In this document: in pieces, positions 1-64,000 of the stretch | Position numbering within the stretch: the first letter of the stretch is position 1 | Layout: the number at the start of each line of letters is the position of its first letter | Source of the DNA: Ascidia mentula | Lineage: Eukaryota; Chordata; Ascidiacea; Phlebobranchia; Ascidiidae | Reading direction: 5' to 3' | Length of the DNA stretch: 64,000 nt | Assembly (NCBI GenBank): GCA_947561715.1 | Contig: OX387205.1 | Coordinates: 13,707,001 to 13,771,000, forward strand | The notes under the pieces: generated by a model | What the model was told of the DNA's origin: nothing | Database searches by the model: none | Seen by the model: the letters and a program-made list of their open reading frames with translations, nothing else | Translations under genes and position numbers: made by a program

Positions 1-190
1 ATCAAATCAAAAGTTTGGGAATCACCCTGGAACTGTAAGACAAACCCAAGCTGAAAACCATCAATTCGCGCTTGCTTATATTGTTCAAACTCACATCAAA
101 AGCAAAAACAAATCATAAGTAATGCACTAATTTCACACACCGAATCTCGATTACAAATCCTACTTTAATATTTCAACCAAATCAACAGTA

Positions 191-354
191 ATATTTTATG
201 CAATGGCATGACTGGCAGGATCGCCCCACTGCGCAGGTCCTTGCTTGGCGATCACATCTAACGTATCGCGATCATGAGGTATGGGCTAGGCAGCGATGTC
301 TGGGCTGCCAAGCCTGCAAACCTCATGATCGCAATCACGACATTGCATGAAATA
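191..354. repeat. fold-back segment of the SINE-like repeat (Z0 intron 10)
   Basis: The left end TATTTTATGCAATG pairs with the right end CATTGCATGAAATA. Inside, CGATCATGAGGT pairs with ACCTCATGATCG, and CTAGGCAGC partly pairs with GCTGCCAAG. The segment can fold on itself and sits directly upstream of the tRNA-like core. The same unit recurs in Z2, Z5 and Z6. Confidence 0.75.
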
Positions 355-477
355 GTACTGCGTTATCTTATGCCGTGGTAAATATCCCTTACGTATATGT
401 GAAGGTTGCCAGGCAAGTTGTTTGCTTACGCACCAGTGTACCTTGGCCACAATATACCCCTTGAAACCACTGAGCTA

Positions 478-552
478 GCTCACCCATAGCTCAGTTGGTA
501 GAGCGTTGGGCCTGGTTAACCCAGGTTCGTGGGTTCAAACCTCACCGGGAGC
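478..552 (+). repeat. tRNA-like core of SINE-like repeat (Z0 intron 10)
   Basis: Box A (TAGCTCAGTTGG) and box B (GGTTCAAACC) are intact. The D stem GCTC/GAGC and the acceptor end CGGGAGC are visible. The 5' acceptor strand is disturbed (GCTCACCCA), so this is a degenerate, repeat-borne copy rather than a working tRNA. Confidence 0.75.
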
Positions 553-759
553 TTCATTTTTCACATCTTGCTTCGTCATGTCAGGAAAAAATGGCTGATC
601 CAGCCAAGCTTCACCGCATTTTGGCACCACATTTTGGCTTTCAGTAAAAGTATTTAAATTTCAGTTTGTTTCCTTACGTTTAGTTGCAAAGTTGTGCGCG
701 AGGCAGAGGCGGAAGATGCAATCGTGATAATGAGGAATTACCAGCCGACTTTCGCAAAC

Positions 760-2673
760 TAACAAAAATTTCCGTGCATATCATGTAAGCTATAAAAACG
801 AAATAAAAAATGCAGCAACATATTCATCCATACTGTACTGGGATTATTTTTAGCTGCAGTGGAAATCAAACACAGAGTATATGGCAATAATTGTTAGCAT
901 TAACGTTAACTCTGCATGGTCTATGATTTAGCCTTCTTTGGTAATTGCCTGGAGTTTTATTTTTCCACTCTGTATCTGGTACTATTAGTAGATTACGGAG
1001 TATAACTTGCCTGTAAAGAGGTTTTGCAGTTGTTTGGTGTTCGTCAACCACACAATGTGTTTATTAATAATTTCGCACTCTATATATCAATATTACAAGC
1101 TTTAAAACCGTTGCCTTTATGCATAAATTTCCGAACAACAAACGGGGAAGAACTTTTTCGACAAGAAACAGAACGAAAACAATTTAAAAGTTGACATCAA
1201 ATTTTGCAAATCATTGAAAAGCTGCGTTAGCGTCGATGTATTCTAGAAACGAGGCTGCGGAAAAGCTTAATTGCTTGAGGCTACTCTTCAGGCGATGTTG
1301 TGTCTGTGTTTACGAGGTTGAATTGCTGCAAACTCAACAAGAATTTCCCATCGTTGTTGGTCTGTGTAATGACGTCACAACTCCAATAAAGGTTTCATTA
1401 ATTAAGAAAAAATAACAAACTGTTTTTTTTTTAAATTCAGCAGCTGAATACTTATGCAAATGCGTAAATTTAGATACCCAGCAAATCTTCAACCACTATT
1501 TTACAACGGAAATAATTTTTAATCCTTTGGCCAAGGTCCAAACCCCAAAATAAACCTTACAGTTTTTCCATGGAATGAGTATTTAGCGTTTTCAAATAGT
1601 TTAAGTTAAAATTAAGTCCTGCAAAAGCTGCAAGAAGCCTAGCAATGACTAAGAAATGCGGTCTGACTTGAAACTTGTTTTTCTACATTTTTGTGGCTAT
1701 GACGCCAAGTTCTGTGTGTCTGAGTTTTTCAGCTCACTTCAGAAGCTATTTGAAGCTGCAGGCCGTGGTTGCATAAAAGCTGTTTTGCAACAAAGCAATG
1801 TCTAAAACTTTATGTGTTATTCGCATATATATGAGCTGCATGTTAACATTTCTTGGCAAGGATGAAGGATGAAGGTTGATAGTAGATTGTGAGGCGCAGA
1901 AAGCAGATATTTGTTTGCAGAAAAGACCAAGTTTAAATCGGTTTGTTCAGTTTAATTCGAAGCAAAATTGTTGCTACAATGAAGTGGTTCAACAACATAG
2001 ATCAATTTGTCGGTTTGATCTGCAAATTAAAACAAGATAACTTTAGCCTTCGGAACACGATATTTGGTAAAAAAGAGCACTAAAATATCAACGCGTCGTT
2101 GCCAAGGACAACGTAACGAACACTGCTCTCTTGCGCCATAACGTTGCGTGTTTACACCAAAGCGAGATTTGTAATTGAGTCAATAAAGTAAGTGATGCAG
2201 GGGCAAGGCGAAGTTTGGTTACAGGTTGGCCATAAAAATTCAAAAAAAAAAACAACACAGATGTTTTTAAATTGGCCAATGCACAACCATAAGTTGTTCA
2301 GTAAAAATGTTCGCATATTTTAATCCCTAAATGCGTGGAAATATATTTTGTTTCATAGGAAATATTAAAAAGATATTTAAATCGGATTTGTGTGTTTGTT
2401 GTCTGTTTGCACCATAAGATTGCGCATAAAATATTTTTTATAATCACCAATTGCAATGCCGACAAGTCTCTGGTTTAGAATGTGTCGGCTATGTGTATAG
2501 TCGCACTTTTTGGAACAGAAATTTTATTGTTTTGTAAACTTCACTTTGTCCCGGCATGAATTGAAATTTTTTACAGATCGGCCAATTCCATCCTGTCACC
2601 GCTATAAATAAAACTAATTGTAAAACATCAAGTTGTGTTTCTCCTGCTTTTAACGAAAGACTCTTTTGAAGAA
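760..2673. other. spacer Z0-Z1: 3' flank and conserved upstream block
   Basis: No convincing gene. It starts with the distal 3' UTR of a type-B gene, including an AATAAA signal at 802-807. A block follows that is repeated, with few changes, upstream of Z3, Z4, Z6 and Z7. It carries a CRE-like TGACGTCA (1370-1377), an octamer ATGCAAAT (1454-1461) and ends with a CCAAT/TATA core promoter. Short reading frames here are broken in at least some copies. Confidence 0.8.
2582..2610 (+). promoter_or_regulatory. core promoter of Z1 (CCAAT + TATA)
   Basis: CCAAT at 2582-2586 and TATAAATA at 2603-2610 lie 71 bp before the start codon. The same pair at nearly the same distance precedes all five copies that keep exon 1. 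A transcription start about 30 bp downstream would leave a 5' UTR of roughly 40 nt. Confidence 0.6.
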
Positions 2674-5600
2674 ATGCGAAACCCCAAGATGCAAATCGTC
2701 CTTTTACTCTGTATGTGGCTTCAAGTTTTGCCAGGTGACTACATAGATACCGAGTAATGCACTGACATGATTTGTGTTCGTTGGATGAATCCAACTTCAC
2801 TGAAATAATATTTTGTGAACATTCACAGACTTCGTTCGTTATATTTTGTTCAGGTGGAGGATCGTCCACGTGTCGACCTTCGGCTTATAGTGGAACCAGA
2901 AAGTATTTTCAAATTCCCTCCTCATGTGAAAGTTCAAGTTTTACAAGGGCTTACAGTACTGGAAGTTCTGGAACTGCTGCAATACACTTGTATTACTACA
3001 CACTCGGCAACAATACTTGTTCGGTAAAAATGTCTTACTTCTTTTGTTGACAACATTGACAATTTTGCGTTGTCAACACTGATTACGGTGATGCAAATCC
3101 TCTACGCATATGTGGAGGTCGAATGACAAGTTGTGCTATTGCGTATCAGTGTACCTTGACCACAATATACCCCGTGAAACCACCGAGCTTCTGTAGCTCA
3201 GTTGGTAGAGCGTTGGGTCTGGTTAGCCCAGGGTCGTGAGTTCAAACCTCACCGGAAGCTTGATTTTCAGATCTCGCTCCGATTTGTTGGGAAAATGGCT
3301 GATCCAGCAAGGCCGCGATACCAGTAAAGCTTTTGATTCATTTGTAACAATAATGATTTTTGTGCTCCATTACTCTGATTGCAAACATTCAACTAATCAT
3401 TGAAAGCACTTAACTGAAAAATAAATTCAATACAACGAGAAACAAAATCCAATTTGCAATAATTACTTTTCAATTTTCTTCTTAAAGGGATCAAGAATTT
3501 GCTGGCGAGTCACAAGTCGAACGTTTCTCAAGATGTTCCGCTTCACGCGAACTTTTTTTTGTTCGATATGTTTCTGTGTTCATTTAATTATGTGATAGGT
3601 TTACCAAGGAAGCAACAAAAACGGAGTCTTGCTGGGGACTTTCGTTGGTAATGGAAGTGCGACAGGAATTGTGAAATCAAATACCGGTTCCTTGTATTTG
3701 AGTTGCCCCACGTTACGAGCCATTACCAACTATCCTGCCTTTGCTTTTATAAAAGGTAAATTACTCTATCTACTGATTTCTGTGTAAATGTAATGTTACT
3801 GATGAACTAAAATCACTCGATATGACGAAACAAACATTTTTGTTTGACAATTAGGCGATTTTAGTTTATCAAGTTGAGTGATATTTCAAGCAGATTTTCT
3901 CTGTCGACGTATACTTAGCTTGCATGGTTTACACTGACTTTGTAATTTAACTGTTAATAAAGCTACCGCACAGGGTTTTTCCACCGTGCATTGTGAAACC
4001 TATTTGAAAACACGCCAAGAATTGCTGCTGATTGACGACGAACGTCACTATATGTTGTTTAGTCACCGAGGAAGCCTCGTGCAACTTGGAGTTGGACGTG
4101 GAAGATCTTCCAACAACTCTCGTTCTCCCGACAAGTAATGGAAAGTTATTGGGAAAGCTTGCTTGTAATTACACGATGTCAACTCCAGTGAGGTGCAACT
4201 TTACAGTTACCGTGTCGTCAGGACTAACTGCTTCCGTGAACAACATATTCGTAAGTTCATACGAATAGTTTCAACGAATTTTAATATAAAACTCCTAAAT
4301 CATTGAAATTGCCTGATAATGTCAACGTTGCATTCAAATTCAGACTGCAGGCTGTATTTTGACAATTAATTGCACTTTCTCAAGCAAATAAATAAATAAT
4401 AATGAATACAAAGATTACCACGGCAGTGGTTGAGGAAAATATAGAGGATTTCAAGTCACGGGCTTAGATGCAAAGTTGTTTCCATATGTAGGAGCACGCA
4501 AAGGGTAGGAGGCATACGCACTAAAATGTGATGGGTTACAAATGTAATGTTTATCAGATAATTAATTCCATTTCGTTACAGCGAAGTTCAACCTAAGTAA
4601 CAATAAAGTGTAAATTAAACCTGCCGATAAGTTTCACGTGTCCTTTCATCGCAATTAAAGAATAACTAAAATAAATACAACGACTCTTTCAACATATGCT
4701 GAATTCTAAAATAATGTGGACCAAAGAAAGGCTTTGCCTATTTAAGGAAATATATAATACATCGCACAAGTCGTTTAAAGCGAAGTTCGCATGAAAATTA
4801 CCACAAGTTGTGACTTAAAAACTCAATAGCTTTCAACATTACCTAATGTCTGGTTATGTTAAACTTGCATTTGAATTCGCACATCAGGCTGTATCATGAC
4901 TTTTCAAAGTATTTGGATTCGGACTAAACATGAAATTACTTTCTTGAAAAAAAATACAGCAAAGAATAATGAATGCAAAAAATTACAACAATAGTTTAAA
5001 AAAAGTAAACATGGTTATTTAAGGGAAAGTTATTCGTGTAAAAAGTCGTTCAGAGCGAAGTAGAGTAATCCAAATCACGAAACTTTTGTGTTTTGCTTTC
5101 TTTAGGAAGTATTATAGCGACCTTTTAAAGAAGAAATTTCCTTTAGATTTTATCAGACGATCCTTCCCATCCAGGAATCAGAATAAATTCCACTCAAAGA
5201 GATGAAATAGTCACAACGGTTCAAGCCCGAAGAGTCAACGTTCAAATAATCACTTATACTGGTTCATCACCTTCTCCAACCATTCACATCGATTCAGGTT
5301 TAATACATAACTGTTTGTCAACAAATTACCGCAATATTTTAAACCATGGAAAACGAAAAATTTTAAGCTTGTTACTACAACAAACATAAACACACAAACT
5401 AAACAAACTGCTTGATCTTAATCCCGCTGATAGAATAGGTAATAGTAGATAAACTAAAGACTTAACTCACATGCAAAAATAAAAAGTTACGCCAAACTAC
5501 TCTTCAAAAAATTATCTCTTTCTAATTGGGACCACTTTACGCAGACTGCAAGTTGTTTGATGGAATAGAATGCACCGACTCCGTCAAGCTAAGGTTGGTA

Positions 5601-8140
5601 TTTATGTAAAAATTTGCTGCAAAAAAAACAAGTAAATAAAATTAAATTATTTATTTGCCACAACACGGGTACAAATTTCTGTCAAAAAAAGTAAACACTT
5701 ACAGTGTAACATTGTAACATTATTATGGGTATCAACATTCTATTTGCTTTTTTAGCGTCAGTTCTCATGGATTAAACTTACTTCTAGCAAGCGGAGAAGA
5801 TATTTTGTATATTTCTAATCAAACGACCACCAACCTTAATTCTCTTCCGGAGAGTTGCAAAGCTCCAGCAAATAATCCAGTTTTTCATTTCGATCTCAAC
5901 GAATGTTCTCCAACAAAAAAGGTGTCTGTTTAGATTTTCTTAACAGATTTTGCCAACCCAGGTTATGTTCAACAAAATTGCCATAAACTTCCCCTTTAGA
6001 AACTTTCTTCTTGACAGATTTTCGTTAACACATAGCGAATTAATTGTGGAAAATTGTAGAATTGATGTTTCTCTCTTAGAAAACAAGCGACATGTTCAGA
6101 TTGGTTTACAAAGTTCGCAACTTCAAGTACAACAGCCAAGTAGTAAGTAGGATGTCCTACCGACCTTACTGGGAGATATCTTGTGACTACAACGAGTCGA
6201 AAATATTGAACAGAAATATTAAAGTGGACGCTGGTTCTGTTTTAACCAAATTAGCGTAAGTATGGGTGCGTTTTGGAAAGCTGCAGACATGGTGTGTACA
6301 CGCACTGTTTCGACGTGTAAGGTCGTATCAGTGCAGCTGTTGTCTGTGGCACTGTGCTAGCTTTTGCACTAGCGGGCACACTAATTTCCACTTTGTGGTA
6401 CCTTTCCGGTCAACGTCGATCTGTTGGGTACCCTATACGGAGTGGGTTTTAAATAACACTTTTACAACCACGAGTTTAAGTTAACCTCAAAACTTTTTGA
6501 ACAGAAAAGAAAACATTGTCGCTTCATACAGTACGGTTGGCAACATTACGGTCAGGTTTGCGTTGTTTGGTGACGAGCAAATGCGAAACCCACTTACATC
6601 TAATTCGATCGTTAGTGTTCCAGAATATATCTACGCAAAACTGGATATTTCGGCCTACAAAAAAATAGATTTATTGGTGAGTAATCATTCAAGTGTTTCT
6701 TGTGGGCGATGGCTGATAGCGTTTCTGTTTCTTCATCTTTCAATTTAGTTGAAAAGTTGTTGGATCACAAGAGACGTTGGAGGAAATAAAAGATATGAAC
6801 TCATCAGAGAAAGGTGATTACCACGAGCAAATATTTAAACCATCCTTCTTCATTAGTTTGCAAACATTCGTTTGTTTCTGATTTGTTTTGGGTTTTTGTG
6901 CAGACTTATTACCATAAATCTATAGTCTATGAAGGTTACAAATTTGCAAAAAAAAAACGTTTAAAATAAGTTGTTGGGGGCTAATTTTTGCTTTTTTAGC
7001 TGCAAAGTTGAGCACGAAACTGAAACTGAAGACACGATTGTGGTGACGAGAAATTATCAACCGATCTACGCCACCTTCAAGTTTCGTTCATTCGTTTGGA
7101 TGAACGTGTCTGAAAACCAACAATCCCTGTACGCTCACTGCTACGTGCAATTATGTGACAACACCAACACCGTCTGTGCACAACCGGTAAGATAATATAT
7201 TTTTCAATGAAAATCATATATTAATAATTCTGCAAGTGCAAATACCTAGTACAACCGGTAAGATATCCATATCCTGTTATTTATCGCATTGTTCATGACC
7301 ACAAATATTAGCTTAGATAACAACAATGCATGTTTTGCTTTCTTCCCACAGGATTGCTCACGTGGACGTAAACGTCGATCTGTGGTTCCGGGTTTAAAGG
7401 AAGTCATATCAGTTGGACCTTTCTATGTTTCGGTTCCGGATCTGTGTGAAAAGGCGAGTTTTATCCGTGCGACAACTTTACTGGAGAGACTAAACCGTAT
7501 AAGTAGTCTTGAGTCGTGCGACTCATGCAAGTTTATCATTGTACCTTGAAATACAAAACTATGAACGGTCGGGGAACCTCTTTTTCGATTTGACCACACA
7601 AATCGACCATTTCCGAATCCTTGCTCTTAGAATACGGCTTACAGTTAATGCTTGTTTAGGAAAATGGAGGTTGTACGGACTCTTGCAGCGTCATAAACGG
7701 AATCGTGAAATGTTCATGTTTTGAAGGTCACGTCCTTGACGAGGACAAGAAAACGTGCATGGGTAAATGTGGAGGAAACTTAAGCTAATGAAAGATAAGA
7801 TTGTCGTTGCGTTAATGGGCGAATTAAGAAAATATTGTTGCGCATCTGAAGTGTTGCATGGTTGAATATTAGATAACAACCAAATAACTTTGATTCAACG
7901 CAATAACGATGTGAATAAACAAGAACTGCAGAAAATCATAATGCTACTTGCTCTTAATTTATTGTAGGAGTGGAGCAAGCATTTGAAAGCAAAGGATTCC
8001 AGAGAATGGAAATCCTTTACATTGCTGTTGGAGCCATCGTTATTTTACTTGTTGTGGTTGTGGGGTTGATAATAATGCGTTTGAAACCACGTTCCGGTAA
8101 TGGAGGGTTTACCCAGGGAGTACTTGTGCGTGGAAAGTAA
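2674..8140 (+). CDS. Z1: CUB-CUB-ZP-EGF transmembrane protein, type A, complete
   Basis: Fourteen exons: 2674-2734, 2854-3023, 3599-3755, 4063-4250, 5147-5297, 5545-5593, 5756-5921, 6080-6255, 6505-6676, 6749-6813, 7000-7186, 7352-7453, 7660-7762, 7968-8140; 1920 nt, 639 residues, phases all consistent. Residues 1-21 are a signal peptide (MRNPKMQIVLLLCMW). CUB-like 1 is about 30-130 (CSVYQGS, LLGTFVG, LYLSC); CUB-like 2 about 133-243. ZP-N is about 244-345 and ZP-C about 385-525, with paired cysteines (C-K-L-F, E-I-S-C-D-Y, K-S-C-W, Y-A-H-C-Y). RGRKRRS at 518-524 fits a furin-type ZP cleavage site, followed by a hydrophobic patch (VISVGPFYV). An EGF-like module (ENGGCTDSC) is about 547-582 and a transmembrane helix about 597-619, with a short basic tail. 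Exon 12 ends at a GC donor (AAG/GCGAGT) where type B has GT. The domain order resembles CUZD1 with an added EGF. Function is not known; a secreted or matrix-forming ectodomain is inferred. Confidence 0.88.
3187..3259 (+). repeat. tRNA-like core of repeat (Z1 intron 2)
   Basis: The cloverleaf arms are recognisable: D stem GCTC/GAGC, T arm GTGAG/CTCAC, boxes A and B intact. The acceptor has mismatches (GCTTCTG against CGGAAGC). It lies at the same place in intron 2 of Z3, Z4, Z6 and Z7, so it predates the array. Confidence 0.75.
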
Positions 8141-8451
8141 CTGACTGATTGCCTCCAGGTTTAGGACCTCAGCACAGCAATCGTTCACAACAGCTTTTAT
8201 TGAATGATTGCGAGTTAAACCTAATTGTACATACAACTAACAAATTGCTTGCTTTTCTTGATTTGAAAGAATATTCTAGGAAGTAAAATGTTTACAAACT
8301 TTGCATATTTTGCATTTATGTTAAAAAATAAGTTGGATTGATAATCACTCCTTTGCGATGTAATTTGTGACAATAGTTGTAATCTCATCTCAGAAACGAA
8401 CCCACCGTATTTGTTTGTGTATAATATATGCTATGCCAGTTTCAAATAACA

Positions 8452-8457
8452 AATAAA
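8452..8457 (+). other. poly(A) signal AATAAA of Z1
   Basis: It lies 312 nt after the stop codon. The surrounding AAATAAAAAAATGCAGCAACA is shared with the type-B 3' ends, marking a homologous 3' end in both gene types. Confidence 0.6.
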
Positions 8458-8899
8458 AAAATGCAGCAACAAACTTTTACACACAAGATTTATGTTAAAC
8501 TGAGGAAGTTAGAAGCAGTTATATTATGCGTATTGCATATGAAAGCTTCGGTTTCTATTGTAGTTTAGCTTGGTGAGCAGGAAATCATTAACAGAATTAT
8601 AATGCTTAACATGATTGCCATGCTATGTGTGATCGAGTACCACTGCATTTAATTATAATCCCATACTTTTTTCGTTTATACAGCTTACGTAACATACACG
8701 ATATTTTTGTTAGTTATGAATGGAAGATTTAGATCAGGCGTATTGACAATCAATATTTGCATTTTTATGTCGTCAAACAAAACAACTTGGGCTTACAGAG
8801 GATTCATATAAGACATATTCCTGCTCGCAAACTCTGCCCTAACAAACCATGCTATATTTCCATTAACAATTCCGCTCCCTTCAGTGTTTATGTTGTTAA

Positions 8900-9045
8900 G
8901 ATGAATTGTCGCAGCCGGATGATTTTGCTGGACGGGCCGGATGTGGCTGTGGGCTGTTGGTTGCTCACCCCAGATTTAAATCAACAAAAAATCGGTTACA
9001 AGGGTGTTTATTTGTGCAAGTAAGACTACTGTGACTTTGGTATAG
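8900..9045 (-). repeat. inverted copy of the repeat found in type-B 3' UTRs
   Basis: Read on the minus strand, this matches the block just after the stop codon of type-B genes (19572-19700): CAAAGTCACAGTAGTC, the CAATCTGGG/GCAACC stretch and the CATCCGGCC region are all recognisable, with perhaps 20% differences. An older interspersed repeat in the opposite orientation is the simplest explanation. Confidence 0.65.
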
Positions 9046-9555
9046 TTTTATACACGAAATCAAACAGAAGTGAATCGGTGACCAAGTGAGATCTGAGCTG
9101 AAAGCTGAGCGTGGCTCGGGCACGCAAGACAGAAAATTTACACAAAAAGAGGTAGATTGGCGCCTTAAATTTTATTGAGTATTTGTCCTCATAATTATCC
9201 AAGTGATGTTTTGTCAGTGGTTACTTCAGAAGTGAGACCTTAACACAGGTTTTTGACTCTCGTTGGAATTCCTATTTGTCATCGTCTTTATTTTGTTTTG
9301 GAGTTCAATAAATGCTGTCAAGCAATGCTTCTCAGGAGCAACTAATGTTGCCGTTTTATCAGGAAAAAAGGTGATATTTTTATAAATTCATTCAGGATAT
9401 TGCACCAACGCTAATCATGAGTTTCTCTAAGATTTGGTCTTGAACAAAAAGACGTTGTTACAAATATTTAGCTTCACCCCAAAAACAACCTTGGTTATTT
9501 GTATAAAGGACAAAGGTGTCCCATACCACAGTGGTAGAATGCTAAACAAATTACG

Positions 9556-9905
9556 TGGAAGGTCGCTACCTTGACAAAATCTAAAAAACATGCATTTGTA
9601 ATTATGCTGCACATTTTAATCCAGTCGTACTGTGTCATGTAGTTGTTTGTGGTTTCAAAAAGACGCGTCCTTGAGTGATTATAGTTGGTTGCCATGATAA
9701 CACGATCCCTAACAGACTTATGCCAGTTTTTTCTCATGGAACCAGATAGCCATATGACAAAAAGAAAGACACTTTTCACTTTTGACATTCACACTTACAT
9801 CGCGGAGACGATATAGCACTGTATTAATATTTGCAACATTTTTCAACGCTACAATTTATTGGCGTTGTTGCTGTTATTTCACAACGGCGAGCTGGTACCC
9901 AACGA
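9556..9905 (+). pseudogene. relic of a type-B gene 3' end (exon 13 part and intron 13)
   Basis: GGTCGCTACCTTGAC followed by a decayed lysine-rich run and ACATGCATT matches the second half of the type-B EGF exon. The sequence then follows type-B intron 13: ATTATGCTGCAC, GCGTCCTTGAGT, a damaged copy of the GTTACCATGGTAAC palindrome, GACACTTTTCAC, ATCGCGGAGACGAT and CAACGGCGAG. No transmembrane exon follows. A ZP gene therefore once stood just upstream of the FMO. Confidence 0.75.
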
Positions 9906-10439
9906 TTACACTCATGTAAACCTTCCAGTGTCAATTGAAATTTCGAGTTGGTAAGGCAGCATTTTTGATCTCAAAATTGCAATTGTTTGAATCATAACGA
10001 TGTCCCAAGTACGGAAAAACTTCTCATAATTTTGTGACGTGCATCCTAGACTTAAATCTGAGCAGGTTCAAAATATTCCAAAAAACAAAGGGACCACGAC
10101 TACTCTGACGTCATCAAAGTGGATTGGTCAGCACCAAAAGTTGGAGAACTGCTGCTTTCGTTTTTTAACAGATTCGTTATTGGATTTCTATGTTGAAGGC
10201 ACAACCTTCACGCATGAGTGGTTCACGTGATTGGCAAATAGTAGCAATGTTTACAAATCAATGAACATGCAACAAATGTCGAAAAGCGACATCACTTTGC
10301 AGTTTTAAACCACAAAGGTTACCTTGGCATGTTTTCCTTTGAGGTGGTTGTAATGCATCTGGATTTGGTGTGGCAACGATCTTGTAATAGTTTTGGGTTT
10401 TCTTCGCAGAATGTGCTTGATATGAGTTAAAGTTAAAGA

Positions 10440-13400
10440 ATGTCAAAACGAATTTGTATCATTGGTGGGGGTGCAAGCGGACTGACAGCAATTAAATGCT
10501 GTCTGGACGAAGATTTGGAACCAGTATGTTTTGAAATGTCCAACGATATTGGAGGTAAACATGATGAAAAACAACAACATGATTTAAAAAATTAGTCAAC
10601 CTTATTATATATATTAAATTCTCTTGTGCTGGACTGAAAGATTGCAATCAGTATAATCCAGAACAAGCAGATTTTTAATCCAAGAAAAGACTCTCAGTCA
10701 CAGGGGGTTTTTGGGTACACGTATTTTATTGCTTTTTTTACTACTACTACGTAATTTTTGCTGAAACTGACGATGCTTACATAAGCGAAATCGATTTTTT
10801 ACAATAAAATCTGCTGACTTCAATTCAAGGCTTGTTGCTTTATTATATATGCGAACCAAAGTGATTTGCTGTCGCAGATAATAAAACAATGCCTAACCGA
10901 GGGCTACATCAGATAACTTTTACCGGATTATATTTGAGGCTGGCCAACAGAATACGGAGAAAAATAAAAATAATCTATTTGTACACCATGTTTCTTTCCT
11001 TTTTGCACCACACGTTGGTGGACTGGAATATACATTATCTTAGAAAAAGTTGCTGATTCAGCTAGGTTGCGATGCTAGGAAACCACGTTATCACAGATAT
11101 TGCAATAATTGTAAATGTAATAGAAGCACATTATTTTCTTCACAGGTTTATGGAAATATGTTGAGAAAAAATCAAATCGAGCATGTGTGTACAGATCAAC
11201 AATAATCAACACCAGCAAGGAGATGATGTGTTTTTCAGACTTTCCGATTCCCAAACACTTTCCCAACTTCATGCATAATACTAAAATTATTGAATACTTC
11301 CAAATGTATGCAAAAGAGTAAGTAAAGCTTTTTGAAATGTAAAAAAAAATCGTTCAAGTTAAATTTTCCATGTTTTCAAAAATATTTTTATATGATGACA
11401 AATTTCATAGACAAATTGATTTAATTTCTAGGATATATCAAACTGAATTGTACCAATACTTCACAACGCCAGTAATGTTTTCGTATTCTGTTATAACATT
11501 TCAATTACACACATGAAAAAATTTAGGTTTAGTCTTGAAAAATACATTCAACTTCAAACTAAAGTCCTGTCTTGCAAATTTGCAAAGGATTATGAAACCA
11601 CTGGAAAATGGTGAGTTGGTTTTCTATGGGTGAGACGAGCCATGTACTTGAATTTGCATGATTTTATGGCTCTTTTGCATCTTCATACATGATTTTTGTC
11701 ATCAACAAAAACAGTAAATGTTTAATGAAAAAATTGTATATACCATAATGCAAAAATATGTTGTTGTTTTCAACAGTGATGTTTAGTAATGAGCGCCTGA
11801 CTTGATAACCTTTATGGTTTTATCGGTGCCCATGCCATTTCATTTCCTTGTATATTGTTCTTGTATCACAATGCAAAAATATGTTGTTGTTTCAGACATA
11901 TGTTGCAAAACATTGTTTGAATGTCATGCCACGTATTAGCTAAGATGCTCCTTAATTTTGTGTGTGTGCAATGTTAAGTCAGGCTGCCTGACTCAGGCAT
12001 GATAACCTTTATATAGACATATAACAACTCTGGTTTGTATTGCACTGTTCATAACTGACTTGATGACATCATCTTGATGACAATAATGTTCTGCTATTTT
12101 GCAGGTGTGTTAAGCATAAAAATATAGAAACTGACCATGAGTCTGAATCTACATTTGATGGTGTTATTGTTGCTGTTGGACATCATGCTCTGCCATACTT
12201 TCCTTTGGAATCTTTTCAAGGTAGTTAATGGTCTTGGAATATTTAATGTCGACCACAACAAAACAAGAAATAAAACTAATAGTACACATTTTTGTTGTGA
12301 AAAAAATGAATTTCTTTTCAACAGATTTCAAGAAATTTAAAGGTGGATACATCCACAGCCATGATTATAGAAATCATGATGGGTTTGAAAAAAAACGTGT
12401 TTTAGTGGTTGGAATCGGAAATTCTGGTGGAGACATCTCTGTTGAACTGAGCAGAGTAGCAAACCAGGTATGCAGAAATCTGTATGTTAGGGCATAGTTT
12501 TACTTTCAAGCATGATTATTTTAAGATATGCAAATCTTTAGGGCCTGACAGCACTATTGGTTGAGCTTTACTTGCCATAGTGTTTCCACCTTGTTTTCTC
12601 CGTAGAGTTGCACCTAGTTTGGTGCCCAACGGATGCCGGTGATTGTATAGTCACCACAAAGTGGAAGTCTTTGCTTGGCCGTTTGGTCAGCAAAGTCGCC
12701 TAAAAGTCACACCAGTTGCACTGGTGAGACCTTTTTGGTTGAAACAGTGGTCATCTGTATGCATCTTGCACAATGATTATTTTATCCTAACAAGTGAGGA
12801 TTAACCTAGGTCGTTGCAATATCGCCCATGACACCTAGTTGTAAGAATATATATATTTTGCCCATAGCCAAAAATCATCAGTTTTCTTAAATCAACAGAG
12901 GAAATATTAAAGTTTAACATTCAGATTTTTGTTTTCTAGGTATATTTAAGTACTCGCAGTGGTTCGTGGGTTCTAAACAGAGTGAATGACAATGGCCTTC
13001 CACTTGACATTGTGAAAGTTAACAGGTCAGTACGATACAAGTTAATTTGGCTTGTTAATTGTGGGAGATTATTATTACCGACAGATGGATTGTTGTATTG
13101 TAGGACATTCTCCGAGTGAACTGACTTGTTAACATAATGTATGCATGCACTTTTGTGGAATGGCATCCAAACTAGGAATGTTAATGCTTGTGTGGGCTCC
13201 AAAATTATACGTGTTTTCTCACTAAAATAAAGTTTGTTTTGCCATCCAAATTTTTAATGTATAAGGACTGCTTATTCACAATAGGTCAGAGCTCTTCCTC
13301 AAGATTTTGTTATGCTTGCATTATAGAGCATTGTATTGTGATTTTGTGTCTACTGTAACACTTTTTCTGGAAATTTTAATTATGTTAGCTGCAGAAAGAT

Positions 13401-15554
13401 GGCCACTGTTTCGACCTATTAGTACATCTTGGTGTAACTATTGTAGACGATCTTGCCAGTCAAACAACCAGCGCCAAAATGCCTAATTTTCTACTTGTAA
13501 TTTGCATTAGGTTGACCCAATTCATGTTGGACAAATTACCAGCATCTGTCACAAATGGTGTTGGTGAATGGTTGCTTAACAAAAGGTTTGATCATGAGTT
13601 ATATGGACTTCGACCAAAACACAGAGTGTTTGGTCAGGTAAAATATTTTTATTGTCCACTTTAGTACAGATGTAGTTTTTGTGAACAAAATAGAACCTAT
13701 CTAGTGTGTAAAAGTAAAATTTTGTGCTGAAATTGTTTTGTCTAAACATTTTACATAAATGAAAACGTATTTATCATTCAAAGTAATATTTTTGAAGAAT
13801 GATTGCCAAAATGACAAAAAGTACAATGTTTTTTGTTTAAAAGCACCCCATGGTCAATGACGACATCCCAAATCGAATTTTAAGTGGAACTTTGATCATC
13901 AAAGGAAACATTCGAAACTTCACTGAAAATGGAGTTTATTTTGAGGACGGCGAATTCCAGGAAATAGATTATGTGATTTTCGCCACTGGTTACAACTTTT
14001 CCTATCCATTTCTTGATGAGTCTATTGTTAATGTAAGTCTAAATAACCTTAAAATTTGATCATTGACAAATAAATTAGGCATGTATATACATACGTACAT
14101 TTACCAACTATTGCAATCTGCTTCTTGTTGAAACTGTTTGCCGTCAATGCATGTAACTCGATTAATAGAAATTAGTTGTGTGGAGACTGTACGTAAAATT
14201 AATTTGTAAGCTTAGGATATCATGTATTGTAGGTTAAGAAGAACCAGGCTCCTTTGTACAAGTTTATGTGGCCTCCAAATGTAGAAAAGGGTACTCTCGC
14301 AATTATTGGTGGTATCCAGCCAATGGGTGCCATCAATCCCATATCAGAACTTCAGTGCCGATGGATTACAAGAGTGTTCAAAGGTATACTTGATATTAAA
14401 GGCAATGTAGTTTTGCACACAGTTTGTAATCAACTGCTCTTGAATCCCCTAATACAGTGGTTCTTAATTTCATGCACCCCTTTTAATCAATCTTTAAAGC
14501 CAAAATCACCCCTTTAGAAATTTAGTTTGTGAACTTTTTAACTCCAAGTAATGAATTTGTGCAATTGCATTTTTAACAAAATTCCCCCCTGTTGCAAAAC
14601 AAATTCACCTCGATTGATGACTCCTTCTCTGATTCTGTAAACTGCTTTTTTGTAATTTGTTGAAAGAATTTTCATAAACCGAAATTTGTTTTAAGAGCAT
14701 TTTATCAGTTGTGATTTATGTATGCCAGTCATTTGTAAACCTGTTATCGGTTACATTGCAGGACTTGCAAAACTTCCAACCAAGGCAGAAATGAATGCTC
14801 ACTTAATTAGAACTGCAGAAGTTATGAAAAAGAGATATTATTCAACACAACGGCATACTGTCCAAGTATTACGACGCGTTTTTAATTTAAGTACACAGTG
14901 TGGACAATTGTTTAAAAAATTAGTAATGTTTTTCAGGTGGATTATGTAAAATACATGGATGACTTAGCTGTGGAAATTGGTGTCAAGCCAAATCTTTTGA
15001 GGTTGGCGTTCACTGATCCAACTCTCGCAAAGAAACAAAATTGAAGAACTTCTTGCTTTTAATAGAGCAATGGATTCCAAAACTCTACAGTTGCAACATT
15101 GGGTATAACATCAGTAATTTTTGAGCAGTCCTTTTTTTTCACTTGATGTTTGAGTGACACTGGTTAACAGCGACAGCTATAGTGCGTATTGTTACATTTC
15201 TGATTCTTCTCGGTTGTTGATGGTTTAGAATTGTGACATAAACAATACCATATAGTGTTAGACTGTTTAATGTCTAGGTTTTGAAATCATTCCAATGTCT
15301 AGGTTTTGAAAACATTCAGTATTCACATCAAATTTGTATTCTATGTGTAGTAATATTTGTTGTACTTTCTGCAGGTGATATTTGGGCCATGTACACCATA
15401 CCAATTTAGACTGGAAGGCCCAGGAAAATGGTCCCAGGCTCGAAAAATGATTATGACACAGCAGGAAAGGGTTCTTCATCCACTTAAAACAAGACCTAGT
15501 GTGGCTACCAGAAAGCCTGGCAAACTAGTGCAAATTGCATTAATTTTTAATTAA
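10440..15554 (+). CDS. FMO-1: flavin-containing monooxygenase
   Basis: Exons: 10440-10554, 11146-11317, 11527-11610, 12105-12220, 12325-12467, 12940-13025, 13511-13637, 13844-14032, 14233-14383, 14762-14865, 14937 to about 15026, 15375-15554; about 518 residues against the usual ~530. Class B FMOs use FAD and NADPH to oxygenate soft nucleophiles, usually at the ER. Visible motifs: FAD-binding GGGASG (residues 9-14), [14 protein letters not shown] signature F-x-G-x(3)-H-x(3)-Y (167-177), NADPH-binding GIGNSG (192-197), FATGY (327-331), FGPCTPYQ near the C-terminus. The donor after exon 11 is abnormal: family alignment puts the junction after LAKK, but CAAAAT follows instead of GT. A GC donor at 15027 would keep the frame and lose three residues; read-through stops at 15042-15044, giving about 464 residues. 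There is no obvious hydrophobic C-terminal anchor. The 3' end runs straight into intron 6 of Z2. Confidence 0.85.
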
Positions 15555-15718
15555 TTATTATTAAATAAATAATTGCAATAATTAATTAATTAAATAAAAT
15601 AAAATTATTAATTTGCCACAACACGGGTACAAATTTCTTTTTCCCTACGCCAAAGTACACACTCACAGTGTAACACTTTATCAATGTATTAGTTAACAAC
15701 ATTCTGTTGCGTTTTTAG
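15555..15718. other. FMO-1 / Z2 fusion junction and residual ZP intron 6
   Basis: After the FMO stop comes a run of TTAATTAAT/AAATAAAAT. From about 15600 (ATTTGCCACAACACGGG) the sequence follows intron 6 of the ZP genes up to the exon 7 acceptor. There is no spacer, promoter or signal-peptide exon between the two genes. Confidence 0.85.
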
Positions 15719-17095
15719 AGTCAGTTCTTATGGATTTAACTTACTTCTAGCAAGCGGAGAAGATATTTTGTATATTTCTAATCAAACGACCACCAACCTT
15801 AATTCTCTTCCGGAGAGTTGCAAAGCTCCAGCAAATAATCCAGTTTTTCATTTCGATCTCAACGAATGTTCTCCAACTAAAAAGGTGTCTGTTTAGATTT
15901 TCCTAACAGGTTTTGCCCACCCAGGTTATGTTCAACAAAATTGCCATAAACTTCCCCTTTAGAAACTTTATTCGTGACAGATTTTCGTTAACACATAGCG
16001 AATTAATTATGGAAAATTGTAGAATTGATGTTTGTCTCTTAGAAAACAAGTGGCACGTTCAGATTGGTTTACAAAGTTCGCAACTTCAAGTACAACAGCC
16101 AAGCAGTGAGTAGGATGTCCTACCGACCTTACTGGGAGATATCTTGTGACTACAACGAGTCGGAAATATTGAACAGAAATATTAAAGTGGACGCTGGATC
16201 TGTTTTAACCAAATTAGTGTAAGTGAGTGGGTTTTTACTCTCCAACCCCTACTTCTACATAACACCAGCAAGCGGCCACAGAAATCACATTTGACATTGC
16301 TGTGACCTTGTGTTGTTTACGACCGAGTCAGCCTCTATTTTAGATGGGATGAAAATTACACAGCTAGAAAAGGAGCCCAACAAAATGTTACACGGTCCTC
16401 GGGTCTTTTAAATGTGAACCCTTCCTCTTATTCTCTGTTTCCACTTTTTATTTCAATGAAACTTAACATTACAACTCTCTGTGCAGAAAGGAAAGCTTTG
16501 TCGCTTCACGACGTGCACTTGGAAACTTCACGATTAGCTTTGGGTTATTTGGTGACGAGCAAATGCAAACACCTCTTACATCAGAATCGATCGTCAGTGT
16601 TCCCGAATACGTCTACGGAAAGCTGAATATATCAGCTCACAAAGAGTTAGATCTCCAGGTAATTTATCGCATTTCATCACATTTTCTTTAGTTGAAAAAT
16701 ATCTGCATTGATTATTTCCGAACTATTTAGCCAAATTGCAGATAAAAAGTTGCTGGGTCACAAACAGCAGCGGTGTTAAAAGTGAAGGCTACAGTCTCAT
16801 TACAGAAAGGTACGATTTCTTGAACTTTTCTGTAAAGCATGGAAAGTTTTTACAAGGTATATTTTACCTAGTGCACTACATTAGGTATATGGCATATTGC
16901 AAAAACTTTACATAAAATCAAAAGGTGGGAATCACCCTGGAACTGTAAGACAAACCCAAGCTGAAAACCATTAATTCGCGCTTGCTTATATTGTTCAAAC
17001 TCACATCAAAAGCAAAAACAAATTATTAGTAATGCACTATTTTCACACACCGAATCTCGATTACAAAGCCTACATTAATATTTCAACCAAATCAA

Positions 17096-17528
17096 CAGTA
17101 ATATTTTATGCAATGGCATGACTGGCAGGATCGCCCCACTGCGCAGGTCCTTGCTAGGCGATCACATCTAACGTATCGCTATCGTGAGGTATGGGCTAGG
17201 CAGCGATGTCTGGGCTGCCAAGCCTGCAAACCTCATGATCGCAATCACGACATTGCATGAAATATTACTGCGTTATCTGATGCCATGGTAAAGATCCCTT
17301 ACGTATATGTGAAGGTTGCCAGGCAAGTTGTTTGCTTACGCACCAGTGTACCTTGGCCACAATAGACACCTTGAAGCCACTGAGCTATCTCACCCATAGC
17401 TCAGTTGGTAGAGCGTTGGGCCTGGTTAACCCAGGTTCGTGAGTTCAAACCTCACCGGGAGCTTCATTTTTCACATCTTGCTTCGGCTTGTCAGGAAAAA
17501 ATGGCTGATCCAGCCAAGCTTGACCGCA
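17096..17528 (+). mobile_element. SINE-like insertion with tRNA-like core (Z2 intron 10)
   Basis: The insert lies between two copies of TCAACCAAATCAA (17083-17095 and 17529-17541), a 13 bp direct repeat of target-site-duplication type. It contains the fold-back (17101-17264) and the tRNA-like core (17384-17462). Z3 has this target once and without an insert. Direct repeats of this length fit target-primed retroposition. Confidence 0.75.
17384..17462 (+). repeat. tRNA-like core (Z2 intron 10)
   Basis: Box A and box B are intact and the T arm GTGAG/CTCAC is perfect. The 5' acceptor strand is enlarged and mispaired, as in Z0, Z5 and Z6. Confidence 0.75.
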
Positions 17529-18758
17529 TCAACCAAATCAAAGTTTTTTTTGCAAATTTGCCCAAACTTACGAGATTGACAGGTGAGACACTTGCAGTCT
17601 CCTGTTTATATTTTTTCTTACCTTGAACACCAGACAAATCTACCCTTTTCCAACTGGAACTTATCTGATTGATGGATGACGTCATTTATTGACTCGTGGT
17701 CTGGACTCTAGTTCAGAAAATGTCGCCTTTTGCCCCGGATACTTTATATGTGCCCAGTGAATAATTAATAGTTGTGACCAATGCACGAATTTCTTCCCGA
17801 AAGTTTTGGCTTTCAGTAAAAGTATTTAAATTTCAGTTTGTTTCCTTACGTTTAGTTGCAAAGTTGTGCGCGAGGCAGAGGCGGAAGATGCAATCGTGAT
17901 AATGAGGAATTACCAGCCGACTTTCGCAACCTTTAAATTTCGCTCATTCGTGTGGGTGAATAAGGATGTAAACCAACATTCCCTGTACGCTCACTGCTAC
18001 TTGCAACTCTGTGACAATATTAATAATGATTGTCAAAAACCGGTAAGATTTGAAAATAGCTTCTCCCAGTATTAAATGACATTAGGTGAAGTCCCGATAA
18101 AATTGTTGTTTAGAATTGCACAAAAAAACGTGAACGGAGATCCACGCAAGAAAGCTTAAATGAAGTTATCTCTGTTGGGCCTTTCCATGTTTCCACCCAA
18201 GACTTGTGTGAAAAGGTAGAAAATTCTTTTTTACAAGAATTTAACGATTTGAACCAGTGGTTTTCAAACTTTGCTGCGCCCTGAAAAGAAATGATGAAAA
18301 CAAACAGTCAACGTTCTGCAACTGAAAATTATGAACATAGAAATCACTCGTTGTCGTTTTGATCAATTTATCGTTGTTTTTTCGCAAATGCGACGAATAT
18401 TTCCAAGTGCGTCACCCACGAATAATATTGAGAAGGTCTGATTTAAACGTTTACATACTGCTAAGTGGTCCTTATTCCACCCTTGTTATGTTTAATGACA
18501 GATATCTGACTCTATATCTCGTTTCCTTCTTAAAAACGTATTTGTTTTGTTCAGAACAATGGGGAATGCTCAGATTTTTGCAACGTCATGAACGGGAAAG
18601 TCCATTGCTTTTGCTTCGAAGGTCGCTATCTTGGCAAAAACAAGAAAACATGCATTGGTAATTATGCTGCACTGTTAAATCGAGTCGTATAGTAACTTTG
18701 AAATTGTTTGTTGTTTCACAAAAGATGCGTCCTTGAGTCATTATAATAATACTCTTGG

Positions 18759-18772
18759 GTTACCATGGTAAC
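18759..18772. promoter_or_regulatory. 14 bp palindrome, X-box-like (Z2 intron 13)
   Basis: GTTACCATGGTAAC is a perfect palindrome and matches the RFX X-box consensus GTNRCC-N(0-3)-RGYAAC. It is unchanged in Z2, Z3, Z5 and Z6. Whether it is bound is unknown. Confidence 0.35.
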
Positions 18773-20056
18773 ATAATCCCCCACTGGCTTATATCAGTTT
18801 TTTTTTCATGAAACCAGATAGCTATGACGAAAATGAAAGACACTTTTCACTATTGACATACGCGCTTGTATCGCGGAGACGATTTTGCACTCCATAATAT
18901 TATTTGCAACATTTTTCAAAACAACGCCTCAATTTATTTAAGAACAGAACTGACTATGATTTCTGTGAGTTTGCTTGGTGCATTCATGCGTGAAAACTTG
19001 TCTCATGTTTGGGTTGTGCGAGCTTGTAATGTTGTGAAAGTGTTCATCCATTGTAATCTGGTTAATCTTACGCTGTTTTAATGCCTTCTTGGCTGTGATA
19101 AGTTTATTCTATTTGAATAAGGTGGAGCCGTGCAGGCATTTAGTTTTGAATCGTGTCTGTTCTAGTTTATTCATCTGTTTGCTGTAAAACTGTTCACCAA
19201 CTGCAAATTGGAATAAAAGGTTGTAGAATTGCACGCATACAAAACGTACACGGCAATTAAGGATCTGTATCCTACAATTTATTTGTGTTGTTGTTATTTT
19301 CACCACGGCGAGCATAACAATGTCGCCAGTGCGGAGTAAATTCTTATAATACAAAACACATTTAACTTTACATGCAGATGTAGAAGAAGCGTTGCAAAGC
19401 GAAGGTTTCCAGAGTTTGGAAGGTGTTTACATTGCAGTTGGATTCATCGTTCTTCTTCTCATTGTTGTGTTGGGATTCACCGTTAGATATTTGAAACGTC
19501 GTTTCAACAAGAACGAATAATATGCTCACTATAACATCCAAAAATACTAACTGCATGTTTGCATATTTGCTTTAACAAAGTCACAGTAGTCCTATTTGTA
19601 CATAAAAATACCCGTAACCCTTTTGTTGATTTCAATCTGGGATCGGCAACCTACAGTCCGCGACAACATCCGGCCAGCCCAGCAAAATCAACCAGCCCGC
19701 AGCCACTTTACAAATTATAGTAGGCTGGCTCGCCCAGTGCTAAGTTAGGTTACAGTTCAAAATTAAGAAACCTGTTTACAATGCTCTTAATTCGCATAGA
19801 AACAACATTAAACTGGAGGGAATGGAATAATTGGTGGGAAATGTTTGCCGACCTCAGATTGAAATCCACTGTAAACTTAATTTGTTCTGGTTACGGACAT
19901 AAAGGTGCAAATATTGATCGTGAATGCGGAAATAATGTCGGAATACTTAAAGCGAACTGAATTATGCGACTCCACTTATAACTATCATTTATAACTAAAC
20001 CTTCCATTTATAACTAACAAAAATTTCCGTGCATATCATGTAAGCTATAAAAACGA

Positions 20057-20062
20057 AATAAA
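20057..20062 (+). other. poly(A) signal AATAAA of Z2
   Basis: It lies about 540 nt after the stop codon, in the same local context as in all type-B copies. Confidence 0.55.
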
Positions 20063-21724
20063 AAATGCAGCAACATATTCATCCATACTGTACTGGGATT
20101 ATTTTTAGCTGCAGTGGAAATCAAACACAGAGTTTGGCAATCATTGTTAGCATTAACCTTAACTCTGCATGGTCTATGATTTTGCCTTCTTTGGTAATGG
20201 CCTGGAGTTTTATTTTTCCACTCTGTAGCCGCCACTACTTTTGATTATAGAGTATAACTTGTCTGTAAACAGGTTTTGTAGTTGTTTGGTGTTCGTCAAC
20301 CACACAATGTGACAAGAAACAGAAGGAGAACAATTTAACAATTGACATCAAATTTTGCAAATCATTGAAAAGTTGCAATAACGTCCATGTATTCTAGAAA
20401 CGAGGCTGCGTAAAAGCTTAATTGCTTGAGGCTACTCTTCAGGCGATTTTGTGTCTTTGTTTGCGAGGTTGAATTGCTGCAAACTCAGCAAGAAATTTCC
20501 ATCGTTGTTGGTCTGTGTAATGACGTCACATCACCAATAAAAAGGTTTCATTGATTAAGAAAAAATAACAAACTGTTTTTTTTTTGTAATTCAGCAGCTG
20601 AATACTTATGCAAGTGCGTAAATTTAGATACCCAACAAGTCTTCAACCACTATTTTATAAAGGGAATAATTTTTAATCCTTTGGCCAAGGTTCAAACCCT
20701 AAAATAAACCTTACAGTTTTTCCATGGAATGAGTATTTAGCGTTTTCAAATAGTTTGAGTTAAAATTAAGCCCTGCAAAAGCTGCAAGAAGCCTAGCAAT
20801 GACTAAGAAATGTGGTCTGACTTGAAACTTGTTTTTCTACATTTTTGTAGCTGTGACGCCAAGTTCTGTGTGTCTGAGTTTTTCAGCTCACTTCAGAAGC
20901 TATTTGAAGCTACAGGTCGTGGTTGCATAAAAGCTGTTTTGCAACAAAGCAATGTCTAAAACTTTATGTGTTATTCGCATAGATATGAGCTGCATGTTAA
21001 CATTTCTTGGCAAAGATGAAGGTTGATAGTAGATTGTGAGGCGCAGAAAGCAGATATTTGTTTGCAGAAAAGACCAAGTTTAAATCGGTTTGTTCTGTTT
21101 AATTCAAAGCAAAATTGTCGCTACCATGAAGTGGTTCAACAACATAGATCAATTTTTCGGTTTGATCTGCAAATTAAAACAAAATAACTTTAGCCTTCGG
21201 AACACGATATTTGGTAAAAAAGAGCACTAAAATATCAACGCGTCGTTGCCAAGGACAACGTAACGAACACTGCTCTCTTGCGTCACAACGTGGTGTTTTT
21301 ACACCAAAGCGAGATTTGTAATTGAGTCAATAAAGCAAGTGATGCAGGGGCAAGGCGAAGTTTGGTTACAGGTTGGCCATAAAAATTCAAAAAAAAAACA
21401 CAGATGTTTTTAAATTGGTCAATGCACAACCATAAGTTGTTCAGTTAAAATGTTCGCATATTTTAATCCCTAAATGCGTGGAAATATATTTTATTTCATA
21501 GGAAATATTAAACAGATATTTAAATCGATCTGTGTGTTTTTTGTCTGTTTGCACCATAAGATTGCGCATAAAATATTTTTTATAATCACCAATTGCAATG
21601 CCGACAAGTCTCTGGTTTAGAATGTGTCGGCTATGTGTATAGGTCGCACTTTTTGGAAAAGAAATTTTATTGTTTTGTAAACTTCACTTTGTCCCGGCGT
21701 GAATTGAAATTTTTTACAGATCGG

Positions 21725-21753
21725 CCAATTCCATCCTGTCACCGCTATAAATA
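21725..21753 (+). promoter_or_regulatory. core promoter of Z3 (CCAAT + TATA)
   Basis: CCAAT near 21725 and TATAAATA at 21746-21753 lie 65 bp before the start codon. Confidence 0.6.
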
Positions 21754-21810
21754 AAACTAATTGTAAAACATCAAGTTGTGTTTCTCCTGCTTTAAGGCTT
21801 TTTTGAAGAA

Positions 21811-24800
21811 ATGCGAAACCGCAAGATGCAAATCGTCCTTCTACTTTGTATGTGGCTTCAAGTTTTGCCAGGTGACTACATAGATACCGAGTAATGCACT
21901 GACATAATTTGTGTGCGGTGGATGAACCCAACTTCACTGAAATAATATTTTATGAACATTCACAGACTTCGTTCGTCGTATTTTGTTCAGGTGGAGGATC
22001 GTCCACGTGTCGACCTTCGGCTTATAGTACAACCGGATACGCTTTTTATATCCCCTCCTCATGTAAAAGTTATATAAGGGCGTTAAGTACTGGAAGTTCT
22101 GGAACTGCTGCAATACATTTGTATCGAAACTCACTCGGCAACAACATTTGTTCGGTAAAAATGTCTTACTTCTTTTGTTGACAACATTGACACTTTTGCG
22201 TTGTCAACACTGATTACGGTGGTGCGACATCCTCTACGTATATGTGGAGGTCGCATGACAAGTTGTGGTATTGCGCATCAGTGTACCTTGACCACATATA
22301 CCCTGTGAAACCGCCGAGCTCCTGAAGCTCAGTTGGTAGAGCGTTGGGCCTGGTTAGCCCAGGGTCGTAAGTTCAAACCTCACTGGGAGCTTAATTTTCT
22401 GATCTCGCTCGGATTTGTTGGGAAAATGGCTGATCCAGCAAGGCCGCGATGCCAGTGAAGCTTTTGATTCTTTTGTAACAATAATAATTTTTGTGCTCCA
22501 TTACTCTGATTGCAAACATTCAACTAATCATTGAAAGCATTTAACTGGAAAAAAAATTCAATACAAAGAGAAACAAAATCCAATTTGCAATAATTACTTT
22601 TCAATTTTCTTCTTAAAGGGATCAAGAATTTGCTGGCGAGTCACAAGTCGAACGTTTCTCAAGATGTTTCGCTTCACGCGAACTTTTTTTTGTTCGATAT
22701 GTTTCTGTGTTCATTTAATTATGTGATAGGTTTACCAAGGAAGCAACAAAAACGGAGTCTTGCTGGGGACTTTCGTTGGTAATGGAAGTGCGACAGGAAT
22801 TGTGAAATCAAATACCGGTTCCTTGTATTTGAGTTGCCCCACGTTACGAGCCATTACCAACTTTCCTCGCTTCGCGTTTATAAAAGGTAAATTACTCTGT
22901 CTACTGATTTCTGTGTAAATTTCATATTACTGATGAACTAAAATCACTCGTTATGACGGAACAAACATTTTTGTTTGACAATTAGGTGATTTTAGTTTGT
23001 CAAGTTTAGTGATATTTCAAGCAGATTTTCTCTGTCGGCGTATACTTAGCTTGCATGGTTTACACTGACTTTGTAATTTAACTGTTAATAAAGCTACCGC
23101 ACAGGGTGTTTCCACCGTGCATTGTGAAACCTATTTGAAAACACGCCAAGAATTGCTGCTGATTGACGACGAACGTCACTATATGTTGTTTAGCCACCGA
23201 GGAAGCCTCGTGCAACTTGGAGTTGGACGTGGAAGATCTTCCAACAACTCTCGTTCTCCCGACAAGTAATGGAAAGTTATTGGGAAACCTTGCTTGTAAC
23301 TACACGGTGTCAAGTCCAGTGAGGTGCAACTTTACAGTTACTACGTCGTCAGGACTAACCGCCTACGTAGCAGACAACATATTCGTAAGTTCGTATGAAT
23401 AGTTCCAACGAATTTTGATATACCAAACTACAAAATAACATTGATATTCCCAGATCATGTCAATGTTGCATTGAAAATCACACCGCAGGCAGTATTTTGA
23501 CTTTTCAATGTATTTGGATTTGGTCTAGAATTAATTTCACTTTCTCAAGCAAATAAATAAATAATAATGAATACAAAAATTACCATGGCAGTGGTTGAGG
23601 CAAGTATTGGGGATTTCAAGTCACGGGCTTAGATACAAAGTTGTTTCCATATGTAGGAGCACGCAAAGGGTAGGAGACATACGCACTTAATGTGATTGGT
23701 TACAAATGTAATGTTTATCAGATAATCAATTCCATTTCGTTACAGCGAAGTTCAACCTAAGTAACAATAAAGTGTAAATTAAACCTGCCGATAAGTTTCA
23801 CGTGTCCTTTCATCGCAATTAAAGAATAACTAAAATAAATACAACGACTCTTTCAACATATGCTGAAATGTAAAATAATGTGGACCAAAGAGAGGCTTTG
23901 CCTATTTAAGCAAATATTTATTACATCACAGAAGTTGTTCAGAGCGAAGTTCGCATGAAAATTACCACAAGTTGTGACTTAAAAACTAAATAACTTTTAA
24001 CATTTTCTAATGCCTGATTTTGTTAAACTTGCATTTGAATTCGCACATCAGGTTGTATCTTGACTTTTCAAAGTATTTGGATTTGGACCAAAAATGAAAT
24101 CACTTTCTTGAAAAAAATACAGCAAACAACAATGAATGCAAAAAATTACAACAAAAGCGCAAAAACAGTAAACATGATTATCTAAGGGAAAATTAATCGT
24201 GTAAAAAGTCGTTCGAGCGAAGTAGAGTAATTTAAATCACGAAACGTTTGTGTTTTGCTTTCTTTAGGAAGTATTATAGCGACCTTTTAAAGAAGAAATT
24301 TCCTTTAGATTTTATCAGACGATCCTTCCCATCCAGGAATCAGAATAAGTCGCACTCAAACAGATGAAATAGTCACAACGGTTCAAGCCCGAAGAGTCAA
24401 CGTTCAAATATTCACTTATTCTGCTTCATCACCTTCTCCAACCATTCACATCGATTCAGGTTTAATACACACCTGTTTGTCAACAAATTACCGCAATATT
24501 TTAAACCATGGAAAACGGAAAATTTTAAGCTTGTTACTACAACAAACATAAACACACAAACTAAACAAACTGCTTGATCTTAATCCCGCTGATAGAATAG
24601 GTAATAGTAGATGAACTAAAGACTTAACTGATATGCAAAGATAAAAAGTTACGCCAAACTACTCTTGAAAAAATTATCTCTTTCTAATTGAGACCACTTT
24701 ACGCAGACTGCAAGTTGTTTGATGGAATAGAATGCACCGACTCCGTCAAGCTAAAGTTGGTATTTATGTAAAAATTTGCTGCAAACAAAAACAAAGTAAA

Positions 24801-27800
24801 CAAAATAAAATTATTTATTTCCCACAACACGGGTACAAATTTCTGTTGATTTATCTGTTGGCCAAAGTACACACTCACAGTGTAACACTTTATCAATGCA
24901 TTAGTTAACAACATTCTACTTGCTTTTTTAGCGTCAGTTCACGTGGATTAAACTTACTTCTAGCAAGCGGAGAAGATATTTTGTATATTTCTAATCAAAC
25001 GACCACCAACCTTAGTTCCCTTCCGGAGAGTTGCAAAGCTCCAGCAAATAATCCAGTTTTTCATTTCGATCTCAACGAATGTTCTCCAACTAAAAAGGTG
25101 TCTGTTTAGATTTTCCTAACAGATTTTGCCCACCCAGACAATGTTCAACAAAATTGACATAAACTTCCCCTTTAGAAACTTTCTTCTTGACAGATTTTCG
25201 TTAACACATAGCGAATTAATTATGGAAAATTGTAGAATTGATGTTTCTCTTTTAGAAAACAAGTGGCATGTTCAGATTGGTTTACAAAGTTCGCAACTTC
25301 AAGTACAACAGCCAAGCAGTAAGTAGGATGTCCTACCGACCTTACTGGGAGATATCTTGTGACTACAACGAGTCGGAAATGTTGAACAGAAATATTAAAG
25401 TGGACGCTGGATCTGTTTTAACCAAATTAGTGTAAGTGAGTGGGTTTTTACTCTCAAACCCCTATTTCTACATAACGCCAGCAAGCGGCCACAGAAATCA
25501 CATTTGACATTGCTGTGACCTTGTGTTGTTTGCGACTGTGTCAGCCTCTATTTTAAATGGGATGAAAATTACACAGCTAGAAAAGGAGCCCAACAAAAAG
25601 TTACACGGTCCTCGGGTCTTTTAAATGTGAACTCTTCCTCTAATTCTCTGTTTCCACTTTTTATTTCAATAAAAGTTAACATTACAACTCTCTGTGCAGA
25701 AAGGAAAGCTTTGTCGCTTCACAGCGTGGAATTGGAAACTTCACGATTAGCTTTGGGTTGTTTGGTGACGAGCAAATGCAAACACCTCTTACATCAGAAT
25801 CGATCGTCAGTGTTCCCGAATACGTCTACGGAAAGCTGAACATATCGGCTCACAAAGAGTTAGATCTCCAGGTAATTTATCGCATTTCATCATATTTTCT
25901 TTAGTTGAAAATATCTGCATTGATTATTTCCGAACTATTTGGCCAAATTGCAGATAAAAAGTTGCTGGGTCACAAACAGCAGCGGTGTTAAAAGTGAAGG
26001 CTACAGTCTCATTACAGAAAGGTAAGATTTCTTGAACTTTTCTGTAAAGCATGGAAAGTTTTTGCAAGGTATCTTTAATCTAGTGCACTACATTAGGTAT
26101 ATGGTATCTTGCAAAAACTTCACATAAAATCAAAAGTTTGGGAATCACCCTGGAACTGTAAGACAAACCCAAGTTGAAAACCATTAATTCGCGCTTGCTT
26201 ATGTCTTTAAAACTCACATCAAAAGCAAACATATATCAAAAGTAACGCACTAATTTTACACACCGAATCACGATTACTAATCCTACATTAATATTTCAAC
26301 CAAATCAAAGTTTTTTTTGCAAATTTGCCCAAAATTACGAGATTGACAGGTGAGACACTTGCAGTCTCCTGTTTATACTTTTTCTTACCTTGAACAGCAG
26401 TCAAATCTACCCTTGTCCAACTGGAACTTATCTGATTGATGGATGACGTCATTTTTTGCCTCGTGGTCTGGACTGTAGTTCAGAAAATGTAGCTTTTTGC
26501 CCCGAATACTTTATATGTGTCCAGTGAATAATTAATAGTTGTGACCAAGTAATATTTCATGCAATGGCATGATAGGCAGGATCGCCCCACTGCGCAGGTC
26601 CTTGCTTGGCGATCACAGCTAACGTATCGCGATCATGAGGTTTTCAGGCTTGGCAGCCCAGGCAATGCAGCCCAGCTGGATCAGCCACTTTTTTTTGTGA
26701 AGGTTGCCTGGCAAGTTGTGCGCTTGCGCACCAGTGTACCTTGGCCACAATATACCCCGTGAAACCACTGAGCTCCTGTAGCTCAGTTGGTAGAGCGTTG
26801 GGCCTGGTTAGCCCAGGGTCGTGAGTTCAAACCTCACCGGGAGCTTGATTTTTCAAATCTTGCTTCGACTTGTCAGGAAAAAGTGGCTGATCCAGCTGGT
26901 GCTGCATTGCCTGGGCTGCCAAGCCTGAAAACCTCATGATAGTTGTGACCAATGCACGAATTTCTTCCCGAAAGTTTTGGCTTTCAGTAAAAGTATTTAA
27001 ATTTAAGTTTGTTTCCTTACGTTTAGTTGCAAAGTTGTGCGCGAGGCAGAGGCGGAAGATGCAATCGTGATAATGAGGAATTACCAGCCGACTTTCGCAA
27101 CCTTTAAATTTCGCTCATTCGTGTGGGTGAATAAGGATGTAAACCAACATTCCCTGTACGCTCACTGCTACTTGCAACTCTGTGACAATATTAATAATGA
27201 TTGTCAAAAACCGGTAAGATTTGAAATTAGCTTCTACCAATATTAAATGACATTAGGTGAAGTCCTGGTAAAATTGTTGTTTAGAATTGCATAAAAAAAC
27301 GTGAACGGAGATCCACGCGAGAAAGCTTGAATGAAGTTATCTCTGTTGGGCCTTTCCATGTTTCCACCCAAGACTTGTGTGAAAAGGTAGAAAAAAATCT
27401 TTTCCTATGAAATTTAACAATTTGAACCAGTGGTTTTCAAACTTTGCTGCGCCCTGAAAAAAATTATGCAAACAAACAGTCAACGTTCTCCGACTGAAAA
27501 TTATGAACATAGAAATCACTCGTTGTCGTTGTGATTAATTTATCGTTGTTTTTTCGCAAATGCGACGAATATTTCCAAATGTGTCACCCGCGAATAATAT
27601 TGACAAGCTCTGGTTTAAACGTTTACATACTGCTAAGTGGTCCTGATTCCACCCTTGTTATGTTTAATGACAGATATCTGACTCTATATCTCGTTTCCTT
27701 CTTAAAAACGTATTTATTTTGTTCAGAACAACGGGGAATGCTCAGATTTTTGCAACGTCATGAACGGGAAAGTCCATTGCTTTTGCTTCGAAGGTCGCTA

Positions 27801-28680
27801 TCTTGGCAAAAACAAGAAAACATGCATTGGTAATTATGCTGCACTGTTAAATCGAGTCGTATAGTAACTTTGAAATTGTTTGTGGTTTCACAAAAGATGC
27901 GTCCTTGAGTCATTATGATAATACTCTTGGGTTACCATGGTAACATAATCCCTCACAGGCTTGTATCAGCTTTTTTATATACTCATGGAACCTGATAGCT
28001 ATGACGAAAATGAAAGACACTTTTCACTAATGACATACGCGCTTGCATCGCGGAGACGATTTTGAACTCCAATATTATTTGCAACATTTTTCAAAGCAAC
28101 GCCACAATTTGTTTAAGAACAGAACTGACTGTGGTTTCTGTGAGTTTGCTTGGTGCATTCATGCGTGAAAACTTGTCTCACGTTTGGGTTGTGCGAGCTG
28201 GTAATGTTGTGAAAGTGTTCATCCATTGTAATCTGGTTAATCTTACGCTCTTTTAATGCCTTCTTGGCTGTGATAAGTTTATTCTATTTGAATAAGGTGG
28301 ATCCGTGTAGGCATTTGGTTTCTAGTTTATTCATCTGTTTGCTGTAAAACTGTTCACCAACTGCAAATTGAAATAAAAGGATGTAGAATTGCATGCATAC
28401 AAAACGTACACGGCAATTAAGGATCTGTATCCTACAATTTATTTGTGTTGTTGTTATTTTCACCACGGCGAGCATAACAATGTCGCCAGTGCGGAGTAAA
28501 TTCTTATAATACAAAACACATTTAACTTTACATGCAGATGTAGAAGAAGCGTTGCAAAGCGAAGGTTTCCAGAGTTTGGAAGGTGTTTACATTGCAGTTG
28601 GATTCATCGTTCTTCTACTCATTGCTGTGTTGGGATTCACCGTTAGATATTTGAGACGTCGTTTCAACAAGAACGAATAA
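21811..28680 (+). CDS. Z3: CUB-CUB-ZP-EGF transmembrane protein, type B, complete
   Basis: Exons: 21811-21871, 21991-22154, 22730-22886, 23194-23384, 24309-24459, 24707-24755, 24932-25097, 25256-25431, 25700-25871, 25954-26021, 27027-27213, 27285-27386, 27727-27829, 28538-28680; 1890 nt, 629 residues, all phases fit. The signal peptide is MRNRKMQIVLLLCMW. Copy-specific patches: STTGYAFYIP (CUB 1), NFPRF (end of exon 3), TAYVADN (end of exon 4), ISRTQTD (exon 5). The furin-type site is KKRERRS, followed by EGF NNGECSDFC and the transmembrane helix. Exon 12 ends at a normal GT donor (AAG/GTAGAA). Intron 10 is about 1 kb and holds a separate SINE-like insertion. No premature stop or frameshift was found, so this looks like a working gene. 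Confidence 0.88.
22318..22390 (+). repeat. tRNA-like core (Z3 intron 2)
   Basis: Acceptor strands GCTCCTG and TGGGAGC nearly pair, but the position after the acceptor reads AA instead of TA, damaging box A slightly. It is orthologous to the intron 2 copies of the other genes. Confidence 0.7.
26549..26938 (+). mobile_element. SINE-like insertion with 62 bp inverted arms around a tRNA-like core (Z3 intron 10)
   Basis: The insert is flanked by ATAGTTGTGACCAA on both sides (26535-26548 and 26939-26952), present once in Z2 and Z6. Its left part resembles the other copies (AATATTTCATGCAATGG). Unlike them, 26632-26690 and 26877-26940 are reverse complements over about 62 bp with a single-base difference, enclosing the tRNA-like core. 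It occupies a different site from the Z2 insertion, so it is an independent event. Confidence 0.8.
26772..26844 (+). repeat. best-preserved tRNA-like core (Z3 intron 10)
   Basis: Acceptor GCTCCTG/CGGGAGC (one G-T pair), D stem GCTC/GAGC, anticodon stem TGGGC/GCCCA with loop CTGGTTA, T arm GTGAG/CTCAC. The loop would show GGT (a threonine anticodon), but two nucleotides separate the D and anticodon stems instead of one. A real tRNA cannot be excluded; I favour a repeat core. Confidence 0.7.
27931..27944. promoter_or_regulatory. 14 bp palindrome, X-box-like (Z3 intron 13)
   Basis: GTTACCATGGTAAC, identical to the Z2 copy and in the same place in intron 13. Confidence 0.35.
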
Positions 28681-29215
28681 TATGCTCACTATAACATCCG
28701 AAAATACTAACAGCATGTTTGCTTGAAACTTTAACAAAGTCACAGTAGTCCTATTTGTACATAAAAATACCCGTAGCCCTTTTGTTGATTTCAATCTGGG
28801 ATCGGCAACCTACAGTCCGTGACAACATCCGGCCAGCCCAGCAAAATCAACCAGCCCGCAGCCATTTTACAAATTGTAGTAGGCTGGCTCGCGCAGTGCT
28901 AAGTTAGGTTACAGTTCAAAATTAAGAAACCTGTGTACAATGGTCTTAATTCGCATAGAAACAACATTAAACTGGAGGGAATGGAATAATTGGTGGGAAA
29001 TGTTTGCCGACCTCAGATTGAAATCCACTGTAAACTTAATTTGTTCTGGTTACGGACATAAAGGTGCAAATATTGATCGTGTATGCGGAAATAATGTCGG
29101 AATACTTAAAGCGAACTGAATTATGCGACTCCACTTATAACTATCATTTATAACTAAACCTTCCATTTATAACTAACAAAAATTTCCGTGCATATCATGT
29201 AAGCTATAAAAACGA

Positions 29216-29221
29216 AATAAA
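29216..29221 (+). other. poly(A) signal AATAAA of Z3
   Basis: It lies about 540 nt after the stop codon, in the context shared by all type-B copies. Confidence 0.55.
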
Positions 29222-30994
29222 AAATGCAGCAACATATTCATCCATACTGTACTGGGATTATATTTAACTGCAGTGGAAATCAAACACAGAGTTTGGCAAT
29301 CATTGTTAGCATTAACGTTAACTCTGCATGGTCTATGATTTTGCCTTATTTGGTAATTGCTTGGAGTTTTATTTTTCCACTCTGTAGCTGCTACTATTTG
29401 TAGATTACGGAGTATAATTTGTCTGTAAGAGGTTTTGTAGTTGTTTGGTGTTCGTCAAACACACAATGTGTTGATTAATAACTCCACACTCTACATTTCA
29501 ACATGACAAGCTTTAAATCCCTTGCCTTTATGCATAAATTTCCGAACAATAAACGGGGAAGGAATTTTTCGACAAGAAACAGAACGAAAAAAATTTAAAA
29601 GTTGACATCAAATTTTGCAAATCATTGAAAAGCTGCGTTAGCGTCGATGTATTCTAGAAACGAGGCTGCGGAAAAGCTTAATTGCTTGAGGCTACTCTTC
29701 AGGCGATGTTGTGTCTGTGTTTACGAGGTTGAATTGCTGCAAACTCAGCAAGAATTTTCCATCGTTGTTGGTCTGTGTAATGACGTCACACCACCAATAA
29801 AAAGGTTTCATTAATTAACAAAAAAATTACAAACTGTCTTTTTTTGCAATTCAGCAGCTGAATACTTATGCAAATGCGTAAATTTAGATACCCAACAAAT
29901 CTTCAACCACTATTTTACAACTGAAATAATTTTTAATCCTTCGGCCAAGGTCCAAACCCTAAAATAAACCTCACAGTTTTCCCATGGAATGAGTATTTAG
30001 CGTTTTCAAATAGTTTAAGTTAAAATTAAGCCCTGCAAAAGCTGCAAGAATCCCAGCAATGACTAAAAAATGCGGTCTGACTTGAAACTTGTTTTTCTGC
30101 ATTTTTGTGGCTGTGACGCCAAATAAAGTTCTGTGTGTCTGAGTTTTTCAGCTCACTTCAGAAGCTGTTTTACTCTGCAGGTCGTGGTTGCATAAAAGCT
30201 GTTTTGCAACAAAGCAATGTCTAAAAGTTTATGTGTTATTCGCATAGATATGAGCTGCATGTTAACATTTCTTGGCAAGGATGAAGGGTTGAAAGTAGAT
30301 TGTGAGGCGCAGAAAGCAGATATTTGTTTGCAGAAAGGAAGTTTAAATCGGTTTGTTCTGTTTAATTCAAAGCAAAATTGTTGCTACAATGAAGTGGTTC
30401 AACAACATAGATCAATTTGTCGGTTTGATCTGCAAATTAAAACAAACTAACCTTAGCCTTCGGAACAAGATATTTGGTAAAAAAGAGCACTAAAATATCA
30501 ACGCGTCGTTGCCAAGGACAACGTAACGAATACTGCCCTCTTGCGCCATAACGTGGTGTTTTTACACAAAAGCGAGATTTGTAATTGAGTCAATAAAGTA
30601 AGTGATGCAGGGGCAAAGCGAAGGTTGGTTACAGGTTGGTCATAAAAATTTAAGGAAAACCAAACACAGATGTTTTCAAATTGGCCAATGTACAACCATA
30701 AGTTGTTCAGTCAAAAATGTTCGCATATTTTAATCCCTAAATGCATGCAAATATATTTTATTTCACAGGAAATATTAAACAGATATTTAAATCGGATATG
30801 TTCGTTTTTTGCTTGTTTGCACCATAAGATTGCGCATAAAATATTTTTTTTTAATCCCCAATTGCGTTGCCGACAAGTCTCTGGTTTTAGAATGTGTCGG
30901 ATATGTATAATGGTCGCACTTTTTGAAACAGAAATTTTATTGTTTTGTTAAACTTCACTTTGTCCCTGCATAAATTGGAAGTTTTACAGATCGG

Positions 30995-31023
30995 CCAATT
31001 CCATCCTGTCACCTCTATAAATA
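30995..31023 (+). promoter_or_regulatory. core promoter of Z4 (CCAAT + TATA)
   Basis: CCAAT near 30995 and TATAAATA at 31016-31023 lie 65 bp before the start codon. Confidence 0.6.
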
Positions 31024-31080
31024 AAACTAATTGTAAAACATCAAGTTGTGTTTCTCCTACTTTAAGGCTCTTTTGAAGAA

Positions 31081-34000
31081 ATGCGAAACCGCAAGATGCA
31101 AATCGTCCTTCTACTCTGTATGTGGCTTCAAGTTTTGTCAGGTGACTACATAGATACCGAGTAATGCACTGACATGATTTGTGTTCGTTGGATGAACCCA
31201 ACTTCACTGAAATAAAATTTCATGAACATTCACAGACTTCGTTCGTTATATTTTGTTCAGGTGGAGGATCGTCCACGTGCCGACCTTCGGCTTATAGTGG
31301 AATCAGAACGGCTTTCCATATCCCCACCTCATGTGAAAGTTATATAAGAGCGTACAGTACTGGAAGTGCTGGAACTGCTGCAATACACTTGTGGTACTAC
31401 ACACTCGGCAACAACATTTGTTCGGTAAAAATGTCTTACTTCTTTTGTTGAAAACATTGACACTTTTGTGTTGTCAACGCTGATTACGGTGATGCGAAAT
31501 CCTCTACGCATATGTGGTCGAATGACAAGTTGTGCTATTGCGCACCAGTGTACCTTGACCACAATATACCCCGTGAAACCACTGAGCTTCTGTAGCTCAG
31601 TTGGTAGAGCGTTGGGCCTGGTTAGCCCAGCGTCGTGAGTTCAAACCTCACCGGGAGCTTGATTTTCAGATCTCGCTCCGATTTGTTGGGAAAATGGCTG
31701 ATCCAGCAAGGCCGCGATGCCAGTGAAGCTTTTGATTCTTTTGTAACAATAATGATTTTCATGCTCTATTACTCTGATTGCAAACATTTAACTAATCATT
31801 GAAAGCATTTAACTGGAAAAGAAATTCAATACAACGAGAAATAAAAACCAATTTGCAATAATTACTTTTCAATTTTCTTCTTAAAGGGATCAAGAATTTG
31901 CTGGCGAGTTTATTTACGTTCGATATGTTTCTGTGTTCATTTAATTATGTGATAGGTTTACCAAGGAAGCAACAAAAACGGAGTCTTGCTGGGGACTTTC
32001 GTTGGCAATGGAAGTGCGACAGGAATTGTGAAATCAAATACCGGTTCCTTGTATTTGAGTTGCCCCACGTTACGAGGCATTACTAACTATCCAAGCTTTG
32101 CGTTTATAAAAGGTAAATTACTCTGTCCACTGATTTCTGTGTAAATTTCATATTACTGATGAACTAAAATCACTCGTTATGACGAAACAAACATTTTTGT
32201 TTGACAATTAGGCGATTTTAGTTTATCAAGTTGAGTGATATTTCAAGCAGATTTTCTCTGTCGGCGTATACTTAGCTTGCATGGTTTACACTGACTTTGT
32301 AATTTAACTGTTAATAAAGCTACCGCACATGGTTTTTCCACCGTGCATTGTGAAACCTATTTAAAAAACGCCAAGAATTGCTGCTGATTGACGACGAACG
32401 TCACTATATGTTGTTTAGTCACCGAGGAATCCTCGTGCAACTTGGAGTTGAACGTGGAAGATCTTCCAACAACACTCGTTCTCCCGACAAGTAATAGAAA
32501 GTTGTTGCAATACCTTGCTTGTAACTACACGGTGTCAAGTCCAGTGAGGTGCAACTTTACAGTTACTGTGTCGTCAGGACTAACCGCTTCCTCAGCAGAC
32601 AACATATTCGTAAGTTCGTATGAATAGATCCAACGAATTTTGATATAAAAACTCCTAAATTAGCATTGAAATTGCCTGATCATGTCAATGTTGCATTTAA
32701 AATCACACCACAGGGTGTATTTTGACTTTTTAATGTATTTGGATTTGGTCTAGAATTAAATTCACTTTCTCAAGCAAATAAATAAATGGCAAAAAAACTA
32801 TGGATACAAAAATTACTATGGCAGTGGTTGAGGCAAGTATTGGGGATTTTAAGTCACGAGCTTAGATACAAAGTTGTTTCCATATGTAGGAGCACGCAAA
32901 GGGTAGGAGACATACGCACTAAAATGTGATTGGTTACAAATGTAATGTTTATCAGATAATTAATTCCATTTCGTTACAGCGAAGTTCAACCTAAGTAACA
33001 ATAAAGTGTAAATTAAACCTGCCGATAAGTTTCACGTGTCCTTTCATCGCAATTAAAGAATAACTAAAATAAATACAACGACTCTTTCAACATATGCTGA
33101 ATTCTAAAATAATGTGGACCAAAGAAAGGCTTTGCCTATTTAAGGAAATATATAATACATCGCACAAGTCGTTTAAAGCGAAGTTCGCATGAAAATTACC
33201 ACAAGTTGTGACTTAAAAACCCTTTACCTAATGCCTGATTTTGTTAAACTTGCATTTGAATTCGCACATCAGGCTGTATCATGACTTTTCAAAGTATTTG
33301 GATTCGGACTAAAAATGAAATTACTTTCTTGAAAAAAAATACAGCAAAGAATAATGAATGCAAAAAATTACAACAATAGTGTAAAAAAGAAAACATGATT
33401 ATTTAAGTGCTTGTGAATTGATTCTGGGAATCATTTCCCATTCTGTTGCAAGTGGCCCTGACGATTTCCACCTTATTTTAAATATAAACTATCTAAGAAA
33501 CTTTCGTTTCAGGCTGAAATCTGTCAGTCTTGTGAAATTAGACAAATATATTTCGCTTTGTTAAAAGCATCATCAGTGTCTTAAGATAGTGTATATGATT
33601 GTCTAAGGTTATCATTATCATTAGGGGAAAAAATAATCTTGTAAGTCGTTCAGAGCGAAGTAGAGTAATTTAAATCACAAAACGTTTGTGTTTTGCTTTC
33701 TTTAGGAATTATTATAGCGACCGTTTAAAGAAGAAATTTCCTTTAGATTTTATCAGACGATCCTTCCCATCCAGGAATCAGAATAGATTACTCTCAAACT
33801 GACGAAATAGTCACAACGGTTCAAGCCCGAAGAGTCAACGTTCAAATATTTACTTATTCTGCTTCATCACCTTCTCCAACCATTCACATCGATTCAGGTT
33901 TAATACATAACTGTTTGTCAACAAGTTACCGCAATATTTCAAACCATGGAAAACAAAAAAATTGAAGGTTGTTACTACAACAAACATAAACACACAATCT

Positions 34001-37000
34001 AAACAAACTGTTTGATCTTAATCCCTCTCATAGAATAGGTAATAGTAGATTAACTTGCTCAAGAAATTTCGAATCAAAATCAATGCTGCAACCATTAGGG
34101 TATTTTATATAGTGGTGCAAGTAAGCTGAAATTGCTGTTTCTGTAAGATTACGGCGGCTGGTGTGTCCCAAATAGTTACAAGAAATTAAATTCAGTAAAT
34201 TTTTTACTTATTTTAAACATCTCGGCTAGTCGATGCAAAAGCGAAAGTTTATTTCTTCCTCATAATTTGATCATTTCGGTTAGAATTCTCTATCACCACT
34301 GCTTGAAACTGTGATAAACTTTGTTGATGGATTATTTCATTCAATTACGTATTTTGATGTAAAAACTTAACTTACATACAAGTTAGAAAGTTACGCAAAA
34401 ATACTTTTCACTAAATTACCTCTTTCTAATTGAGACCACTTTACGCAGACTGCAAGTTGTTTGATGGAATGGAATGCACCGACTCCGTCAAGCTAAAGTA
34501 GGTATTTATGTAAAAATTTGCTGCAAAAACCCAAAGCAAAAAATCGAATTATTTATTTGCCACAACACGGGTGCAAATTTCTGTCAATTTTTCTGTTGTG
34601 TAACATTTTATCAATGTATTAGTTAACAACATTCTACTTGCTTTTTTAGCGTCAGTTCACGTGGATTAAACTTACTTCGAGCAAGCGGAGAAGATATTTT
34701 GTATATTTCTAATCAAACGACCACCAACCTTAATTCTTTTCCGGAGAGTTGCAAAGCTCCAGCAAATAATCCAGTTTTTCATTTCGATCTCAACGAATGT
34801 TCTCCAACTAAAAAGGTGTCTGTTTAGATTTTCCTAACAGATTTTGCCCACCCAGGTTATATTCAACAAAATTGTCATAAACTTCCACTTTAAAAACTTT
34901 CTTCTTGACAGATTTTCGTTAACACATAGCGAACTAAATTATGGAAAATTATAGAATTGATGTTTGTCTCTTAGAAAACAAGTGGCATGTTCAGATTGGT
35001 TTACAAAGTTCGCAACTTCAAGTACAACAGCCAAGCAGTAAGTAGGATGTACTACCGTCCTTACTGGGAGATATCTTGTGACTACAACGAGTCGAAAATA
35101 TTGAACAGAAATATTAAAGTGGACGCTGGTTCTGTTTTAACCAAATTAGCGTAAGTATGGGTGCGTTTCGGAAAGCTGCAGACAGGGTGTGTACACGCAC
35201 TGTTTCGACCTGTAAGGACTTATCAGTGCAGCTGTTGTCTGTGGCACTGTGCTAGCTTTTGCACTAGCGGGCACACTAATTTCCACTTTGTGGTACCTTT
35301 CCGGTCAACGTCGATCCGTTGGGTACCCTATACGGAGTGGGTTTTAAATAACACTTTTACAACCACGAGTTCAAGTTAACCCAAAAACTTTTTGAACAGA
35401 AAAGAAAACATTGTCGCTTCATACAGTACGGTTGGCAACATTACGGTCAGGTTTGCGTTGTTTGGTGACGAGCAAATGCGAAACCCACTTACATCTAATT
35501 CGATCGTTAGTGTTCCAGAATATATCTACGCAAAACTGGATATTTCGGCCTACAAAAAAATAGATTTATTGGTGAGTAATCATTCAAGTGTTTCTTGTGG
35601 GCGATGGCTGATAGCGTTTCTGTTTCTTCATCTTTCAATTTAGTTGAAAAGTTGTTGGATCACAAGAGACGTTGGAGGAAATAAAAGATATGAACTCATC
35701 AGAGAAAGGTGATTACCACGAGCAAATATTTAAACCATCCTTCTTCATTAGTTTGCAAACATTCGTTTGTTTCTGATTTGTTTTGGGTTTTTGTGCAGAC
35801 TTATTACCATAAATCTATAGTCTATGAAGGTTACAAATTTGCAAAAAAAAAACGTTTAAAATAAGTTGTTGGGGGCTAATTTTTGCTTTTTTAGCTGCAA
35901 AGTTGAGCACGAAACTGAAACTGAAGACACGATTGTGGTGACGAGAAATTATCAACCGATCTACGCCACCTTCAAGTTTCGTTCATTCGTTTGGATGAAC
36001 GTGTCTGAAAACCAACAATCCCTGTACGCTCACTGCTACGTGCAATTATGTGACAACACCAACACCGTCTGTGCACAACCGGTAAGATAATATATTTTTC
36101 AATGAAAATCATATATTAATAATTCTGCAAGTGCAAATACCTAGTACAACCGGTAAGATATCCATATCCTGTTATTTATCGCATTGTTCATGACCACAAA
36201 TATTAGCTTAGATAACAACAATGCATGTTTTGCTTTCTTCCCACAGGATTGCTCACGTGGACGTAAACGTCGATCTGTGGTTCCGGGTTTAAAGGAAGTC
36301 ATATCAGTTGGACCTTTCTATGTTTCGGTTCCGGATCTGTGTGAAAAGGCGAGTTTTATCCGTGCGACAACTTTACTGGAGAGACTAAACCGTATAAGTA
36401 GTCTTGAGTCGTGCGACTCATGCAAGTTTATCATTGTACCTTGAAATACAAAACTATGAACGGTCGGGGAACCTCTTTTTCGATTTGACCACACAAATCG
36501 ACCATTTCCGAATCCTTGCTCTTAGAATACGGCTTACAGTTAATGCTTGTTTAGGAAAATGGAGGTTGTACGGACTCTTGCAGCGTCATAAACGGAATCG
36601 TGAAATGTTCATGTTTTGAAGGTCACGTCCTTGACGAGGACAAGAAAACGTGCATGGGTAAATGTGGAGGAAACTTAAGCTAATGAAAGATAAGATTGTC
36701 GTTGCGTTAATGGGCGAATTAAGAAAATATTGTTGCGCATCTGAAGTGTTGCATGGTTGAATATTAGATAACAACCAAATAACTTTGATTCAACGCAATA
36801 ACGATGTGAATAAACAAGAACTGCAGAAAATCATAATGCTACTTGCTCTTAATTTATTGTAGGAGTGGAGCAAGCATTTGAAAGCAAAGGATTCCAGAGA
36901 ATGGAAATCCTTTACATTGCTGTTGGAGCCATCGTTATTTTACTTGTTGTGGTTGTGGGGTTGATAATAATGCGTTTGAAACCACGTTCCGGTAATGGAG

Positions 37001-37035
37001 GGTTTACCCAGGGAGTACTTGTGCGTGGAAAGTAA
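31081..37035 (+). CDS. Z4: CUB-CUB-ZP-EGF transmembrane protein, type A, complete
   Basis: Exons: 31081-31141, 31261-31424, 31956-32112, 32419-32609, 33747-33897, 34449-34497, 34650-34815, 34975-35150, 35400-35571, 35644-35708, 35895-36081, 36247-36348, 36555-36657, 36863-37035; 1917 nt, 638 residues. From exon 9 on it is essentially identical to Z1, including the GC donor after exon 12 and the RGRKRRS site. The 5' half differs: signal peptide MRNRKMQIV, patches SGIRTAFHIPTSC, NYPSF, NRKLLQY, TASSADN and IDYSQTD. Introns 4 and 5 carry copy-specific insertions of about 216 and 314 bp. Intron 2 is shorter than in the others, having lost the stretch between the lariat region and the TTACGTTCGATATG block. 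No inactivating change is seen. Confidence 0.87.
31586..31658 (+). repeat. tRNA-like core (Z4 intron 2)
   Basis: Boxes A and B are intact, the acceptor is GCTTCTG/CGGGAGC, and the variable loop is altered (AGCGTC). Confidence 0.7.
33408..33623. repeat. Z4-only insertion in intron 4
   Basis: About 216 bp absent from the other copies, between ATGATTATTTAAG on the left and ATGATTGTCTAAGG near the right end. The similar flanks could be a decayed direct repeat. I do not recognise the contents. Confidence 0.6.
34053..34366. repeat. Z4-only insertion in intron 5
   Basis: About 314 bp replacing the short AAACTAAAGAC stretch of the other copies. It is AT-rich, has no coding signal and no recognisable family. 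Confidence 0.55.
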
Positions 37036-37346
37036 CTGACTGATTGCCTCCAGGTTTAGGACCTCAGCACAGCAATCGTTCACAACAGCTTTTATTGAAT
37101 GATTGCGAGTTAAACCTAATTGTACATACAACTAACAAATTGCTTGCTTTTCTTGATTTGAAAGAATATTCTAGGAAGTAAAATGTTTACAAACTTTGCA
37201 TATTTTGCATTTATGTTAAAAAATAAGTTGGATTGATAATCACTCCTTTGCGATGTAATTTGTGACAATAGTTGTAATCTCATCTCAGAAACGAACCCAC
37301 CGTATTTGTTTGTGTATAATATATGCTATGCCAGTTTCAAATAACA

Positions 37347-37352
37347 AATAAA
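37347..37352 (+). other. poly(A) signal AATAAA of Z4
   Basis: It lies 312 nt after the stop codon, as in Z1. Confidence 0.6.
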
Positions 37353-37794
37353 AAAATGCAGCAACAAACTTTTACACACAAGATTTATGTTAAACTGAGG
37401 AAGTTAGAAGCAGTTATATTATGCGTATTGCATATGAAAGCTTCGGTTTCTATTGTAGTTTAGCTTGGTGAGCAGGAAATCATTAACAGAATTATAATGC
37501 TTAACATGATTGCCATGCTATGTGTGATCGAGTACCACTGCATTTAATTATAATCCCATACTTTTTTCGTTTATACAGCTTACGTAACATACACGATATT
37601 TTTGTTAGTTATGAATGGAAGATTTAGATCAGGCGTATTGACAATCAATATTTGCATTTTTATGTCGTCAAACAAAACAACTTGGGCTTACAGAGGATTC
37701 ATATAAGACATATTCCTGCTCGCAAACTCTGCCCTAACAAACCATGCTATATTTCCATTAACTATTCCGCTCCCTTCATTGTTTATGTTGTTAA

Positions 37795-37940
37795 GATGAA
37801 TTGTCGCAGCCGGATGATTTTGCTGGACGGGCCGGATGTGGCTGTGGGCTGTTGGTTGCTCACCCCAGATTTAAATCAACAAAAAATCGGTTACAAGGGT
37901 GTTTATTTGTGCAAGTAAGACTACTGTGACTTTGGTATAG
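37795..37940 (-). repeat. inverted copy of the type-B 3' UTR repeat
   Basis: Duplicate of the copy near 8900, with the same resemblance on the minus strand to the block after type-B stop codons. Confidence 0.65.
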
Positions 37941-38452
37941 TTTTATACACGAAATCAAACAGAAGTGAATCGGTGACAAGTGAGATCTGAGCTGAAAGCT
38001 GAGCGTGGCTCGGGCACGCAAGACAGAAAATTTACACAAAAAGAGGTAGATTGGCGCCTTAAATTTTATTGAGTATTTGTCCTCATAATTATCCAAGTGA
38101 TGTTTTTTCAGTGGTTACTTCAGTAGTGAGACCGTAACACGGATTTTTGGCTCTCGTTGGAATTCCTATTTGTCATCGTCTTTATTTTGTTTTGGAGTTC
38201 AAAAAACGCTTTTAAGCAATTCTTCTCAGGAGCAACTGATGTTGCCGTTTTATCAGGAAAAATGGTGATATTTTTATAAATTCATTCAGGATATCGTACC
38301 AACGCTAATCATCAGTTTCTCTAAGATTTGGTCTTATGGACAAAAGACGTTGTTACAAATATTTAGCTTCACCTCAAAAACAACCTTGGTTATTTATATA
38401 AAGGACAAAAGATGTCCCATACCACAGTGGTAGAATGCTAAACAAATTACGT

Positions 38453-38805
38453 GGAAGGTCGCTACCTTGACAAAATCTAAAAAACATGCATTGGTAGTTA
38501 TGCTGCACATTTAAATCCAGTCGTACTGTGTCATGTAGTTGTTTGTGGTTTCAAAAAGACGCGTCCTTGAGTGATTATAGTTGGTTGCCATGATAACACG
38601 ATCCCTAACAGACTTATGCCAGTTTTTTCTCATGGAGCCAGATAGCCATATGACAAAAAGAAAGACACTTTTCACTCTTGACATTCGCACTTACATCGCG
38701 GAGACGATATAGCACTGTAGTAATATTTGCAATATTTCTCAAAGCACTACTACAGTTTATTGGCGTTGTTGCTGTAATTTGCACAACGGCGAGCTGGTAC
38801 TCAAC
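38453..38805 (+). pseudogene. relic of a type-B gene 3' end upstream of FMO-2
   Basis: Duplicate of the relic near 9556: half an EGF exon followed by intron 13 sequence, with the ACATGCATTGGTA exon end better preserved than in the left copy. Confidence 0.75.
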
Positions 38806-39333
38806 GATTACACTCATGTAGACCTTCCAGTGTCTATTGAAATTTCGAGTTAGTAGGGCAGGATTTTTGAATTCAAAATTGCAATTGTTTGAATCATAAC
38901 GATGTCCCAAGTACGGAAAAACTTTTCATAAGTTTGTGACGTGCATCCTAGACTTAAATCTGAGCAGGTTCAAAATTTTCCAAAAAACAAAGGGTCCACG
39001 ACTACTCTGACGTCATCAAAGTGGATTGGTCAGCACCAAAAGTTGGAGAACCGCTGCTTTCGTTTTGACAGAATCGTTATTGGATTTCTATGTTGAAGGC
39101 ACAACCTTCACGCATGAGTGGTTCACGTGATTGGCAAATAGTTGCAATGTTTACAAATCAATGAACATGCAACAAAGGTCGAAAAGCGACATCACTTTGC
39201 AGTTTTAAACCACAAAGGTTACCTTGGCATGTTTTCCTTTGAGGTGGTTGTAATGCATCTGGATTTGGTGTGGCAACGATCTTGTAATAGTTTTGGGTTT
39301 TCTTCGCAGAATGTGCTTGATATGAATTGAAGA

Positions 39334-41905
39334 ATGTCAAAACGAATTTGTATCATTGGTGGTGGTGCAAGCGGACTGACAGCAATTAAATGCTGTCTGG
39401 ACGAAGATTTGGAACCAGTATGTTTTGAAATGTCCAACGATATTGGAGGTAAACATGATGAAAAACAACAACATGATTTAAAAAATTAGTCAACCTTATT
39501 ATATATATTAAATTCTCTTGTGCTGGACTGAAAGATTGCAATCAATATAATCCAGAACAAGCAGATTTTTAATCCAAGAAAAGACTCTCAGTTACAGGGG
39601 GTTTTTGGGTACACGTATTTTATTGCTTTTTTTACTACTACTACGTAATTTTTGCTGAAACTGACGATGCTTACATAAGCGAAATCGATTTTTTACAATA
39701 AAATATGCTGACTTCAATTCAAGGCTTGTTGCTTTATTATATATGCGAACCAAAGTGATTTGCTGTCGCAGATAATAAAACAATGCCTAACCGAGGGCTA
39801 CATCAGATAACTTTTACCGGATTATATTTGAGGCTGGCCAACAGAATACGGAGAAAAATAAAAATAATCTATTTGTACACCATGTTTCTTTCCTTTTTGC
39901 ACCACACGTTGGTGGACTGGAATATACATTATCTTAGAAAAAGTTGCTGATTCAGCTAGGTTGCGATGCTAGGAAACCACGTTATCACAGATATTGCAAT
40001 AATTGTAAATGTAATAGAAGCACATTATTTCTTCACAGGTTTATGGAAATATGTTGAGGAAAAAACAAATCGAGCATGTGTGTACAGATCAACAATAATC
40101 AACACCAGCAAGGAGATGATGTGTTTTTCAGACTTTCCGATTCCCAAACACTTTCCCAACTTCATGCATAATACTAAAATTATTGAATACTTCCAAATGT
40201 ATGCAAAAGAGTAAGTAAAGCTTTTTGAAATGTAAAAAAAAATCGTTCAAGTTAAATTTTCCATGTTTTCAAAAATATTTTTATATGATGACAAATTTCA
40301 TAGACAAATTGATTTAATTTCTAGGATATATCAAACTGAATTGTACCAATACTTCACAACGCCAGTAATGTTTTCGTATTCTGTTATAACATTTCAATTA
40401 CACACATGAAAAAATTTAGGTTTAGTCTTGAAAAATACATTCAACTTCAAACTAAAGTCCTGTCTTGCAAATTTGCAAAGGATTATGAAACCACTGGAAA
40501 ATGGTGAGTTGGTTTTCTATGGGTGAGACGAGCCATGTACTTGAATTTGCATGATTTTATGGCTCTTTTGCATCTTCATACATGATTTTTGTCATCAACA
40601 AAAACAGTAAATGTTTAATGAAAAAATTGTATGTACCATAATGCAAAAATATGTTGTTGTTTTCAACAGTGATGTTTAGTAATGAGCGCCTGACTCGATA
40701 ACCTTTATGGTTTTATCGGTGCCCATGCCATTTCATTTCCTTGTATATTGTTCTTGTATCACAATGCAAAAATATGTTGTTGTTTCAGACATATGTTGCA
40801 AAACATTGTTTGAATGTCATGCCACGTATTAGCTAAGATGCTCCTTAATTTTGTGTGTGTGCAATGTTAAGTCAGGCTGCCTGACTCAGGCATGATAACC
40901 TTTATATAGACATATAACAACTCTGGTTTGTATTGCACTGTTCATAACTGACTTGATGACATCATCTTGATGACAATAATGTTCTGCTATTTTGCAGGTG
41001 TGTTAAGCATAAAAATATAGAAACTGGACATGAGTCAGAATCTACATTTGACGGTGTTATTGTTGCTGTTGGACATCATGCTCTGCCATACTTTCCTTTG
41101 GAATCTTTTCAAGGTAGTTAATGGTCTTGGAATATTTAATGTCGACCACAACAAAACAAGAAATAAAACTAATAGTACACATTTTTGTTGTGAAAAAAAT
41201 GAATTTCTTTTCAACAGATTTCAAGAAATTTAAAGGTGGATACATCCACAGCCATGATTATAGAAATCATGATGGGTTTGAAAAAAAACGTGTTTTAGTG
41301 GTTGGAATCGGAAATTCTGGTGGAGACATCTCTGTTGAACTGAGCAGAGTAGCAAACCAGGTATGTATTTTAGGGCATATTTTTACTTTCAAGCATGATT
41401 TAAGATATGCAAATCTTTAGGGCCTGACGGCACTATTGGTTGAGCTTTACTTGGCCATAGTGTTTCCACCTTGTTTTCTCCGTAAAGTTGCACCTAGTTT
41501 GGTGCCCAACGGATGCCGGTGATTGTATAGTCACCACAAAGTGGAAGTCTTTGCTTGGCCGTTTGGTCAGCAAAGTCACCTGAAAGTCACACCAACTGCA
41601 CTGGTGAGACCTTTTTGGTCGAAACAGTGGTCATCTGTATGCATCTTACACAATGATTATTTTATCCTAACAAGTGAGGATTAACCTAGGTCGTTGCAAT
41701 ATCGCCCATGACACCTAGTTGTAAGAATATATATATTTTGCCCATAGCCAAAAATCATCAGTTTTCTTAAAACAATAGAGGAAATATTAAAGTTTAACAT
41801 TCAGATTTTTGTTTTCTAGGTATATTTAAGTACTCGCAGTGGTTCGTGGGTTCTAAACAGAGTGAATGACAATGGCCTTCCACTTGACATTGTGAAAGTT
41901 AACAG
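39334..41905 (+). pseudogene. FMO-2: flavin-containing monooxygenase, exons 1-6 only
   Basis: Exons 39334-39448, 40039-40210, 40420-40503, 40998-41113, 41218-41360, 41820-41905 match FMO-1 almost exactly. They encode the FAD motif GGGASG, the FMO signature and the NADPH motif GIGNSG. About 215 bp into intron 6 the sequence turns into a T8-C-A20 run and then intron 2 of Z5. Exons 7-12, with FATGY and FGPCTPYQ, are absent, so no full enzyme can be made. Exon 6 ends in phase 2 while the next ZP exon needs phase 0, so a fused reading frame is not available. The remaining exons are undamaged, which suggests recent truncation or an assembly error. Confidence 0.85.
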
Positions 41906-42127
41906 GTCAGTACGATACAAGTTAATTTGGCTTGTTAATTGTGGGAGATTATTATTACCGACAGATGGATTGTTATATTGTAGGACATTCTCCGAGTGAA
42001 CTGACGTGTTAACATAATGAATGCATGCACTTTTGTGGAATGGCATCCAAACTAGGAATGTTAATGCTTGTGTGGGCTCCAAAATTATACATGTTTTCTC
42101 ACTAAAATAAAATTTGTTTCATCCAAA

Positions 42128-42156
42128 TTTTTTTTCAAAAAAAAAAAAAAAAAAAA
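42128..42156. repeat. T8-C-A20 homopolymer at the FMO-2/Z5 junction
   Basis: Eight T, one C and about twenty A mark the exact point where FMO intron 6 sequence gives way to ZP intron 2 sequence (GAGAAACAAAATCC). It could be a break repaired at a poly-A tract, or an assembly seam. Confidence 0.9.
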
Positions 42157-45100
42157 GAGAAACAAAATCCAATTTGCAATAATTACTTTTCAATTTTCTT
42201 CTTAAAGGGGTCAAGAATTTGCTGGCGCGTCACAAGTCGAACGTTTCTCAAGATGTTTCGCTTCACGCGAACTTTATATATGTTAGATATGTTTCTGTGT
42301 TCATTTAATTATGTGATAGGTTTACCAAGGAAGCAACAAAAACGGAGTCTTGCTGGGGACTTTCGTTGGTAATGGAAGTGCGACAGGAATTGTGAAATCA
42401 AATACCGGTTCCTTGTATTTGAGTTGCCCCACGTTACGAGCCATTACCAACTATCCTGTCTTTGCGTTTATAAGGTAAATTACTCTGTCCACTGACTTCT
42501 GTGTAAATTTCATATTATTGATGAACTAAAATCACTCGTTATGACGAAACAAACATTTTTGTTCGACAATTAGGCGGTTTTAGTTTATCAAATTGAGTGA
42601 TATTTCAAGCAGATTTTCTCTGTCGGCGTATACTTAGCTTGCATGGTTTACACTGACTTTGTAATTTAACTGTTAATGAAGCTACCGCACAGGGTGTTTC
42701 CACCGTGCATTGTGAAACCTATTTGAAAACACGCCAAGAATTGCTGCTGATTGACGGCGAACGTCACTATATGTTGTTTAGTCACCGAGGAAGCCTCGTG
42801 CAACTTGGAGTTGGACGTGGAAGATCTTCCAACAACTCTCGTTCTCCCGACAAGTAATGGAAAGTTATTGGGAAACCTTGCTTGTAATTACACGGTGTCA
42901 AGTCCAGTGAGGTGCAACTTTACAGTTACCGTGTCGTCAGGACTAAATGATTACGGGGACAACATATTCGTAAGTTCGTATGAATAGTTCCAACGAATTT
43001 TGTCATAAAACCCCTAAATTAGCATTGAAATTGCCAGATCATGTCAATGTTGCATTTAAAATCACAACACTGGCTGTATTTTGACTTTTCAATGTATTTG
43101 GATTTGGTCTAGAATTAATTTCACTTTCTCAGGCAAATAAATAAATATTAATGAATACAAAAATTACAAAGACAGTTGACGAGGCAAATATAGAGGATTT
43201 CAAGTCACGGGCTTAGATGCAAAGTTGTTTCCATATGTAGGAGCACGCAAAGGGTAGGAGACATACGCACTTAAATGTGATTGGTTACAAATGTAATGTT
43301 TATCAGATAATTAATTCCATTTCGTTACAGCAAAGTTCAACATAAGTAACAATAAAGTGTAAATTAAACCAGTCGATAAGTTTTACGAGTCCTTTCATCG
43401 CAATTAAAGAATAACTAAAATAAATACAACGACTCTTTCAACATATGCTGAAATGTAAAATAATGTGGACCAAAGAGAGGCTTTGCCTATTTAAGAAAAT
43501 ATTTATTACATCACAGAAGTTGTTCAGAGCGAAGTTCGCATGAAAATTACCACAAGTTGTGACTTAAAAACTCAATAGCTTTTAACATTTTCTAATGCCT
43601 GATTTTGTTAAACTTGCATTTGAATTCGCACATCAGGTTCTTGACTTTTCAAAGTATTTGGATTTGGACCAAAAATGAAATCAATTTCTTGAAAAAAAAT
43701 ACAGCAAAGAATAATGAATGCAAAAAATTACAGCAATAGTGTAAAAAAAGTAAACATGATTATTTAAGGGAAATTATTCGTGTAAAAAGTCGTTCAGAGC
43801 GAAGTAGAGTAATTCAAATCACGAAACTTTTGTGTTTTGCTTTCTTTAGGAAGTATTCTAGCGACCGTTTAAAGACGAAATTTCCTTTAGATTTTATCAG
43901 ACGATCCTTCCCATCCAGGAATCAGAATAAATTCCACTCGAACTGACGAAATAGTCACAACGGTTCAAGCCCGAAGAGTCAACGTTCAAATAATCACTTA
44001 TTCAGCCTCATCACCTTCTCCAACCATTCACATCGATTCAGGTTTAATACACACCTGTTTGTCAACAAATTACCGCAATATTTTAAACCATGAAAAACGA
44101 AAAATTTTGAGCTTGTTACTACAACAAACATAAACACACAAACTAAACAAACTGCTTGATCTTAATCCCGCTCATGGAATAGGTAATAGTAGATAAACTA
44201 AAGACTTAACTCACATGCAAAAATAAAAAGTTGCGCTAAACTACTCTTTAAAAAATTATCTCTTTCTAATTGAGACCACTTACGCAGACTGCAAGTTGTT
44301 TGATGGAATAGAATGCACCGACTCCGTCAAGCTAAGGTTGGTATTTATGTAAAAATTTGCTGCAAAAAAAACAAGTAAATAAAATAAAATTATTTATTTG
44401 CCACAACACGGGAACAAATTTCTGTCAATTTTTCCCTACGCCAAAGTAAACACTCACAGTGTAACACTTTATCAATGTATTAGTTAACAACATTCTGTTG
44501 CTTTTTTAGCGTCAGTTCACGTGGATTAAAGTTACTTCTAGCAAGCGGAGAAGATATTTTGTATATTTCTAATCAAACGACCACCAACCTTAATTCTCTT
44601 CCGGAGAGTTGCAAAGCTCCAGCAAATAATCCAGTTTTTCAATTCGATCTCAACGAATGTTCTCCAACTAAAAAGGTGTCTGTTTACATTTTCCTAGCAG
44701 ATTTTGCCAACCCAGGTTATGTTCAACAAAATTGACATAAACTTCCCCTTTAGAAACTTTCTTCTTGACAGATTTTCGTTAACACACAGCAAATTATGGA
44801 ACCTTGTAAAATTGATGTTTGTCTCTTAGAAAACAAGTGGCATGTTCAGATTGGTTTACAAAGTTCGCAACTTCAAGTACAACAGCCAAGCAGTGAGTAG
44901 GATGTCCTACCGACCTTACTGGGAGATATCTTGTGACTACAACGAGTCGGAAATGTTGAACAGAAATATTAAAGTGGACGCTGGATCTGTTTTAACCAAA
45001 TTAGTGTAAGTGAGTGGGTTTTTACTCTCCTACCCCTACTTCTACATAACGCCAGCAAGCGGCCACAGAAATCACATTTGACATTGCTGTGACCTTGTGT

Positions 45101-45887
45101 TGTTTACGACTGAGTCAGGCTCTATTTTAAATTGGATGAAAATTATACTGCTAGAAAAGGAGCCTAACAAAAAGTTACACGGTCCTCGGGTCTTTTAAAT
45201 GTGAACCCTTCCTCTAATTCTCTGTTTCCACATTTTATTTCAATAAAACTTAACATTACAACTCTCTGTGCAGAAAGGAAAGCTTTGTCGCTTCACAACG
45301 TGGAATTGGAAACTTCACGATTAGCTTTGGGTTGTTTGGTGACGAGCAAATGCAAACACCTCTTACATCAGAATCGATCGTCAGTGTTCCCGAATACGTC
45401 TACGGAAAGCTGAACCTATCGGCTCACAAAGAGTTAGATCTCCAGGTAATTTATCGCATTTCATCACATTTTCTTTAGTTGAAAAATATCTGCATTGATT
45501 ATTTCCGAACTATTTGGCCAAATTGCAGATAAAAAGTTGCTGGGTTACAAACAGCAGCGGTGTTAAAAGTGAAGGCTACAGTCTCATTACAGAAAGGTAA
45601 GATTTCTTGAACTTTTCTGTAAAGCATGGAAAGTTTTTGCAAGGTATCTTTTACCTAGTGCACTACATTAGGTATATGGTATCTTGCAAAAATTTCACAT
45701 AAAATCAAAAGATGGGAATCACCCTGGAACTGTAAGACAAACCCAAGCTGAAAACCATTAATTTGCGCTTGCTTATATTGTTCAAACTCACATGAAAAGC
45801 AAAAACAAATCATAAGTAATGCACTAATTTTACACACCGAATCTCGATTACAAATCCTACATTAATATTTCAACCAAATCAACAGTA

Positions 45888-46051
45888 ATATTTTATGCAA
45901 TGGCATGACTGGCAGGATCGCCCCACTGCGCAGGTCCTTGCTTGGCGATCACATCTAACGTATCGCGATCATGAGGTATGGGCTAGGCAGCGATGTCTGG
46001 GCTGCCAAGCCTGCAAACCTCATGATCGCAATCACGACATTGCATGAAATA
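45888..46051. repeat. fold-back segment (Z5 intron 10)
   Basis: Same self-complementary unit as at 191-354, with TTTTATGCAATG and CATTGCATGAAAT at the ends. Confidence 0.7.
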
Positions 46052-46174
46052 GTACTGCGTTATCTTATGCCGTGGTAAAGATCCCTTACGTATATGTGAA
46101 GGTTGCCAGGCAAGTTGTTTGCTTACGCACCAGTGTACCTTGGCCACAATATACCCCTTGAAACCACTGAGCTA

Positions 46175-46249
46175 GCTCACCCATAGCTCAGTTGGTAGAG
46201 CGTTGGGCCTGGTTAACCCAGGTTCGTGGGTTCAAACCTCACCGGGAGC
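46175..46249 (+). repeat. tRNA-like core (Z5 intron 10)
   Basis: Identical to the Z0 copy over the core, including GGTTCGTGGGTTCAAACC, supporting a close Z0-Z5 relationship. Confidence 0.75.
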
Positions 46250-47195
46250 TTCATTTTTCACATCTTGCTTCGTCATGTCAGGAAAAAATGGCTGATCCAG
46301 CCAAGCTTCACCGCATTTTGGCACCACATTTTGGCTTTCAGTAAAAGTATTTAAATTTCAGTTTGTTTCCTTACGTTTAGTTGCAAAGTTGTGCGCGAGG
46401 CAGAGGCGGAAGATGCAATCGTGATAATGAGGAATTACCAGCCGACTTTCGCAACCTTTAAATTTCGCTCATTCGTGTGGGTGAATAAGGATGTAAACCA
46501 ACATTCCCTGTACGCTCACTGCTACTTGCAACTCTGTGACAATATTAATAATGATTGTCAAAAACCGGTAAGATTTGAAATTAGCTTCTCTCAGTATTAA
46601 ATGACATTAGGTGAAGTCCCGATAAAATTGTTGTTTAGAATTGCATAAAAAAACGTCAACGGAGATCCACGCGAGTAAGCCTAAATGAAGTTATCTCTGT
46701 TGGGCCTTTCCATGTTTCCACCCAAGACTTGTGTGAAAAGGTAGAAAAAAATCCCCGACTGGCAATTATAAACATAGAAATCACTCGTTGTCGTTTTGAT
46801 TAATTTATCGTTGTTTTTTCGCAAATGCGACGAATATTTCCAAGTGCGTCACCCGCGAATAATATTGACAAGCTCTGGTTTAAACGTTTACATACTGCTA
46901 AGTGGTCCTTATTCCACCCTTGTTATGCTTAATGAAAGATATCTGACTCTATATCTCGTTTCCTTCTTAAAAACGTATTTGTTTTGTTCAGAACAATGGG
47001 GAATGCTCAGATTTTTGCAACGTCATGAACGGGAAAGTACATTGCTCGTGCTTCGAAGGTCGCTACCTTGACAAAAACAAGAAAACATGCATTGGTAATT
47101 ATGCTGCACTGTTAAATCGAGTCGTATAGTAACTTTGAAATTGTTTGTGGTTTCACAAAAGATGCGTCCTTGAGTCATTATAATAATACTCTTGG

Positions 47196-47209
47196 GTTAC
47201 CATGGTAAC
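47196..47209. promoter_or_regulatory. 14 bp palindrome, X-box-like (Z5 intron 13)
   Basis: GTTACCATGGTAAC, unchanged even though this gene is broken. Confidence 0.35.
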
Positions 47210-48499
47210 ATAATCCCTCACAGGCTTATATCATTTTTTTCTCATGGAACCGGATAGCTATGACGAAAATGAAAGACACTTTTCACCTTTGACATACGCG
47301 CTTGTATCGCGGAGACGATTTTGCACTCTCTAATATTATTTGCAACATTTTTCAAAGCAACGCCACAATTTATTTAAGAACAGAACTGACTATGATTTCT
47401 GTGAGTTTGCTTGGTGCATTCATGCGTGAAAACTTGTCTCATGTTTGGGTTGTGCGAGCTTGTAATGTTGTGAAAGTGTTCATCCATTGTAATCTGGTTA
47501 ATCTTACGCTATTTTAATGCCTTCTTGGCTGTAATAAGTTTATTCTATTTGAATAAGGTGGAGCCGTGTAGGCATTTAGTTTTGAATCGTGTCTGTTCTA
47601 GTTTATTCATCTGTTTGCTGTAAAACTGCTCACCAACTGCAAATTGGAATAAAAGGTTGTAGAATTGCACGCATACAAAACGTACGCGGCAATTAAGGAT
47701 CTGTATCCTACAATTTATTTGTGTTGTTGTTATTTTCACCACGGCGAGCATAACAATGTCGCCAGTGCGGAGTAAATTCTTATAAAACAAAACACATTTA
47801 ACTTTACATGCAGATGTAGAAGAAGCGTTGCAAAGCGAAGGTTTCCAGAGTTTGGAAGGTGTTTACATTGCAGTTGGATTCATCGTTCTTCTACTCATTG
47901 TTGTGTTGGGATTCACCGTTAGATATTTGAGACGTCGTTTCAACAAGAACGAATAATATGCTCACTATAACATCCAAAAATACTAACTGCGTGTTTGCAT
48001 GTTTGCTTGAAACTTTAACAAAGTCACAGTAGTCGTATTTGTACATAAAAATACCCGTAACCCTTTTGTTGATTTAAATCTGGGATCGGCAACCTACAGT
48101 CCGCGACAACATCCGGCCAGCCCAGCAAAATCAACCAGCCCGCAGCCATTTTACAAATTGTAGTAGGCTGGCTCGCCCAGTGCTAAGTTAGGTTACAGTT
48201 CAAAATTAAGAAACCTGTGTACAATACCCTTAATTCGCATAGAAACAACATTGAAGTGGAGGGAATGGAATAATTGGTGGGAAATGTTTGCCGACCTCAG
48301 ATTGAAATCCACTGTAAACTTAATTTGTTCTGGTTACGGACATAAAGGTGCAAATATTGTTCGTGAATACGGAAATAGTGGCGGAACACTTAAAGCGAAC
48401 TGAATTATGCGACTCCACTTGTAACTAACATTTATAACTAAACCTTCCATTTATAACTAACAAAAATTTCCGTGCATATCGTGTAAGCTATAAAAACGA

Positions 48500-48505
48500 A
48501 ATAAA
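48500..48505 (+). other. poly(A) signal AATAAA of Z5
   Basis: It lies about 545 nt after the stop codon, in the shared type-B context. Confidence 0.5.
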
Positions 48506-50278
48506 AAATGCAGCAACATATTCATCCATACTGTACTGGGATTATTTTTAGCTGCAGTGGAAATCAAACACAGAGTATATGGCAATCATTGTTAGCATTA
48601 ACGTTAACTCTGCATGGTCTATGATTTTGCCTTCTTTGGTAATGGCCTGGAGTTTTATTTTTCCACTCTGTAGCTGCTACTATTTGTAGATTACGGAGTA
48701 TAATTTGTCTGTAAGAGGTTTTGTAGTTGTTTGGTGTTCGTCAACCACACAATGTGTTTATTAATAATTCCACAATCTACATTTCAACATTAGAAGCTTT
48801 AAAACCGTTGCCTTTATGCATAAATTTCCGAACAATAAACGGGGAAGAACTTTTTCGACAAGAAACAGAACGAAAACAATGTAAAAGTTGACATCAAATT
48901 TTGCAAATCATTGAAAAGCTGCGTTAGCGTCGATGTATTCTAGAAACGAGGCTGCGTAAAAGCTTAATTGCTTGAGGCTACTCTTCAGGCGATGTTGTGT
49001 CTTTGTTTACGAGGTTGAATTGCTGCAAACTCAGCTAGAATTTTCCATCGTTGTTGGTTTGTGTAATGACGTCACACCACCAATAAAAAGGTTTCATTAA
49101 TTAACAAAAAATAACAAACTGTTTTTTTTTAAATTCAGCAGCTGAATACTTATGCAAATGCGTAAATTTAGATACCCAGCAAATCTTCAACCACTATTTT
49201 ACAACTAAAATAATTTTTAAACCTTTGGCCAAGGTCCAAACCCTAAAATAAACCTTACAGTTTTTCCACGGAATGAGTGTTTAGCGTTTTCAAATAGTTC
49301 AAGTTAAAATTAAGTCCTGCAAAAGCTGCAAGAATCCCAGCAATGACTAAGAAATGCGGTCTAACTTGAAACTTGTTTTTCTGCATTTTTGTGGCTGTGA
49401 CGCCAAATAAAGTTCTGTGTGTCTGAGTTTTTCAGCTCACTTCAGAAGCAATTTGACGCTGCAGGTCGTGGTTGCATAAAAGCTGTTTTGCAACAAAGCA
49501 ATGTCTAAAAGTTTATGTGTTATTCGCATAGATATGAGCTGCATGTTAACATTTCTTGGCAAGGATGAAGGTTGATAGTAGATTGTGAGGCGCAGAAAGC
49601 AGATATTTGTTTGCAGAAAAGACCAAGTTTAAATCGGTTTGTTCTGTTTAATTCAAAGCAAAATTATTGCTACAATGAAGTGGTTCAACAACATAGATCA
49701 ATTCGTCGGTTTGATCTGCAAATTAAAACAAAATAACCTTAGACTTCGGAACACGATATTTGTTAAAAAAGAGCACTAAAATATCAACGCGTCGTTGCCA
49801 AGAACAACGTAACGTATACTGCCCTCTTGCGCCATAACGTGGTGTTTTTACACCAAAGCGAGATTTGTAATTGAGTCAATAAAGTAAGTGATGCAGGGGC
49901 AAGGCGAAGGTTGGTTACAAGTTGGTCATAAAAATTCAAGAAAAAACAAACACAGATGTTTTTAAATTGGCCAATGCACAACCATAAGTTGTTCAGTTAA
50001 AATGTTCGCATATTTTAATCCCTAAATGCGTGGAAATATATTTTATTTCATAGGAAATATTACAAAGATATTTAAATCGAATTTGTGTGTTTTTTGTCTG
50101 TTTGCACCATAAGATTGCGCATAAAATATTTTTTTATAATCACCAATTGCATTGCCGACAAGTCTCTGGTTTAGAATGTGTCGGCTATGTATATAGGTCG
50201 CACTTTTTGAAACAGAAATTTTATTGTTTTGTTAAACTTCACTTTGTCCCGGCATAATTTGGAAGTTTTACAGATCGG

Positions 50279-50307
50279 CCAATTCCATCCTGTCACCGCT
50301 ATAAATA
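50279..50307 (+). promoter_or_regulatory. core promoter of Z6 (CCAAT + TATA)
   Basis: CCAAT near 50279 and TATAAATA at 50300-50307 lie 65 bp before the start codon. Confidence 0.6.
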
Positions 50308-50364
50308 AAATTAATTGTAAAACATCAAGTTGTGTTTCTCCTGCTTTAAGGCTCTTTTGAAGAA

Positions 50365-53300
50365 ATGCGAAACCGCAAGATGCAAATCGTCCTTCTACTT
50401 TGTATGTGGCTTCAAGTTTTGTCAGGTGATTAAACAAGAAACCGTGTAATGCACTGACATAATTTGTGTTGGTTGGATGAACCCAACTTCACTGAAATAA
50501 TATTTAATGAACATTCACAAACTTCGTTCGTCGTATTTTGTTCAGGTGGAGGATCGTCCACGTGTCGACCTTCGGCTTATAGTGGAACCAGAATCTATGT
50601 CCATACCCCCTCCTCATGTGAAAGTTATATAAGGGCGTACAGTACTGGAAGTTCTGGAACTGCTGCAATACACTTGTATCGAAACACACTCGGCAACAAC
50701 ATTTGTTCGGTAAAAATGTCTTACTTCTTTTGTTGGCAACATTGACACTTTTGCGTTGTCAACGCTGATCACGGTGGTGCGAAATCCTCTACGCACATGT
50801 GGAGGTCGAATGACAAGTTGTGCTATTGCGCATCAGTGTACCTTGACCACAATATACCCCGTGAAACCACTGAGCTTCTGTAGCTCAGTTGGTAGAGCGT
50901 TGGGCCTGGTTAGCCCATGGGTCGTGAGTTCAAACCTCACTGGGAGCTTAATTTTCTGATCTCGCTCCGATTTGTTGGGAAAATGGCTGATCCAGCAAGG
51001 CCGCGATACCAGTGAAGCTTTTGATTCTTTTGTAACAATAATGATTTTCGTGCTCCATTACTCTGATTGCAAACATTCAACTAATCATTGAAAGCATTTA
51101 ACTGGAAAAGAAATTCAATACAACGAGAAACAAAATCCAATTTGAAATATTTACTTTTCAATTTTCTTCTTAAAGGGATCAAGAATTTGCTGGCGAGTCA
51201 CAAGTCGAACGTTTCTCAAGATGTTTCGCTTCACGCGAACTTTTTTTTGTTCGATATGTTTCTGTGTTCATTTAATTATGTGATAGGTTTACCAAGGAAG
51301 CAACAAAAACGGAGTCTTGCTGGGGACTTTCGTTGGTAATGGAAGTGCGACAGGAATTGTGAAATCAAATACCGGTTCCTTGTATTTGAGTTGCCCCACG
51401 TTACGAGCCATTACCAACTATCCTGCCTTTGCTTTCATAAAAGGTAAATTACTCTATCTACTGATTTCTGTGTAAATTTAATGTTACTGATGAACTAAAA
51501 TCACTCGTTATGACGAAACAAACATTTTTGTTTGACAATTAGGCGATTTTAGTTTATCAAGTTGAGTGATATTTCAAGCAGATTTTCTCTGTCGGCGTAT
51601 ACTTAGCTTGCATGGTTTACACTGACTTTGTAATTTAATTGTTAATAAAGCTACCGCACAGGGTTTTTCCACCGTGCATTGTGAAACCTATTTGAAAACA
51701 CGCCAAGAATTGCTGCTGATTGACGACGAACGTCACTATATGTTGTTTAGTCACCGAGGAAGCCTCGTGCAACTTGGAGTTGGACGTGGAAGATCTTCCA
51801 ACAACTCTCGTTCTCCCGACAAGTAATGGAAAGTTGTTGGGAAAGCTTGCTTGCAATTACACGATGTCAACTCCAGCGAGGTGCAACTTTACACTTACCG
51901 TGTCCTCAGGACTAACTGCTTCCGTGAACAACATATTCGTAAGTTCATACGAATAGTTTCAACGAATTTTAATATAAAAACTCCTAAATCATTGAAATTG
52001 CCTGATAATGTCAACGTTGCATTCAAATTCACACTGCAGGCTGTATTTTGACATTTCAATGTATTTGGATTTGGTCTAGAATTAATTGCACTTTCTCAAG
52101 CAAATAAATAAATAATAATGAATACAAAGATTACCCATGGCAGTGGTTGAGGCAAATATAGAGGATTTCAAGTCACGAGCTTAGATACAAAGTTATTTCC
52201 ATATGTAGGAGCACGCAAAGGATAGGAGACATACGCACTTAAATGTGATGGGTTACAAATGTAATGTTTATCAGATAATTAATTCCATTTCGTTACAGCG
52301 AAGTTCAACCTAAGTAACAATAATGTGTAAATTAAACCTGCCGATAAGTTTCACGTGTCCTTTCATCGCAATTAAAGAATAACTAAAATAAATACAACGA
52401 CTCTTTCAACATATGCTGAATTCTAAAATAATGTGGACCAAAGAAAGGCTTTGCCTATTTAAGGAAATATATAATACATCGCACAAGTCGTTTAAAGCGA
52501 AGTTCGCATGAAAATTACCACAAGTTGTGACTTAAAAACCCTTTACCTAATGCCTGATTTTGTTAAACTTGCATTTTAATTCGCACATCAGGCTGTATCA
52601 TGACTTTTCAAAGTATTTGGATTCGGACTAAAAATGAAATTACTTTCTTGAAAAAAAATACAGCAAAGAATAATGAATGCAAAAAATTACAGCAATAGTG
52701 TAAAAAAAGAAAACATGATTATTTAAGGGAAATTATTCGTGTAGAAAGTCGTTCAGAGCGAAGTAGAGTAATTTAAATCACGAAACGTTTGTGTTTTGCT
52801 TCCTTTAGGAAGTATTATAACGACCGTTTAAAGAAGAAATTTCCTTTAGATTTTATCAGACGATCCTTCCCATCCAGGAATCAGAATAAGTTTCAATCAA
52901 AGAGATGAAATAGTCACAACAGTTCAAGCCCGAAGAGTCAACGTTCAAATATTCACTTATTCTGCTTCATCACCTTCTCCAACCATTCACATTGATTCAG
53001 GTTTAATACATAACTGTTTGTCAACAAATTACCGCAATATTTTAAAACATGAAAAACGAAAAATTTTATGCTTGTTACTAAATTATTTCTTTCCAATTGA
53101 GACCACTTTACGCAGACTGCAAGTTGATTGGTGGAATAGAATGTACCGACTCCGTCAAGCTAAAGTTGGTATTTATGTAAAAATTTGCTGCAAAAAAAAC
53201 AAAGTAAATAAAATAAAATTATTTATTTGCCACAGCACGGGTACAAATTTCTGTTAATTTTTCTGTTGGCCAAAGTACACACTCACAGTGTAACATTTTA

Positions 53301-56300
53301 TCAATGTATTAGTTAACAACATTCTACTTGCTTTTTTAGCGTCAGTTCTTATGGATTAAACTTACTTCGAGCAAGCGGAGAAGATATTTTGTATATTTCT
53401 AATCAAACGAACACCAACCTTAATTCCCTTCCGGAGAGTTGCAAAGCTCCAGCAAATAATCCAGTTTTTCATTTCGATCTCAACGAATGTTCTCCAACTA
53501 AAAAGGTGTCTGTTTAGATTTTCCTAACAAATTTTGCCCACCCAGGCTATGTTCAACAAAATTGCCATAAACTTCCCCTTTAGAAACTTTCTTTTTGACA
53601 GATTTTCGTTAACACATAGCAAATTATGGAACCTTGTAAAATTGATGTTTGTCTCTTAGAAAACAAGTGGCACGTTCAGATTGGTTTACAAAGTTCGCAA
53701 CTTCAAGTACAACAGCCAAGTAGTAAGTAGGATGTCCTACCGGCCTTACTGGGAGATATCTTGTGACTACAACGAGTCGGAAATGTTGAACAGAAATATT
53801 AAAGTGGACGCTGGATCTGTTTTAACCAAATTAGTGTAAGTGAGTGGGTTTTTACGCTCAAACCCCTACTTCTACATAACACCAGCAAGCGGCCACAGAA
53901 ATCACATTTGACATTGCTGTGACCTTGTGTTGTTTACGACTGAGTCAGTCTCTATTTTAAATGGGATGAAAATTATACTGCTAGAAGAGGAGCCCAACAA
54001 AAAGTTACACGGTCCTCGGGTCTTTTAAATGTGAACCCTTCCTCTAATTCTCTGTTTCCACTTTTTATTTCAATAAAACTTAACATTACAACTCTCTGTG
54101 CAGAAAGGAAAGCTTTGTCGCTTCACAACGTGCACTTGGAAACTTCACGATTAGCTTTGGGTTGTTTGGTGACGAGCAAATGCAAACACCTCTTACATCA
54201 GAATCGATCGTCAGTGTTCCCGAATACGTCTACGGAAAGCTGAACCTATCGGCTCACAAAGAGTTAGATCTCCAGGTAATTTATCGCATTTCATCACATT
54301 TTCTTTAGTTGAAAAATATCTGCATTGATTATTTCCGAACTATTTGGCCAAATTGCAGATAAAAAGTTGCTGGGTCACAAACAGCAGCGGTGTTAAAAGT
54401 GAAGGCTACAGTCTCATTACAGAAAGGTAAGATTTCTTAAACTTTTCTGTAAAGTATGGAAAGTTTTTGGAAGGTATCTTTTACCTAGTGCACTACATTA
54501 GGTATATGGTATCTTTCAAAAACTTCACATAAAATTAAAAGGTGGGAATCACCCTGGGACTGTAAGACAAACCCAAGCTGAAAACCATTAATTCGCGCTT
54601 GCTTATATTGTTGAAACTCACATCAAAAGCAAAAGCAAATTATTAGTAATGCACTATTTTCACACACCGAATCTCGATTACAAATCCTACATTAATATTT
54701 CAACCAAATCAACAGTAATATTTTATGCAATGGCATGACTGGCAGGATCGCCCCACTGCGCAGGTCCTTGCTTGGCGATCACATCTAACGTATCGCTATC
54801 GTGAGGTATGGGCTAGGCAGCGATGTCTGGGCTGCCAAGCCTGCAAACCTCATGATCGCAATCACGACATTGCATGAAATATTACTGCGTTATCTGATGC
54901 CGTGTTTAAGATCCCTTACGTATATGTGAAGGTTGCCAGGCAAGTTGTTTGCTTACGCACCAGTGTACCTTGGCCACAATATACACCTTGAAGCCACTGA
55001 GCTATCTCACCCATAGCTCAGTTGGTAGAGCGTTGGGCCTGGTTAACCCAGGTTCGTGAGTTCAAACCTCACCGGGAGCTTCATTTTTCACATCTTGCTT
55101 CGGCTTGTCAGGAAAAAATGGCTGATCCAGCCAAAGTTTTTTTGCGAATTTGCCCAAACTTACGAGATTGACAGGTGAGACACTTGCAGTCTCCTGTTTA
55201 TACTTTTTCTTAACTTGAACACCAGTCAAATCTACCCTTGTCCAACTGGAACTTATCTGATTGATGGATGACGTCATTTTTTGCCTCGTGGTCTGGACTG
55301 TAGTTCAGAAAATGTCGCCTTTTGCCCCAAATGCTTTATATGTGTCCAGTGAATAATTAATAGTTGTGACCAATGCACGAATTTCTTACCGAAAGTTTTG
55401 GCTTTTAGTAAAAGTATTTAAATTTCAGTTTGTTTCCTTACGTTTAGTTGCAAAGTTGTGCTCGAGGCAGAGGCGGAAGATGCAATCGTGATAATGAGGA
55501 ATTACCAGCCGACTTTCGCAACCTTTAAATTTCGCTCATTCGTGTGGGTGAATAAGGATGTAAACCAACATTCCCTGTACGCTCACTGCTACTTGCAACT
55601 CTGTGACAATATTAATAATGATTGTCAAAAACCGGTAAGATTTGAAATTAGCTTCTCCCAGTATTAAATGACATTAGATGAAGTCCCGATAAAATTGTTG
55701 TTTAGAATTGCACAAAAAAACGTCAACGGAGATCCACGCGAGTAAGCTTAAATGAAGTTATCTCTGTTGGGCCTTTCCATGTTTCCACCCAAGACTTGTG
55801 TGAAAAGGTAGAAAAAAATCTTTTCAACATGAATTTAACAATTTGAACCAGTGGTTTTCAAACTTTGCTGCGCTCTGAAGAAAATGATGCAAACAAACAG
55901 TCAACGTTCTCCGACTGGCAATTATAAACATAGAAATCACTCGTTGTCGTTGTGATTAATTTATCGTTGTTTTTTCGCAAATGCGACGGATATTTCCAAG
56001 TGCGTCACCCGCGAATAATATTGAGAAGCTCTGATTTAAACGTTTACATACTGCTAAGTGGTCCTGATTCCACCCTTGTTATGCTTAATGAAAGATATCT
56101 GACTCTATATCTCGTTTCCTTCTTAAAAACGTATTTATTTTGTTCAGAACAATGGGGAATGCTCAGATTTTTGCAACGTCATGAACGGGAAAGTCCATTG
56201 CTTTTGCTTCGAAGGTCGCTACCTTGGCAAAAACAAGAAAACATGCATTGGTAATTATGCTGCACTGTTAAATCGAGTCGTATAGTAACTTTGAAATTGT

Positions 56301-57112
56301 TTGTGGTTTCACAAAAGATGCGTCCTTGAGTCATTATAATAATACTCTTGGGTTACCATGGTAACATAATCCCTCACAGGCTTATATCAGTTTTTTCTCA
56401 TGGAACCTGATAGCTATGACGAAAATGAAAGACACTTTTCACTATTGACATACGCGCTTGTATCGCGGAGACGATTTTGCACTCCATAATATTATTTGCA
56501 ACATTTTTCAAAGCAACTCCACAATTTATTTAAGAACAGAACTGACTATGATTTCTGTGAGTTTGCTTGGTGCATTCATGCGTGAAAACTTGTCTCATGT
56601 TTGGGTTGTGCGAGATTGTAATGTTGTGAAAGTGTTCATCCATTGTAATCTGGTTAATCTTACGCTATTTTAATGCCTTCTTGGCTGTGATAAGTTTATT
56701 CTATTTGAATAAGGTGGATCCGTGTAGGCATTTAGTTTTGAATCGTGTTTGTTCTAGTTTATTCATCTGTTTGCTGTAAAACTGTTCACCAACTGCAAAT
56801 TGGAATAAAAGGTTGTAGAATTGCACGCATACAAAACGTACACGGCAAATAAGGATCTGTATCCTACAATTTATTTGTGTTGTTGTTATTTTCACCACGG
56901 CGAGCATAACAATGTCGCCAGTGCGGAGTAAATTCTTATAATACAAAACACATTTAACTTTACATGCAGATGTAGAAGAAGCGTTGCAAAGCGAAGGTTT
57001 CCAGAGTTTGGAAGGTGTTTACATTGCAGTTGGATTCATCGTTCTTCTACTCATTGTTGTGTTGGGATTCACCGTTAGATATTTGAGACGTCGTTTCAAC
57101 AAGAACGAATAA
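50365..57112 (+). CDS. Z6: CUB-CUB-ZP-EGF transmembrane protein, type B, complete
   Basis: Exons: 50365-50425, 50546-50709, 51287-51443, 51751-51938, 52850-53000, 53116-53164, 53340-53505, 53660-53835, 54104-54275, 54359-54426, 55448-55634, 55706-55807, 56148-56250, 56970-57112; 1887 nt, 628 residues. Patches: SGTRIYVHTP, NYPAF, TASVNN (as in Z1, a type-A gene), ISFNQRD; ZP-N begins CKLIGGIEC instead of CKLFDGIEC. The furin-type site is KKRQRRS, then EGF and transmembrane helix as in the other type-B copies. Intron 5 is only 115 bp, several hundred bases shorter than in the relatives. No inactivating change seen. Confidence 0.88.
50874..50947 (+). repeat. tRNA-like core (Z6 intron 2)
   Basis: As the other intron 2 copies, with one extra base in the variable loop (CCATGGGTC). 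Confidence 0.7.
54718..54881. repeat. fold-back segment (Z6 intron 10)
   Basis: Same unit as in Z2, including the shared variant TATCGCTATCGTGAGG. Confidence 0.7.
55001..55079 (+). repeat. tRNA-like core (Z6 intron 10)
   Basis: Orthologous to the Z2 insertion. The right flank is shortened: CCAGCC runs straight into AAAGTTTTTTTGC, so the right direct repeat is lost. Confidence 0.7.
56352..56365. promoter_or_regulatory. 14 bp palindrome, X-box-like (Z6 intron 13)
   Basis: GTTACCATGGTAAC, identical in all four type-B intron 13 copies. Confidence 0.35.
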
Positions 57113-57648
57113 TATGCTCACTATAACATCCAAATATACTAACTGCATGTTTGCATGTTTGCTTTAACAAAGTCACAGTAGTCGTATTTGTACATAAAAA
57201 TACCCGTAACCCGTTTGTTGATTTCAATCTGGGATCGGCAACCTACAGTCCGCGACAACATCCGGCCAGCCCAGCAAAATCAACCAGCCCGCAGCCACTT
57301 TACAAATTATAGTAGGCTGGCTCGCGCAGTGCTAAGTTAGGTTACAGTTCATAATTAAGAAACCTGTGTACAATGGTCTTAATTCGCATCTAAACAACAT
57401 TGAAGTGGAGGGAATGGAATAATTGGTGGGAAATGTTTGCCGACCTCAGATTGAAATCCACTGTAAACTTAATTTGTTCTGGTTACGGACATAAAGGTGC
57501 AAATATTGTTCGTCAATTCGGAAATAGTGGCGGAACACTTAAAGCGAACTGAATTATGCGACTCCACTTATAACTAACATTTATAACTAAACCTTCCATT
57601 TATAACTAACAAAAATTTCCGTGCGTATCATGTAAGCTATAAAAACGA

Positions 57649-57654
57649 AATAAA
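57649..57654 (+). other. poly(A) signal AATAAA of Z6
   Basis: It lies about 540 nt after the stop codon, in the shared context. Confidence 0.55.
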
Positions 57655-59423
57655 AAATGCAGCAACATATTCATCCATACTGTACTGGGATTATTTTTAG
57701 CTGCAGTGGAAATCAAACACAGAGTTTGGCAATCATTGTTAGCATTAACGTTAACTCTGGATGGTCTATGGTTTTGCCTTCTTTGGTAATTGCTTGGAGT
57801 TTTATTTTTCCACTCTGTAGCTGCTACTATTTGCAGATTACGGAGTATAATTTGTCTGTAAGAGGTTTTGTAGTTGTTTGGTGTTCGTCAAACACACAAT
57901 GTGTTGATTAATAATTTCACACTCTACATTTCAACATGACAAGCTTTAAAACCGTTGCCTTTGTGCATAAATTTCCGAACAATAAACGGGGAAGGAATTT
58001 TTCGACAAGAAACAGAACGAAAACAATGTAAAAGTTGACATCAAATTTTGCAAATCATTGAAAAGCTGCGTTAGCGTCGATGTATTCTAGAAACGAGGCT
58101 GCGGAAAAGCTTAATTGCTTGAGGCTACTCTTCAGGCGATGTTGTGTCTGTGTTTACGAGGTTGAATTGCTGCAAACTCAGCAAGAATTTTCCATCGTTG
58201 TTGGTCTGTGTAATGACGTCACACCACCAATAAAAAGGTTTCATTAATTAACAAAAAAAATACAAACTGTCTTTTTTTGTAATTCAGCAGCTGAATACTT
58301 ATGCAAATGCGTAAATTTAGATACCCAACAAATCTTCAACCACTATTTTACAACTGAAATAATTTTTAATCCTTCGGCCAAGGTCCAAACCCTAAAATAA
58401 ACCTCACAGTTTTCCCATGGAATGAGTGTTTAGCGTTTTCAAATAGTTTAAGTTAAAATTAAGCCCTGCAAAAGCTGCAAGAATCCCAGCAATGACTAAG
58501 AAATGCGGTCTGACTTGAAACTTGTTTTTCTGCATTTTTGTGGCTGTGACGCCAAATAAAGTTCTGTGTGTCTGAGTTTTTCAGCTCACTTCAGAAGCTA
58601 TTTGAAGCTGCAGGTCGTGGTTGCATAAAAGCTGTTTTGCAACAAAGCAATGTCTAAAAGTTTATGTGTTATTCGCATAGATATGAGCTGCATGTTAACA
58701 TTTCTTGGCAAGGATGAAGGTTGATAGTAGATTGTGAGGCGCAGAAAGCAGATATTTGTTTGCAGAAAGGAAGTTTAAATCGGTTTGTTCTGTTTAATTC
58801 AAAGCAAAATTGTTGCTACAATGAAGTGGTTCAACAACGTAGATCAATTTGTCGGTTTGATCTGCAAATTAAAACAAAATATCTTCAGCTTTCGGAACAC
58901 GATATTTGGTAGAAAAGAGCACTAAACTATCAACGCGTCGTTGCCAAGGACAACGTAACGAATACTGCTCTCTTGCGCCATAATGTGGTGTTTTTACACA
59001 AAAGCGAGATTTGTAATTGAGTCAATAAAGTAAGTGATGCAGGGGCATGGCGAAGGTTGGTTACAGGTTGGTCATAAAAATTTAGGAAAAAACAAACACG
59101 GATGTTTTTAAATTGTCCAATGCACAACCATAAGTTGTTGAGTTAAAATGTTCGCATATTTTAATCCCTAAATGCGTGGAAATTTATTTTGTTTCATAGG
59201 AAATATTAAACAGATATTTAAATCGAATTTGTGTGTTTTTTTGCTTGTTTGCACCATAAGATTGCGCATAAAATATTTTTTATAATCACCAATTGCAATG
59301 CCGACAAGTCTCTGGTTTAGAATGTGTCGGCTATGTGTATAGGTCGCACTTTTTGGAACAGAAATTATATTGTTTTGTAAACTTCACTTTGTCGCGGCAT
59401 GAATTGGAAGTTTTACAGATCGG

Positions 59424-59452
59424 CCAATTCCATCCTGTCACCGCTATAAACA
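59424..59452 (+). promoter_or_regulatory. core promoter of Z7 (CCAAT + variant TATA)
   Basis: CCAAT near 59424 and TATAAACA at 59445-59452 lie 72 bp before the start codon. The TATA element has one change (TATAAAT to TATAAAC). Confidence 0.55.
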
Positions 59453-59516
59453 AAACTAATTGCAAAACATTAAGTTGTGTTTCTCCTGCTTTAAAACGAA
59501 AGGCTCTGTTGAAGAA

Positions 59517-62500
59517 ATGCGAAACCCCAAGATGCAAATCGTCCTTCTACTCTGTATGTGGCTTCAAGTTTTGCCAGGTGACTACATAGATACCGAGTAA
59601 TACACTGACATAATTTGTGTGCGTTGGATTAACCCAACTTCACTGAAATAATATTTTATGAACATTCACAGACTTCGTTCTTCGTATTTTGTTCAGGTGG
59701 AGTGTCGTCCACGTGCCGACCTTCGGCTTATAGTGGAATCAGAACGGCTTTCCATATCCCCACCTCATGTGAAAGTTATGAATTTGCGTACAGTACTGGA
59801 AGTTCTGGAACTGCTGCAATACACTTGTATTTCAACTCACTCGGCAACAATACTTGTTCGGTAAAAATGTCTTACTTCTTTTGTTGAAAACATTGACACT
59901 TTTGCGTTGTCAACGCTGATTGCGTGATGCAAATCCTCTACGTATATGTGGAGGTCGCATGGCAAGTTGTGCTATTGCGCATCAGTGTACCTTGACCACA
60001 TATACCCTGTGAAACCGCCGAGCTTCTGTAGCTCAGTTGGTAGAGCGTTGGGCCTGGTTAACCCAGGGTCGTGAGTTCAAACCTCACCGGGAGCTTGATT
60101 TTCCGATCTCGCTCCGATTTGTTGGGAAAATGGCTGATCCAGCAAGGCCGCGATGCCAGTGAAGCTTTTCATTCTTTTGTAACAATAATGATTTTCGTGC
60201 TCTATTACTCTGATTGCAAACATTCAACTAATCATTGCAAACATTTAACTGGAAAATAAATTCAATACAAAGAGAAACAAAATCCAATTTGAAATAATTA
60301 CTTTTCAATTTTCTTCTTGAAGGGATCAAGAATTTGCTGGCGAGTCACAAGTCGAACGTTTCTCAAGATGTTTCGCTTCACGCAAACTTTTTTTTGTTCG
60401 ATATGTTTCTGTGTTCATTTAATTATGTGATAGGTTTACCAAGGAAGCAACAAAAACGGAGTCTTGCTGGGGACTTTCGTTGGTAATGGAAGTGCGACAG
60501 GAATTGTGAAATCAAATACCGGTTCCTTGTATTTGAGTTGCCCCACGTTACGAGGCATTACTAACTATCCTGTATTCGCGTTTATAAAAGGTAAATTACT
60601 CTGTCCACTGATTTCTGTGTAAATTTCATATAACTGATGAACTAAAATCACTCGTTATGACGAAACAAACATTTTTGTTTGACAATTAGGCGATTTTAGT
60701 TTATCAAGTTGAGTGATATTTCAAGCAGATTTTGTCTGTCGGCGTATACTTAGCTTGCATGGTTTACACTGACTTTGTAATTTAACTGTTAATAAAGCTA
60801 CCGCACAGGGTGTTTCAACCGTGCATTGTGAAACCTATTTAAAAACACGCCGAGAATTGCTGCTGATTGACGACGAACGTCACTATATGTTGTTTAGTCA
60901 CCGAGGAAGCCTCGTGCAACTTGGAGTTGGACGTGGAAGATCTTCCAACAACACTCGTTCTCCCGACAAGTAATGGAAAGTTATTGGGAATGCTTGCTTG
61001 TAATTACACGGTGTCAAGTCCAGTGAGGTGCAACTTTACAGTTACTGTGTCGTCAGGACTAAATGATTACAAGGACAACATATTCGTAAGTTCGTATGAA
61101 TAGTTCCAACGAATTTTGATATAAAAACTCCTAAATCAGCCATGAAATTGCCAGATCATGTCAATGTTGCATTTAAAATCACACCGCAGGCAGTATTTTG
61201 ACTTTTCAATGTATTCGGATTTGGTCTAGAATTAATTTCAGTTTCTCAAGCAAACAAAAAAAAGGCAGAAAAACTATGGATACAAAAATTACAATGGCAG
61301 TGGTTGAGGCAAATATAGAGGATTTCAAGTCACGGGCTTAGATGCAAAGTTATTTCCATATGTAGGAGCACGCAAAGGGTAGGAGACATACGCACTTAAT
61401 GTGATTGGTTACAAATGTAATGTTTCTCAGATAATTAATTCCATTTCGTTACAGCGAAGTTCAACATAAGTAACAATAAAGTGAAAATTAAACCTGCCGA
61501 TAAGTTTCACGTGTCCTTTCATCGCAATTAAAGAATAACTAAAATAAATACAACGACTCTTTCAACATATGCTGAAATGTAAAATAATGTGGACCAAAGA
61601 AAGGCTTTGCCTATTTAAGAAAATATTTAATACATCGCACAAGTCGTTTAAAGCGAAGTTCGCATGAAAATTACCACAAGTTGTGACTTAAAAACTCAAT
61701 TGCTTTCAACATTACCTAATGCCTGAATATGTTAAACTTGCATTTGAATTCGCACATCCGGTTGTATCTTGACTTTTCAAAGTATTTGGATTTGGACCAA
61801 AAATTTAATCGCTTTCTAGAAAAAAAATACAGCAAAGAATAATGAATGCAAAAAATTACAACAAAAGCGCAAAAACAGTAAACATGATTATTTAAGGGAA
61901 AATTAATCGTGTAAAAAGTCGTTCGAGCGAAGTAGAGTAATTTAGATCACGAAACTTTTGTGTTTTGCTTTCTTTAGGAAGTATTATAGCGATCGTTTAA
62001 AGAAGAAATTTCCTTTAGATTTTATCAGACGATCCTTCCCATCCAGGAATCAGAATAACTACCACTCAAAGAGATGAAATAGTCACAACAGTTCAAGCCC
62101 GAAGAGTCAACGTTCAAATATTTACTTATGCTGCTTATTCACCTTCTCCAACCATTCACATCGATTCAGGTTTAATACATAACTGTTTGTCAACAAATTA
62201 CCGCAATATTTTAAACCATGAAAAACGGAAAATTATAAGCTTGTTACTACAACAAACATAAACACACAAACTAAACAAACTGCTTGATCTTAATCCCGCT
62301 CATAGAATAGGTAATAGTAGATAAACTAAAGACTTAACTCACATGCGAAAATTAAAAGTTACGCCAAACTACTAAAAAATTATCTCTTTCTAATTGAGAC
62401 CACTTTACGCAGACTGCAAGTTGTTTGATGGAATAGAATGCACCGACTCCGTCAAGCTAAAGTTGGTATTTATGTAAAAATTTGCTGCAAAAAAAACAAA

Positions 62501-64000
62501 CTAAATAAAATAAAATTATTTATTTGCCACAACACGGGAACAAATTTCTGCTAATTTTTCCCTACGCCAAAGTAAACACTTACAGTGTAACATTGTAACA
62601 TTATTATGGGTATCAACATTCTATTTGCTTTTTTAGCGTCAGTTCTCATGGATTAAAATTACTTCTAGCAAGCGGAGAAGATATTTTGTATATTTCTAAT
62701 CAAACGACCACCAACCTTAATTCCCTTCCGGAGAGTTGCAAAGCTCCAGCAAATAATCCAGTTTTTCATTTCGATCTCAACGAATGTTCTCCAACTAAAA
62801 AGGTGTCTGTTTAGATTTTCCTAACAGATTTTGCCCACCCAGGTTATGTTCAACAAAATTGTCATAAACTTCCCCTTTAGAAACTTTCTTCTTGACAGAT
62901 TTTCGTTAATACATAGCGAATTAATTATAGAAAATTGTAGAATTGATGTTTCACTCTTAGAAAACAAGTGGCATGTTCAGATTGGTTTACAAAGTTCGCA
63001 ACTTCAAGTACAACAGCCAAGTAGTAAGTAGGATGTCCTACCGACCTTACTGGGAGATATCTTGTGACTACAACGAGTCGAAAATATTGAACAGAAATAT
63101 TAAAGTGGACGCTGGATCTGTTTTAACCAAATTAGCGTAAGTATGGGTGCGTTTTGGAAAGCTGCAGACATGGTGTGTACACGCACTGTTTCGACCTGTA
63201 AGGTCGTATCAGTGCAGCTGTTGTCTGTGGCACTGTGCTAGCTTTTGCACTAGCGGGCACACTAATTTCCACTTTGTGGTACCTTTCCGGTCAACGTCGA
63301 TCTGTTGGGTACCCTATACGGAGTGGGTTTTAAATAACACTTTTTACAACCACGAGTTTAAGTTAACCTCAAAACTTTTTGAACAGAAAAGAAAACATTG
63401 TCGCTTCATACAGTACGGTTGGCAACATTACGGTCAGGTTTGCGTTGTTTGGTGACGAGCAAATGCGAAACCCACTTACATCTAATTCGATCGTTAGTGT
63501 TCCAGAATATATCTACGCAAAACTGGATATTTCGGCATACAAAAAAATAGATTTATTGGTGAGTAATCATTCAAGTGTTTCTTGTGGGCGATGGCTGATA
63601 GCGTTTCTGTTTCTTCATTTATTCAATTTAGTTGAAAAGTTGTTGGATCACAAGAGACGTTGGAGGAAATAAAAGATATGAACTCATCAGAGAAAGGTGA
63701 TTTACCCCGAGCAAATATTCAAACGATCCTTCTTCATTAGTTTGCAAACATTCATTTGTTTCTGATTTGTTTTGGATTTTTGTACAGACTTATTACCGTA
63801 AATGTAGTCTATGAAGGTTACAAATTTACAAAAAAAAGCGTTCAAAAAACGTTGTTGGGGCTAATTTTCGCTTTTTTAGCTGCAAAGTTGAGCACGAAAC
63901 TGAAACTGAAGACACGATTGTGGTGACGAGAAATTATCAACCGATCTACGCCACCTTCAAGTTTCGTTCATTCGTTTGGATCAACGAGTCTGAAAACCAA
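59517..64000 (+). CDS. Z7: CUB-CUB-ZP-EGF family, type A, cut by the window end
   Basis: Exons 1-10 are complete: 59517-59577, 59697-59860, 60434-60590, 60898-61085, 62019-62169, 62413-62461, 62637-62802, 62961-63136, 63387-63558, 63632-63696. Exon 11 starts at 63880 and runs off the end. The start gives MRNPKMQIV, as in Z1. Patches: SGIRTAFHIPTSC (as in Z4) with ESYEFAYS, NYPVF, LNDYKDN (close to Z5), ITTTQRD and TYAAYSPSP. Intron 8 and exon 9 (KENIVASYSTVGN) place it in type A. All exons seen are open and in phase. Furin, EGF and transmembrane exons should lie beyond the window. Confidence 0.87.
60022..60094 (+). repeat. tRNA-like core (Z7 intron 2)
   Basis: Acceptor GCTTCTG/CGGGAGC, boxes A and B intact; the anticodon stem is weakened by TTAACCCA in place of TTAGCCCA. 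Confidence 0.7.

Follow-up and report, generated by a model that had tools for sequence, protein, structure and literature searches.

Hypervariable patches in a tandem array of ZP-module genes of the ascidian Ascidia mentula, a possible germline recognition repertoire

Background

Uromodulin (UMOD) and GP2, whose ZP parts polymerise into filaments, are each encoded by a single gene and carry heads other than those described here. Tunicate VCBPs are variable recognition proteins that function without rearranging receptors. According to the part of the literature source used here, uromodulin is GPI-anchored. The sections of PMC9265791 drawn on describe eleven ZP proteins in the egg coat of Ciona and polymorphic ZP proteins from oocytes and follicle cells. 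Individually variable ZP-domain proteins were reported in Ciona intestinalis type B by Kurn et al. 2007 (Dev Comp Immunol 31:1242), as summarized in sections of PMC9265791 and PMC8849226. How invertebrate chordates without rearranging receptors recognise varied non-self is an open question.

Here, we describe a tandem gene array in the solitary ascidian Ascidia mentula. We read it as a block of a germline-encoded recognition repertoire, displayed on filaments and likely directed against microbes or other non-self, and assign this reading a probability of about one half. The recognition role suggested in an earlier note on this DNA is supported as likely.

Array structure and family size

The window, that is, the whole stretch of 64,000 nucleotides that was analysed, contains eight copies arranged head to tail on the plus strand, and exon mapping bore out the earlier note in this respect. 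The 14-exon structure that it described also held, since in G11, the copy from 2674, all 14 exons join in phase to give an open reading frame of 639 aa. Its count of three complete copies was too low, since four are complete in the window; a fifth is completed beyond the window end, as had been noted, and three broken copies were found, all seen as truncations.

1..756, plus strand: G10, type B, truncated; starts 4302 bases before the window, exon 11 cut near 756, exons 12-14 missing
2674..8140, plus strand: G11, type A, complete, 639 aa; phases and splice sites consistent, ZP-C 1e-18
15719..19520, plus strand: G12, type B, truncated; exons 7-14 only, without exons 1-6
21811..28680, plus strand: G13, type B, complete, 629 aa; ZP-C 3.1e-19
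31081..37035, plus strand: G14, type A, complete, 638 aa; ZP-C 1e-18
42320..47956, plus strand: G15, type B, truncated; exons 3-14, without exons 1-2
50365..57112, plus strand: G16, type B, complete, 628 aa; ZP-C 5.8e-19
59517..64000, plus strand: G17, type A, intact; ends at 65029, outside the window
2674-2734, 2854-3023, 3599-3755, 4063-4250, 5147-5297, 5545-5593, 5756-5921, plus strand: exons 1-7 of G11
6080-6255, 6505-6676, 6749-6813, 7000-7186, 7352-7453, 7660-7762, 7968-8140, plus strand: exons 8-14 of G11; exon 12 (7352-7453) has a GC donor

The whole array is larger than the window and comprises 21 copies over 213 kb (C73:13602723-13815379), with zero N in the 254 kb read and hence no assembly gap in the region. 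Eleven of the 21 copies are intact, six are truncated, and four carry an exon or splice site that is damaged or unusual, in agreement with the birth-and-death turnover proposed earlier. All of these counts refer to one haplotype of one individual.

The 3' halves of the copies fall into two types, A and B, with 70-77% identity over the exons that blastn aligned. Across the whole array, flavin monooxygenase (FMO) sequence lies downstream of eight of the nine type-A copies, the exception being G3. Two such stretches are located in the window:

12330..14385, plus strand: flavin monooxygenase gene parts between G11 and G12; PF00743 in three ORFs (2.8e-17, 7.3e-6, 2.2e-16)
41223..41363, plus strand: FMO piece 3' of G14

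All ten tRNA matches of the window fall within intron 2 or intron 10 of one copy or another, and their identification as tRNA-Thr genes was rejected. The tRNA-like stretch at 3097-3308 is part of a repeat (1983 loose candidates, of which 40 were scored, and 44 matches over all large contigs). Given this intronic position and repeat nature, the matches are read as SINEs.

Genome-wide searches with single N-terminal exons gave 104 matches for exon 2, 108 for exon 3, 104 for exon 4, and 93 for exon 5, and the family thus numbers about 100 paralogues in one genome. Scoring of 7994 candidate proteins gave no homologue at E 1e-5.

Domain architecture

Of the CUB-CUB-ZP-EGF membrane architecture proposed earlier, the ZP assignment is secure. 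Profile searches detected ZP-C (PF00100) in all four copies that are complete in the window, at 1e-18 to 3.1e-19 and 68-70 bits, well above the Pfam cut-off of 24.6. Profile and solved-structure searches N-terminal of ZP-C returned no match that named ZP-N; exons 6-8 resemble ZP-N by eye. The EGF assignment is likely, although its profile score falls just short of the curated cut-off: exons 12-13 encode six Cys, and FXa_inhibition matched G11 at 1.6e-7 and 31.8 bits against a cut-off of 33.4, with 29.8-31.8 bits, also below it, in the three further complete copies. In the solved-structure search, this region matched LRP4 and factor Xa in their EGF parts.

The CUB assignment is not supported. 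CUB (PF00431) was absent from the Pfam search of the window-complete copies at E<=1 and from a search at E<=10, a domain profile had no match in the PDB, and none of 150 scored genome CUB matches (of 876 candidates) lay inside the array. When 20 CUB stretches taken from this genome were compared by hhalign, the probability was 11% for domain 1 and 1% for domain 2, against 99.8% for CUB with CUB. A CUB fold had been plausible by eye, as both domains span two exons with phases 1-0-1 and the stretch SVYQGSNKNGVLLGTFVGN lies in register with a CUB stretch; it was rejected because no profile test was positive and a control comparison gave a similar score. He_PIG, a putative Ig domain, matched domain 2 weakly, never above the Pfam cut-off (0.025, or 15.4 bits against 24), with further weak matches of 0.0043 in one of five sequences and 0.053 in one of three. 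On these sequence comparisons, the fold of the two N-terminal variable domains is unassigned.

A furin-type motif occurs in 17 of the 21 copies, and it lies between ZP-C and the EGF-transmembrane part in both 3' types. In the four negative copies, G10 lacks the exon, the exon of G20 is damaged, and G9 and G12 were read out of phase in the motif scan; the G12 exon, read separately, does contain the motif.

7352..7453, plus strand: exon 12 of G11, encoding the furin-type site RGRKRR and, after it, a hydrophobic patch (EVISVGPF); aligned to GP2

G11 has a hydrophobic helix at about 598-621, C-terminal to EGF, and the exon 14 sequences of the other copies read are alike within each type. These features would suit transmembrane signalling receptors that are not shed, for example on blood cells, with an allorecognition or immune function. 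We regard such receptors as very unlikely, as the furin-type site precedes the EGF-transmembrane part in both types and the short tails (about 20 aa in type A and about 10 aa in type B) show, by eye, no known signalling motif. For the same placement of the site, the term "membrane proteins" used earlier probably holds for the precursor only, and the mature product is predicted to be cleaved. This arrangement suggests a product that is shed and forms filaments, like uromodulin.

Hypervariable patches

Differences between copies are found mostly in short patches of the two N-terminal domains. In the 16 copies with exons 1-8, pairs differ on average at 12.8 of 18 patch residues and at 15.3 of 204 residues elsewhere, and all 16 patch combinations are distinct. 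The patches, given for G11, are as follows:

2898..2912, plus strand: HV1 (RKYFQ), 15 versions in 16 copies
2931..2948, plus strand: HV1b, 8 versions in 16 copies
2991..2999, plus strand: HV2 (YYY), 12 versions in 16 copies; equivalent place variable in other clusters
3737..3739, plus strand: HV3 codon, 8 residues seen in 16 copies
4152..4157, plus strand: HV4, 6 versions in 16 copies
4227..4238, plus strand: HV5, 12 versions in 16 copies
5186..5194, plus strand: HV6, 11 versions in 16 copies
5255..5260, plus strand: HV7, 11 versions in 16 copies

In 20 distant exon 4-exon 5 pairs (L060-L079), inspected by eye, HV4, HV5, and HV7 are variable and HV6 hardly so. The earlier claim of an N-terminal region that diversifies on an unchanging remainder of the protein is supported, with differences concentrated in patches and the rest nearly constant within each 3' type.

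Tyr makes up 19% of patch residues compared to 3.5% elsewhere, and Arg, Phe, and Trp are also enriched. Antibody binding sites are likewise rich in Tyr, Arg, Phe, and Trp. In many patch codons, positions 1 and 2 vary and the third base is steadier. At positions with three bases (n=21), A is the absent base at one and C at 13. Adenine-directed or other targeted mutation was considered for this pattern and not adopted, because selection for residue change explains the codon positions and the base pattern equally.

Selection and exchange among copies

The exon-2 patch columns chosen in C73 are also the variable ones in 38 distinct exons from the other chromosomes C69, C71, and C72 (from 40 fetched, mostly higher-scoring ones, of 88 matches outside the array). 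In this far set, dN/dS of exon 2 is 1.35 at patch columns and 0.34 elsewhere, and none of 20,000 random column sets reached the patch pN. In C73 itself, dN/dS at patch columns is 2.05, but these columns had been picked for their variability, and the far-set comparison is therefore the sole independent test, for exon 2 alone. Values for whole exons are not clearly above 1 (1.11 for exon 2, bootstrap 0.58-2.03; 0.66 for exons 2-5, 0.45-0.95). Synonymous differences at exon-2 patch columns are also raised in C73 (pS 0.332 vs 0.086), and merely 0.369 vs 0.299 in the far set; the patch pattern may therefore owe something to mutation acting locally, to sequence brought in by conversion, or to a bias in how differences are counted.

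The p-distance of exon 2 (0.120) is about twice that of its introns (0.055 and 0.060). The reverse applies to exons 7 and 8 (0.028 and 0.036), compared with 0.116 and 0.146 for introns 6 and 7. Mosaicism is strong: the fraction of incompatible site pairs is 0.22 within 20 bases and 0.52 beyond 1 kb, and none of 500 permutations gave a value as low.

These data also bear on whether the genes encode filaments with a structural role in mucus, tunic, or cuticle, in which patch variation would be tolerated drift plus conversion, with no recognition. Many ZP proteins are structural, and dN/dS is below 1 in each of exons 3, 4, and 5. Drift alone, however, should neither give exon 2 twice the divergence of its introns, nor leave identical columns variable in clusters located on other chromosomes, nor lead to an excess of Tyr, Arg, and Trp at these columns, and a purely structural role appears unlikely.

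Proposed function

In the recognition repertoire that we favour, the precursor, made in the secretory pathway, would consist of a signal peptide, two variable domains, the ZP module, the furin-type site, the EGF-like domain, a single transmembrane helix, and a short tail. Once cut at the furin-type site, the precursor would release its ZP part, which may then polymerise into filaments as in uromodulin and GP2; given such polymerisation, the filaments would carry many variable heads. Conversion-like exchange would reshuffle patches among the copies and selection would keep them different. The most probable targets of the heads would be diverse non-self surfaces, microbial or otherwise, encountered in blood, in mucus, or at an epithelium.

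The strongest competing location for the proteins is the egg coat. As vitelline coat or follicle-cell proteins they would meet sperm, and the patches would diversify under gamete recognition, a polyspermy block, or self-sterility. Egg coats are built of ZP proteins, and the sections of PMC9265791 and PMC8849226 used here include HrVC120/HrVC70, the eleven VC proteins of Ciona, and the individually polymorphic proteins of type B oocytes and follicle cells, all of which speak for the egg coat. About 100 paralogues, however, far exceed the number used by the ascidian gamete systems in these sections, and the self-sterility genes given there for Ciona are s/v-Themis pairs rather than ZP genes. Service in the egg coat is possible, but we consider it doubtful, and microbes are more likely targets than gametes. 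From the paralogue number in one genome, we infer a better fit to a repertoire for many ligands than to a single-locus allotype.

By its number of paralogues and its selected, concentrated variation, the family resembles a diversified immune-type multigene family, in which the patches would be the binding region. More speculatively, and with rather little confidence, it may be an antibody-like repertoire that some 100 genes encode in the germline of a chordate without rearranging antigen receptors. Paratope-like patches would be multiply displayed on self-assembling ZP filaments. Patch-scale conversion, possibly together with a locally higher mutation rate, would maintain diversity, and filaments that combine the products of several genes would form nets of mixed specificity. 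If true, a family this large, in which a ZP-filament scaffold carries hypervariable patches at fixed places, would represent a new form of germline repertoire. The exact residues are now available for testing, and the family can be compared with the polymorphic ZP proteins described earlier from Ciona.

Comparison with known systems

The matches listed by a literature search, whose scope excluded subscription papers and preprints, named no comparable family. The variable ZP proteins of Ciona, compared by the description in the source sections used, are likewise ascidian ZP-domain proteins of unusual variability. Their variation is among individuals and in genes of oocytes and follicle cells, whereas here it is among tandem paralogues at fixed patches. 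The egg-coat proteins HrVC120/HrVC70 and CiVC57 share the ZP domain, and HrVC120 is processed, but their heads are EGF-repeat or VWF-EGF in the sections of PMC9265791 used.

With UMOD and GP2, the array genes share ZP-C, a basic cleavage site, a hydrophobic G-P patch behind the site, and a membrane-anchored precursor. The top solved-structure matches were GP2 8xc5 (E 5.6e-13), with an alignment that spans the cleavage site and the patch, and uromodulin 6tql (4e-7). The array genes differ from both in the transmembrane helix, the two unassigned variable domains, the EGF after the cleavage site, and the number of about 100 genes. Snail FREPs and the SRCR expansions of sea urchin and sponge, as far as the source excerpts describe them, are also large or variable recognition families without rearranging receptors. 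FREPs, SRCRs, and VCBPs have other folds and are not built on a ZP filament.

Array and gene model

The window (G000:C73:13707001-13771000) lies in a genome of 195.8 Mb and 79 contigs. Twenty-one copies of the same exons (G1 to G21), every one on the + strand, form an array from C73:13602723 to 13815379, and the 254 kb of the array region contain zero N. The eight copies which the earlier note counted are part of this array, which extends beyond the window. In 11 of the 21 copies none of the 14 exons is missing, the splice sites can be used and the reading frame stays open; among these, G2 and G3 are missing the first ATG (the next is at codon 6), and G21 has an additional partial exon 9. In G5, G6, G7 and G19 an exon or a splice site is damaged or unusual, and six copies are truncated (G9, G10, G12, G15, G18 and G20). 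The two types of 3' half, A (9 copies) and B (12 copies), alternate irregularly along the array, and the spacing to the next copy is 5.3-10.9 kb behind type A versus 1.8-3.1 kb behind type B.

The 14-exon gene previously proposed was borne out by splicing of the copy at 2674-8140 (G11, type A), whose exon phases agree and whose reading frame stays open for 639 aa. Type-A exon 12 (7352-7453 in G11) uses a GC donor, AAG|GCGAGT, in 8/9 type-A copies; G19 has GT.

Domain layout of the array product
e1: signal peptide (by eye)
e2-e3: domain 1
e4-e5: domain 2
e6-e8: ZP-N-like region (by eye)
e9-e11: ZP-C (Pfam match)
e12: basic site, hydrophobic patch
end of e12 and e13: EGF-like (Pfam match just below cut-off)
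e14: transmembrane helix and short tail

The claimed ZP module was recovered as ZP-C by Pfam (1e-18 in G11), and the claimed EGF module as an EGF-like match scoring just below the cut-off; both results were repeated in the three other copies complete within the window. The top solved-structure match was GP2 (5.6e-13), aligned over ZP-C and the patch behind the basic site, and uromodulin was also among the best. No protein matched at 1e-5 in a large protein collection whose animal coverage is uncertain.

The CUB identity proposed for domains 1 and 2 was dropped, and neither domain is given a family name here. Neither Pfam profile searches of the array products nor PDB searches gave a CUB match, and none of 150 scored genomic CUB matches fell within the array, a search in which a half domain confined to one exon would get a low score. 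A local profile built from 20 CUB stretches of the same genome, which recognises itself at 99.8% when split in two, recognised domain 1 at only 11% and domain 2 at only 1%. A control pair (ZP-N-like region versus CUB) gave an E-value similar to that of the domain-CUB comparison. The Pfam family He_PIG (putative Ig) matched domain 2 weakly, every match being below the cut-off.

Sequences between copies and in introns

Sequence features (window coordinates)
12330-14385 and 41223-41363: flavin monooxygenase (FMO, PF00743) gene sequence, repeated between copies
3186-3261, 22317-22392, 26771-26846, 31585-31660, 50873-50949 and 60021-60096: tRNA-Thr(GGT)-like, introns 2 and 10
480, 17390, 46177 and 55007: tRNA-Thr(GGT)-like, weaker (n=4), introns 2 and 10

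FMO pieces lie behind 8/9 type-A copies, G3 being the exception; probes found all three pieces at five places in the array region and the first piece alone at three. A more distant piece, 51% identical, precedes the array. The 212 bases around the first tRNA-Thr-like stretch (3186-3261) belong to a dispersed repeat, which is probably a SINE of tRNA origin. The type-A and type-B 3' flanks (8600-9048 and 19570-20155) have several common stretches in opposite orientation, 77-84% identical. A 96-aa open frame at 8733-9020 behind G11, without a Pfam match, has a near-identical counterpart behind G14 at 37628.

Hypervariable patches and tests for selection

Among the 16 array copies having e1-e8, 19 alignment columns carry at least four residues; 18 of these lie within e2-e5, grouped in patches, and the patch combination is unique in 16/16 copies. 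Mean pairwise differences in e2-e5 are 12.8 of 18 patch residues versus 15.3 of the 204 remaining residues. Tyr makes up 19% of patch residues versus 3.5% elsewhere; Arg, Phe, Trp and Ala are likewise enriched, and Cys and Pro are absent. The patches HV4, HV5 (both e4) and HV7 (e5) are also variable, by eye, in 20 e4-e5 pairs outside the array, HV6 (e5) hardly.

The dN/dS of 2.05 at C73 patch columns says little because the columns were chosen for variability, and therefore eight exon-2 columns fixed on C73 were tested on other contigs. The test set comprised 40 exon-2 sequences, 38 of them distinct, located on C69, C71 and C72; they were taken, mostly from the higher-scoring end, from the 88 matches that remain besides the array's own 16. 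Here dN/dS was 1.35 at the eight columns versus 0.34 at the others, and the pN of the patch columns was reached by 0/20,000 random eight-column sets. Exon-2 column pN was correlated between C73 and this set (rho 0.60, p 1.3e-6). On C73 itself, the eight columns gave 1.52 versus 0.74 elsewhere in exon 2. The whole exon gave 1.11 (bootstrap interval 0.58-2.03), and each of e1 and e3-e8 gave a value below 1. Because pS, too, is elevated at the patches on C73, part of the pattern may stem from mutation or import. Divergence of exon 2 (0.120) is twice that of the adjoining introns (0.055, 0.060), and that of e4 (0.086) exceeds both of its introns (0.029, 0.063); e3 and e5 are intermediate between their own introns, and e1 and e6-e8 are below theirs.

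Mosaicism and the family across the genome

Site-pair incompatibility grows with distance along the array copies, a PHI-like test was more extreme than 500/500 permutations, and the best partner copy shifts along the gene in the five copies inspected. This mosaicism fits gene conversion or unequal crossing-over.

Single-exon genome searches gave 104, 108, 104 and 93 matches for e2, e3, e4 and e5, numbers of exon matches rather than genes, with damaged copies counted in. They lie mainly on C69, C71, C72 and C73, with few on C1, C2, C52 and C67. Some copies outside the array score exactly alike, both on one chromosome and on different ones (e.g. C1:15124814 and C69:21295991), in G000:C69:19.6-21.8 Mb, C71:16.18-16.75 Mb and C1:15.10-15.12 Mb; going by these scores, they may be very recent segmental copies. 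A further row of ZP-C exons, spaced at about 7.8 kb, occupies G000:C67:8.93-9.00 Mb, where one e3 match (C67:8938996) is the sole match of the four N-terminal exons searched.

Proposed function

The family has many paralogues, patch-limited variation that recurs across clusters, mosaicism, and a ZP-C with a basic site. For ZP proteins, a review (PMC13361971) describes cleavage at many sites of this kind and polymerisation of the ZP part. Filaments of array products would display the variable heads, which would bind varied ligands, as in a germline recognition repertoire. The case for microbes rather than sperm as ligands is not strong; it draws on how many paralogues there are and on the reported self-fertility of two relatives. 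Polymorphic ZP proteins of Ciona oocytes and follicle cells, described in two reviews (PMC9265791, PMC8849226), point to the alternative that the array products are egg-coat proteins.
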